From: Crambe crambe
Lineage: Eukaryota; Porifera; Demospongiae; Poecilosclerida; Crambeidae
Assembly: GCA_963924555.1 (NCBI GenBank)
Contig: OZ004584.1
Span: forward strand, 6,695,001 to 6,759,000
DNA: 64,000 nucleotides
Reading direction: 5' to 3'
Position 1 is the stretch's first letter. Every line of letters begins with the position of its first letter. A program made the translations under genes and the position numbers. Positions 1-64,000 of the stretch are shown piece by piece. The notes beneath the pieces were generated by a model that was not told the DNA's origin, did not search any database, and saw nothing but the letters and a program-made list of their open reading frames with translations.

Positions 1-470
1 GCAAGGTGCAGAGGAATTGACAATATCTCATGAAGAACACAACTCCAGTTCACCACCAACAACACAGCAACGATGATAACAACTAAAATGGCAGAAAACT
101 AAAGGCCATCTACAATAATTATACAGATTAGTTTATTTTTCAGCTTAAGAATTGCTACTTTCCTTGTATCTGGACAAAGAACACATCACCAAAGATTGTG
201 GGATCATTACTGAAATTAAAGAGATTACGTCTTTCACATCAGATTTCTGAAATGTTTTAGTACAGTTCATACATGTAGCATTCATTTTTAAAGTGTATAG
301 TGATAATTCCAGATTCGGTGGTATGATGAGATGTTATTTACTGTCCATGCAATGGAATAATCACCTATTGGTTTAAACTGACGATTGAATTCAGCCACCA
401 CAAATCACTTGTAATAACATGTAATTTTCTGTAACTAGTAACTATCATAGTTCTAGCTACAGTAAGCAAT
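1..470 (-). pseudogene. Ig-exon relic of a receptor gene, cut by the window edge
   Basis: Read on the minus strand, about 157-440 lines up with the first (Ig) exon of the receptor at 31132-39991: it keeps the stretches coding for FNRQFKPIGDYSI, WTVNNISS and FFVQIQGK. Relative to that paralogue it has small deletions and frame changes in the middle and no clean signal peptide, so the exon is not open end to end. The conserved exon-end motif TACAAGGAAAGT (minus strand, 157-168) is present. The rest of the gene would lie before position 1. I see no coding signal in 441-635, which separates this relic from the death-domain exon of the next gene. Confidence 0.6.
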
Positions 471-635
471 TTACTAATACATATATACTGTAGCAAAGAC
501 AATAATACACCATGCATTTTTTTTGTAGAATACTGTGTTTGAAATCATAACTTACAATAAGCGTAGACTATGGCAAATTGCTAGCTATATTAACTAACTG
601 ACTGTGCTGATGCAGAGTATTGTATTTATTATTGG

Positions 636-3600
636 TCAGCTTATTGAGTACTTTGATTTCAAATTATCGGCCACTTTCATTTCACTGATGTTCTCTAGAG
701 CTTCAATGATACCCTCCAGTTTGTTTCCAGGACGTTCAAAGTAAAACTCCAATGTGACTTCAAGGCATGTGACATTGCTTTCATTGTTGGTATAAATTTC
801 ATCTTCAAGGTCTTCATCGATTCCAATTTGTTTTGCAAACTCACTCCATTTGTCAGCGATGGGAATGAGATCTTCAATAACATCTGCAGCAGTTGAAGGC
901 TTTGGTACAATTACTGTAATATAAATAACAATAATGAGCATATGTACATATAGCTAAGTTTTCATAAACATCTGCAAGGTATTCTAAACACCCCCCTCTC
1001 CTCTTTGTAGCTCATAAACAAAGAGTATAGCTACCCCATTTTAATTATTAATAATCATGCAAGACTGCAAGGCTCAACTTGTAGCCTTATTTTCTTTTCT
1101 TCATTGTGGTAGCAATGTATACTTGGCTAGCTACTAGCCATTACTTTTAGCTTGCTTTGTTGGAATCTGTGGTGGCACATCAAGTTTCAACTTTGAAGGA
1201 ACTACATCTGAGTAGACCACTTTTTCTGGTGCTATGATCCCAACAATCGGAGATGAACGCAAGAGGTTTAGTTGAGCATATGTTGCACTCTATAGTATGA
1301 ATCATTGAATCATGCATCACCATTAGTCAATATTGCTAGCTCTACCTCACTGATCAAAGAATCTTTGGTTGTATGACACACTTTTTCATTGCTAGGTGAA
1401 GCATGTGGTACAGGGTCATCGTGGGTATGCACATTCTGCAAAATGAAGTAAAACCATAACTAACAATTCAGTCCCAAAGAGCCACTATGTATGTAGCTAT
1501 AGCTACATAAGCCAAATATTATTAATTGTAATGACAACAAATACATAGCTATATATTTGATGAAAAACACTTTGCTTCAACCTCCAAGTTAGGAACTCTT
1601 TTGGTAGCATAATTTAGTGGATCAGTGGGTAACTGGATGAGGGGAATATGTTGACATCTGCAGTCACTAGCACCTTCTGCTTCATGAACTGGAGTTTGTA
1701 GCTGTGGCAGGGTGGGGGGAGAAGAATGTTATTGATGGCTCACATGTGTTAGTTGAAATCATCCACTCACGGCAATTGGATATACGTACTTTGCCTGTTG
1801 CCATTGATCGAAAATAAGTAATTTGTAAGTAGCTAGTTCACATGCACAAATGCACAGTTGTTTGTATTCACAATCACTAGCTAAATATCAGTAATGAAGG
1901 AGTATGAAAAGCTTTCTTTGTATGTTGAACTTTACATATAGGTACATGTAGCTATATACCTCATTCCCAGTATTTTCAGTGAGTACATCTGAGCTTGGAG
2001 CACTGAGTCCTCTTGGTAAGATATCATCATACACAAGCTCGTCTGAGGTCATACCACTTGATGCCTCCTCTTCAGGTGGATTCTATATAAATTAGCTATA
2101 CCTTTCACCATCTGGTTTTAGTCACAACAGACTCATACCATGAAATCTGAGTATATATTGTCCTGTAAAAAGAACAATACTTTCGTGACTATACATGACT
2201 GAGATTACTTTGTACGTACCTCATGAAATTGTACTTCAAATTCACCTACAGCATAAGGACTTAGTGCATATAATATATGTATAATGATTATAGTTGGCTA
2301 TGTAATTTTACCATTATGTTCTCTTCGTCTCTTTCTGTAGTGGCAGCAGAAACCACAGCAAGATAGGATGATGATTGTGAAGAGCATGCATACTGGTTGA
2401 GTGTAGCTATAGTAAAATGTAATTACAGCCATTCTGATCTTTCTTACCAACAGCTAACGCTGCAATAACTGCTGTAACTTTGAGGTTCAGATGTACTCCA
2501 TTGTCTGTTCACAGACTCAGAATAATGAGTATACGTAGCTAGCTAGCTAGCCATAGGTGCCATGCATGTAAGTAATATCATGGACTGAGACATCACAAAA
2601 AAATGGGGGGTGGGGGGGGGGGAGGGGGAGGGGGAGGGGGAGGGGGGTCATACCTGAAGTTGATGTAATGATTTCAGAAATAATTCTAGTTGGTTCAGGT
2701 TGAGTCATGCTAGTTGGTTCAGGTTGAGTCATATTTTCACATTTTTCAGTTGGGATAATGAAGAGGTGATTGGACACATTCTCATTATCCATATATTCGA
2801 TGTATATGGTATAATTTGTGGATGAAAAAAGACAACCACAGTTGTCACTGTGGAACTCAAATCCAGTGACATTCATGTCATTTAGTGAGCAGCAGCAGCA
2901 ATTTGTTTCATTGTGATGTGCTTTGATATGTACAGTAACTCCTGAGGCCAGTGAGTAGGGAGAGATCTCCTGTGCATGCATTGATCAGAAAATAAAAGGG
3001 TTATAGCTATCTATTATTATTAGCTATGCTCAGTTAATTGTAATTGGGTAAAGGGATAAAAAATTATAGCAACTAGCTATAAGTTGCTTTCAGTTGGCTA
3101 TAGCTACAAAGTAGGACTATTTTTAAATAACATATGGCCTCTGTATAGCTACATACGATTCATTACGTTGCAAAAAAAAGAAAAAAAAAGAACCAATTTC
3201 ATCTGAGTTACAGTTTGCAACAACTGTGACTGCATGTTATTCTAAATTCTCTTCTATAATAATAATATAGCAATACCTTACAATAGGCACACAGTTCCCT
3301 CCCTCCCTCCCTCCCCCCCCCCCCCCCCCCCCCCCCCCAGCAATAGCTACTATACCATCAATAGCTACTTCCAGCTAAATGGAATCAATATACTATTATT
3401 AAACAGCTGATTATTATTGCATGGTTATGTTAATTTTGACATTATATGTACAATGTATTAGAGACGTTGTTTAAAACTTACTGGTAATAGATTTACTTCA
3501 ATATGAGACTTGCAAATCTTGACTGCTGCATTGAGAAGAAAACCTTAATACATGTAACACATACATATAGACATAGCTAATATAAAATACACCAGTGGCT

Positions 3601-4420
3601 CGCATTGGCCTATTATTGCATGCAATGCGCTACCTTGCCCCTTAAAAATAACTTACAAGGAAGAATTGTTGCATTTATGGGTGCACTAGGAGCTCCTAGA
3701 CCAACTACATTCATTGCTGTAACAATGAACTGATACTGATTGAGGTCACTGATAATCATGGAGTACATGTCAGGATTGATATTCATAGTGTACTGATGTG
3801 CATCAGTGCAATGATCAGCAGAATCATTAAGTTGAATAGTTCTTCCCCCTGTGATTTCATATACATCCACACAGAATGTCATGTCTGGGTCAGTGTTAGT
3901 GATATCCAGGGAGAAAGGAGGTTGCCAAGTCAGGGTGATAGACCAGGGGGTACAGTTGATGGAGACCTCTAGGTCTTTAACACTCTCTAGTAATCCTGCA
4001 TGGGATGATCCTATAATAACATGATTTACTAGCTAAATTTGTATACTTTCCTTGTATGTGAAGAGTATGCAGATTACCGAAAGCAGGAGGTTCAGTCAAG
4101 GAGAGAAGACTAACTCTAACACACTGAACTAGTGAGTTATTCAGTGAAGTACTGCAGTCTAGGAATAGCAAAGGAAGTCTTGATGATAAATTTGACCTGG
4201 CTCCTTCAACACTGATAGAGGAGACATTGTTAATTTTCCATTCAAAGCCATAAAGCCCTCTAGGGTTCCCTGGTGGTGTTGGTGCTAAGAGACATCTGAA
4301 TTCAATTGTTTGATTCAGGCCACAGACAACCTCATCACTTGAGAATGAGGTGATTCGTCCTACGAGCTGAATCACTGCAGCTATAATGATATTAAACTTC
4401 TTGTTACTACTTCTTGACAT
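636..4420 (-). CDS. Ig-FN3 receptor with ITIM-like tail and death domain (copy B)
   Basis: Multi-exon type I membrane receptor. Exons read leftward. Signal peptide and Ig domain are at about 4051-4420, starting MSRSSNKKF, with Cys pairs in EVVCGLNQ, RCLLAP and VQCVRV. FN3 is at about 3655-3993 (WQPPFSLDI and NQYQFIVTAMNVVGLGAPS). A Cys-rich third domain lies at about 2655-2970 (CCCCSLND), with a repeated TQPEPT stalk. The membrane segment is at about 2325-2420 (VCMLFTIIILSCCGFCCHY, then RKRRR). Cytoplasmic exons lie at about 1955-2085, 1600-1700, 1350-1440 and 1137-1290. They contain LVYDDI, ATYAQL and VVYSDV; the last two tyrosines are 22 codons apart. The last exon, 636 to about 914, codes a death-domain-like fold (LIPIADKWSEFAKQIGI, ending KVADNLKSKY). 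Such tails recruit SH2 phosphatases in vertebrates and death domains bind other death domains; coupling here is inferred. Exon edges are approximate. No break seen. Confidence 0.75.
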
Positions 4421-4788
4421 GACAGGTAAACTTAGCTACAAGCAAAAAATATGACCGTACTGTACTACTATACTGCGCATGTGATGCATGTCATTCTTCT
4501 CTGTTGATCTTTACCAGCTGTAGCGAGTTTTTTTGTCCACAGCCTAACCATTTTTTGGTACTTGTTCTTGAATGATAAAGCAGACTTTCGTTTTTCAGTA
4601 GTTAATTTATTGATATCATAACTATCTATTATAATATATGACTGTATTACTTAAACAGAATTATAGTTGATTTACAAAGTCTTTGGAGATTTTCCCTTGC
4701 AGAATAAATTTATGTAAATATTAAGTCAAATGAAATGATTGAGTCAGGATATTGTACACACTGAAATTGAAAGTTATTGTGTTGATGG

Positions 4789-7700
4789 CTATGTTTCACA
4801 GTACTTTCTATACAAGTAATTTGCCACCTCCAATTCTTCCATGCTTTTCAGAGCGTTGATAATATCAGCCAAGCTCTGAGAGTGAAGTAATTCAATGGTG
4901 ACCTTTAGGCATGCTTTATTAATATTGGTAGGCTCTCCAGTGAATTCAAGGACACTTTCCGTATCAATTCCCATTTTTCCAGCAAATTCCCTCCACTTGC
5001 AAGCAATAGGGGAAAGATCATGGAAGAGATCAGCCACATTTAGAGTTGCAGCATTCTGAAGACTTTCTGATAACAATATCATAATGATTATTATTGTTAT
5101 GGCTGTAGCTAGCTTGGAATTCAGTTGGCATACCATCCCACCCATAGACAGCTGTATGGGCCAGGTATAAATTTGAAATAGAGACAAAAGCTTATCATTG
5201 CTTCAGGATTTAGCTAACTCTGATAAGCTGTGATGGCAGTCAGCTGATAGGCAAGTACTATAAAGCTGCAGATTATCTTCTTTTTTTTTTACCTTGTTTC
5301 CATTGGGACTCTTTAGGGATGATATTTAAGTAAATTGGCCCATTAGCTGATGGCTTCCTAATGTTTGGTGGAATCTCAGCATAGGAAGGCTATTCAGTAT
5401 AAAGAATATAGAATGCACAATAAGAAATGCAGTAGCTACCTTAGCTAATTGCTTCAAAGTTACATGCATGGCAATCTAAAAAAAAAACCACCAATGATTA
5501 GCTATAGCTAGCTTCTTCAATCCTAAGAGTTGTTTTCTTTCTACATATACAGCTTATGAATAATATTATTATCTACACCTCAATGTCATTTGTGACAACA
5601 GCATACGCAGTGTTTTCATAGGTGCATAAACTTTTATCATGATGACTGGCAACAGTTGGTAGATGACTGCACTTTCCTCCTGTTGGCAATGATTCAAGCT
5701 ATAATTATGAGTTATAATAATTATTATGGCTATTACTGTACAGCTACATTATAATTGGGGTTCAGGACCAGAATACATGTCAGCAGAGACTATATAGATA
5801 GCAACCCCAGGGGAGCATTTTAGCCTATATGGTCTCCCTGCAGCATGGTCAACATGCATGACTGTAGTCAATCCCGTGACTAGTTTGATAAGTGACGTAC
5901 CACTGGTCTTCTTCTTTTTGTAAATGCTGGCTCCAACGAGTGAGAGAATGAGTACCACAATACTCAAAACTGTATAAGGCATTATATACTTGTGAATAAT
6001 CATATTGCTAGCTATAGCTAGTAGTTATAAAATTAATATTAAAGCAAGCTGCATGCTGCCATGATACTTGAGGAGATAGCTACTGAACAACTCTTCAAGT
6101 GGCTCTATAACAGGGAATGAGGAGGGGATCGGAAGGGGGGGGGGGAAACGTTCCTCCAAGGAGCACAAGCATGCTGATGTATCTTTACCAGCTATGGCAG
6201 ATGTTACACTTGAGCCTATAATAATATTAATATCAGCTCCTTCATCTGAATAATTATAGGATAATAATAAACATACAGGTAATTCATGCTATCAAATTGT
6301 TTACTTGTATTGAATCTGTTCAGTGTTGATGCATTTACATCAAGATCAATGTTAGTAGTTCCAAGTTGAGTTACGTTTTCACAACTTTCAGTTGTGATGA
6401 TGAAAAGACGATTAGATACAAGTTGGCATTCCATAATTTTAATGAATATGGTATAATTTGCTGAAGGAATAATGCAGCCACATTTTCCACTATTCAGAGA
6501 AATGTTTGTGTTCTTGATTCTGCAGATGCATTCTGTGTCACTTTCATAGGCTATGATATGTATATAAACTCTTAATTCTGAAAGTAGCAAGTTAGGAGAA
6601 GTCACCTAAACATCATAATTATAATTATGTAGCTACTGTCATCAATCGAGTTATTAAAATTAAGTCATATGATGAACTTCGTAGTGAAATAAACTATGCT
6701 TTCATGCAGCAGACTTTATATAACATTTAATGGAGCAACAATCAACTTAACTGATTATGTTTTTACTAGCTATAAATAGGAAGGTCAAAGTCAAAATTAA
6801 TACAGAATCATAGGAAGGATGTTTCTTATTAGCTACTCACAAAATACACAGCTACACAGCACAATCAAACATCAAATCCACTTAATTAATTAATTAAGCA
6901 ACTACAGTAACTTTCCATGGTACATAATTTTTGCCATGATATAACTCTGATAGCTAGAGATTAACAAAAATTAGGCACTTACTAGTGATGCATTCACTTC
7001 CACCTGAGAGTTACATATCTCTGCTCTTGCATTGAGGAGACTTGGATTGAAACCTTCATTGTTATAAATTTAGGATTATAGCTATAAAGTTGGTTGGCCC
7101 CATGCTAATCTTACAAGGAAGAAGTGTTGCATTTATGGGTGCACTAGGAGCTCCTAGACCAATTACATTCATTGCTGTAACAATGAACTGATACTGATTG
7201 AGGTCACTGATAATCATGGAGTACATGTCAGGATTGATGTTCATAGTGTACTGATGTGCATCAGTGCAATGATCAGCAGAATCATTAAGTTGAATAGTTC
7301 TTCCCCCTGTGATTTCATATACATCCACACAGAATGTCATGTCTGGGTCAGTGTTAGTGATATCCAGGGAGAAAGGAGGTTGCCAAGTCAGGGTGATGGA
7401 CCAGGGGGTACAGTTGATGGAGACCTCTAGGTCTTTAACACTCTCTAGTAATCCTGCATGGGATGATCCTATAATAACATGATTTACTAGCTAAACTTGT
7501 ATACTTTCCTTGTATGCGAAGAGTATGCAGATTACCGAAAGCAGGAGGTTCAGTCAAGGAGAGAAGACTAACTCTAACACACTGAACTAGTGAGTTATTC
7601 AGTGAAGTACTGCAGTCTAGGAATAGCAAAGGAAGTCTTGATGATAAATTTGACCTGGCTCCTTCAACACTGCTAGAGGAGACATTGTTGATTTTCCATT

Positions 7701-7866
7701 CAAAGCCATAAAGTCCTCTAGGGTTCCCTGGTGGTGTTGGTGCTAAGAGACATCTGAATTCAATTGTTTGATTCAGGCCACAGACAACCTCATCACTCGA
7801 GAATGAGGTAGTTCGTCCTACGAGCTGAATCACCGCCGTAGCTAAAATGACACTTCTTAGCATCAT
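4789..7866 (-). CDS. Ig-FN3 receptor with tyrosine-motif tail and death domain (copy C)
   Basis: Sister of the gene to its left, same strand, with almost identical Ig and FN3 exons, so a recent tandem duplicate. I choose the start at 7866 because MMLRSVILATAVIQLVG makes a good signal peptide; the frame is open further upstream to 7977 but that part is not shared. Ig is at about 7508-7866, FN3 at about 7110-7460, and the third extracellular domain at about 6300-6605. The membrane exon at about 5750-6003 contains YTVLSIVVLILSLVGASIY followed by KKKK. Tail exons at about 5575-5695 and 5290-5400 carry TAYAVV, PSYAEI and PIYLNI, looser versions of the ITIM pattern. The death-domain exon, about 4789-5068, reads LFHDLSPIACKWREFAGKMG and ends ELEVANYLYRKYCET. 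Unlike its sister, the tail motifs resemble those of the plus-strand gene at 10.2-13.4 kb, suggesting tail exchange between paralogues. No break seen. Confidence 0.72.
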
Positions 7867-7979
7867 TTCCCTCGGAATATCTCTCAGCATACTGACACGA
7901 CCTTTATCTATTTTAGCTACATTACTGCGCATGTGTACGGAGCCTAATATTAAAACCCTTTGCCCAAAAGCGTGCAATT

Positions 7980-10196
7980 TTGCACATTAGTCGTTTAAAT
8001 GGGAAAACTCGCTTAAATAGATGTAAAATTGGAATTGGCGGCATTTGGCGGCCTTATCTATCTCAAAAAATCTCTGAGAACAATAGAGCGGTCAAATCGG
8101 AACTTTGAAGTGATGAGTCATAAGTGGTTTTGCTTTGATCAAGCTTTGATCTTTGCTTTCAACACTTTTTTTTTTCTTTTTTTTTTTTAAGAAGACTTCA
8201 ATTCATATCCACGCCCGCGCGACGAAGTGGGCTCATTTTAGAGAAAAAGATAACATGGCGGTCAGTAGTGTTTGTGAAGGTTGTTCTCTCTTCAGACTGG
8301 CATATGGTGAGCGCTTAGCCCATTGTGTGAAGCTATAACCCTCCCTACTGGATTTAGAGTTTTTTTTTCAATTGCTCGATATGTTCTGTCTACTTTTGGG
8401 AAGTTTTATTGAAGGAGTTCGAGTTGCTTGAATGAGGAGTGACATGCTTCAAGTCTCTGTGGTTGGAGTTTACAGCCTCAGACACAAAACTTTGGTAAGC
8501 AGTATTAATGCATAACTCATTAGCTATGATATGAGCTGATAATTTTTACTATAGACTGTTTAAACGATGGAGAAAATCACTGCCAAACGAACTGGCATGA
8601 CTACTGAATGTGAACTGGAGAGCATATCCAAAAATTCATCGGCATTAAGGATACTGGAACACCTGCAGCTTCTGCTGGAAGGATGAGTCAGTGTAGGACA
8701 TTCCTTGTGCTGTTTTAGAATGTGTCAGTGCATTGTGCGTCACATGTTAGTAAGCCTCAAAGCCGATTGTATTATTCAAGTAGTGCCAAATGATGTGTGG
8801 GTTCCTCACCAAGCCTGGGAGCTAGAGAGCATGTTGCACATGGTAAGGGATTGAGTATTAATGTTACTAATGAGTGGTAATTACACGAAGCAAGAAGTTC
8901 ACTAACTGGTGTTTCAGTGAGTACATTTTGGCCACTGTGAAAGTAATGATGCTGGTTTCACCATGTGATGGTGACAGGTCTATCACAATCCTTTACCATG
9001 CATGCATGGGTTTAGTTGTTTATGTAGCCATCTCTGACCCAGTGTACCCCCGGATGTTGTTATATATAATACATATCAGTATGTCCTCTAGCTCTTGTTG
9101 TGGTAGTGTTGTATATTTTTATTGCAGATTTTCCTTTGCAGCTTTCTCAATTTATATGATGGCTTGGAGCAGAGGCAACATGTCAAGAGCTCATTTCACT
9201 CATATCCAGCTGTAAAGTCATTTCGCTGGCTTAGCTACCATAGCTAGGCTAACCATAGCTGGAGGCATATCATGTTTAATGTTATTTAATACCCACCACA
9301 TTCACTTCACTATCTAATTCAGGTTATTCCTACCATTCCTATTATCACCACACATGCAAACACACCATGTACACTAAGTATCCATTATTATTGTTTTGAT
9401 TAGCTATAATCTTTTATTGCCGTTTTATGAACTTATTGATGTTTCCTCCCATCGATTTTCTACTTTATCTAATGCAAGACACAATTGAAAAGTGTTTTGT
9501 ATTGAATATCTACTCCTTAAAAGCAGCATTCTGACCTTATTGACTCTCAAATTGTTATAAACAAGGAATGTCCGGAAATAATAGTTTTTGTAACTCTTGG
9601 TCACAGTGGCTGCACTCTTGTAGATCTCCTCTTTGAAATGTGTCTGGTGGTTAAGCAACCTGTTAGTTCTTGGTAACCAAGGTCAGCTGGAATTTGGATG
9701 CTGCGTTATCAAGTTATGTAATTTCCTATTAATGACATTTATTTCCTGCTCAGCTAAAAATATTCATTCGTCACGATTAACTCCTTCCATATATGGAAGT
9801 CGCCTGCCGCGTGCGTATTGACTGGATGCATGGGGGAAGTGCGCTAGACCTTGTAGCCACGCCCACATTCTAGCCGTGCAGTTCAGCCGTAAGTTATTGT
9901 TCCGCGTATACACGTATTGCTCATGCGCGCAGTAGAGCGCGCACGTTTGGTTTCACACATATACAGCTCTTTTGGGGAAAGCCCGTGGTGAATGATGAAG
10001 ACAGAACCTTTGAGACAAACAACGAAGCAATAATACAATAATTATAATAACCTCCACTTGTGGTGTCTTCTTGGACAGGAAACTAGGATTCTATAAATAG
10101 TGGCCTTAGCAGCGGAGCGCACTGTGATATATTTGCTATTAATATGAAGGAATATTAAACTTCCAGGATCTTGCTAAATTCCTCATGAAATGATTT
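7980..10196. other. Intergenic region between two divergent receptors, no gene supported
   Basis: This 2.2-kb stretch separates the starts of a minus-strand and a plus-strand receptor and so should hold both promoters. It includes a pyrimidine tract near 8165-8190 and a GC-richer patch at about 9790-9960 with several GCGC and CACGC words just upstream of the plus-strand gene. Several open frames of 60-113 codons cross it, but none has a recognisable domain, splice-site support or a paralogue in the window. I see no promoter element I would name. Confidence 0.5.
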
Positions 10197-10256
10197 TTGA
10201 GCACTCGCGTGGGTGTTAAATTCTGGGGGTCACGTGATCTATATTATGGGGCCGGA

Positions 10257-13200
10257 ATGGCGAAGCACAAGATGAAGAAAACGTTTTGCGTTATGATATA
10301 CATGTATTTGCTATTAATCTGTTTTACTGAAGGAGATTCAGAAGTTATTGGTGGTCTAAATGAAATGGTTCTACTCAACTGTAGTTTAGACCCAGATCCA
10401 GTAACTGGGTTAGTCATTCAATGGAAAATCAACAATTTACTCTCAGATACCCTCGAAGGAGTTGTGACAGAAAATAGATTACTCTATATAAACTGTTCAG
10501 AAATGTATAACAACTCTAGAGTTCAATGTGAGAGAGTGAATATTCTTGATTCAAGTCAACATTTTCTGGGTGATGTGTATAACCTTCAGATACAAGGAAA
10601 GTTGATGTAGCTAGTATGCTGATGTTTATTTTAATAATAATTATTATAGGATTGCTTGATGAAGTGAGAGAAGTGAATGTTTCCATCAACTGTTCCTCCA
10701 TCACCCTGACTTGGCAGCCTCCCTTCTCCCTGGATCTCCCTAACACTGACCCAGACATGACATTCTGTGTGGAAGTGTACAATGTATCGGAGGGAGAGAG
10801 GACTCCACTTCACCACCTTGGACGATGCTCCATCGTGACTCCTCACTACATAATACCTACCAACAACTCTGGACTGATGCTTCATTATCAGTTCATAGTC
10901 ACAGCAGTGAATGTAGTAGGTCGAGGGGCTCCCAGTAATTCAACTGAAATAACATATAATTATGGTAATGTCTATCAGATTCATATATTCTTTATGTCAT
11001 CATGCAAAATACATAGGAATATGGCTTCATGATGCAAGATGGATAAAGCTGAATCTTGAATTGCTGCTGCTGAATATATCTTTGGTACACATGCAGCTAT
11101 ATAGTTGTTTTATTTTATTTTATTTTTTCGTATAGGTAACATCAGTATGCATTCTAGAACTGACTGTCTACTTTGATTGTCACGATATCGATAGTGACAC
11201 AGATTGCAGCTGCCCAGTACAGGCAACCCCTGAGTTGAATCAACTACAATACCTCATTTTGAATAACAAGAGTAGCTGTAGTAGATGTCTCGATGCATCT
11301 GTAAATTGCACAGTTCATGTGGAAACTGATGATGGAGCTTTATCTAATAGTCTTACTGTGATTCATTTCCCAATAGAAAGCAATAATGAATCAACCTATT
11401 TGGTGATATTGCAATCAAGTTAGCCACACTGAGTTAAAGTTTTAAAAAATCTGTTCAGCATGATTGTTTTGTTATTATAGACTCTACTACTAGTACCCCT
11501 TCAAATGCAGATGCAACACTTACAACACCAATAGGTATCTTGGAGCTATTATAATATAGCTATAATGTATTATCTTCTACATTATTATCCTTCTTCCAGT
11601 ATCGAGCATCACAGTGTTTATTCTGCTACTATCCAGTACATCATTATGTTTCTCCTTTTGGTTGCAATACAAGAGGAAAAGGAAGGTATAACTATGGCTT
11701 TTTTTTATCTCAGCCAAGACACAGTGCCAGGATGAATGTCATGTACAGTTAGTACATGGTTACATATGTGGTACGTCTTCAAGTTTCACACGTATGCACT
11801 ATCATCACAAAAATTAATTGCATAGCTTTGTATAGCTATTATACTTTCTAGGAGTCTAAACGTCCAGAAATGGCTTTCAGATGCCTGTGACTTCAGGATT
11901 ATAAGTTGAACTGTGCAGAACCATCATAGTGAAAGTGAAGTTTAGAACATAGCCAAACAAAACTTACTTTTAGCTGACCACCTATAGCTTGCCTGACTCT
12001 ATGATCTTTTATCTGAAACCAGAGAGTAAGCTATGAATAGCAAAAGAATATGAAATACCGGTCAAATCGTGCTAACTCCCTCGTAGTAATGAATTGTGGC
12101 ATTTCTCTAGCGTGCCGGCCTTCAATAATTATTGTTGTAAGAAAATGAGTACAGTAGTCCCAGTCAAGAACATGCACTTGGAAGCAAGACTATGGACTGT
12201 CTAAAGGTGACTCACAGGCAACCTGTGACTGATTTTTGTAGTTATTTCAGGTTTTTTACAGTGATAGTTAATACCAAAATTGAAATGAATGTTGTGCACT
12301 CCTATAACAGAGCTCTGGATTTCAAGCCAGACTCCATGATCTACCACTTGCACCATCAGCTACTGAGATAGACACACATCAGAATAGTGCTTATGCTGTA
12401 ATCAAAAATGATGAGGTATGTGGCTAGCTATTAGCTATAATTATTATAATAGGTCTGTGCACCTCTAGCCTGACCATGCCTATGAGGAAGTTAAGGAGAT
12501 CACTCTTACAACTCCAACTGAAATAACCACACCCAATGATGTATTTATGGAGGAGAACACAACATCCAAAAAACAAGGTTGGCTACTCTTTAGCTAATTG
12601 AGTTAATTTTGGTGGGAGTTTTATTTGGCGTTTGTAGCTTTTGGCGGACATTATTATTGGCGGCGGCGTGCATTATTGCACACTCGTGCACTGTTCCCTC
12701 TCCTGATAGTTTGCTTGATCCTCTTCCCTTCACAATCTATCCTTTAACTGAGCTTCCGTCAAGGAAACACTCCCTTTCCTCCTTCTTCAAGAACTTTCGA
12801 AGAGCCATCACGATCGCAAAACAGCTGGAAATGAACTAGCTAGCTAATCAAGTAGTCTTGATCTCGAGCACGCAACTCATTACTCATTGCACGCGCACAA
12901 GATACACTTGAGCCCCACCCCCGGGCCCGGCCTCCCATAGCTATATATAGATATTAGCGGACATTATTATTGATGGTTCCAAGACAGACTGTCAAACCGT
13001 CAAATTTAATACATCGCCAAATTTAACTCATATACAGTAATATGCTAGTTATTTGGCATTCTAACTTTTTGATTTTTACAGAAGGAAGTGCATCAATTTC
13101 TGTTGTTAACCTGTTGAATGATCTTTCGCCAATTGCTTGTAAGTGGAGGGAGTTTGCCACTAAATTAGGAATTGTTGCAGAAAATATTCCTAAATTCACC

Positions 13201-13353
13201 AAGGATGACACTAATGAAGCATGCTTGGAAGCCACAGTTGAATTGTTTTTCACCATTAACTCTCATAAATTGGCTGATATTACTGATGCCTTGAAAAACA
13301 TGGAAGAATATGAAGTGGCTAACTATTTATCAAGAAAATATTCATGCAACTAA
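10257..13353 (+). CDS. Ig-FN3 receptor with ITIM-like tail and death domain (copy D)
   Basis: Best plus-strand copy. Start at 10257 or the in-frame ATG at 10272, which gives the signal peptide MKKTFCVMIYMYLLLICF. The Ig exon runs to about 10597 (ECSEMYNN-type core, VQCERVNI, YNLQIQG). FN3 at about 10650-10967 begins LLDEVREVNVSINCSS. The third extracellular exon at about 11145-11410 has a Cys-rich CSCPVQATPELNQLQYLIL start. The membrane exon at about 11600-11690 reads ITVFILLLSSTSLCFSFW followed by KRKRK. Tail exons at about 12310-12416 and 12467-12577 carry SAYAVI, a strict ITIM match, and HAYEEV. The death-domain exon 13081-13353 reads LLNDLSPIACKWREFATKLG and ends VANYLSRKYSCN. The intron before it carries a small inverted-repeat element. 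Function as an inhibitory or death-signalling receptor is inferred from domains only. No break seen. Confidence 0.78.
12598..13031. mobile_element. Short TIR element inside the last intron of receptor copy D
   Basis: The left end GAGTTAATTTTGGTGGGAG and the inverted right end GAGTTAAATTTGGCGATG are similar over about 30 bp, with TTTGGCGG-type words inside both ends. Length is about 430 bp. No target duplication is clear. An open frame of 76 codons inside it (12609-12839) is not supported as a gene. Confidence 0.35.
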
Positions 13354-13359
13354 CAATGA

Positions 13360-15109
13360 CATAGTTTGCACATAATTGCAACTTTTTAAAGCTGACTGTA
13401 GAATTAGAATATTAACTGGAGTGATGCTGTATAGAGAGAGTATTATATAGACCTTAATTGTGGCTAGATAATGTAGTAATAACATATTGGACTGCTATAT
13501 ATTATACTGCCAGAAGACTGGTGGTCCTATTGAGAGGTTCATAGGAGTTATAGTTACTCACTGTACCTGTTCAGTATTCTACAGTCACTGATCTCCAATC
13601 TCCAAGTACATGTAGTTTCATTAACTTCTGAGATTAACCTGTAAAATAATTATACTTTTAGGATAAATCACACACTTAAAAAATGTTCTCCGGGGAAATT
13701 ATACCAATAGCTACTTGTACTACCAATTAATTGTTGGATTAATAATGCATTATTTTAGCCATCACTTATATCTGGATGCTATAGCCTATAGCTAGTTCCT
13801 ATAGCTCTAACTTCTCATCACACATTTATACATGCTAATTAGTTTGATGAACTTATTGCATTGTAGCCCTCGGGCTTAATTCAGTCCAATAAATACTCCA
13901 TATGAAATCTTTTTACCAGTATTATAATGGAAATAATCATGTGTGTACCTCCTATGTTTACATAAAAGGCAGATCAGATGATCATTTAGGTTCCCATCGG
14001 AAAGCCATGCACAAACAATTCTGCTATATAGCTATGATTTACTAAATTTTTATTCAATAATATTGTCCCAAAATAGCTAGCTAACTGAAATAACTGCAAT
14101 GTTGACTGTTTGAGTGTCCTGCTCTATGGAATTCTGCTAGCTCTTTCTATCATTCCCTTGAGATTTGAGCTAACAACGTATAGTCACCAACAGCTAACTA
14201 GGTATACAGAATCTGCATCAGCTGCATAATGGTGTTAGTAATCAATGCATATGAGGCATACTACAGTGTATACGGGGGTCTGGGGTATGCCTCCTCCCCC
14301 CCTCCCCCCCCCCCCCCCCCCCAGGAAAATTAGGGCCTCTTAGATTATTCTGAATGCTGGTAGTGGTAAATAGCAACTAATATTCGATTATGAGTGCTGT
14401 ACTACGTAGCTATGTAATATCTGTGATCAATTTCATGTATATAAGTAGAATCTCTTTCCACACATTCTAAAATAAACCAGTAGCTAGCTAACTAGCTAAT
14501 AATGATAATTTAAAGTTGACAATTTTGTGAGAAAAGTACACTGGCCTTAGCTTCTAACTGGAACCTCCATCAAATGATAGAACAATGGTGTGGATAAAAA
14601 AGTACCCCCCCCCCCCCCCAACTCTCTCAAATCATAAAATATTTTCACTTGGGAAAATGAAGTTGTTTACTCTATATTATGGCTGCAATAATAAATACTA
14701 CACTGTAAAAACAAAAGTGTGTACTGCACACTAAATTGTCCCAATACACACACTAAAAACAAAAACTGTGTGTATTGGGACAAAATGGTGTGCAGTAAAC
14801 ACTTTTGTTTTTACAGTGTATGTAGCCTATAGCCTTGGAGTCATGCAACAGATCATGTAGCTATATAGTATACCAATTAATATCTGAATGTTTATGCTTG
14901 CTGAATAAGCCAACAGTTTCAGTGTTTATGATAGCTATAGACACTCTATAGGTAACTAATAGCTATAGCTACACTTGTTAAATGTAGCTATACTGCTGAA
15001 TGAAAAAAAAAAAAAAAAACAAAAACATCTGTCATCGTTTAATGATCATGCAGGATTAAGTATAGTCTTCCAAACACAGAATAATACATGTGAGTATAGA
15101 GTTAATTGT
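13360..15109. other. Intergenic stretch with C-tracts and one palindromic element
   Basis: No coding signal. It separates the ends of two convergent receptor genes, so it should hold their 3' ends. There are poly-C tracts near 14296-14322 and 14604-14619 and a poly-A tract near 15003-15020. Confidence 0.5.
14701..14818. mobile_element. Palindromic mini-element with CACTG termini (copy 1)
   Basis: The 118-bp near-palindrome begins CACTGTAAAAACAAAAGTG and ends with its inverse. It is flanked on both sides by TA, which fits a 2-bp target duplication. A second copy lies at 36500-36609. The CACTG termini recall CACTA-type elements, but there is no coding part to confirm a family. Confidence 0.7.
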
Positions 15110-16993
15110 TTAGGTAGTTATGTACTTCTTAGACAGAGTATTTGCCAATTCATACTCCTCTATATAACCTAGAGCATTGAAAGGAGCTCTTCTCTTGAAG
15201 AAGTACTCCAAGGTTTCTTGCAAACATGCCTCATTGGTTTCGTTGTTGGTGTATATCTCATCTTCAAGATCCTCATCAATTCCTATTCTCAGTGCAAAAT
15301 CAGCTCCACTTTCCAACAATAGAGTACAAATCATGAAACACATTCTCAGCAGTTGGAGGTATTTGGGGGATGGTCATTTCTATGATGAATCAAACAATCC
15401 ATTAGGGCTCGTATAGCTAAATATGTATGCACTATAATATGCAGTTACACTAAGAAGTTCACCATACATGCCTGCAGTAATAAGATTCATGGTTGTATTT
15501 ACCTGCTGGTTTATGTTTTGTTTGTGTCTTTTCATCCATAACAGGTTTTACTTTCGATGGAATAATGTCAGAATACACAACATCATGTACCATGACCACA
15601 CCACCACTTGTTGACTTGGACACTTCAACTTGGGAATAAATAACCTGTAATGATATTAGCTATAATGGCTGCCAGTTGAATAATGGTATATAACTACATA
15701 TTATGACATACCCCTTTTTTGACTTCGGCAGTAGCAGTATCAATATGAAGGGCAACACCCGATGTAGTTCCCCTTCTTATTTTCTTATCAGTATTGGGAT
15801 CACCTTCACATAAATCTGAAGGTATTGATTCTCCTACAAGCTGAAGAGACAATTAATAATTATTATGCGATATAGTTATCATGCATGCATTCTTTACTTG
15901 TTGACTCTTTGTATGGGGGTCGACTGGTTTCAGTAAAGAATGTGCTGACACTGGAGAATTTGAAACAGCAACTTCTTGTGAATGATGCTGCATAATGAAA
16001 ATTTAGACTTTGATGACAGCTACATACGTAACTAGCTATTTACTTCACTGCCATTGTCTTGTCTGATTGCTGGACTTGAATCAGGATGAGCAGGATCCGA
16101 TAAAGAATATGTAGGCTCAAGAGGGATCGAATAACTAACTTCATTGGATGAGTTCTTTATAGAGTTGATGTGTGGGCATATAGCTACTGTAGCTTTTGTA
16201 TAAGGACTTACAATATGATAGGATCTATGTCTCACTTCTGTATATAAGTTGGCATTAGTGTTCTAAAATCAATACATAATTAGCATAATTTCAAGGTCTT
16301 GTAGTAATACATACCCTTATTTTCATCTTCACACGACAATAAAAACAGTAACAACAGCCAAAGAGATGTAGCAGTAAAACTAATACCGAAGCTGAAAGAA
16401 AAAATATTAGTCATATCATAACTAATGATCATTCACCTACCTACTCCAATAGATACTAAAATAATTATTCTTGAATTTGAAGAGGTAGTATTGACAATCC
16501 CTATAGCTAAAAACAGTAAGAGAGCATATATGTAATAATGCTAACACATTGCCTCACTTTTATTGCTTGTTTGTGTATCCTCATTTGTGAAAAACATCAC
16601 AGTAAGACTATTGGATAAAGCTCCGTCATCAGTTTCCACATGAACTGTGCAATTTACAGATGCATCGAGACATCTACTACAGCTACTCTTGTTATTCAAA
16701 ATGAGGTATTGTAGTTGATTCAACTCAGGGGTTGCCTGTACTGGGCAGCTGCAATCTGTGTCATTATCGATATCGTAACAATCAAAGTGGACAGTCAGTT
16801 CTAGAATGCAGATGTTAAAATAAAATAAAACAACTATATAGCTGCATGTGTACCAAAGATATATTCAGCAGCAGCAATTCAAGATTCAGCTTTATCCATC
16901 TTGCATCATGAAGCCATATGCCTATGTATTTTCCATGATGACATAAAGAATATATGAATATGATAGACATACCATAATTATATGTTATTTCAG
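15110..16993 (-). pseudogene. Beheaded receptor: tail, membrane and death-domain exons (copy E)
   Basis: Only the C-terminal half of a receptor remains. A fragment of FN3 end is at 16976-16993, then the third extracellular exon at about 16560-16800 (NQLQYLILNNKSSCSRC, close to copy D). Membrane and juxtamembrane exons lie at about 16320-16500 and tail exons at about 16030-16260 and 15880-15990. A tail exon at about 15500-15650 holds two strict ITIM matches, VIYSQV and VVYSDI. The death-domain exon is at 15110-15350. That last exon keeps GIDEDLEDEIYTNNETNEAC but is out of frame upstream of it by one base near 15305 and lacks about five residues after RRAPF. The N-terminal half is missing because a 5.4-kb transposon begins at 16994 inside the FN3 exon; the matching other half is not on its far side. 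Likely dead. Confidence 0.7.
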
Positions 16994-19900
16994 TTAGTCC
17001 AGCAGATAGTAGAAAAAATTGTGCACTTTATGGTAAAAGCATGAAATTTGGTACACACATTAGTGACCCCGAAACATGCGAATTTGAAACCAGTGCCATG
17101 GCTGATTTCGCTTTGGGGGCGTGGCAATGACTTTCCATATATGGGCAACATGTTTTTATGGAATCAGAGGATTAACAGACCTATATATCTATAATGCAAG
17201 TGTTTGTGGTGCCAAATTGATCATAATAAGCATCATTGCCATCAAGGAAAGTGCTAGACAAATATTAAAAAAATCATAGGAAAGATATGCAAAAGTATAC
17301 ACAATGAATGTAGATCTAACAAGTACCAGCACACTTGCACAAAGCTGTACAGGAGAGGGCAGCTTTCTTACACTTGCAGTTAGTACGGCAACCCTTGGTA
17401 CAGCCACAGCATATAAGTTCTCTGCATACTTGGCTTGCCTCAGGAAGTTCGCTCCAAAAAACCTCCCATGTTCCACTAGAAGAACTTTTCCATTCCCATT
17501 CATTCGGTTGTGGAAGCTCCATCATTGGGTTTAACGATTGACTCCAGCAATATCCAGCTTGATAAACAGCTCTCTTCACATGTTGAAGAAGACTACCTTG
17601 TGTTGGTGGGATACGATAGATGTCTCTGCCTTTTCGTGCGAACAAATCGACCCTTGTCTCATTGACACAAGATTTTGAACTTGTTTTATCGTAGAGAAGG
17701 ACAATAAATCTTTCCAAAACTTTCATCGCTGCATGTACTTCCAGAACCCCTGGCCTTCCCATCAGTGCACTAAGGGTCACTGTCAGCTCTGGAAACACAT
17801 CCCACGTGTCCCATGCTGACTTCTTTCCCCTGCTGGAAAAACTTGAAACAGTATCGCAGCCTGTAAGGGCATGGAACATTGGGAGTGCTAAACATTTCTG
17901 ATGACCAAGTGCTGAACATATATGGTGCACAGGAATCAGTCGATAGCTCTTGCCAGTACCAAAAGCAACCCAGAGAGAATTCAGAGATGGTGTAAGGCAA
18001 GCAAACACATACACAGCTAAGACAACAACATCACTGTCCACAGTACGTATAATAACGGAATTGTACTGTTTTGCTGCATCTGCAACGTGGACCATCATCC
18101 TCGTATCAGCTTCCTCGTGTGAGCAGGGAGAAAGGCCGTCCTTATTTCTTTCCTGTCGACAGACAACATCTTCAAGCAGTGTGCTGATCACTTGCTTGTC
18201 TGTTTCCACAGTAATAGCTTCCCTACTTAGGAAGGCAAATAGCCCTTTCTTGTTGTCATCAAGCCTCAAAAATTCCCCCCAATTTTTTGGTATGGAATTA
18301 TTAGCTGCTACTCTTCGACGAACTCCTTTCCCCCTCTTCTCTCTTGTTTGCTGCTTCAATGACCCTGCCTTGTAGATGTCCCACACTATATCCACTCTCT
18401 GGACTTTATCTAGCTGCATTAAAATGTAAGGAAGGAAAACATCCTGAGCATAATCTTTGAATTTTTTAGATGATCCAGGTTTCAACATGTTGACGATAGC
18501 TGGTCCATCCAATATAACCACATCAGCAACAACCAGACTAGTATCCTCTTCAACCAATACAACTGTGTCTTCGAGGCAGTGGACAATATCAGACTTTGTG
18601 CCTAGTCTGAGTTTTCCTCTGTCTGACAATGATGGAGGACAGGACTGATTCTCGTAAGAAAAAAATTCGTCCAAATTGCCATCACGAACTTGGCATGCAA
18701 CATACAGTCTTGAGAATAGATTTCTGTCACTTTTTATCTCTGCCACAATTGCCTGTGCCTTTGTCTTTTGCCTTTTTGTCGGTGTACTAAAAAGGCACAG
18801 CAAATTCTTCTTGATGACATCATCCAGTTGCTTCGACCTGTCTACGAGGCATTCCTTCACAAAATCTTTGTACTGCTTCAGACCCAATTCCTCAATTTTG
18901 TTCACTATATCAATGACTGCTTCACTGGTGATGTCTTTTGTATCAAGAACCATTAGGTCACTGCTAGATTCTAAGAATGGATTTCCATACTCACCAAATG
19001 CAGCTTTCAAAGCTTTCACATCCTGAAGAAATGATTTTTGTACTCCTGGCCGCTGTTCATGATGGCGCATGTCAACCATATCCTTGGAATGATGGACTGA
19101 TGCTTCAAAGTCGTTGATTAGCCTTGCCATCTCAGGCCCACTGACCATCCATCTTCGAAGAGCTGCTGGGGATTCAGTAAGACCAACCGCACCACCATCA
19201 TCCTTCACTATACAATTATTTTGTTCATGCGCTTGGTCGATTGCCATGTTCGAAAATGAATGCTCTGTCTTCTGCACAGTAAAATGACCCTTCACAAATT
19301 CTATATAGAGACTAGGATGCAAGTGTGATAAGGTCACCATATCACGGAGATGAACTGAAATCCATCGTGAATAGTTGAAGTGGTCTAAGGAGAAAAACCA
19401 GGGCACGAGCCTTGTAAGTGACTGGACATAGAGGTCAAAGTTACCAGTCCGAATGGAACGCACAAAAATCAATACACTTAGTTCCAACTGCAAGACTGTG
19501 AACCAAAACTTAAACATTGGCTGACTGTTCTGCTTGCACCAATCTTCCAGGCTATTGGGCTCAATGCCTGCTTCCGTTGAGGTTATATACTCTTGGTAAG
19601 CCTCTTCTAATTCTTGATATAAGGCAGAAGCTGTGACCTGATGAGCACGCCGTGTGCGTGTGATATGTGCTACTTTCAAAAAGCATCTGCAGTGCCAGCA
19701 GTTGCAACTCCTGCCTGGACCAATGCTGATGTCCATCCGCTGTCTTTGAGAAGATCTCCTAGTACTTTCATAGCAGCTAACTCGATATGAAGTCCTCCAA
19801 ACATAACCAAGAATTTATCTTCTCCGTAAACCTGTGACCACTTCCATTGGATCTTCTTTGCTATTGCAAACAGTGGCTGGTCAACTGCAACAACGGGTGT

Positions 19901-22425
19901 CTGTCCTTTGTTCGTAATATCTACCACTTTCTTGATGACATCAAGTGAGTGTCTCACCATTGCAACTGTAGCTGCATCTTCTTGAAATAAAGGCAGCAGA
20001 CAACATATTCCAACTGTTGTGTCCTTTGTACTTCCAAGATCAAGATGACTTGCATGGAAAGCAGACCATGACACATTAGCTGCATTGATTCCAGAATGTA
20101 CAGCTAAATGTACATGCTGTAGCCACCTACAAAAGGGCAATAATAAACAGTTATGTATGCACAATGCAGAATATCTAGCTCACTATACCTGTATTCCAGT
20201 TGGAGAGCTGGAGTCATTAGAGGACACTCAGTCACTACAGGCTGGCTTAATCTGGGAACTGGACAACATAATTTGCTTTCAGTCACTGGGGATACTTGCG
20301 TATATGACTGGGGGAGCTTAGGAAGGGTTTTCCGAGGCAGGTTAGTCAACTGCGGAATACTTTCAGAAGATCCTTCAGGTGCCATGACTGGTTCATATAT
20401 CGTAGTCTGGTCAGTGCTACTGAAGTGTTGGAAAATTGATACACTAGTACCATTGAATGAACTCTTTGCTGTCGTAGCACTTGTTTGGTGATTAATGTTG
20501 TCCACTGCAGATGTGGTGAATGCACCCTGCTTAAGCTGTGGTGGGCACACAGTCTTCAACCGATCATAGAACTCGCATATCTTTGTGCCCACATCAGTGG
20601 AAATTTCAAGAACTCTATCATACGACACTGATAAACCAAGCTCATAAAGGCTCTCCACTAAAGCTCGCTTACGTGTCTTGGTATGCATGAGAATTCCCAA
20701 ATATACTGGCAATGGTGGTTCACGAGCCTTGCTATGCCGGGTTGCTGATGCTTGTTTGCCACTGTGAGACAAACTGTTGAAGATTATAAGCTGGCAAATA
20801 CTCAACAAAGCCTGGTTTTGTGTTGCAATTGATTGTTCAGTGATGCTGGCGCCATGACAGAGCATTGCCACAAGAGTTTGCAAGGATAGAGGGATAGCAT
20901 CAACTTGGCAGTTTGCTGGAAATGCATCATTAAACTCAGTGGTTTTATTCAAAACTTCCTTGCGAACTATTTGTGCTGCTCGTGATAGTATGTATGCCTC
21001 ATCATCTGCATCATTTTCACACACTAACCGCAAAGCAGAGCCAACATCTTCATTAGAATATCACGCCCTTCTTTAAATGCCTGCAGTTCAGGAAAATGGG
21101 CTAAGATTCGATCCTTTATTCTTGTTGAGTGCACAGATGGAGAAATCACTTTTAGTTGAACAAGTCTGTCTTTATAAAGCTGAACAAGATCAGAGAGTTT
21201 AAACACTGGTGTTTGTTCCTCTCTGTTAGCAAGTGTCTCCTCAATAAATGCAAGAAGCTCTGCAAACGCTCGTGCATAATGCTTCTCCATTGATTTGTCA
21301 TCACTTTTTTCTGACATTTTGGACTGAGCTGCTGCATTATAAAAAGCAACTAAACACTTGGCATGATACTTTGCTTCACTAGCGATGAGATCTCCAGATG
21401 AAACTTTTGCTAAGAGCTTTTCATCGAGAAGTTTTGTTGCACATCTCTTGATTCTCTCACCAATATTCTTAGTCATAGCCTCATGAAGTGGCTCAGATGG
21501 GCTGGCAGGTTTTTCACAAAATGGGCAGAGATGATCATCCTTTCCTTTAGCTTGTCTTCGAGAATGATATTCCCTGCATGGCTTCTTCAAATTCGTGCCA
21601 CTTGATGTTGTTGGGTCTTCATCAAGGCATTTCCTCTTCATAGCTCGTTGCAGTCTAGATTTACTGTACTCAAGCCTACAGGTACTATGAAATTTTGCCT
21701 TATACCTCTGCAGTGTGGCTTTTATGCCATCACCATCATTTATTCTTGAAATATCGAACTGTTTAGGCAAGCAGTTCACATCATTGAAAGCAGTCACATC
21801 CTCTGCTAGTTTAACATAACCAGCTCCAATATTACCTTGGTTTAGTGACTCAGCAGGGCAGACAAGCTTCTCATCTTTCTCTCCTTGGCAAATAACACAC
21901 TTAGTCCAGTCTGTTTCCAGGAGTATAGGAGCTGGTTGGGCTAAGTTTGAAGGACCAGCAAACTTTATTTTGGAGGACATACTAGCCAGCTGCTCTAGCT
22001 TGTACATGTGCACACTGAGCTCCAAATAATGTACACCCTCTAATTACTTGCTTTAATTAACATGGACATTAACATTATATGATGTGTTTATGATGTGTAA
22101 AACTTGTGCCAACTGGGAAACACAAAAGATGCAAAACAAAAATTGCCACCCTTCCCCCAAGGTAAGATCAGTGATAGAAAATTTTCATGTTTTTAACTTT
22201 AGGGGTGATAAATATGTACTTAATTTCATGTAAAGTACGTACATTAAACTAGAATTATAAGCGCCATATATGGAAATCACTGCCACGCCCCCAAAACGTA
22301 GACTCAGCGATGGCACTGGTTCTAAATTTGCATGTTTTGGGTTGATATACATGTGTACCAAATTTCATGCTTTTACCACAAAGTGCACGACTCATCACTA
22401 TATTGGCATTAATCCGCTGGACTAA
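16994..22425. mobile_element. 5.4-kb TIR DNA transposon with nuclease-CXC protein
   Basis: Both ends begin TTAGTCCAGC (inverted at the right) and share about 150-160 bp of inverted repeat, including the words GTAAAAGCATGAAATTTGG and GGGGGCGTGGCA. The element holds one minus-strand gene. The left flank is receptor FN3 exon sequence; the right flank is the first unit of a satellite array, and no target duplication joins them, so one flank has been rearranged after insertion. I could not match the ends to a named superfamily. Confidence 0.85.
17316..22025 (-). CDS. Transposon protein: zinc motifs, FEN1/PIN-like nuclease, CXC domain
   Basis: One gene read leftward in four open pieces: 22025-21024, 21033-20104, 20164-19676 and 19736-17316. 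An intron with GT...AG ends (about 20130-20190) joins the second and third pieces. Single-base shifts separate piece one from two (near 21057) and piece three from four (T-run near 19679), so this copy is mildly damaged. The N-terminal region has two Cys/His clusters (CVICQGEKDEKLVCP with FHSTCRLEY; CPFCEKP with YHAKCLVAFYN). The C-terminal third has SHEEADTRMMVH, VDSDVVVLAVY and HALTGCDTVSSFSSRGKKSA. Their acidic residues and the GCD-then-RGKK arrangement resemble the FEN1/XPG and PIN nuclease fold. It ends in a CXC (tesmin/TSO1-like) domain, CCGCTKGCRTNCKCKK. I infer a transposase or its nuclease; no DDE triad is evident. Confidence 0.72.
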
Positions 22426-22995
22426 TATAGAGTCTATATCAATAACTGCGTGCCAGAATGGTTCACTCTATAGAGTCTATAATAATAACTGCATGCCATA
22501 ATGGCTCTCTATATAGAGTCTATAACTGACTGCCAGAATGGCTCACTCTATAGAGTCTATATTAATAATTGCGTGCCAGAATGGCTCTCTATATAGAGTC
22601 TGTATCAATAACTGCATGCCAGAATGGCTCACTCTATAGAGTCTATAATAATAAATGCGTGCCAAAATGGCTCTTTATATAGAGTCTATATTAATAACTG
22701 CATCCCAGAATGTCTCTCTATAGAGTCTATATTAATAACTGCATGCCAGAATGGCTCGCTATAGCTATAGAGTCTATATTAATAACTGCATGCCAGAATG
22801 GCTCACTATAATAGAGTCAATAATAATAACTGCATGCCAGAATGGTTCTCTATAGAGTCTATATTAATAACTGCATGCCAGAATGGCTCACTCTATAGAG
22901 TCTAGCTATAATAATAAATGCGTGCCAGAATGGCTCACTATATATATAGTCTATATTAATAACTTCATCCCAGAATGTCTCACACTATAGAGTCT
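22426..22995. repeat. Satellite array 1, ~43-bp unit
   Basis: About a dozen units built around GCATGCCAGAATGGCTC and the palindrome CTCTATAGAG, with variants (TGCGTGCC, TGCATCCC). The array abuts the right end of the transposon. The order of variant units from about 22495 on repeats that seen at about 28683-29080 in array 2. Confidence 0.9.
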
Positions 22996-23034
22996 ATCAG
23001 AGAGTGCGCTAGCACTCTCTAAGTATGGATGGCA
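22996..23034. repeat. Terminal hairpin shared with other repeats
   Basis: AGAGAGTGCGCTAGCACTCTCT forms a perfect-looking hairpin. In inverse orientation the same hairpin, preceded by CATCCCTACAT-like sequence, ends the repeats at 35795-36473 and the sequence at 63779-63818. Confidence 0.6.
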
Positions 23035-23572
23035 GGTCAAAGGTCATTAAGACTGTATAAACTAAAAAATCTTCTTTCTCTTCTACCCTTACTCTACAGG
23101 TTCTCACAAGTCATGGCCCTATCCCTACATCTATATACTATACACAGAAGACAGGACAATGTATAATAATCTAAAATTCATTCTATAACACTTACAAAAC
23201 AAAATTTCAAAAATTGACTTTTGTTCTAGTTTTCAACATACATAATAATAATAATAACAATAATCAGATCGGCGTACTGACTAACTGGCTATAGTCATCA
23301 GAATTCTGTTCGGGCCATCTGTTAGAGCGGCACCTAGAGGCTGATCTTTTGCTATTAGTTTTCACTACAGTTCCATTTCACAATTCAGTGATTATGGAAC
23401 ACTAGCTAATCTTTCTTCGCCATTTTAAGGGCGGGGCCACATAGGTGCGCGCTAGCTAGAGCTGTTCAGCTTTGATACCTATACTTCAGCTAGTGTTTCA
23501 GTCATTCCTCAGTACAGATTCTCATCCTACACATAATCAGTACTTAGCTCTGTGCAGTTTGCTCACTTCACC

Positions 23573-24552
23573 ATGCCAGTGCCACCTCCAGCTGCGCACC
23601 CCCTCCCAGAAGGTAAGGAACTATGGAAATTTCTCCACTCTCACAATTACATCATCCAGTACCACCTCCAGCTGTGCACCCCATCCCAGAAGGTGAGCAA
23701 CTACATGTATGTATAATTATCACATTCACTGCTCTTAAAATTACATCATCCAGTGCCACCTCCAGCTGCGCACCCCCTCCCAGAAGGTAAGGAACTATGG
23801 AAATTTCTCCACTCTCACAATTACATCATCCAGTCCCACCTCCAGCTGTGCGCCCCATCCCAGAAGGTGAGCAACTACATGTATGTAGAATTATCACATT
23901 CACTGCTCTTACAATTACATCATCCAGTGCCACCTCCAGCCGCGCACCCCCTCCCAGAAGGTATTAAAGCAACTATGGAAATTTCTCCACTCTCACAATT
24001 ACATCATCCAGTGCCACCTCCAGCTGTGCGCCCCATCCCAGAAGGTGAGCAACTACATGTATGTATAATTATCACATTCACTGCTCTTACAATTACATCA
24101 TCCAGTGCCACCTCCACCCGCACGCCACCCCCTCCCAGAAGGTAAGCAACTATGGAAATTTCTCCACTCTCACAGTTATATCTTACATCATCCAGTGCCA
24201 CCTCCAGCTGTGCGCCCCATCCCAGAAGGTAAGCAACTACATGTATGTATAATTATCACATTCACTGCTCTTACAATTACATCATCCAGTACCACCTCCA
24301 GCCGCACGCCCCCTCCCAGAAGGTAAGCACTATAGATAGCACATTTCATGATCTTACAATTACATCATCCAGTGCCACCTCCAGCTGCACGCCCCCTCCC
24401 AGAAGGTAAGGAAGATAACACATTTCATGATCTTACAATTATACATCATCCAGTGCCATCTCCAGCTTCCCACCCAGCAAAAACCATCTTGCAATTCTTG
24501 CATGATTCCTATACGTTTCTTGCTCTGTTCTTGAATGCAAGTCTTGTGCAAA
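23573..24552 (+). CDS. Possible gene of eleven tandem micro-exons, proline-rich repeat protein
   Basis: ATG at 23573 in a good context (TTCACCATGC). Exons: 23573-23612, 23660-23692, 23754-23786, 23834-23866, 23928-23960, 24012-24044, 24106-24141, 24196-24228, 24290-24322, 24373-24405, and a last exon from 24454 to a stop at about 24552. Each internal exon is 33 nt (one is 36 nt), is preceded by TACATCATCCAG and followed by GTAAG, GTGAG or, once, GTATT. Each starts and ends in phase 1, so any number of exons can be joined or skipped without changing frame. Each codes an 11-residue unit such as VPPPAAHPLPE or VPPPAVHPIPE. Upstream, GGGCGGGGCC near 23429 could be a promoter GC box. The last exon runs into an inserted element. 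Function unknown; it could also be a satellite that happens to keep splice signals. Confidence 0.5.
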
Positions 24553-24821
24553 TCTTGCAGTAATTTGCAAGATCACCCCCAAATTATCTTGCAGTGCAAG
24601 AGATTTGTCCGTTTTCTTGCTTGATTCTTGCAGGATCATGCATGCAACTTGCAAGATGTACTTGCAATATTCTTGCACTGTTTAAGTTCACTTGCAAGAA
24701 TAGCAGTAAGCAAGATCCTGCAATAAAATTCTTGCAAGAAAGTGGGCTATTATCGTTCATGAAATCTTGCAGGATTTTCTTGCAGGTACAACCCTTCTTG
24801 CAAGATCTTTTTAAATGAAGC
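24480..24821. mobile_element. CTTGCA-rich insertion flanked by 10-bp direct repeats
   Basis: CCCACCCAGC stands on both sides (24470-24479 and about 24822-24831). The inside starts AAAAACCATCTTGCA and ends with an imperfect inverse, and is packed with CTTGCA/TGCAAG words in both orientations. The 10-bp duplication would suit a Mutator-like or similar element; no coding part. Confidence 0.5.
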
Positions 24822-24831
24822 CCACCCAGCC

Positions 24832-25754
24832 ATGATACGCTATGCATGCACGCATGACACAGTTTGAGGAAGCAATAATAATAATATAAAAGCTATACAT
24901 GTCTGAGTTCTTTTCTACCATTGTACATATCGGTGCATTTTTGTGTCATTTTTCGGAAAGCCTCACTGCTCCTTCCTGGCCATTTTTCTTCCAAAAAATC
25001 TGTTAATGAGGAGGTAGTTAAAGTTATAATGGAGAGTTTAATTATAGCTACACATATGCAGGGTAGCTTGGTTGTAAAAAGTATTAAGTTGCCCCCTGTA
25101 TTCTGACTACTATCCCCACATCACTCCTCATGAGAACACAGGGGTGAAGTATAGTGTGGTTATTGAAATTAGTTAACTTTCTTGTTCATGAATGTACAGC
25201 AATCCTCTTGGTCCTCAATGCTCAGAGTTTTGTGTGTTCATGCATTGCTAAAATCTTAGGCACTTTTTTGATAGCTAACCTTGTTAGAAAGTGGCTTCGT
25301 TCGCTAGCACTATATAGTCAGACACAAGTTTAAGGTCCAAAAATGAAGGGGGCTGGGTATAGCTACTTCTAAGACTGCAAAAATGTCTGCCATGTTGTAG
25401 TATGCAGGTTGGAAAATGTCGCCATAATACTCCACTATTTCATAATATATATACCCTTGTCTACCCTATGCATTTAAATAGCCCTAGGTATAATACAAAA
25501 TAAGGCATGCTGGCATGCTGCTTATTATTTAAGGAGGCCTTAGCAACAAACCTAGCTGATTATAATATGCAAGAATGCCATAATTATGCGTGCCCTAGAG
25601 GGCTATATAATACAAATAAATACACTTTCATGGCAGCCGGCTTCTACATTCAGTATAGATCCCTGCTTAAATTTTATGGCCCCATGGAAACCTACCCCCT
25701 TGAATTAAATTCAATACCCATGTAGAGGTACACTATAATAAACTCACTAATAAT
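24832..25754. other. No gene recognised
   Basis: AT-rich DNA with a few short open frames and no supported coding signal. The missing last exon of the BEN-domain gene at 25755-27850 would be expected here but I could not find it. Confidence 0.4.
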
Positions 25755-27471
25755 GTATGCCATACGATTAGTATCCAATTTTTTTATAGTCCTCCTTCTT
25801 ACGGGGTCCTTGGAATTTGTCACCCCTGAAGGGTTGCCATTGACCATTTCTTCTGTTGAAAATAAGCAGCTCATCATTTGGAGCCCACACTTTGATGGAT
25901 CACTGCGGAGTTTTGCTGCCTGTAATTTCAGCCGATTGACCTGTCTGCCATGAATACAAATGTGTTCCTAAAAAACATCAAGGGTTAATGAAGTGAAGGA
26001 CTGGAGATCATTCAACATACATACCACATCACCAGGGATGTCTTTTTCCGGATCTTCCTTGATCTTAGGGGAGGAATCAATAGTACAGACTGGATTAATG
26101 TCTTTAATATGATTCAATTCTGTGTTTTGTAACTTAATTTGTACTTGAATTTTTCTCATCACATGCTAAAAATAATGGAAAATAAAACTCCATTAGGAAG
26201 ACTGCATTAGCCAGCTAGCTGCTCCATGTACAAACCTCCAATTTTTCAATTCGATCATGTAAGCTTCGCCATGCATAGAAGGAATTTGTTGGACTGTTGA
26301 TGTCCTATGCATACATTGATTAATACAAAAGCTATTATGGGGCCAATGCACCAGATATAGTACATACAGCATCATTGTAGCTACTTGCCATGACAACATC
26401 CAATCTTGGTTTCTTATTCAAAGGCTATAATAATATGCATGTGTAACAACAATAATCTTTATAGAGCTTACTTCCAAATCAGAATCAATAATAATTCCAT
26501 GGTCTTTAACTTCCTATAAAGATAAAGCATTATTGTTAGCTAGCTATAGCTATTTAGCTAGTCAATCATACCTTAGCAAGTGCCAGCTGAGATTCCCTCT
26601 TTGTTTTTTCTATTAATTTTTGCTTTGATGTACTCTTTTCTTGTATCACTATAAACAATTAACAATTATACAAAGAATAATTATGTTTGGCAGATTTATA
26701 CCTGTATCTTTTGCTGGGGGCTTTTTTTTCACACCAGTGTAAGTATGATCTGAACCCATAGCTATAACATACGTAACTTGATTAATATTCAGATAACTAA
26801 CCAGGTGTATAAATTTCAGTTTCTCCCTCATCTAAAACACAATGATATGATAGCTAATTATGGTTAACTAAACACATTGTAGCTAGTCAAGATTGACACA
26901 AGTAAATGTTATGCTGCAATATTTCCATGTATAGGGAGGCCACCAATAATGATCATTCTAGCTGTCCTTTAGACGAGTATTATGTTTGTGGTTATAGCTC
27001 ACCTGATGAGAATATATTCATTCCAAATTCTGATTCTGTATCAGAAGAATCTAGGATATATAATTATATGTCACTTGTGTGCACATGATCATCAAAGTGT
27101 GTTAGCTATGTATGGCAGATCATAAGACTGTATAAACCTTCTCTTACTTGATGCAACTACAGATTCTCAAAAGGCTACAGTAAAGTAGCTACTTTTTTAT
27201 GGAAGAGGGAATTTATTTGATAATTCACTGCAGCCTCATTATGAAAACAACGACTGCATGCCATTAGCTAGTGGATCTGGTACCACCAAGAAATTTTTTT
27301 GCTCAAAAATATCTCAGATAGGGATCAAACCCACAAACATACATAGCTAACTACAGCAGGGAATCAGTGCATGTGGCTCATTATAATAGCTATACAACCA
27401 ATGGATAAATGATTATACATACTATTAGGATTGTGAAGAGTAGAGTGTAATAGTCTCGCAGCAGCAGTTTC

Positions 27472-27533
<62 letters not shown>

Positions 27534-27850
27534 GTAATAATGAAGCATTGAAAATATTATAGCTACTTACTTTTTTTCCCGACCATATTGACCGAGCTTT
27601 TTTTCTTGCTCTTAGAATTTTCTTCCTGCACACACCAGAGTGATAATATACCATCAATAATGTAGGCATAATTAAAAATCACCTCGGTGAGCTTTAATCT
27701 CCTTTGAGAAAGAGCCTTATTCTCTGTTATAGATATTGATAAAAAATAGCATGACTCATGTGTACACTTACCAATTATTGGTGTCTTCGAAGCACTAGTA
27801 CACCTATTGATTATCGGTTTCTTTGGCTTTGAGATCTTTTGAGCTACAAA
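25755..27850 (-). CDS. Probable BEN-domain protein, multi-exon, ends not found
   Basis: Leftward-read exons can be joined by plausible splice sites. Charged N-terminal exons lie near 27780-27845 (KISKPKKPIINRCTS) and 27565-27630 (ILRARKKARSIWSGKK). Linker exons lie near 26570-26650, 26473-26515, 26237-26310 and 26020-26165. The exon at about 25758-25970 reads HGRQVNRLKLQAAKLRSD, then MMSCLFSTEEMVNGNPSG and DPVRRRTIKKLDTNRMAYI. The pattern of a leucine-rich start, LFSTEEM-NG and KLD---M-I is that of the BEN domain, a DNA- and protein-binding module of chromatin factors and some mobile-element proteins. It ends at a good donor, GTGAGT, so at least one more exon is needed and is not visible. A long ATT run (27470-27535) lies in one intron. 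The 5' side is cut off by a satellite array. Whether it is alive is unclear. Confidence 0.5.
27470..27540. repeat. ATT/AAT microsatellite
   Basis: More than twenty AAT units in a row. It creates a poly-Leu open frame on the minus strand that is not a gene. Confidence 0.95.
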
Positions 27851-28149
27851 ATAATGTAGATAATCAGGTCACTCCTAAGGAGGCTTAGGAGTGAAGTAGG
27901 AATAGTAGTTTTGTAATAATATTATTGCTGTGATTCTTGAGTTTGGTGATGGGTACGGGTAAGGGGTTACTTGACTCACTTATTGCTGAAGGGGGACTCT
28001 GGGGGAGTGAAGAGTAGGGATTTAAGTTGGGTGTACATAGCTATGGGCGTGGATATTGAAATTTTAGGAGGGGTAGGAGTGATAGGAATGCAGCTAAATT
28101 TTACTGCTATCCCTACTTCACTTTTTATTTAGAAGAAATTTTTTGCATT

Positions 28150-30510
28150 CACTTGTAATAATAACTGCATGCCAGAATGTCTCACTCTATAGAGTCTATA
28201 ATAATAACTGCATGCCAGAATGGCTCACTCTATAGAGTCTATATTAATAACTGCATGCCAGAATGGCTCACTATAGAGTCCATAATAATAACTGCATGCC
28301 CGAATGGCTCACTCTATAGAGTCTATAATAATAAATGCGTGCCAGAATGGCTCACTCTATGGAGTCAACTGCATGCCAGAATGGCTCACTCTATAGAGTC
28401 TATGATAATAACTGCATGCCAGAATGGTTCTCTATATAGAGTCTATATCAATAACTGCATGCCAGCATGGCTCACTATACAGAGTCTATATTAATAACTG
28501 CATGCCAGAATGGCTCTCTATATAGAGTCTATAACTGCATGCCAGAATGGCTCACTCTATAGAGTCTATATTAATAACTGCGTGCCAGAATGGCTCTCTG
28601 TATAGAATCTATATCAATAACTGCGTGCCAGAATGGCTCACTCTATAGAGTCTATAATAATAACTGCATGCCAGAATGGCTCTCTATATAGAGTCTATAA
28701 CTGACTGCCAGAATGGCTCACTCTATAGAGTCTATATTAATAACTGCGTGCCAGAATGGCTCTCTATATAGAGTCTGTATCAATAACTGCATGCCAGAAT
28801 GGCTCACTCTATAGAGTCTATAATAATAAATGCGTGCCAAAATGGCTCACTATATAGAGTCTATATTAATAACTGCATCCCAGAATGTCTCTCTATAATA
28901 ACTGCATGCCAGAATGGCTCGCTATAGCTATAGAGTCTATATTAATAACTGCATGCCAGAATGGCTCACTCTATAGAGTCTAGCTATAATAATAAATGCA
29001 TGCCAGAATGGCTCACTATAGAGTCTATATTAATAACTTCATCCCAGAATGTCTCACTCTATAGAGTCTATAATAATAACTGCATGCCAGAATGGCTCAC
29101 TCGATAGAATCTATATAATAACTGCGTGTCAGAATGGCTCACTCTATAGAGTCTATATTAATAACTGCATGCCAGAATGGCTCACTATATAGAGTCCATA
29201 ATAATAACTGCATGCCCAAATGGCTCACTCTATAGAGTCTATAATAATAAATGCATGCCAAAATGGCTCACTATATAGAGTCTATATTAATAACTGCATC
29301 CCAGAATGTCTCTCTATAGAGTCTATATTAATAACTGCATGCCAGAATGGCTCGCTATAGCTATAGAGTCTATATTAATAACTGCATGCCAGAATGGCTC
29401 ACTATATAATAGAGTCAATAATAACTGCATGCCAGAATGGTTCTCTATAGAGTCTATAATAATAAATGCGTGCCAGAATGGCTCACTCTATAGAGTCTAT
29501 ATTAATAACTGCATGCCAGAATGGCTCGCTATAGCTATAGAGTCTATATTAATAACTGCATGCCAGAATGGCTCACTCAATAGAGTCTATAGTAATAACT
29601 GCATGCCAGAATGGCTCACTCTATAGAGTCTATATTAATAACTACATGCCAGAAAATGGCTCACTATATAGAGTCCATAATAATAACTGTATGCCCGAAT
29701 GGCTCACTTTATAGAGTCTATAATAATAAATGCGTGCCAGAATGGCTCACTCTATACAGTCTATATTAATAACTGCATGCCAGAATGGCTCGCTATAGCT
29801 GTAGAGTGTATATTAGTAGCTGCATGCCAGAATGGCTCACTATATAGAGTCAATAATAATAACTGCATGCCAGAATGGTTCTCTATAGAGTCTATATTAA
29901 TAACTGCATGCCAGAATGGCTCACTATTATAGAGTCTATAATAATAACTGCATGCCAGAGTGGCTCACTATAATAACTACATGCCAGAATGTGCATGGCT
30001 CGGCTCACTATATTAAGAGTCTATACTGTGTTCCAGATTATCTCACTATAAGAATCTAATTAACTGCATGTAGAATGGCTCACTATATGATAATGATAAC
30101 TGTGTGCCAGAATGGATCACTATTATATAGAGTTAATAGTAGCTGCGCCTAGCTAGCTATAGCTCTTTAAAGGCATACCAGAATGGCTCTTGTAACTGTA
30201 GTTTAATAAATGCATGCCGGAATAGCTAGCTAAAAATCTAGCTACAATAATAACTGCATCATAGTGCAAGAATATAATTAGCTATAGCTAATCTACAATA
30301 AGATTTGAGTGTGCCAGAATGACTCACTAAAGCCTACAATAATCAATGCATGGCATACTAGCTGTAGCTATAACTGTGTGCCACATGCAATATAGCTCAT
30401 CTGTATAGATAAAGTCTATACTGCACAGCGCCAGAATGGCTGACAAGCTACGGCTTAAGTCTACAATAATATCTAAGCAGTAAATGCATGCTAGAATGGC
30501 TTACTGTAGT
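28150..30510. repeat. Satellite array 2, ~43-bp unit, about 50 copies
   Basis: Same unit and orientation as the array at 22426-22995. Units become divergent and broken up from about 30000 on. Open frames in it (28177-28494, 29306-29626, 29699-29932) simply translate the repeat. Confidence 0.92.
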
Positions 30511-30521
30511 ATTATACGTAG

Positions 30522-30800
30522 CTATACACCTTGTATTTGGATGTTGTATACATCTCCCAGAATATCTGGGTCACTTCGATTGAAGATATTTTGTTTCCTG
30601 CACTGAATTGTAGTGCCTTCAAATGTCTGAATACAGTTCAGATTAAGCATTTGATTTCCAATTGTTGTATCAACTCCTTCAATTTCAGATGCTGAGACAT
30701 TGTTGATTGTCCATTCTATTGCATGTACATCCAGTGGGATGAAGTCCAAGGTACAGTTTAATATAACTTGTTGATGCAGACCACAAATCACCACCAATGA
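30522..30800 (-). pseudogene. Orphan Ig exon of a receptor
   Basis: Codes an open Ig domain (VICGLHQQVILNCTLD, WTINNVSASEIEG, TIQCRKQNIFNRSD, YNIQIQG) of the same family as the other receptors but of its own subtype. The FN3 and later exons expected to the left are missing; satellite DNA begins at once. A possible signal-peptide exon lies near 30890-30960. It is the only copy whose Ig exon ends at a GT donor (CAAG followed by GTGTAT). Either a fragment or a gene whose remaining exons lie beyond the satellite. Confidence 0.6.
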
Positions 30801-31131
30801 TGCTATCCATAATAAGACCAGTATAATTTTAGCTAATAGTAGTTAGCTAACTTCATTAGATAGCTAGCTACTTGAACTAGCTAGGCCATACCTTTACTGA
30901 TATCAACCACTAACATTAAAATGATTGCCAATGTGGTAGCACAGTCATCCATTAATAAAATCAGTAATGATATACGTACATCATGAAACTGTTTAGCTAG
31001 GTAGTTACGTAAGTGTTTACCATAATAGTGTGCTATATTTGGAGTTGCCAAAACTGTTTGTGTAAAATACATGACTTGTTATTAAAACAAAACAAAAATT
31101 ATATCAATAATAGACACAACTGACAAATGTC

Positions 31132-34100
31132 CTAGCTAGCTGCACCAATTCTGATATTTAGAAATATTTTTTTGATAAAGTAGCTACACGCCAACTCTAT
31201 ATGACATAAAGCAGCAGTGATTTCTTTGAAGGGAGCTCTTCTCTCGAAGAAGTACTCCAAGGTCTCCTGTAAACATGGCTCATTGCTTTCATTGTTGGTG
31301 TAAATCTCATCCTCCAGATCCTCATCAATTCCTATCTTCAGTGCGAACTTACTCCACTTCCCAGCAATGGAATATAGATCATGAAACAAATCTTCTGCAG
31401 TCACAGGTAGCTTTTCTAAAGGTGTGAAGAAAGTTAACAGATATTGCTAATAATAATATTAGTTTTCAGCCACTCCATAATTCAGCAACCTTGGAGCTAA
31501 ATTTTGGTGCTAAGATAGTTAAATCATTGAATACGTGACCGATATTTTGGGCAATTTTGTTATTCACTGTAAGGTAAGGCGGGGCAATTACTGAGGGTGG
31601 GGCAATTCCGTCATTTTATAATCTTTGTTTCTCGACTAGGCCGACTGGAATATCATTATTTTTTTACAGTGTCGGAATTGCCCCACCCTCGTAATTGCCT
31701 TAATGAAAATATGGGATTTCACTGCTTTGCAGTCTTGGTATAATAAGGGAAAAAGCATTTCGTGAAATGAAAAAAGATGTAGGGATGACCACTGCTCAAA
31801 AAAGTAAGGAAACAAGAAGGATGGAATCTTTGTTCTGTATATCCAGCCAACAATCCCTACATATACGTCGGGTAGCTTCAGATTATAGTGTAGTAATGTA
31901 CGTATATGTAGGGATTGTTGGCTGGATATACAGAACAAAGATTCCATCCTTCTTGTTTCCTTACTTTTTTGAGCAGTGGTCATCCCTACATCTTTTTTCA
32001 TTTCACGAAATGCTTTTTCCCTTACTTGTTCCTGGTCTTTTTTCCTCTCTTTTATGGTTTTAGCTATGTATAGAGTTCATTCTTCTATGTGTATGCAGGG
32101 ACAGATGAAAGAAGAATAGTTCTCCAATAGCATACCAGCCCAATCATTATCAACGAGTCAAGGTGGAGGTAGAAGATGCTGAAATAGAGTCTACCTTGTT
32201 GAATCTAAATCCCCGAGTCGATACAGTAGTCCATCATCATCATCATTATTCTAGCTACATATACCTATACCTAGGACCTAGCTACACAGCGAAAAATCTA
32301 CAACTTGTAACAGGTCTGGACTGCCCCACATACCGGTTATGACCTGTACACAGGTCTGTAACGGGTCAGTAAAATCTACAAGTCTGTAACAGGTTCGTAT
32401 TTTTGGACTGTATCAGACCTGCTGCCCCACCAACTGCCTACAGATCAAAAATTAGTACTTCCGGTGCCTAGGGTTTACGGATTTTTGTTCTGTTACATAC
32501 CTGTTACAGAATGCTTACAAGTTGTAGATTTTTCGCTGTGTAGCTAGCTAGCTAGCTAGAGGCAGCTGAGTAATATTATAATTTCGAATAATTGGATATC
32601 AAATACATGCGCATGCGTATTATAGAAAAGATGGCTTCCTAATTGAATTAGTCGAGTGCTGTGCTCCTTAGTGTCTCCTTTTTCATCGACTCTTTCGAGG
32701 ATCAACGAGTAGAAAAGATCGTAGTTCGTAGAATTTGGAGTGGATTTGTCCAGAAATCATAGCTGTAGCTTGAGTGGTTCGAGAGATATGGTTGTCTAAG
32801 AAGAATAAGAAGAATAATAATAATAATAACAAGTAAGGGAAAAAGCATTTCGTGAAATGAAAAAAGATGTAGGGATGACCACTGCTCAAAAAAGTAAGGA
32901 AACAAGAAGGATGGAATCTTTGTTCTGTATATCCAGCCAACAATCCCTACATATACGTCGTGTAGCTTCAGATTATAGTGTAGTAATGTACGTATATGCA
33001 GGGATTGTTGGCTGGATATACAGAACAAAGATTCCATCCTTCTTGTTTCCTTACTTTTTTGAGCAGTGGTCATCCCTACATCTTTTTTCATTTCACGAAA
33101 TGCTTTTTCCCTTACTTGTTCCTGGTCTTTTTTCCTCTCTTTTATGGTTTTAGCTATGTATAGAGTTCATTCTTCTATGTGTATGCAGGGACAGATGAAA
33201 GAAGAATAGTTCTCCAATAGCATACCAGCCCAATCATTATCAACGAGTCAAGGTGGAGGTAGAAGATGCTGAAATAGAGTCTACCTTGTTGAATCTAAAT
33301 CCCCGAGTCGATACAGTAGTCTATCATCATCATCATCATTCTAGCTACATATACCTATACCTAGGACCTAGCTAGCTAGCTAGAGGCAGCTGAGTAATAT
33401 TATAATTTCGAATAATTGGATATCAAATAAGGTAAGGGGTCCAATGCTTGGACAGTTCCAAATATTGGCCATGGCAACTTAATTACATTAATAATCATTA
33501 AAAGCACTGAGCCAGCCCACACATTTTAAGTTCTAATTAGAGTTCATCCTATCAGTCTTCTTGCAATGTTATCAGATCAGTTCAAGAGTGAGATTGAAAC
33601 CTGAGAATTACTCATAAAAACAAGTAAGCTTTTGTTTACATAGCTAAGAGAGTGTTATTTTAAGCCATGATAAGAATTGGATCAAGTTTCATGTCTCATA
33701 CAGGACTAACCACAAATACAAAACATGTCATTTTGTGCTCATTTTGATCAGAATTTAGTGCCTTTTAACCTCATATACTTTTTCATTAGCTTTCTCCATT
33801 CTTAAATTTCTTATATTTTTTATATATAAGAGTAGCTCTGTACCAAATAATGGGCAGGTCAAAATTTTTACAGGATATTTGATGGCAAGCAAAAAACGGG
33901 ATCATAGATGGGATTGGACACCTGAAAAACCTTCAAGCTGCACTTACAGCTATCCTAAATGATAAACTGTCCCTTAGAAGAGCTGAATCTACTTTTGGTG
34001 TGCCTAAAGAAATGGGAAGCTGAGTGGAAAAAGATGGAATGACAATGTTAACAAGGACGGAGCCGGGGGGTGAGGTAAAGGATGTGGTCAGGGATGGGGT

Positions 34101-35738
34101 AGAGGATGAGGAAAAGCTATGAACCATGTTGTTTATACAGAATCCATGCATGTCTTCAAGTGACTCCAGCGATGCTGAAAGTAACAAAAGAGATGATGGG
34201 TGTGGTCTTTTGTCAGCTGACGAGAGCAGTGATGTAGATAGTACATCAGTTGAAAGTGATGATTATCAATGCATTATTTGTGGGAATTCAGGTGGCAGAT
34301 GGATTGTGATGCCTGTGATCAATACTATCGCTTGAAATGTGTTTAACTTAGGTTGATGTTATATATGACATATGACTGGATTGAAAGGACTAGATATCCT
34401 TTCTGACTACTGAAGATCACATTACATTGACTATATCAATAATAATTGCTCTGTATTATCAATAATATTGTTTGTTCAATAAATGGTGTTGGTGTACAAT
34501 ATTTAGCACTCAAACTGTGTGTACAAAAATTAGTTTCAATGTCCAATAATTGGCCCAAATATTTTTTCTTGTAGTTTATCAAGAAAAGGATGGGTTTAAG
34601 TAAATGGAGTCAAAAAATGAGTAAACTCTGTTTGATACTGTCTTCAATACCACTCCATAAACCTTAAGTGTCCAAAATATGGCCCCTTTACCTTACATGC
34701 GCATGCGTATTATAGAAAAGATAGCTTCCTAATTGAATTAGTCGAGTGCTGTGCTCCATAGTGTCTCCTTTTTCATCGACTCTTTCGAGGATCAATGAGT
34801 AGAAAAGATCGTAGTTCGTAGAATTTGGAGTGGATTTGTCCAGAAATCATAGCTGTAGCTTGAGTGGTTCGAGAGATATGGTTGTCTAAGAAGAATAATA
34901 ATAAGAATAATAGAGAAGAAGAAGAATATAAGGGAAAAAGCATTTCGTGAAATGAAAAAAAGATGTAGGGATGACCACTGCTCAAAAAAGTAAGGAAACA
35001 AGAAGGATGGAAATGGGATCAATCTTTGTTCTGTATATCCAGCCAACAATCCCTACATATACACACATTACTACACTATAATCTGAAGTTACCTGACGTA
35101 TATGTAGGGATTGTTGGCTGGATATACAGAACAAAGATTGATCCCATTTCCATCCTTCTTGTTTCCTTACTTTTTTGAGCAGTGGTCATCCCTACATCTT
35201 TTTTTCATTTCACGAAATGCTTTTTCCCTTACTTGTTCCTGGTCTTTTTTCCTCTCTTTTATGGTTTTAGCTATGATTAGAGTTCATTCTTCTATGTGTA
35301 TGCAGGGACAAGTTCTCCAATAGCATACCAGCCCAATCATTTATCGAGTCAAGGTGTTGTGTTGTTGAGCCATACTTGGAGGTCGAAAATGCTGAAATAG
35401 AGTCTACCGTGGTGAATCTAAATCCCCGAATCGATACAGTAGTCTATCATCAGCTAGAGCTAGCTAGCTAGCTAGCTAGAGACAGCTGAGTAATATTATG
35501 ATTTCGAATAATTGGATATTCAAATACATGCGCATGCGTATTATAGAAAAGATGGCTTCCTAATTGAATTAGTCGAGTGCTGTGCTCCATAGTGTCTCCT
35601 TTTTCATCGACTCTTTCGAGGATCAACGAGTAGAAAAGATCGTAGTTCGTAGAATTTAGAGTGGATTTGTCCAGAAATCATAGCTGTAGCTTGAGTGGTT
35701 CGAGAGATATGGTTGTCTAAGAAGAATAATAATAAGAA

Positions 35739-35773
<35 letters not shown>

Positions 35774-38700
35774 GAGAAGAAGAAGAATATAGCGATTTAC
35801 CTGCTTGCCGTATTTCTGAAACGGTAAGCTCCCTGGTCCTGAAACTTGGTCTGCACATTGTAGTAGGCTCTAGTAGGCTGGATAATCATTCACAGTAGCT
35901 TTTGTTTGGTCTAAGTGGGGGAACTGGAATTTCACTTTTGTATTAGTCTATAGGCGGCGCGCGCGGCCGTCCGAGTCATCCCTACATAGAGAGTGCTACC
36001 GCACTCTCTGATAGCGATTTACCTGCTTGCCGTATTTCTGAAACGGTAAGCTCCCTGGTCCTGAAACTTGGTCTGCACATTGTAGTAGGCTCTAGTAGGC
36101 TGGATAATCATTCACAGTAGCTTTTGTTAGGTCTAAGTGGGGGAACTGGAATTTCACTTTTGTATTAGTCTATAGGCGGCGCGCGCGGCCGTCCGAGTCA
36201 TCCCTACATAGAGAGTGCTACCGCACTCTCTGATAGAGAAGAAGAAGAATATAGCGATTTACCTGCTTGCCGTATTTCTGAAACGGTAAGCTCCCTGGTC
36301 CTGAAACTTGGTCTGCACATTGTAGTAGGCTCTAGTAGGCTGGATAATCATTCACAGTAGTTTTGTTAGGTCTAAGTGGGGAAACTGGAATTTCACTTTT
36401 GTATTAGTCTATAGGCGGCGCGCGCGGCCGTCCGAGTCATCCCTACATAGAGAGTGCTACCGCACTCTCTGATTATAGGGAGTGCTAGGGAAAAGGTATC
36501 ACTGTAAAAACGAAAGTGTGTACTGCACACTAAATTGTCACACTAAAAACAAAACAGTGTGTGTATTGGGACAAAATGGTATGCAGTAAACACTTTTGTT
36601 TTTACAATGTACAAGTTGTTAAAATCCTGCTAAAGTTTATAAATAGCTAGCTACTTTAAAAAAAAGTTAATAATGGAATTATAGCTTTCACTTCCATTTG
36701 AAGCAAATAATTATTTGGATACCAATTACATCACTAAAACTTGTTTTTGCTCCCAATTGTATACAGTAGCTATAAGGTCCTATAACACACCTGCTGGTTT
36801 TGGTTGTGCTTTCATCTCCTCTTTTTCCTTTGGTATTAATTTTCCTGTGAATGGGGCGATGTCTGAGTAAATGACGTCGTTCACTATTATGACACCAGCA
36901 CTTGAATTAGGATCGCTGGTATCTAACTGAGCATACTTGACCTGCAAAATTTAAAAGGATAGAGAGGTAGCTAATTTCAGCTAATTACCTTAATTATTAA
37001 GGACTTAAGGACACTTCATTTGTGGGTACTAAATTTAGGTGTTGGTGTGTGCCTATAATTATTTGGTGGGTAGCCCATGATAAAAGATTTGTATGTCTAT
37101 ATCCAGTTTATGGTTCCTGTTTATTGTTCTTTTTTTGTTGTTGTTTTTTTTGTAAATTTTGTGAAATTTTTGACTTGCAAGGTACTAAATCCCTAGATAT
37201 TAAGTACCTCTCTTTCATCTGGCATTGGTTTCTTATTTGGTAATGGTGCACTAGAAAATCTGACGTTCACTACTTCATTATCAGCAGTTGAAGTTGATTC
37301 AGGATCATCAACTGGAGTGGATGAATCCTGTAAGAAAATTATCTAATACTTCAATAATTTTTATGATTATTACATGTATCATACCGCATTACTGTGGACT
37401 TTGGTGATTTGTTCTTCAACAGAAGAATCAGCACTACAGCATGTAGAATTTCTTTTCAAAGTGAGCATTGACTCTTCTAGAGGCTGGTAGAAGTGAAAAT
37501 AATGTACAGTCATATGGCTAGGGCTAGGGCTAGGGCTATCATATACATGTATAAGACGAGTCTTGTACCTTTCCCTTGCTATCCAGTGGAGGGTGCACTG
37601 GTTTTAGCACTGAGTATGTAGCATCGATTCCTGTGGGAAAATCTTGTGAGTGATGCTGAAATTAGATTTGCCATAAAAATTAGTTATGAGTATAAAAAAT
37701 ATATAACTTAGCTACTTCGATGATTGAATATGCTATGTCTGGGGAAGAAGTAGGTCCCACTAGAGAGTAGTGTGTTGGTTCACTCAGTGTAGGACCACTG
37801 CACAAATTCTACGAAAGCAAAACAAAAATCAATCATCAAAATTTATAAGTTAATGTAAAGTAGCTATAACATGAATTACTGCTTTTTTCTTGTGATGTAA
37901 GTAGTGGTAAAGTATGAATGCCAACATCACTATCACAATGCTCATCACAACAGCTACGCATAAAAAATGTGGAAAAATAACATCTCCATCTATGCTAGCT
38001 ACGTAGCTAATAGCTGTAACACATACCTATTCCAACAGGAACTGCAATTGCTACCACATCAAGAGAGTTGGTATACTCAGTACTGCTTGTTCCTACCACT
38101 ATAAGAATGTGACCTCTCATGAAGTTAACATAATTATGTACAAAATACAACACAGTATGTAACTCAATGCTGTGCTACTAGCCAGATAAGTTTTTGACCT
38201 TGAGAAGTTGATAAGATCAATTTTCAGTGTGATACGTACATAATGGGATCACATGATCATAACATCTGACAGTTTGGTATATTTATAATAGTCTGATGTG
38301 TATAGCAAACTAGACATCATTCAGCCATTGCAATGCAAATTGTTCATTATCGTCTTACACTTTCACTAAAAGCTCTATAGTTAAGTCCCTACCCACTTTC
38401 ACTTGTGTATGTGTTCATTGTCATAGTTGGGGGTGGGAGTGTAGTTGGGGGCGGGAGTGTAGTTGGGGGCGGGAGTGTAGTTGGGGGCGGGAGTGTAGTT
38501 GGGGGTGGGAGTGTAGTTGGAGTTGGGAGATACATCACTGTAAAATTGCTTGAAATGTTTTCATATTTCGTTTCAACATGAAGAACATAGTTTACAAATA
38601 AGTATGAAATGTTGGGACAATTGCCTGAACCCATGGTAGAATTCTCATCATTGAGAATGAGGTATTCAATCCTGTTCAATGCATCAGTGAGATGTGTAGG

Positions 38701-38952
38701 AGAGCTGCAATGTGTGTCATTTTCATACTCTATGTGAGCTGTCAGCTCTTTGAAGCAGCTTGTTGATGACTGGATTATCTCAGCTGAAATCTGTGACAGT
38801 CAATATAGCTAGAAATCTTAGATTGGCTAAATTTTAGCTCCCCATATATGTAAGTAGTCTGGTGTCGCCAGCCCAGCTTTCTTCTCTTTTTTTTTTTTTG
38901 GGGACGGGGAAGAAAAGTGCTAGGGTTAGGGCTAGCCCACTTTTCTTCCCCG

Positions 38953-38983
<31 letters not shown>

Positions 38984-39991
38984 GAAGAAAAGCTGCATGG
39001 GTGACGCCAGACTAACATGTAAGATGAGTGGTCCAGCCATAATCACATTTTTAAGGTTAGCTATCTGAGTTTATTGAAACTCAAATGGTTGTTTTTACAC
39101 ACCATAAGAGGAACACATGATAATTTCAGTTTGTGAATGGTAACCAATTTATACTAGTTACATAACATACGGCCATCATCACTCCTGAATCAGATAAGTG
39201 TACATCTGGATCATGAAGTCCAATGAAATGATCTACATCGATAGTTGTGATTACTATGAGATGAGTTTAATAATTACGAACTAACCATCATAAAAAATTA
39301 CATCTATTGGATCACTGGGAGCTCCTCGACCAACTACATTCACTGCTGTGATTATGAACTGATACTCTAACACTGATCCAAGGACTGAGTTGTTGGTAGG
39401 TAACATGTAGTGAGGAGCTATGATGGAGCATTGTCCAAGATGGTGAAGTGGAATCTTCTCTCCCTCAGATACATTGTACACCTCCACACAGAATGTCATG
39501 TCTGGGTCAGTGTTAGTGATATCCAGGGAGAAGGGAGGTTGCCAAGTCAGGGTGATGGAGGAACAGTTGATGGAAACATTCACATCTTTCACTTCATCAA
39601 GCAGTCCTATAAGTATCAAAAGTTTAATAATGACTAAGTGATGAGATAATAATTGCTACTTTCCTTGTATCTGGACAAAGAACACCTCACCATAGAGTAC
39701 TGTGGGATCACTCAAATTAAAGATATTATGTCTTTCACATCGGACTACTGAGTTCTGAAATGTTTCAGTACAGTTCAAATGCAGCATTTCATTTTCAAGC
39801 GTAGTAGTAATTCCAGATTCACCATTATTAATACCTGATGAGATATTATTGACTGTCCACATGATTGAATAATCACCTATAGGTTTAAACTGACAATTGA
39901 ATTCAGCCACTTGATGTAGGCCACAAATCACTTGTGATGACATGGAACTTTCTGTAGCTAACAATAATAATATCACTACCTTTATTATCAT
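31132..39991 (-). CDS. Ig-FN3 receptor with three strict ITIM motifs and death domain (copy F)
   Basis: Exons leftward. Signal peptide MIIKVVILLLLATESS and Ig are at about 39667-39991. FN3 is at 39290-39608 (LLDEVKDVNVSINCSS). A linker exon lies near 39170-39243. The third extracellular exon at about 38389-38785 ends in a Thr/Pro stalk of TLPPPT units. The membrane segment is split over exons near 38030-38090 and 37880-37955 (VVAIAVPVGIAVVMSIVI, then LYHYLHHKKK). Tail exons lie near 37720-37805, 37565-37660, 37210-37330 and 36790-36945, with IAYSII, ATYSLL, VKYAQL and VIYSDI. The death-domain exon is at 31132-31413 (LFHDLYSIAGKWSKFALKIG). The last intron, about 5.4 kb, is filled with mobile elements, so joining of the last exon is the weak point of the model. 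If it fails, the receptor would lack its death domain. Coding exons look unbroken. Confidence 0.68.
31570..31706. mobile_element. Short palindromic element, GGGGCAATT repeats
   Basis: Inverted ends share GAGGGTGGGGCAATTCCG. About 137 bp, no coding capacity, in the last intron of copy F. Confidence 0.65.
32285..32540. mobile_element. 256-bp element with CACAGC termini
   Basis: Starts CACAGCGAAAAATCTACAAC and ends with the inverse, with TA on both sides as a 2-bp duplication. The sister tail at about 33370 lacks it. The terminal word CACAGC and the following A-run match the 6.6-kb CACTA-like element at 40474-47067. Confidence 0.75.
33430..34693 (+). mobile_element. Internally deleted pogo-type transposon
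   Basis: Inverted ends start AGGTAAGGGG / AGGTAAAGGGG, with TA at 33428-33429 and 34694-34695; the two sister units give the uninterrupted sequence. Inside, about 33925-34010 codes LQAALTAILNDKLSLRRA followed by STFGVPKE, the pipsqueak-type helix-turn-helix found at the start of pogo transposases. About 34126-34335 codes an acidic stretch and DDYQCIICGNSGG, the Cys-rich end seen in some of them. The DDE catalytic core between is gone, so it is non-autonomous. Confidence 0.75.
35795..36473. repeat. Three direct tandem copies of a ~220-bp repeat ending in a hairpin
   Basis: Copies at about 35793-36014, 36013-36234 and 36253-36473 start AGCGATTTACCTGCTTGCC and end with the hairpin AGAGAGTGCTACCGCACTCTCT then GAT. 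Copies are nearly identical. A short purine-rich leader, AGAGAAGAAGAAGAATAT, precedes copies 1 and 3. The same terminal hairpin occurs near 22996 and 63790. Head-to-tail copies with a terminal stem-loop would fit a non-autonomous rolling-circle element, but no further hallmark is proven. Confidence 0.8.
36500..36609. mobile_element. Palindromic mini-element with CACTG termini (copy 2)
   Basis: Second, slightly shorter copy of the element at 14701-14818, sharing GTGTACTGCACAC and the inverted ends. Confidence 0.65.
38855..39014. mobile_element. 160-bp TIR element in an intron of copy F
   Basis: Ends start TAGTCTGGTGTCGCCAG and its inverse, flanked by ATATGTAAG (38846-38854) and ACATGTAAG (39015-39023). 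The paralogous intron at about 55258-55268 lacks it. The middle is a T/G and C/A homopolymer palindrome with a TAGGGTTAGGGCTAG word. A similar single end is seen at about 60413-60450. Confidence 0.7.
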
Positions 39992-40099
39992 AGTGAATTA
40001 GCTACTGTAGGCAACTTGAAATTAGTTAGTAGAAGAGCAATTTGTTTAGAGTTATGTCCCGCACGTGCGCGTGCAACATTAACTGCTTACGTGCATGCG

Positions 40100-40473
40100 C
40101 AGTTGACAGTCCAAACTCAACCGTGACTTTAAGACATGTGACATTGTTTCAATTTATAAGTTTCATTTTCAAGGTCTCTAGCTAATTTGTTTGCAAACTC
40201 ACTCTGATGGGAACAATCTTACATCTGCAGCTTTATATAAAAATAATCAGAACTGACAGGGTATTATTATATTCAAACATCTCCCCCTTCATATAATTAG
40301 CTATAGCTTTTAGCTAGATTGCTCTTTGGTGGCATAGTTTAAACTTTGAGGGAACTAGCTACATCGTGACAGTATGATATCACTGTGAGAGGTTTCTCTA
40401 TAGATTAATCAATCATCATGAGTAATAAGAGCTATACCTCACTAGTCGAGTTTACAGGTACGGGGTCATCTTG
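40100..40473 (-). pseudogene. Decayed receptor tail and death-domain exons, left part
   Basis: On the minus strand, 40110-40240 aligns with a death-domain exon (traces of VCKQI, LENETYK and CHMS) and 40320-40470 with tail exons of copy B (the words GGCATAGTTTAAACTTTGAGG and GTACGGGGTCATCTTG). Frames are broken throughout. The exon is split by the CACTA-like element and continues at 47068. A sister relic without the insertion is at 57150-57600. Confidence 0.6.
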
Positions 40474-41147
40474 CACAGCAAAAACTGATGGGTAGAAATA
40501 ACCCAAAAATATGGGTTAAAACATCTGCATTTCTCATAACCCAATATGAGAGTAAAATGACCTTTTCATAACCATGGTTATAATAATTTCATTGTATGTA
40601 GGTTGCAATGCCCAACAAACATAGTTGCCTTAACTACTAATACACCTTGGTTATTTTCACTGCAATTTTATTTGTTAAATATAATGTACTACATGGTCAA
40701 TAATACCTAATATTTAAGGTTAAAGTTACCCCAGCTAAATTGTCATTGTTACTTAATAGGTAATAACTACCAATACAAGATGTAATAATTATTAACATGA
40801 AATTTTGCTGGTGTGTTTAACTAATGATGGATTAAACATATCACATGGTTAGAAGAGTATTTTAACCATTTCGTTTGCAACACTGACCAATACTTATGGT
40901 CACTTTAACATACTCCAACTCTTGTTAGTATGATACTGAAAAGGGGTTGTAGTTACATCATTATGTTAGTCATTATGACCAAAGCAATTAACCTATACCC
41001 ACTATATGACAGTATACAGTAACTTAAATTGACACTTTCATTTTAACCAAAGAGTAGTTACAATAACAATAATGAGATTATAATAACCTCTTCCAAGTAG
41101 CTATACATTGTCTCTAAAAATAATGAAATTACAGAATAGCAGAAAAA

Positions 41148-43189
41148 TCACAGATTACGTTTAATATCGGAAACTACTGCAAGATAAGAACCGCTTTTTT
41201 TGTTCGAATCAGGATGTCCTAAAATATAATCTTGTATGAAGGAAAAAATGTTCTTTGCTTTTGACGGGTATTCCAGGTTAAAAACATAGTATGAAGCAAA
41301 TGTGTAGAATAGGGCTGCTTGTAAGCTTGGGCATTTGTACAAGACTTTCTCCTCACATAGTACCAAGTATTGAGGATCTTCTTCTCCGAGAAAAGCAGCA
41401 ATTCGAGGCTGTGTCCTCCTAGGCGGTTTCCGGCATGCGGAGTCAATACTTTCCATGGACTGAAAAAATAGAGATAGAAGCAGGAAGTGAGTGACATAAT
41501 GAATAATAGCTATAACCAAATTACCGAATACTCTTCATATAGATAACAAAGAGTACTTGTCCCCTTTTCCAATGACTCCATGAGCACCTTAATTGCTGTT
41601 ACTTGTTTTGATTCTTCATCTGCAGGATGAAGGGAAAATGTAACTATCATCCACATACTTAAAATAAAAATATTTTACTTGCATCATCCAGGTCTGCTAG
41701 AAGACCAAATACATTTTTCTTTGAATGTTTTTCAGCATAGGATAGTATTGCTGGAACATATTTTGAAGTCCAACGGGACATAAATTTTGCTTTTATATCA
41801 CTGCAACCAAGAATAAATCCGATTTCCTGCTCTATCTGCATTAATAGTTCATACATTATTGATGTGAACAAAATTACATAAAAAAACTTACTACAGCTGG
41901 ACGGCGAAGAGCAGAAAACTTTTCCAGAGTCCTATTAACTGAATTATCCATGTTCACAATGAAAATCCGGCGTTCTCCATAAGTAGATTTCATCAATGGC
42001 AGGAGAACACTGTCTCGCGGCTTTGCTTTAGAAAGTTCATTACATTATTGCTTTCAAATGTTGTTCTAAACTGTCGTTATCTTCCAGAAGTAAGTCAGTA
42101 TTACTGCTAACTGGATATCTTCTCAGAATTCCAGCTTCGCTCCTTCTGCGCTTGGGCCGAACATGGTCTTCAGGATCTTCTCGTGGCCCCTTCCCCCTCT
42201 TCTTATCCCTCTTGATGACATTTCTCACTCGTTCAACCATTTTATCTGACCAAGATTGCTATAATAATAACAACAACAGCAATTAAAATAATGAGCTCTA
42301 GAGATAACAGAAACTTACATATCCATTTCCTAGGTCATCCTTAACAAAGGGATACTTCAGAATAAGCTTTCTTGCAAGATCTTCACATTGGAGTTTTGTT
42401 GGCTTATGCATCCTGGAAAATAGCTGGCTTACTAAAATTCGTACAATTTCATTACGAGCACTATTTGATAAGCATTTATCTGCAATACATTGTTCAATCT
42501 CTGGACGCCAGTGATCAGGAATATTAATATGATCACTATCGTTACTGCTTGAAGGTGTAGCAGAATTGAATGAAGGAGTACTGGTCCTACTTGAAGGTGT
42601 AGATAATAAAGTATTGACAGAATCAGACGAAGGAACACCAGAACCAGAAAGTGTGTGCCTGATTCTAGGGTCATTGAAAGAACTGTCCAGTTGTTGTTGC
42701 TGTTTATTAAAGATTGATTAGTACAGTACTATGCTTCAATATTGAATTACAATAGCTACTTACATTATATCGCTTTGGCAGTAACCTCATTATTTTCTTT
42801 GTTAGACCTATAGGTGGTACCATGGCTTTAACATCTGATTCTTTAAGTGAGAAAAACTCCATCCCATCAATGTAGTTATCTAAAAAAATGATAAGCATCT
42901 TACTATAATGGCTATAGCTCATTTATTCACTAAGATTAGTACCTTCGAAAACTTGACAATACTGTGGTGGTATTCCATGCTCTTTAAGATATAGAGCTAC
43001 ATCAGCAACAGACATCGATCTGTTGATGTCTTGATCGCCACTCTGCTGGTCTGTATTTTGACTAGTCTCAATATTGCTCTGCTCTGATGCATTAGGCAAT
43101 GTGCTTTCTTGGAGATTGTAATCTTCATCATCTGATATATCATCATTGTCGTAGTCTCTCCAATCAAGCTCTTGAGTTATGGAATCCAT
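41148..43189 (-). CDS. SAM-domain accessory protein of the CACTA-like element
   Basis: Seven exons leftward: 43189-42942, about 42881-42764, 42702-42318, 42260-41893, 41840-41677, 41622-41525 and 41460-41148. The first codes an acidic start (MDSITQELDWRDYDNDDISD) and, with the second, a sterile alpha motif: VADVALYLKEHGIPPQY, NYIDGMEFFSLKESDV and GLTKKIMRLLPKRY. Later exons have a Ser/Thr-rich linker and a basic patch (KRDKKRGKGPRED, RPKRRRSEAG). Then comes a conserved C-terminal region (RRIFIVNMDNSVNRTLEKF, FMSRWTSKYVPAILSYAEK, EEKVLYKCPSLQAALFYTF). It resembles SAMD3-like proteins that recur in invertebrate and fish genomes. One extra base near 42042 shifts the frame in exon four, so this copy may be dead. 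By position it may play the role of a DNA-binding partner of the transposase; that is inference. Confidence 0.7.
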
Positions 43190-43621
43190 GGCTGAGTAGC
43201 TAACAGAAAACCCTACAAGTGGCTAAATGATGAGAGGCATAGCTATATGTAGCTAGCTACTTGAAATTCACTTTTTCACAAGATAATGACTAACTTTGAC
43301 AGTAAGATAACTTCAGCAGAGTAAGCAGCTACTGGGAAATTCAGTTACTAATAAAATAGACTTTGAAAAGTTTTATTACTAGCATAGCAGACAAATCAAC
43401 CAATAGGAATAAGACACACTAATCAACCAATCAGGATAGGACACAAGATAAATCTAGAAGATGTATAACCGTATAACAAAACAGGATAATAATCAGGTAA
43501 TACAATCATGTAGCTACATCACAATTCTAATTAAGTCATACAAGGAGTGGTAACAAGAATGTGTTAGATTTACCATTGAAATCATAAATGAGTACATTTC
43601 AGCTAGAATAAATACTAAGCT
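43190..43621. promoter_or_regulatory. Shared promoter region of the two transposon genes
   Basis: 430 bp between divergent start codons. Two CCAAT boxes (43400-43404 and 43427-43431), both preceded by AATCAA, stand 27 bp apart and would serve as typical elements of a two-way promoter. Confidence 0.45.
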
Positions 43622-46611
43622 ATGGCTGAAAGTAATAGTGTTGGAAAGAAAGTGTGCCCCATTTGCTCGCTTGAAGCTCCAACTATGAATGGAATATTGA
43701 GTCATCTTCGAACGGTTCACTTGAATGACCCTCAGTTCCTTGTTCCTTGTGGCCTTGATGGGTGTGGAATTACTTACAGGAATTTTTATGGACTCTACTC
43801 CCACATTTATCGTTGCCATCCAAGTATTATCAAAAAATGGAAAGAGAAAAATAATATAACTGAGGTACGTAGGTCTTGTAACTTTTAGCTAGCTAAGTTT
43901 AAGGAGCTATGTATTTTTCTAGACACAACAAAGGAATGATCACTTGTCAATCAGTGAAGAAGCAGTTGGTGAATATCTACCTACATTTGGTCAGTATTAT
44001 AGTGAGTGATGGATTGTATAAATAATGTGTGTGTGTGTGTGTGTTTATGAATGCCTACAGATCCTGAAGATTCAGCTGACATTCGTTATTTAATTGGAAG
44101 TGATGTTGAACAATTACAACGTTCAAGTGCACTCTTCCTGCTAAAGCTAAAAGAGCAACGACGAATATCACAAATAGCTATTGATGACATAGTAAACTCT
44201 TCCAGGGGTCTCTTTTCCCAAGTGGTGGAACGCTTGCAAGCTGGAGTGAAAGCAAAATTAGCGGAATCAGGTGTTGATCCTGCTTCTATAAGTGGTCTTG
44301 ATGGTGTCTTTGAGGAAATCGATCCCTTTGATGGCTTAAGAACTTTCCATCTCCAAGAAAAATATTTCCATGAAAAACTTGGTCTCATTGTAAGTTTATA
44401 GGCTAGCTACCTGTATAAATCTTCTGCTTATAATAGTCAAACTGTTTATGTGTGCTATTACAGAGCCATAGCTAGCTATGGGGGGCACCCCCCTCTGAAT
44501 CTTTCATAAGCTTTATAAAGATAAGCAGGCATACAATTTCTTTACCAAAAGAACAATCTGAATATTATCACATTAATAAGGCAAGGCAGAACTTTCGCCC
44601 CCTCAGTCCAATTTTTCATGCTACAGCCCTGCTATTAGCTAAACAAAACTTATATCACAACAGTGGGGAGTAATTTAGATCACAGTTGTGCATGTTGTAT
44701 TCAGTATCTAGACACTGAATGAAAATTTATATGTATGCAGGAACCTGTCGAAGTTCGAATTGGAGATCCACAGTATACTCAACAGTTTTCTGGCACCAAA
44801 CGTCGTCTTGTTGAAAAACAGGATACTTATCAGTATGTTCCTTTACTTTCATCTCTTGCTCAGCTTTTGAGTGACCCAACAGTACTTGAGCAAATTGATC
44901 AGTCCCCCCCAAAAATTCATTCGGATGCTTTAATAGAAGATTTTTGTGATGGAACTGTTTTCAGAAATCATCCCTTATTTTCTCACGATCCCAGTGCATT
45001 GCAAATAATTGCATACTACGATGAGCTTGAAATATGTAATCCTTTAGGTTCTCATGTCAAACATCATAAGCTTGGCATAGTCTTCTATTCCTTAGGAAAC
45101 ATTGCACCTAAGTTCAGGTCTCAACTTCGACTCATTAATTTGGCTATAGTTGCCACGATTCCTGTTATAGAAGCACATGGTCTTAACAAAATTTTGCAGA
45201 GGTTTGTTGATGATATCAATGAGCTTACAGAAGTCGGAGTTTCAGTAACCATCAATGGAACACCAAAAACATTCAAAGGAGCCTTATTAGCCTTTCTAGG
45301 AGACAATTTAGCTATGAAGATCTTGGCGGGTTTAAGAAATCTTTTTCTTTTTCCTTTCGATCTTGTCGAACCTGCTTAGTTACACACAGTAATCTATCTA
45401 GCAGCTTCAACTCTGAATCTTTTGTGCTAAGAACTCGGGACAGTCATTTGGAACATATTGAAATGCTGGATGGTCCAACAAGGGATCATTATTCCAAAAC
45501 ATATGGAATCAATAGGCGGTCTATTTTGCTTGATGTAAAGCACTTTGATATGTTTGGAGGTTGCTTGCCTCACGATGCTATGCATGATATTCTTGAAGGC
45601 ATAGCACCACTTGAAATCAAACTACTGCTGTCATATTTTATATCACAGAAACTGTTCAAGTTGAGAGAATATAATGATAGACTAGTGAACTTCAACTATG
45701 GGTATTCGGAAAGAGATCAGCCTGTTCCTATTCTTAATGATGTTTTGCACGATGCTAACAAATCACTCCGATCATCAGCATCACAGATGTTGACTCTACT
45801 TCGGATACTGCCCTTCCTAATTGCTGATAAAATTCCAGAAGGAGAAGAACACTGGAATTGCTTCTTAATGTTACGAAAAATTGTTGACATAATTTTATGT
45901 CCAGTGATATCGGAAGGTCATTGCTCATCATTAAAGCTTTTAATTAGAGATCACCATACTAAATTTGTAGAGCTGTATGGGTCTAGTGCTTATATCCCAA
46001 AATTACACTTCTTAGTACACTATCCTGATCAGATCAAGGCAATGGGACCCGTGGTCCGAGCAATGACAACTCGGCATGAAGCAAAACTTAACTTCTTCAA
46101 AAAGGCTTCTCGTCTAATTAATTTCAAAAATGTAGCATATAGCCTAGCTTGCCGTCACCAAAGATACATGTGTTATGAACTGTCATCTGGAGAACTTCTT
46201 AAGTCCTCACTTGAATGTGGTCCACCAAGAAATGGAGGTGGAGTTAATTACATCAAAGATGAAACTAAAAACATGCAAGATCGCCTGGTTGAAATTATAC
46301 CACAAATAAGCTTGGAATGTTTAATTTTTCGACCATCATGGGTACGTCAAAATGGGACACAGTATCAAAATAATAATACTTACTTAATAACAGATTCAGA
46401 TGGACTAGATCCTATTTTTAGTCGTTTGGATGATTTAATGGTGGTTGGTGGTGACATGGTTATTTTTTTAATTTCAGTTTGCAAGGTTTTGTATTTTGAT
46501 TCACATTTTCATGCCTATGTGATTTCTGTAACAACACAGCAGTGCCTAATAACTATTTCTAATTTGTTGGACCATAATAATATCATGGTCATAAGTTTGC
46601 AAATAATTTAA
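43622..46611 (+). CDS. CACTA-like transposase with N-terminal C2H2 finger
   Basis: Exons: 43622-43864 (two C2H2-type fingers, CPICSLEAPTMNGILSHLRT and CGLDGCGITYRNFYGLYSHI), 43922-43997, about 44060-44391, and 44740-46611. The last exon codes YYDELEICNPLGS and HKLGIVFYSLGNI, then FLGDNLA, then GGCLPHDAMHDILEGIAPLE, and near the end PKLHFLVHYPDQIKAMGP and RHEAKLNFFKK. The D/E-bearing blocks and the DAMHDILEG and LH-HYP blocks parallel the CACTA/EnSpm transposase order. A one-base shift near 45315 breaks the frame between the halves (44735-45379 and 45424-46611); reading continues in the neighbouring frame. A stop-free frame otherwise spans the gene. The intron at 44392-44739 contains a small inserted element. 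Confidence 0.75.
44461..44631. mobile_element. 171-bp element in an intron of the transposase
   Basis: Ends CAGAGCCATAGC and, inverted, CAGGGCTGTAGC, flanked by CTATTA on both sides (44455-44460 and 44632-44637). The CAG-type ends recall hAT mini-elements, but the duplication is 6 bp, not 8. Confidence 0.6.
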
Positions 46612-47067
46612 CATATATTGTTTTGAAGTATTTAGCTAGAACACGTTGATTTGTATCTTGACCAAAAAAATTTCAGTTATTATAATTCTAAAAAGGTTTA
46701 AAGTAACTTTTTCTGCTTGTTTTTAAACTCCAATAGTTATAATAACCAACTGTTACAATCATAATAAGTACTGGTAGTTTTACTCTTACAATAGTCCCCT
46801 TAACCAACACCGATTCAATTTAACTTTCCCTTCATAAGTTACACTCACCTAATTTTGGTGTGTACAACTATGTCAGTTGATATGACCAAAAAAGTTGTAA
46901 TGAGCAAGATTCAAAGTGCTACTTCTACCATACTAGTTAAATCAATCTATGTATAGTTATTATCACCCTGCAAGGTTATTTGAACTGCATTTTGGTAATT
47001 TCTATTGGGATTAATAGTGTTTATTTTAACCCTGGATGGTTACATTGACCCTGCGTTTTTTGCTGTG

Positions 47068-47200
47068 TGAGTATATGCATGCGTGCCTGCAACCTATGCA
47101 AATAGATCCATTCCCCAAATAGCTAGCTATATAAAAAAGCAACCACGAGTGTATACGTACATACGTAATAATAACAATAACATGTTTCATGAAGCTTATG
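47068..47200 (-). pseudogene. Decayed receptor tail exon, right part
   Basis: Continuation of the exon split at 40473. It aligns with 57568-57720, sharing TGAGTATGCATGC-like sequence, CCAAATAGCTAGCTA and AACAATAACATGTTTCA. No open frame. Confidence 0.55.
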
Positions 47201-47207
47201 CACCTAT

Positions 47208-47572
47208 CAATGTCATGCCCCACTATCCCCAGTACGGGAAAATGCGGGGGGTTAGTTGGGGGCATAGGTGGAGGAATCAGGGGGGCCAGGGGGCCATGGC
47301 CCCCCCAGATATTTAGACTTATGGTTTTGGCCCCCCCAGATTTCATTCAACTATTCATGTCATTGTAGGAGTCAATTATACATGACTGCATGTGCAAAGT
47401 GCAACATTTTCAACTCTATTTTGACTCTTTTTTTTTAATTATAAAATCACGACTATTGTCGGTATGCATGGTGCAATAGGGGTTTGGGGTTGGCTCCCCC
47501 CCCCCCAGGTAAATTTATGTTCCTCCGCCTATGGGGGGTTAGAGCTAAAATCACGCCCCAGGGTGGGGCATT
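47208..47572. mobile_element. Nested pair of small TIR elements
   Basis: The outer element has ends ATGCCCCAC (inverse near 47560-47572). The inner one, about 47256-47533, has ends CATAGGTGGAGGAA / CATAGGCGGAGGAA and GGGGTTAG on both sides as an 8-bp duplication. No coding capacity. Confidence 0.55.
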
Positions 47573-47579
47573 AGACATC

Positions 47580-48350
47580 GACTATCAAGAGTGCCTTAGG
47601 GCTGGTGCAGTGTGGTCTCTCTAATTAGAGCAGTCTGGTGCCCACAATAGAGCCTGGTCCTTCTTTTTTCATCTAGTCCTTCTCTGTGATTCTAATTTGA
47701 TTCCGTCACATGGTGTCAACTCTAATTACATGCAATACAGAGATTCACAAGAGTATCTTAGTGCTGGTATAGTTCTCTAATTAGAGCAGTCTGGTGCCCG
47801 CAATAGAGCCTGGTCCTTCTCTTTTTCATCCGGTCCTTCTCCGTGAATTTGATTCCGTCACAGGGTGTCAACTCTAATTACATGCAGTACAGAGACTCTC
47901 AAGAGTGTCTTAGTGCTGGTATCTCTCTAATTAGAGCAGTCTGGTGCCCGCAATAGCGCCCGGTCCTTCTCTGTGATCCTAATTTGATTCCGTCACAGGG
48001 TGTCAACTCTAATTACATGCAGTACAAAGACTCTCAAGAGTGTCTTAGTGCTGGTACAGTGTGGTCTCTCTAATTAGAGCAGTCTGGTACCCGCAATAGA
48101 GCCCGGTCCTTCTCTTTTTCATCCGGTCCTTCTCTGTGATTCTAATTTGATTCCGTCACAGGATGTCAACTCTGCAGTACAGAGACTCTCAAGAGTGTCT
48201 TAGCTAGTGCCGGTATAGTGTGGTCTCTCTAATTAGAGCAGTCTTCCTTCTCTTTTTTCGTTCGGTTCTTCTTTATCCGTCACAGAGTGTCAATTCTAAT
48301 TAAATGCAGTACAGAGAGTGCTTCAGTGCTAGTATAGTGTGATTTACAGC
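47580..48350. repeat. Tandem repeat, five to six units of ~150 bp
   Basis: Units share CTCTCTAATTAGAGCAGTCTG, TGATTCCGTCACAG-GTGTC and ACTCTCAAGAGTGTCTTAG; they begin near 47583, 47745, 47890, 48015, 48180 and 48300. Later units are shorter and more divergent. The array ends about 140 bp before the start codon of the receptor at 48480. Confidence 0.85.
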
Positions 48351-49039
48351 AGTCCGGCTTGTCTGGTACTTAAAATAGAATTTATAATTTCACTCATTTT
48401 ATCCAGTCCTTCATTCATTCTTCTTGGTCCTTTTCTTCAGTCCTCTTTGTTTCATCACTTCTTACACAGCTACACAGCTAATAATGTTAGATTTTGGATC
48501 TCGCGCGAAATATCTTGAATCTCACTATGACGTCATTTCTAGCGGCCCGGCGGAACGTCTTGTGGCGAAGCACAAGATGAAGAAAACGTTTTGCGTTATG
48601 ATATATTTGCTATTAATCAGTTTTTATGGTGGCCGAGAAGGGTCACCCGCGACCGCTTCGCAAATATTTACTGCCGCCCGCGGTATCCACAATACCGCCA
48701 GCGGTACCCCCCGCATACCGCCAGCGGTACCCGCCCGCGGTATCCCCCGCATACCGCCGGGCCCGGCGCCCGTGGTTGGTTCCGGCATGCATGACAGATC
48801 CGGAGACCCTTTACCCAGTACCACGTGTCGCGCGCGATCGATCGCGATCGCATAAGCTGCAGATCCGGAGACCCTTTACCCAGTCATTGATATACTGTAC
48901 TGATTTGTAATATTTTTCACCGAGATACGCCGAAAGAAATGCATCAAGTCCTTAAAGCGATTTTGCACCTTACACATAATTATCTCTGTTGCGGTATATT
49001 TATTATTATAATGGATGATTCAGACTGGTATGTGGGTAC

Positions 49040-49545
49040 AGCAATGAGGTTGGGGGGAAAATGAAGGGAACAGCAGAGATCACGAGGGTTGGTGAAATGA
49101 AAGAATAGATTCATGAATAAGTTTGTCTTGTTCCACACACTAACAATCTAGCACAAAAGAGAACAGAATATTGACATCATTATAATTATTTTTATTTCAC
49201 TAGATGATACCTTATCACTGGTTGCACGTTTGCTGTGCTTCCTTCAAAACATAATTGTATTACTTCATGATATATATTGAAGAGGTAATGATGAGGTTGG
49301 GGGGGGGGGGGAATGAAGGGAACAGCAGAGATCACAAGGGTTGGTGAAATGAAAGAATAGATTCATGACTAAAAGTTTGTCCTGTTCCACACACTAACAA
49401 TCTAGCACAAAAGAGAACAGAATATTGACATCATCATAATTACTATTTTTATTTTGCTAGATGATACCTTATCACTGGTTGCACGTTTGCTGTGCTTCTT
49501 CAAACATAATTGTATTACTTCATGATATATATTGAAGAGGTAAGG
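49040..49545. repeat. Tandem duplication, two ~250-bp copies
   Basis: Two head-to-tail copies, starting GAGGTTGGGGGG at about 49046 and 49290, share GGGTTGGTGAAATGAAAG and GGTTGCACGTTTGCTGTGCT, with few differences. Lies inside the kinase-carrying element. Confidence 0.85.
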
Positions 49546-50450
49546 GGCCAACTCCCCTCCCCTCTTGTCCACTGCAGTGAGTAGTGTCTTTGGTGCCCGT
49601 GCTGCTTCATCAAATAGTTCTACCTACACAATTAAAAAATAATAGCAAAATTAATTTTCCATTTAATATTTTTCTATGGACCCAACAAGGGTTCATAATC
49701 AAAGAAGTGACTTTTCTTTTGATTATGAACTCCTGGCCATAATTAATGATAACACTCCCAAGTTTGGTTCTTTGTATGATACCAAGGCCTCTGATGAACT
49801 TGGAGATCTTATTGCAATGGAGACCATTAGTTATAACTATTGGCTCTCAATTATTAAAAATGCTGGCGTGCTCTTTTTAGGGATTTTTCATAAAAATACA
49901 GTGCAGAGGTACAAGGGAAACCTGATATCCACACTACTCACCAGTGTGCAGTCTTCTCTGGTTTCATCATAAGCCTCGGCACCAGTCAAAGTTTCCAAAG
50001 TGACCTGGACAGTATTCATTTTGTGAATGCCAAGCTCTCTCCTCATCAACTTACTACACCATAGGCATAGACATCTGTTTTTGGAGACTGGTGGCAGGTG
50101 TCCAGCTCTGGGGCACTATACCCCAAAGTCTTTGCGACTGACTTGACAGTGACCAGAGTTCTCCCTGAAATAACTGGTGGCAGCTCGCGTGCAAAACCAA
50201 AATCACCAAGCTTGCCAGAAAAATTTGTATCCAGTAAAATATTGGCCCTTCAATCAGTAAAATGACAGTGTCTCTATAGAAGTCGTAATGTCATCCTTCT
50301 GGTTCATGCATCATCAGCTCATTATTACCTCCTTACAAGAAGTCCATATTGACTACGTAGAAGTCGCCACACAGCACGATACCCACGCAATCCATTTGTT
50401 GTGCAGAGTACATGCTGCAGATTGGAAGCTGCCTAAATAATAAGTACAAA
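49528..50450 (-). pseudogene. Captured fragment of an IRAK-like protein kinase gene
   Basis: Leftward exons with retained splice sites. About 50066-50245 codes NILLDTNFSGKLGDFGFARE, then VAKTLGYSAPEL and KTDVYAYGVV (subdomains VIb to IX, with the DFG and APE motifs), ending at GTAAGT. About 49918-50010 codes VTLETLTGAEAYDETRED, ending at GTGAGT. About 49528-49625 codes ELFDEAARAPKTLLTAVDKR. The order and the LETLTG, DETRED and VDKR blocks follow the C-lobe of IRAK/Pelle kinases. The catalytic-loop segment just upstream (50250-50275) has a stop and the N-lobe is absent, so it cannot make an active kinase. Introns are kept, so it was copied from DNA, not from mRNA. Confidence 0.68.
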
Positions 50451-52927
50451 ATAGCCAATACGTACCTCAATGGCACTCCACATCACCCCAGATGGGGGGT
50501 CCCTACAGCGTCTATTCAGGCCAAGCCTCTTTAATCTCCTTTTCAGCCAACTTAAACTACTTTGAACAAAGTAACTTAAAATTCCTGCTTATAGAATTAA
50601 ACTAGCTCTGGATTTGGACCTTCTTGATAGACCATGAACCAGCCGAAGCCGATGCACTATCCTTTGATAACTCCTACCGGAGTAAAAATATTCGGTCAGT
50701 AGCTCATCAACACCTGCAAAGGTAAAAGAAATCAGTATAGGCTCAGCCAGTAAAGCTGTACTCACCACTCGCACCTGCACCACGCATAGCTTGACCTTGA
50801 CACGTGGTACTGGGTAAAGGGTCTCCGGATCTGTCATGCATGCCGCGCCGGAACCAACCACGGGCGCGGCCCGGCGGTATGCGGGGGATACCGCGGGCGG
50901 GTACCGCTGGCGGTATGCGGGGGGTACCGCTGGCGGTATTGTGGATACCGCGGGCGGCAGTAAATATTTGCGAAGCGGTCGCGGGTGACCCTTCTCGGCC
51001 ACCATAAGTTTTACTGAAGGAGATTCAGAAGTTATTTGTGGCCTAAATGAAATGGTTGTACTCAACTGTAGTTCAGACCCAGATCTAGTAAATGGGTTAG
51101 TCATTCAATGGAAAAACAGCAACTCATCCTCGACTCAGATACCCTCGAAGGAGTTATAACAGAAAATAGAGTACTTTAGCTATATAAACTGTTCAGAAAT
51201 GTTTAACAACTCTAGAGTTCAATGTGAGAGAGTGAATTTTTTTGATTCAAGTCAACATTTTCTGGGTGATGTATATAACCTTCAGATACAAGGAAAGTTA
51301 TAAATGTAGCTAATATACTGGTTTATTTTAATGATATTATAGGATTGCTTGATGAAGTGAGAGAAGTGGATATTTCCATCAACTGTTCCTCCATCACCCT
51401 GACTTGGCAGCCTCCCTTCTCCCTGGATCTCCCTAACACTGACCCAGACATGACATTCTGCGTGGAAGCATACAATGTGTCGGAGGGAGAGAGGACTCCA
51501 CTTCACCACCTTGGACGATGCTCCATTGTGATTCCTCACTACACAATACCCACCAACAACTCTGGACTGATGCTTCACTATCAGTTCATAGTCACAGCAG
51601 TGAATGTAGTAGGTCGAGGGGTTCCTAGTAATTCAACTGAAATAACATATGGTATGTCTCAGATTCATACATTCTTTATGTCATCATGCAAAATACATAG
51701 GCATATGGCTTCATGATGCAAGATGGATAAAGCTAAATCTTGAATCGTGGCTGCTGAATATATCAATACCTCATTTTGAATAACAAGAGTAACTGTGGTA
51801 GATGTCTCGATGCATCTGTAAATTGCACAGTTCATGTGGAAACTGATGATGGAGCTTTATCCAATAGTCTTACTGTGATGTTTTTCACAAATGAGGATGA
51901 TTCTACTGATATTATGATGACACAAACAAGTGAGGCAATGTGTTAACGTTATTAGCTACATATATGCTCTCTTACTGTATTTAGCTATAGGGATTGTCAA
52001 TACTAACTCTTCAAATTCAATAGTAATAATTTCAGTATCTATTGGAGTAGGTAGGTGAATGATCATTAGTTATGATGTGACTAATTTTTTTCTTTCAGCT
52101 TCAGTATTAGTTTTACTGCTACCTCTTTTCGGCTGTTGTTACTGTTTTTGTTGTGTGAAGATGAAAATAAGGGTATGTATACTACATGACCTTGAAATTA
52201 TGCTAATTATGTATGAACACTAATTCCAACTTATATACAGAAGTGAGACATAGATCCTATCATATTGTAAGTCCTTGTACAAAAGCTACAGTAGCTATAA
52301 TTATGCCCACATATCAACTCTATAAAGAACTCATCCAATGAAGTTAGTTATTCAATCCCTCCTGAGCCTACATATTCTTTATCGGATCCTGTTCATCCTG
52401 ATTCAAGTCCAGCAATCAGACAAGACAATGGCAGTGAAGTAAATAGCTAGTTACGTATGTAGATGTCATCAAAGTCTAAATTTTCATTATGCAGCATCAT
52501 TCACAAGAAGTTGCTGTTTCAAATACTTTTCCGTATTCTTTACTGAAACCAGTTGACCCCCATACAGAGTCAACAAGTAACCATATTATGTTGGTATCAG
52601 TCAGTTGTGTGAAGTCCAAGGAACATTCAAACTCAGCTCGTTGATGTTATCACTGACACACCCTGCACTGCTTCATAACTAAGAAGATAGATCACAACAA
52701 ATCTAGTATGTCTCATCTTTCTTGTGATCAGCTCAGAAGAGAATGTAAACTAACTCAATCAACCAGCTCCATGGCCAAGAGATTAGCTACATCTAGATAT
52801 TAGCCATACTGTATTGACAGTGAAATTAGTGGTCCCCTGCAGTCATAGACCCCCAGACTGTGCATGAGAATGGATAGCAGATTAGCACTGGAGTCATGCT
52901 AGCTGTTATGGGAATCTTTTTTCATAT

Positions 52928-53135
52928 AAGAGAAAAAGCATTTCATAAAATGAAAAAAGATGTAGGGATGACCACTGCTCAAAAAAGTAAGGAAACAAGA
53001 AGGATGGAAATGGGATCAATCTTTGTTCTGTATATCCAGCCAACAATCCCTACATATATGTACATTACTACATTATAATCTGAAGCTACCCGACGTATAT
53101 GTATAGGGATTGTTGGCTGGATATACAGAACAAAG
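52928..53135. mobile_element. Fourth, truncated copy of the palindromic core element
   Basis: Same palindrome as the cores at 31743, 32835 and 34930, sharing ATGTAGGGATGACCACTGC and GGATTGTTGGCTGGATATAC. The right arm stops early at about 53135. Confidence 0.8.
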
Positions 53136-53384
53136 ATAGTTATCACTTCAGAAGATCTTTTAGGCTATTAAGGATAATGAATTCATCACAACACTTTATT
53201 TAAAATGAACTTTTTTCTGAGCATCCTTAAGCTTGATAACTGTGTACGCACTGTTTTCATGAGTTCGTATCTCAAGGTTTACGTAGAATGATACTCATCA
53301 CTGCATGGAAAGGTAACAAATTAATAACAGTGAGCAACAAGATTTTACATATGTAATAATATTTACGTACCAGGTTATCCACTA

Positions 53385-53900
53385 GGAGCCCCTCGACCTA
53401 CTACATTTACTGCTGTGACTATGAACTGATAGTGAAGCATCAGTCCAGAGTTGTTGGTAGGTATTGTGTAGTGAGGACTCACAATGGAGCATCGTCCAAG
53501 GTGGTGAAGTGGAGTCCTCTCTCCTTCAGATACATTGTACACCTCCACACAGAATGTCATGTCTGAAACAGTATTAGGGATGTCCAAGGAGAAGGGAGGC
53601 TGCCAAGTCAGGGTGATGGAGGAACAGTTAATGGAAACATTCACTTCTCTCACTTTATCAAGTAGCCCTGCAGTATAATTTGGACCAGCTAATACATGCA
53701 TCTTTGAAAGCTAGCTATATAGATAATTATAGCTTTCCTTGAATGTGGAGTGTAATTAAGTCACCATAAATGATACCAGAGCTTAAATTTGCTATATCAA
53801 GTAGCTACCATACACTGAACTGTAATATTTTCATTCTCTTCTGTACAGTTCATCTGAAATGTATCATTGACACTGTCTCCTCCAGTGAACATTTGTGAGG
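53385..53900 (-). pseudogene. FN3 exon and decayed Ig exon of another receptor
   Basis: The FN3 exon at about 53395-53668 is open (LLDKVREVNVSINCSS, HYQFIVTAVNVVGRGAPSG) and resembles copies D and G but is inverted relative to them. Upstream on the same strand, 53730-53900 keeps scraps of an Ig exon, including a changed exon end (CAAGGAAAGC). No later exons follow to its left, where a palindromic element lies. Confidence 0.6.
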
Positions 53901-53959
53901 TATTCATAATTCATAAATAATGTGCAATCAAAAACTGAAGAAGTACGGCTGCATACATG

Positions 53960-56900
53960 TACGTATAAGATAAATCTTGTATCTTTCCCTTGCTATCCAG
54001 TGGAGGGTGCACTGGTTTTAGCAATGAATATGTAGCATCAATTGCTGTGGGAAAATCTTGTGAGTGGTGCTGAAAATTGACAAAAATAACCATAATATGA
54101 TGATATTAAAATAATTATCATCAAAATACTTAGTTACTTCGATGGTTGAATATGGGGAAGAAGTAGGTCCCACTAGAGAGTATTGTGTTGGCTCACTCAG
54201 TGTAGGATTACTGCACAAATTCTACAAAAGGAAAATAAAAAATCAATCATCAAACAAAAAACAACTTTGTAAATACCGCTTTTTTCATTTCTTTCCTGTG
54301 ATGTGAGTAGTAGTAAAGTATGAATGCCAACATCACTATCACAATGCTCATTATAACAGCTCTAAAAATGTGGAAAAAGAACATCTTCATCCATGCTAGC
54401 TAGCTAGCTAGCTAATAGCTGTAAACCATACCTATTCCAACAGGCACTGCAATTGCTACCACATCAAGAGAGTTGGTATACTTAGTACTGCTTGTTCCTA
54501 CCACTAAAAGTAAAAAGAATGTGTCATTAATATCATTATTATTACCTGCAGGAATAAACCTGCATGAAGTTAACATGTAAAAAATACAGCACAGTAATAT
54601 TTATGTTCAGTTAACTCAATGCTGTGCTACTGGCTAATTGCCCAGATAAGTTTTTGACTTTGAGAAGTTGATAAGATCAATTTTCAGTGTGAAGCGTACA
54701 TAATGGGATCACATGATCATAACATCTGACAGCTTGGTATAATAGTCTGATGTGTATAGCAAACTAGACATCATGCAGCCATTGCAATGCAAATTGTTTA
54801 TTATCACTATCTAATAGTCTTACACTTTCACTAAAAGCTATATAGTCAAGTCCCTACTCACTTTCACTTGTGTATGTGTTCATTGTCATTATAGTTGGGG
54901 GTGGGAGTGTAGTTGGGGGCGGGAATGTAGTTGGGGTTGGGAGATACACCACTGTAAAATTGCTTGAAATGTTTTCGTATTTCGTTTCAACATGAAGAAC
55001 ATAGTTTACAAATATGTATGAAATGTTGGGACAATTGCCTGAACCCATGGTAGGATCCTCATCATTGAGAATGAGATATTCAATCCTGTTCAATGCATCA
55101 GTGAGATGTGCAGGGGAGCTGCAATGTGTGTCATCTTCATACTCTATGTGAGCTGTCAGCTCTTTGAAGCAGCTTGTTGATGACTGGATTATCTCAGCTG
55201 AAATCTGTGACAGTCAATGTAGCTAGCTAGAAATCTTAGATTGGCTAGATTTTAGCTCCCCATAAGATGAGTGGTCCAGCCATTATCACGGGTTAGCTAT
55301 CTGAGTTTATTGAAACTCAAATGGTTGTTTTTACACACATAAGAGGAACACATGATAATTTCAGTTTGTGAATGGTAACCAATTTATACTAGCTATTGTA
55401 CATAACATACAGCCATCATCACTCCTGAATCAGATAAGTGTACATCTGGATCATGAAGTCCAATGAAATGATCTACATGGATAGTTGTGATTACTATGAG
55501 ATGAGTTTAATAGTTACAAACTAACCATCATAAAACATTACATCTATTGGATAACTGGAGCACCTCATTCACGGCTGTGATTATGAACTGGTACTCCAGC
55601 ACTGATCCAAGGACTGAGTTGTTGGTAGGTAATGTGTGAAGAGCTACAATGCATGGGCATAAGAAGCAGGGGGGCTGGGGGGGCTTCAGCCCCCCCCCCC
55701 CCCCCACTCAAAATGCACATAGGCATTAGTATATGCAAAACAGATGCTGCATGTCAACTAAGTATTAATAACACCTACTAGCTAAGTATTAACATCACAG
55801 AATGGTTAATTAAGTATTAGTAACACCTAACTCAGCAGTTAGCTTGGCTCTACTATGGCACAGAGGAGAATTCATCGCTCCAATTCAGTTCTCAGGTAAC
55901 TATCGATGTAAGATCGCATATGTACATTATAATAAAAATTATTGTATTTGCAAGTGATGATGCTGGTCCATCTTCAGAGACCTCAATCACAAGCACTGAC
56001 GCCACTGCATAGGCGGTGGAACAGGTAAGGTCAGTCAGGCCCAGGCCTGATCAATATTTTGGGAAAAACAAGATTAATTATTAAGTGGCTATCAATCAAT
56101 AATAAAATATTTTGGGATTAATTATTAAGTGGCTATCAATCAATAACTTAAATACATATGATGCTCAAGTATAGCAAACTGTAGAACTTCTCAATTTTGG
56201 GCTTGACCAATCGAATCTTGCTTCCAACACCTCTGCACTGTTGAGCCAGTTGATGGTACATTGGTATCCAAAAATGGGTGTGGTTAAGGAAAGTGGGCGT
56301 GGTCAGCTAAAAATTTTCCCACGCACAAGCGCATGGATCAGCACACATACATCAGCCCCCCCACCAGAAAACATCTTCTTATGCCCCTGCAATGGAGCAT
56401 TGTCCAAGGTGGTGAAGTGGAGTCCTCTCTCCCTCAGATACATTGTACACCTCCACACAGAATGTCATGTCTGGGTCAGTGTTAGTGATGTCCAGGGAGA
56501 AGGGAGGTTGCCAAGTCAGGGTGATGGAGAAGCAGTTAATGGAGAAATTCACATCTTTGACTTCATCTAGCAGTCCTATAGCTAAGTATCAAAAGTTTAA
56601 TGATGACTAAGTAATGAGTTGCTACTTTCCTTGTATCTGGACAAAGAACACTTCACCATAAAGTGTGGGAGCACTAAAATTAACAAAATTATATATTCCA
56701 CATTGAACTACCGAGTTATAAAATGTTTCAAAACAGATCAGATGTAGCATTCGATTTTCAAGTGTTGTGGTAATTCCAGATTTGCCATCATTAATGCCTG
56801 ATGAGACGTTAACTGTCCATGTAATTGTGTAATCACCTATAGGTTTAAACTGACAATTGAATTCAGCCACTTGATGTAGCTAGACCACAAATCACTTGTG

Positions 56901-56965
56901 ATGACACGGAATTTTCTGTAGCTAACAATAATAATATCACTACCTTTATTATCATAGTGAATTAG
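53960..56965 (-). pseudogene. Receptor, recent duplicate of copy F, broken (copy H)
   Basis: Near-identical to copy F over introns and exons. Ig is at about 56632-56955, where a 4-base TAGC insertion near 56880 shifts the frame right after VICGL. FN3 at about 55530-56575 is split by a 738-bp element. The linker exon is near 55430-55500. The third extracellular exon at about 54854-55200 has a shorter Thr/Pro stalk than copy F. Membrane exons lie near 54435-54500 and 54295-54365, and tail exons near 54135-54225 and 53975-54075 (TQYSLV, ATYSLL). No death-domain exon follows; instead an inverted-age FN3/Ig relic begins. Dead. Confidence 0.7.
55652..56389. mobile_element. 738-bp TIR element in the FN3 exon of copy H
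   Basis: Ends CATGGGCATAAGAAG and, inverted, CAGGGGCATAAGAAG, flanked by CAATG (55647-55651, 56390-56394). The intact FN3 exon of copy F gives the pre-insertion order. Contains a long C/G palindrome. No transposase. Confidence 0.78.
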
Positions 56966-57149
56966 CTACTGTAGGTAATTTACTTTTTACCGAATAGTGA
57001 AGAGCAGTTCTTTAATAGACTCTAGGCAATCTATTTTTGTTCACGCCGCGTGCAACAATTAATTCCAAATAGAGAGCATAGATAATAGCTAGCTGCTCAC
57101 GCGCATGCGTAGTTGACATCGACTTTCTCTGGATCCTGTTTCCAAGTAA

Positions 57150-57600
57150 TGGCTTCAAGATATATAAATAAGCAAGGTCTCTAGTCTCTAGCTAATTTGT
57201 TTGCAAACTCACTCCATTGGAAACGAGATCTTCAGTAACATTTGCAGCAGTGAAAGGCTTTTTTATAAGAATAATAGTCACTTATATTCAAACCCCTCCC
57301 CCTTCATTAAGAGTACCCCTCAATTAAATCTTACCTTCTTCTTCTTCTTTAGTTTCTATTGTACTAACTAGAACTTTTAGATTGCTCTGTGGTGGCATAT
57401 CAAGTTTTAAAATTTGAGGGAATTTGCTCAGTAAGTTACGTCTGTGTATCACTTTTCAATCCCAAAGACAATTGGACATGAACACAAGAGGTTTCTCTTT
57501 TGATGAATTAATCACCACTCAAAGAATATAGCTGGGTGAATTAAGCTTGTGGTTACAGGTACGGGGTCATCTTGAGTATGCATGCACACTCTGCAAGCTA
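57150..57600 (-). pseudogene. Decayed receptor tail and death-domain exons
   Basis: Sister of the relic at 40100-40473/47068-47200. 57175-57260 matches the first part of a death-domain exon and 57380-57590 two tail exons. Frames are broken. It carries no transposon and so shows the empty site of the CACTA-like element. Confidence 0.6.
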
Positions 57601-58159
57601 AATAAAAACCATTCCCAAAATAGCTAGCTATGTACAAAAACAACCACGAATATGCTTATTCAATCCCCAAGTCAACACTCTTTCAGTATTGTAACAATAA
57701 CAAAAACATGTTTCACCAATAGATTTTGGAAAATAGTTAGCTCCAAGTCACATATCACTGGGTCAGGTGGATCATGGGACTATTATGATCATTCAGGTTC
57801 CCAGAAAATAGATAACAGTTATTGGAAAGCCATGCATGCATGCATAACCAACTCTGCTTGTTTTGTATTTCATGATTTAGTTTTCTATATCAAATAATCA
57901 TCCCAAATAGCTAGCTATTGCTAGATAATAATAGCTACAGCAAACATTGATGTTGACTGAGTGCTGTTTGTGTAGCTCTTTCTCCCATCCCTAAAGCAAA
58001 TCATGGCAGCTACATACATAGTTATCTAAGGATATTTAAAGTGCAGTGAAAGGCATCCACATTCAATTTCATTTTTCCACACAACCATTAATTTTTTCAC
58101 TAATTTGATTACAAACAAAATTATTTACAGTATAGCTAACAGTCAGCTTTTGTTGTTAA

Positions 58160-59550
58160 TCACATGAAAGATATTTTCTTGATAAATAATTAGCCACTTC
58201 ATATTCTTCCATGTTTTTCAAGGCATCAGTGATATCATGAGAGTTAATAGTGAAAAATAATTTGACTGTGGCTTCCAAGCACGCTTCATTAGTGTCATCT
58301 TTGGAGAATTTAGGAATATTATCTGCAACAATTCCTAATTTAGTGGCGAACTCCCTCTACTTGCGAGCAATTGGTGAAAGATCGTTCAACAGGTTAACAA
58401 CAGAAATTCTTGCACTTTTTTTTATCAGTTTCTATAAAATCAATAGCTATAGTTACCTATAGCTTCAAGCAGCATAGCATTACAGCCAACCTGGTTTTAG
58501 TTGAATAATTGATGTTGTGTTCTCCTCCAATGGAATCATGAATACATCATTGGGTGTGGTTATTTCAATTGGTGTTGTTGAAAGAGTGATCTCCCCAATG
58601 TCTTCATAGGCATGGTCAGGCTAGAGCTGTAGGCTGCAACTCCCTAGCTTGTAGCTACCTCATCATCTTTGATGACAGCATATGCACTATTCTGATGTGT
58701 ATTTATCTCAGTAGCTGATGGTGCAGGTGGTAGATCATGCAGACTGGCTGGAAATTCAGTAGAGCTCTGTTATAGGAGTATCAGCAACAACAGCAACAAC
58801 AATTAACAAACAAATGGTAAAATACTGCATAGCTGAAAAAGATTCAACCCATTAACTACTTTTCCTTTCCTCTTATAATGGAACCAAAGGCAGAAACATA
58901 ATGATGTGCTTGAATAACCACTGTGATGCTCAATACTGGAACATTCATTATTAACTACAATGATACTCAAAGTGTAGCTCCAACTATAGTATGTATCATA
59001 CCTATCATTGTTGTAATTATAGCATCTGTATTAGAAGGAATAGCTAGCTACTATAAGAGTCTATAATAATAATCATGTTAAAAAATTTTATAGTGACTAA
59101 CTTGTTTGTGAGATCACCATATGAGTACGAGTAGATCTATAACTGTTTTCAATTGGGAAATGTGTCACAATAAGACAGTTCCACCAATCAGTTTCCATAT
59201 AAATAATCCATGGAATTGTTTACAGATGCATCAAGACATCTGCTACAGTTATAGATACTCTCTCCATTCAAAATGTTGCTGATTCAACTCAGGGGTTACT
59301 TGTACTTGGCAGCTGCAGTTTGTGTTAGTAATCAAGGTGGATCGACAGTTACCTCTTGGAAGCACATAATATAGATGTCAGTTGTATAATAAGTTCAAAA
59401 TCAATAGAATATACAGAACACAAGCACCATTAGCTATTTACTATTCAGCTCCAGTTCAGAATTAATCCAACTTGCTCCAAACAGTTGTATAGGAACAGAT
59501 AATGGAAATATTCACATCTTTGACTTCATCAAGCAGTCCTATAAGTATCA
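58160..59550 (-). pseudogene. Broken receptor related to copy D (copy I)
   Basis: Death-domain exon at about 58160-58425 is very close to copy D but has a stop in place of the Trp of KWREFA (near 58358) and a short deletion. Tail exons at about 58500-58625 and 58660-58765 keep HAYEDI and the strict ITIM SAYAVI. A membrane exon lies near 58860-58950. The third extracellular exon near 59120-59350 is frame-broken, and 59480-59540 is a scrap of FN3 start. No Ig exon. Dead, but shows that the tail motifs were conserved before decay. Confidence 0.68.
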
Positions 59551-59559
59551 CAAGTTTAA

Positions 59560-60138
59560 TAATGACTATAAGTAGCTAACAAGTAGAGAAAAAACTAATA
59601 AATTAGGGATAACTAGTTAACTGGTCAAAAAAGAGTTGGAACAAGAGCTGAACAGACAAGATTAACTAGTCATCCCTACATCACCTTCATTTATTAGTTT
59701 TTTCTTTAGCTACTTGTTTCTTACATAGAATTCTTTTTGCAGCTGCTTGTTATGATTTTGTAGGAAGTAGTTAGCGCTGTTTTTTTCCTTATTATTAGCT
59801 ATTATTATAGCTGTTTTTAATATTAATTTTATGTTATGCTGATTAATTATACTCATAAAGTGGTAGCTAGGGGGGAGAAGGCAAGGTGACTGTAGCTATT
59901 CTTGTTTCATGAAATTCAATTTCATATCTCTTGAATGTGTGGATCACAACCTAGCCTGGTAAGCAATTAAAATTAGCTGAGCTGCGATCAGTCTGCTTTT
60001 GTTTCTAAATAATGCACAATTCACTGGCAGCTTATGAGCTCAAATAGCTACCATTCAAAATTTACACACTGTCTTTACAGCTCTAGCTGATAGCTAGAAT
60101 AACTTATCTTAGAGCTGACTTTTATTTTGTTCTATCTA
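59560..60138. other. No gene recognised
   Basis: AT-rich sequence with no supported coding signal. Confidence 0.4.
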
Positions 60139-60648
60139 CCGTAATCGTATAAATTTTCGATGGGGTTTTATTTTCGTTTTTTTCGTAGTCGATCAGAATC
60201 CTCGAAAATAATAAACGAAGTCTTAGTACTATGACGTCATATATGACGACGATGCACATGCGTGTGCGATGCGATATCGATAGCAGCTGGAAAAAAACCT
60301 GGAGCAGATAGTCCGTGAGACGAAAGTATCATGCTTCATTACCGGGATCATGGCCGTTACCTGTCTCTCTTCTACAACGAAGCGTCTCGCCTTCCGTAGC
60401 AGTCTAGATTTTAGTCTGGTGTCGCCAGCCTAGCCTTCTTTTGGGGGGACTATCTAGATTTCTCTGTAGTAGCCACGAATATAGCCATCATCACTCGGCC
60501 CCAGCAGCAGGCAATGATATAGCTATTATGCGCATGCATTATTTTCCATGTGCTTGCTACGAAAATTAGACCTGCGGAAATTTTTTATTATAGGAACAGC
60601 TCCGGAAATCACGAAATTTTAAACCTCCGAAAATTTATACGATTACGG
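60139..60648. mobile_element. 510-bp TIR element, CCGTAATCGTATAAATTTTCG ends
   Basis: The first 20 bases at the left, CCGTAATCGTATAAATTTTC, recur inverted at the right end. Inner parts also share CGAAAATT and ACGAAAAT words. Target duplication not clear. An embedded TAGTCTGGTGTCGCCAG end (60413-60430) marks a fragment of another element. Confidence 0.7.
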
Positions 60649-60751
60649 ATGCTCAAAATAGCTTTTTGCTTCGATGAGATCGAAAATCATGGCAACTATT
60701 GTTTGTTATGCATGCGCATCATGTTTAGTTTCTTTGTTGTAGAGTAAGTGA

Positions 60752-61089
60752 CAGTGGCGGATCTAGAAAAATGGAAAGGAGGGTTCTAACTGTATCTGCG
60801 CACAAGCGCGGGAAAATTTTAAAGCTTATCCACGCCCACTTTATCTAACCACACCCTTTTGGTTAACTTTACCGCTGTTGCTAGCTGTTATTGGAGCTGG
60901 AAAAGGCGGAGCATGCGGAGCCTGCGATCGATCGGATCGTAGAATATAGTCTCCAGAAGATCGAATTAGTAGTGCGTACCTGTAGGTTAGGAGACTCTTA
61001 TAGTTGCTAGAATCTCTAGCTACCAAGACTCTGCCAGCCTGGAAGGGGGGTTCCATGGAACCCTAGGAACCACCCTAAATCCGCCACTG
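60752..61089. mobile_element. 338-bp hAT-like mini-element
   Basis: Ends CAGTGGCGGATCTAG and, inverted, CAGTGGCGGATTTAG. AGTGA lies just outside both ends (with one extra C at the right). CAGTGGCGGAT ends are usual for hAT mini-elements. Confidence 0.7.
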
Positions 61090-61219
61090 CAGTGATCAAT
61101 TATCAATTACCAGACACTTTTTCTGGCATCTGGTTTATACCAGTATCTACAATTTAGGTATCAAAAGATAGCCCATTGAAAACTGATTCAGAATCCTAGT
61201 CATTCATATAGATTTTATA

Positions 61220-61914
61220 CATCATTAAAGCAGGTGTCCGAAAAAATCAATAATCAGACATATTTCAGACAGCTACCAGTTTATGGCAGAGTTTTCTAGG
61301 TAAGAAGTTAGCTTCAAATACCACTGCAATACAAACCTGAACGTTTAGGTAATCAAGCAATGTTCAGATGGCAAAAAAATTAATGGGTTGATTTGTAATT
61401 TGACCCTTCACTCTGAATATAAGCCAGATTCAACACCACCAGTGGAATCAGCACCTGTTGAATGTAATAGCTATACCCAAAGTTTCAAGCCCCAAAAATA
61501 AATGGTACATTGTGATCTGTAGGTGTCAGTTCTCAACAGCCATGTAAAAATTGAGAAAATGTGAACAATTATTCATAATATTGGAACTGTTCATAGATTA
61601 GTTATGAAACTTGTTATGATAGGCAGAAAGGGGATGCTGATTCCACTCAGTGTTGAATGTTGGCTAAGTGGGTCAAATTACAAATCAGCCCATTTGAATA
61701 TTGGTTACCTAAAAGTGCCTTAAATTCAGGTTTGTATTGCACCGGTATTTGAAGCTTGACTTCTATAAATAGAGACACAGATAGGGGAAAGATAGAACTT
61801 TCTGTCTTCCAACTTTGACAACCATACCCAGAAATTTCTGCCATAGCCATCTGAAATATGAAACTTTTGTCTGATTACCAATTATTATTTTTTTGGACAC
61901 CTGCTTTAATGATG
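61220..61914. mobile_element. 695-bp foldback element
   Basis: Arms of over 200 bp start CATCATTAAAGCAGGTGTCC on both sides and share inverted blocks such as GCAATACAAACCTGAA and GGTTGATTTGTAATTTGACC / GGCTGATTTGTAATTTGACC. Confidence 0.8.
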
Positions 61915-61915
61915 T

Positions 61916-62409
61916 TTATTGTATTTGCGTGGGTGGATCAAAGGAGCAGTACTGTGCTATATCCTTCATACAGCACCATTTTTGAATAGGTTGTGCTGTG
62001 TGAAACTCATACAGTTCAGCCCATACAGCACAGTGCTGCATGCATGCAATGCGCAATGAATTATGCAAAGCACAACTGATCCAGCTATGCACCAATTGGA
62101 ACACGCTAGAACAGTTACAAAACAAACCACAAGACTCTAGTATCCACAGTTTTACAGGATGCATTGGGTTGTGTGGTTTACAAACAATGTGATTATTGAC
62201 CAAAAATCTACTCAATGAATATCATTAAAATTGTAAAAATTGAAGACAAAGTCTAAAATTGATGAGGAGAAAGTTACATCTCCTATAATGCACCTATATA
62301 CTTGGATTCTCAGGAAATTAGTCCAACTGTATATACCATGAACATTAACTTGATTGACACTATAATTATCATTTACAGTATTTATTTTATTTATTTATTT
62401 ATTTAATTT

Positions 62410-62448
<39 letters not shown>

Positions 62449-62552
62449 AGAGCTTAACATTCCTAATCATAGTCATCAAGATTGATTAGTCACCTTATAT
62501 GTCCTCATAGATATAGCTCCTTTGTAAATCCACCCATGCAAACTACAATAAA
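61916..62552. mobile_element. 637-bp TIR element next to the foldback element
   Basis: Left end TTTATTGTATTTGCGTGGG and inverted right end TTTATTGTAGTTTGCATGGG, then GGAT and AGGAGC words in common, about 35 bp of TIR. Contains a T-run and a long G-run (62401-62449). Confidence 0.55.
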
Positions 62553-62559
62553 TTACTTA

Positions 62560-62693
62560 GAGCACTGAAGGGAGTGCTGTATGTGTAATATAACACTCGA
62601 AGTGTGGTCTCGAGGCATAATATAGCACGAGGCGAACTCTTGACCACACTTCTCGTGCTATATTACACATACAGCACTCCCTTCAGTGCTATA
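62560..62693. mobile_element. 134-bp palindromic element
   Basis: Arms share AGCACTGAAGGGAGTGCTGT and TGTGTAATATA in inverse order. Confidence 0.75.
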
Positions 62694-62697
62694 ACTC

Positions 62698-63532
62698 ATA
62701 GTTCCCAACTTTGAGAAACTAACTTCAGGGACACTAAATTCTACCACAAGTCACACGTACTTTTGAAGTCCCGCCCCTGTACCACGCCCATATTCTGGCC
62801 ACTGACTGAAGACAGAAGGACTCAAGAACTGACAGTTTTCATGAACTGGACATTGACCTTGTGCACTGTTGATTGATACATGCAGCTGTCTTAGCTTACT
62901 GCATTGTCTGAATGCTGTGTAGTCAGTGTGGTGCATTCATTAGTGACTGGTTATGGTGTTAAGTAAACAAACTACCGTCATAGTTCCCAACTGTCCCGAA
63001 ACGTCCGGGACAGCCCCGGATTTATCAGCTCTGTCCCGTCCCGCCACGGAAGTGTGAACTGCCTATTGTTTGTCCCGGAAGCTCGTTTTTACTAGCTACA
63101 GACTACAGTAGTTTGTTTACTTAACGGCATAACCAGTCACTAATGAATGCACCACACTGACTGCACAGCATTCAGACAATGCAGTAAGCTAAGACAGCTG
63201 CATGTATCAATCAACAGTGCACAAGGTCCAATATCCAGTTCATGAAAACTGTTCTTCTCCACAGTTCTTGAGTCCTTCTGTCTTCAGTCAGTGGCCAGAA
63301 TATGGGCGTGGTACAGGGGCGGGACTTCAAAAGTAGGTGTGACTTGTGGTAGAATTTAGTGTCCCTGACGTTAGTTTCTCAAAGTTGGGAACTATGTACC
63401 GTAGTCTGTAGCGCTAAAAAGAAGCTTCCGGGACAAACAATAGGCAGTTTACACTTCCGTGGCGGGACGGGACAGAGCTAAAAAATCCGGGACTGTCCCG
63501 GACGTTTCGGGACAGTTGGGAACTATGATAAC
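62698..63532. repeat. Two interleaved inverted repeats
   Basis: Arm B (about 62698-62975) is inverted at about 63105-63395; arm A (about 62977-63100) is inverted at about 63398-63532. The arms therefore run B, A, B', A'. All outer ends carry the same CATAGTTCCCAACT word. No coding capacity. Confidence 0.8.
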
Positions 63533-63829
63533 TATTACATAAAATCTATATTATGAATTAACAGCCACAGCTGAAAGTCAGGATTATGAATCAGTTTTTA
63601 ACGTATAAAACAGATGTGTCCGGTAATTGATCAGTCTGATAATTGATCGAAAATCATGCTTTTTTATTCTTCTGTGTTGCCTCCAAAATTCTCCTGCATA
63701 ATAAGAATGTAGCAGCTACAACTTACCATTTTCTGAGAAAATCCAACTTCATTTGTATTAGTCCAAAGGAGGGTCATAGGTCATCCCTACATAAAGAGCT
63801 CTACTGCGCTCTCTGATGAGATAAATAAT

Positions 63830-64000
63830 TGCTACTTTCCTTGTATCTGGACAAAGAAAACTTCACCATAGACTGAAATCAAAGAGATTATGTCTTTCAC
63901 ATTGAACTACAGAGTGCTCATATCTTTCGGTACAACTGAGATATAGCTAGCATTCGATTTTCAAGTGTAGCTAGTGCTGACAGTTGAATTCACTGATTTC
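63830..64000 (-). pseudogene. Ig-exon relic at the right window edge
   Basis: The 3' end of an Ig exon like those of copies F and H (GTATCTGGACAAAGAA inverted, FVQIQG end), ending in the conserved TACAAGGAAAGT motif. Several small gaps against the paralogues. Continues beyond the window. Confidence 0.55.

Follow-up and report, generated by a model that had tools for sequence, protein, structure and literature searches.

The 64-kb stretch of sponge DNA analysed here (the window) carries a series of receptor genes and gene copies, which are listed in Table 1. For genes A, C and E, hand-built models were stop-free from the ATG to a stop behind the death exon with all junctions in phase, and their exons followed the order Ig, fn3, second ectodomain, membrane, tyrosine tail and death exon. 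The phases, the uniformity of this order along the array described below and the constraint on the exons support the view that the stretch from Ig-like to death exon is probably one gene. Gene B had been overlooked in an earlier, sequence-only reading of the window. That reading had proposed at least five copies with tyrosine motifs between membrane and death exons; the in-phase models of A, C and E agree with this arrangement, and five working copies are ruled out by the broken copies D and H and the damaged end of E. Relative to a close paralogue, the death exon of E has lost 9 bases and gained 4, so that its last helix is out of frame. Copy H retains its SAYAVI (58671-58688) and HAYEDI exons. 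No adjoining death exon of the array type was found in the surroundings of copies F and G.

Table 1. Receptor genes, copies and motifs in the window (positions count from the first letter of the window)
Feature	Position	Strand	Description
Gene A	636..4420	(-)	13 exons, 670 aa; Ig-like, fn3, second ectodomain, TM, tyrosine tail, death domain; in-phase stop-free model
A exon 1	4051..4420	(-)	hydrophobic start and Ig-like domain; end CAAG/GAAAGT (GA 5' splice site)
A exon 2	3657..3995	(-)	fn3
A exons 5-6	2504-2448 and 2392-2312	(-)	transmembrane helix interrupted by intron, then basic RKRRR
A tail exon	1960..2082	(-)	strict LVYDDI; phase 0-0
A last tail exon	1145..1289	(-)	ATYAQL and strict VVYSDV; tyrosine spacing 22; phase-1 GT donor
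A death-domain exon	636..913	(-)	
Gene B	4789..~7880	(-)	Ig-like, fn3, second ectodomain, TM, tail, death exon; ATG and one short tail exon unsettled
B tail motifs		(-)	TAYAVV, PSYAEI, PIYLNI
B death exon	5066 to 4789	(-)	intact
Gene C	10257..13353	(+)	8 exons, 513 aa; tail SAYAVI and HAYEEV; death exon 13082-13353
Copy D	15110..16995	(-)	broken: without Ig exon, fn3 end only, death exon frameshifted; VIYSQV and VVYSDI retained
Gene E	31132..39991	(-)	11 exons, 671 aa; tail THYSLV, IAYSII, ATYSVL, VKYAQL, VIYSDI
E death exon	31415-31132	(-)	end frameshifted; preceded by 5.4-kb last intron with repeats
Copy F	51008..52580	(+)	partial copy related to C and D; Ig exon spread over two frames
Copy G	53963..56981	(-)	relative of E, fn3 shortened
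Copy H	58160..59550	(-)	broken: fn3 truncated, second-ectodomain exon broken, stop within death exon
LVYDDI	2037-2020	(-)	strict ITIM, gene A
VVYSDV	1220-1203	(-)	strict ITIM, gene A
SAYAVI	12386-12403	(+)	strict ITIM, gene C
VIYSQV	15644-15627	(-)	strict ITIM, copy D
VVYSDI	15581-15564	(-)	strict ITIM, copy D
IAYSII	37736-37719	(-)	strict ITIM, gene E
VKYAQL	36941-36924	(-)	strict ITIM, gene E
VIYSDI	36875-36858	(-)	strict ITIM, gene E
SAYAVI	58688-58671	(-)	strict ITIM, copy H

The fn3 scores lay just under the Pfam cut-off (PF00041, 25 bits), at 23.6, 20.0 and 22.3 bits (E 6e-5 to 8e-4, with 6.1e-5 for A and 7.8e-4 for C). No Pfam match was obtained for the Ig exons of A, C, E or a further copy, C10, and one of two Ig exons from distant paralogues passed Pfam C2-set_2. 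The best AF2 model of the Ig exon reached 76.9 (the other four, at 31-42, failed), and Foldseek listed for it almost exclusively chains of Ig, Fab or TCR type. The Ig domain is also the fastest-changing part across the array.

The Ig and fn3 exons can be joined in frame solely via a GA 5' splice site. The intron between them begins with GA instead of GT in all 33 readable pairs, and with GT in more distant relatives. The GT four bases on (GAAA/GT) was rejected as a donor: it would give a phase-2 junction with fn3 out of frame, and is replaced by GC in 6 of the 33 pairs and by TT in one. We infer that splicing takes place at the GA site. A U1 variant reading GA is unsupported, the three U1 genes found all having ACTTACCTG. 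In several copies the unspliced frame of the Ig exon ends at QIQGK and a stop. It is conceivable, if rather doubtful, that the family is an ITIM-type chassis with an optional death exon in which splicing of the family-wide GA-AG intron decides whether a membrane receptor or a secreted single-Ig form is made; if so, the ITIM-like system of an early-branching animal would be coupled directly to death-domain signalling. Because the Ig exon is seemingly joined via the GA site, GT-AG gene finders would split these genes. This may partly explain why no description of a sponge ITIM or Ig-death receptor was found in the open PMC literature.

Profile, predicted fold and constraint support the assignment of the last exon to the death fold. 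Against Pfam Death (PF00531; curated cut-off 22.6 bits), A, C and B scored just below the cut-off (21.7, 20.5 and 20.9 bits, with E-values of 2.2e-4, 5.2e-4 and, for the B death exon, 4e-4), and the gene E protein gave no match at E<=1. Among five paralogue death exons, two lay above the cut-off (28.1 and 27.9) and three below (21.2, 16.1 and 13.5). The suggestion of a death-domain-like last exon in the sequence-only reading agrees with the structure prediction, a death fold for which the Foldseek E-values are 0.1 or worse. The stop-free death exons are the most constrained part of the genes (dN/dS 0.21). Searched against PDB sequences, the death-exon profile gave a calcium-channel subunit as best match (E 0.18) and the p75NTR death domain at 0.49. 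Against the protein collection it gave 13 matches of 56-118 aa, and the 8 examined are exons of the sponge array family; full-length E had no match there at E<=0.001. In a genome-wide Pfam Death search, with 150 of 965 candidates scored, the array was not among the matches listed; in the separate fn3 search, 150 of 202 candidates were scored.

The window belongs to a tandem array of 0.76 Mb with 54 death-exon and 106 fn3 matches, figures that count matches, some fn3 ones being fragments. The fn3 matches exceed the death-exon matches about 2:1, and the two death-less units that were read end with a stop-bearing tyrosine-motif tail exon. The tail can thus occur without the death domain, which looks like an added, optional exon. 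It could be argued that tail and death exons mostly belong to separate mature transcripts, the tail ending behind its last exon and the death exon being an alternative or a relic. Such an arrangement is favoured by the stops that A and E have three codons past their last tail donors, by the stop-bearing ends of the two death-less units and by the damaged death exons in three of the five named copies; the strong constraint on the stop-free death exons and the recurrence of the tail-then-death order along the array make it improbable. A phase-1 GT was present in 23 of 27 cases, a weak test as such a GT is frequent by chance; in one of these 23, the intron would be 27 nt long.

All nine tyrosine motifs that had been named from the letters alone are present (Table 1). 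Tyrosines were counted in the tails modelled for A, B, C and E, excluding the first eight residues and with the B tail incomplete, using a strict ITIM pattern, [SIVL]xYxx[IVL], and a looser one, YxxI/L/V. Six of the 16 tyrosines matched the strict pattern (shuffled-tail mean 0.9, with 2 of 20000 shuffles reaching the observed count) and 13 the looser one (mean 3.1, 0 of 20000), occurrences that are not independent events as the copies share descent. As background, all six frames of the window were counted (segments of at least 30 aa), where the strict pattern occurred at 194 of 2564 tyrosines. These counts support an excess of ITIM-like motifs over chance. Behind the TM segment (hydropathy peaks 2.93, 2.09 and 2.95), A carries two strict motifs, C one and E three, and B has none in its modelled exons. 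An ITAM has the form YxxI/L x(6-12) YxxI/L; the tyrosine pairs of the last tail exon, spaced 20-22 in the five copies measured, are too far apart for it, and the first pair of E (YSLV-x9-YSII) departs from it in that its first motif has V as the +3 residue. A 15-copy set for the last-tail-exon tyrosines was retrieved with a pattern that itself demands both of them. In a search with masked motifs, the second tyrosine of this exon was kept at 15 of 15 places (9+3+3), the first at all 3 places covered, the SAYAVI-type tyrosine at 8 of 8 and the LVYDDI-type at 3 of 9, conservation being weakly tested here as the search reached close relatives only (79-97% identical to the queries). Several places without an aligned LVYDDI-type tyrosine have SVYDDI, shifted by one residue.

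The YxxI/L/V pattern doubles as an endocytosis signal. The tail tyrosines may serve mainly as YxxPhi sorting signals or to bind SH2 proteins of other kinds (Grb2, Src family), the death domain signalling alone without a phosphatase switch. We find this unlikely, though deserving attention: the looser pattern prevails over the strict one (13 against 6 of 16), and B has YENT and YLNI, which we take to be Grb2-like, and C and A have HAYEEV and YDDI, presumably Src-like, but the strict motifs exceed the shuffles (6 against 0.9), and A or S at +1 and the spacing of 20-22 fit, as we assume, the tandem SH2 domains of SHP-2.

We lean slightly towards a tandem array of single-pass receptors with ITIM-like tails and a death domain, in which death-domain assembly, or the receptor itself, is modulated by an SHP-2-like phosphatase. 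This proposal starts from what the sequence shows, namely the order and frame of the exons, a predicted death fold, constraint, an excess of motifs and an SHP-2-like gene. A varied ligand would be bound by the Ig-like, fn3-like and a third, cysteine-containing domain, and its clustering of the receptors would lead to phosphorylation via a Src-type kinase. The tail, made of small phase-0 exons, would present ITIM-like and other SH2-docking tyrosines, and in many units a phase-1 exon would append the C-terminal death domain. The paired tyrosines just before this domain would bind the tandem SH2 of the phosphatase, which would then tune death-domain assembly or, like SHP2 in the case of UNC5, act on the receptor in a feedback; units that lack the death exon would be ordinary ITIM-type receptors. 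Expression, phosphorylation, SHP-2 binding, the recruits of the death domain and the switch we infer. The genome contains an SHP-2-like gene, whose product could read the tail motifs; its PTP piece matched LAR-type receptors (2.3e-41) better than PTPN11 (5.1e-34).

Among the closest known systems, the UNC5 netrin receptors have a C-terminal death domain and also a UPA domain. A, C and E gave no Pfam match to TSP1, ZU5 or UPA at E<=1. According to PMC6080411, UNC5 receptors are membrane receptors with an Ig ectodomain and a death domain, a layout resembling that of the sponge array, and their tyrosine phosphorylation recruits SHP2, as proposed for the array; they differ by their TSP1 and ZU5 domains. 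Once phosphorylated, UNC5C attracts SHP2, and the phosphatase then removes phosphate from UNC5C itself. The earlier remark that no family is known to have ITIMs and a death domain together in one Ig-FN3 receptor calls for correction in view of this example. The sponge array differs from UNC5 by its short-exon tails, the fn3 domain outside and its large tandem arrangement. In Fas and other TNF receptors the death domain lies behind the TM segment, as in the sponge array; unlike the latter, Fas has a cysteine-rich ectodomain and binds SHP-1/2 at a YxxL inside its death domain. SIRP and PECAM1 are vertebrate ITIM receptors, and we know of no vertebrate ITIM receptor with a death domain. Vertebrate LILRB receptors likewise have an Ig ectodomain, a TM segment and cytoplasmic ITIMs (PMC11999971), a likeness of motifs that does not imply homology of the tails. 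Sponge Ig-TIR receptors and an Ig-CARD gene of Dysidea avara also combine a sponge Ig ectodomain with a TIR or death-fold domain; in them TIR or CARD replaces the death domain, and the accessible text of PMC6208332 mentions no tyrosine-motif tail.

The fester co-receptors (FcoR) of Botryllus and the candidate allorecognition genes of Hydractinia are, like the sponge units, invertebrate Ig-superfamily receptors that lie in a large locus, and their tails carry ITIM and hemITAM motifs; FcoR has sushi domains and the sponge units fn3 and often a death exon, the term 'death domain' appearing nowhere in PMC12065747. A role in cell-cell recognition or allorecognition, rather than microbial defence, in which the tail and the death domain would influence what follows from contact, is a real if tentative possibility. 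ITIM Ig receptors in the Botryllus allorecognition locus and ITIMs in Hydractinia candidate genes (PMC12065747) are in line with it, as are the large tandem array and the fast change of the Ig domain; however, the present results do not tell recognition of self from that of microbes. Such a role is compatible with the proposed phosphatase and death-domain signalling, the distinction being the ligand. Should the switch exist, a single diversified receptor family of a sponge would couple tyrosine motifs of the phosphatase type to death-domain signalling, which would bear on the origin of inhibitory and death receptors and on self/non-self recognition in sponges. The combination could also show the wiring of inhibitory-receptor and death-receptor signalling. 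The attribution of these receptors to a sponge, made at first from the letters of the window, is supported by a mitochondrial contig on which an ATP-synthase c gene accompanies COX1, the latter with TGA coding for Trp; mitochondrial atp9 is known as a mark of sponges among animals.

The window lies at C6:6695001-6759000 (C6 being its contig in assembly-wide coordinates) in an assembly of 143 Mb. Models were assembled by hand from reading frames and splice sites, and three of them, for the receptor copies A, C and E, are open from the ATG to a stop after the death exon, with all junctions in phase. In these models, exon 1 encodes a hydrophobic start and an Ig-like domain and is followed by an fn3 exon, a second ectodomain (without a match in a Pfam search for C and E), a stalk, a membrane helix (hydropathy peaks of 2.93, 2.09 and 2.95 in A, C and E) and several phase-0 tail exons, from which the death exon is reached over a phase-1 intron. 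The sequence-only reading had named at least five copies with ITIM-like tails and a death-domain exon. All nine of its motifs were located in the window, and A, C and E read through in phase, whereas D and H are broken and the end of the E death exon is frameshifted. Copy D is without the Ig exon and most of the fn3 exon and has a frameshift in the death exon; copy H is degenerate, with a stop inside the death exon. Compared with a close paralogue, the E death exon carries a 9-base deletion and a 4-base insertion, which put its last helix out of frame. Gene B, absent from that earlier list, has an intact death exon, and no strict ITIM ([SIVL]xYxx[IVL]) was found among its modelled tail exons (its ATG and one short tail exon being provisional).

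Positions of the modelled genes, GA intron starts and candidate partner gene
Feature	Position	Strand	Exons	Basis
Gene A	window 4420-636	minus	13	hand model
Gene C	window 10257-13353	plus	8	hand model
Gene E	window 39991-31132	minus	11	hand model
Ig exon end with GA intron start	window 4051			
Ig exon end with GA intron start	window 7509			
Ig exon end with GA intron start	window 10596			
Ig exon end with GA intron start	window 39664			
Exon series SH2, SH2, PTP	C18:6540942-6539084			genome search

The A death exon as genome query gave 61 matches, 54 of them within C6 6.58-7.34 Mb, a region with at least 106 fn3 matches, fragments included. A same-strand fn3 match lay within 12 kb upstream, with no death match between, for 48/54, against a mean of 25 and a maximum of 35 in 2000 trials of random placement. 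In the two longest stretches read, fn3 then Ig were found upstream, in that order, for 14 of 17 death exons, where an exon interrupted by a stop counts as a single one; the three exceptions include D and H. A tyrosine-motif tail exon with phase-1 donor and acceptor accompanied 23 of the 27 death exons examined, a weak test because phase-1 GT is common. The exceptions were D, H, the one in stretch L037 and 7101653, whose match lies in the neighbouring unit, and one of the 23 pairings (6684881) implies an intron of only 27 nt. Excluded from the 27 were L013, L015 and L021, which lie within other stretches, and L001-L008, which hold other Death genes. Also, the A-B gene pair occurs again at C6:7105697-7116070 (L031, L032), with a death exon translation identical to that of A, and further death exons of the array repeat as identical translations, which suggests recent segmental duplication. 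Among the matches listed, other dense runs of Pfam Death were seen at C16:1.25-1.47 Mb and C18:5.25-5.59 Mb.

Median dN/dS, calculated on stop-free exons for pairs with dS of 0.1-1.5, was 0.21 for death exons (92 pairs among 21 distinct exons), 0.43 for fn3 exons (369 pairs among 30) and 0.52 for Ig exons (312 pairs among 30). Such a gradient fits a signalling end under constraint and an outer end that changes.

Minus their first eight residues, the tails of A, B, C and E contain 16 tyrosines. Six are strict ITIMs (shuffle mean 0.9; reached in 2/20000 shuffles) and 13 fall in the looser class YxxI/L/V (shuffle mean 3.1; reached in 0/20000); as these copies are kin, the excess counts as support rather than as replication. 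The two tyrosines of the last tail exon are spaced by 20-22 residues in the five copies measured, and alignment of six such exons of different subtypes showed seven invariant columns, five of them within the two tyrosine motifs. With motifs masked, the search kept the second tyrosine of this exon at 15/15 places, the SAYAVI-type tyrosine at 8/8 and the LVYDDI-type tyrosine at 3/9. Conservation is thereby weakly tested, since the six aligned exons came from a pattern search demanding both tyrosines and the masked search reached close relatives only.

Two units without a death exon (fn3 at 7090428 and 7087753; C6:7084454-7090742; L029, L030) possess a membrane helix and tail segments, repeated and of SAY[TA] type, which in unspliced reading give motifs such as SAYTVI, SLYTVI and SAYTFI, then PVYAEI and TFYSNV, the final segment closing with a stop. 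Tyrosine motifs behind a membrane helix are likewise present in more distant Ig-fn3 units of three stretches (L040 at C6 7.75 Mb; L041 and L042 on C13), in which no death exon of the array type was found. Judging by both sets of units, the death exon is probably a later addition to a tyrosine-tail receptor.

The predicted intron between Ig and fn3 exons of this family begins with GA. The junction CAAG/GAAA, mostly continuing as GAAAGT or GAAAGC, was present in 33/33 Ig exons whose CAAGG end is readable and which precede an fn3 exon, that is 32 tallied plus 7088152, whose rival match (score -0.9) is spurious; five partial Ig matches before fn3 exons, without the CAAGG end, were left out. The context of this donor is otherwise canonical (CAAG/GAAAGT). 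In A, C and E, no cut other than that before GA preserves the reading frame, and in several copies the unspliced Ig-to-fn3 frame ends at QIQGK and a stop; we infer splicing at GA. The remaining introns of A, C and E are all GT-AG, the models having been built on that rule, and the three U1 genes found in the genome have a canonical pairing stretch. Three Ig exons of other type have GT, two of them preceding a second Ig exon. The GA donor looks derived, because the more distant stretches L040-L044, five in all, have CAAG/GT at six candidate sites. GA-AG introns, with conserved upstream AG and downstream A, are described for Eurytemora affinis and Oikopleura dioica, and also for human FGFR genes (PMC7072748).

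The sequence-only reading knew of no family with ITIMs and a death domain in series in one Ig-FN3 receptor, a premise that calls for correction: UNC5 receptors already combine an Ig domain, SHP2 recruitment and a death domain (PMC6080411). Likewise, a large locus of ITIM-bearing Ig receptors is described in Botryllus, and ITIM-type motifs in Hydractinia candidates (PMC12065747). In the open-access literature searched, we found no description of a large sponge Ig-fn3 array uniting ITIM-like tails and a death domain, nor of the optional death exon or the Ig-fn3 GA intron.

The gene on C18 was named SHP-2-like for its domain order and SH2 match: its second SH2 piece matched PTPN11 at 2.5e-55, while its PTP piece matched LAR-type receptors (2.3e-41) better than PTPN11 (5.1e-34). 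Many clustered protein tyrosine phosphatase domain matches were also seen on C12, C9 and C13, likely a large expansion.

Within the window, long ORFs between D and E (17316-19814 and 19676-20179, minus strand, 832 and 167 aa) are possibly a mobile element. A related 43-base unit forms two tandem arrays (22426-22997 and 28156-29972), and the last intron of E and its surroundings (31743-36473) hold copies of a repeated element with up to 99% similarity. Mitochondrial atp9 marks sponges among animals; contig C119 carries an ATP-synthase c gene along with COX1, whose reading frame takes TGA as Trp.
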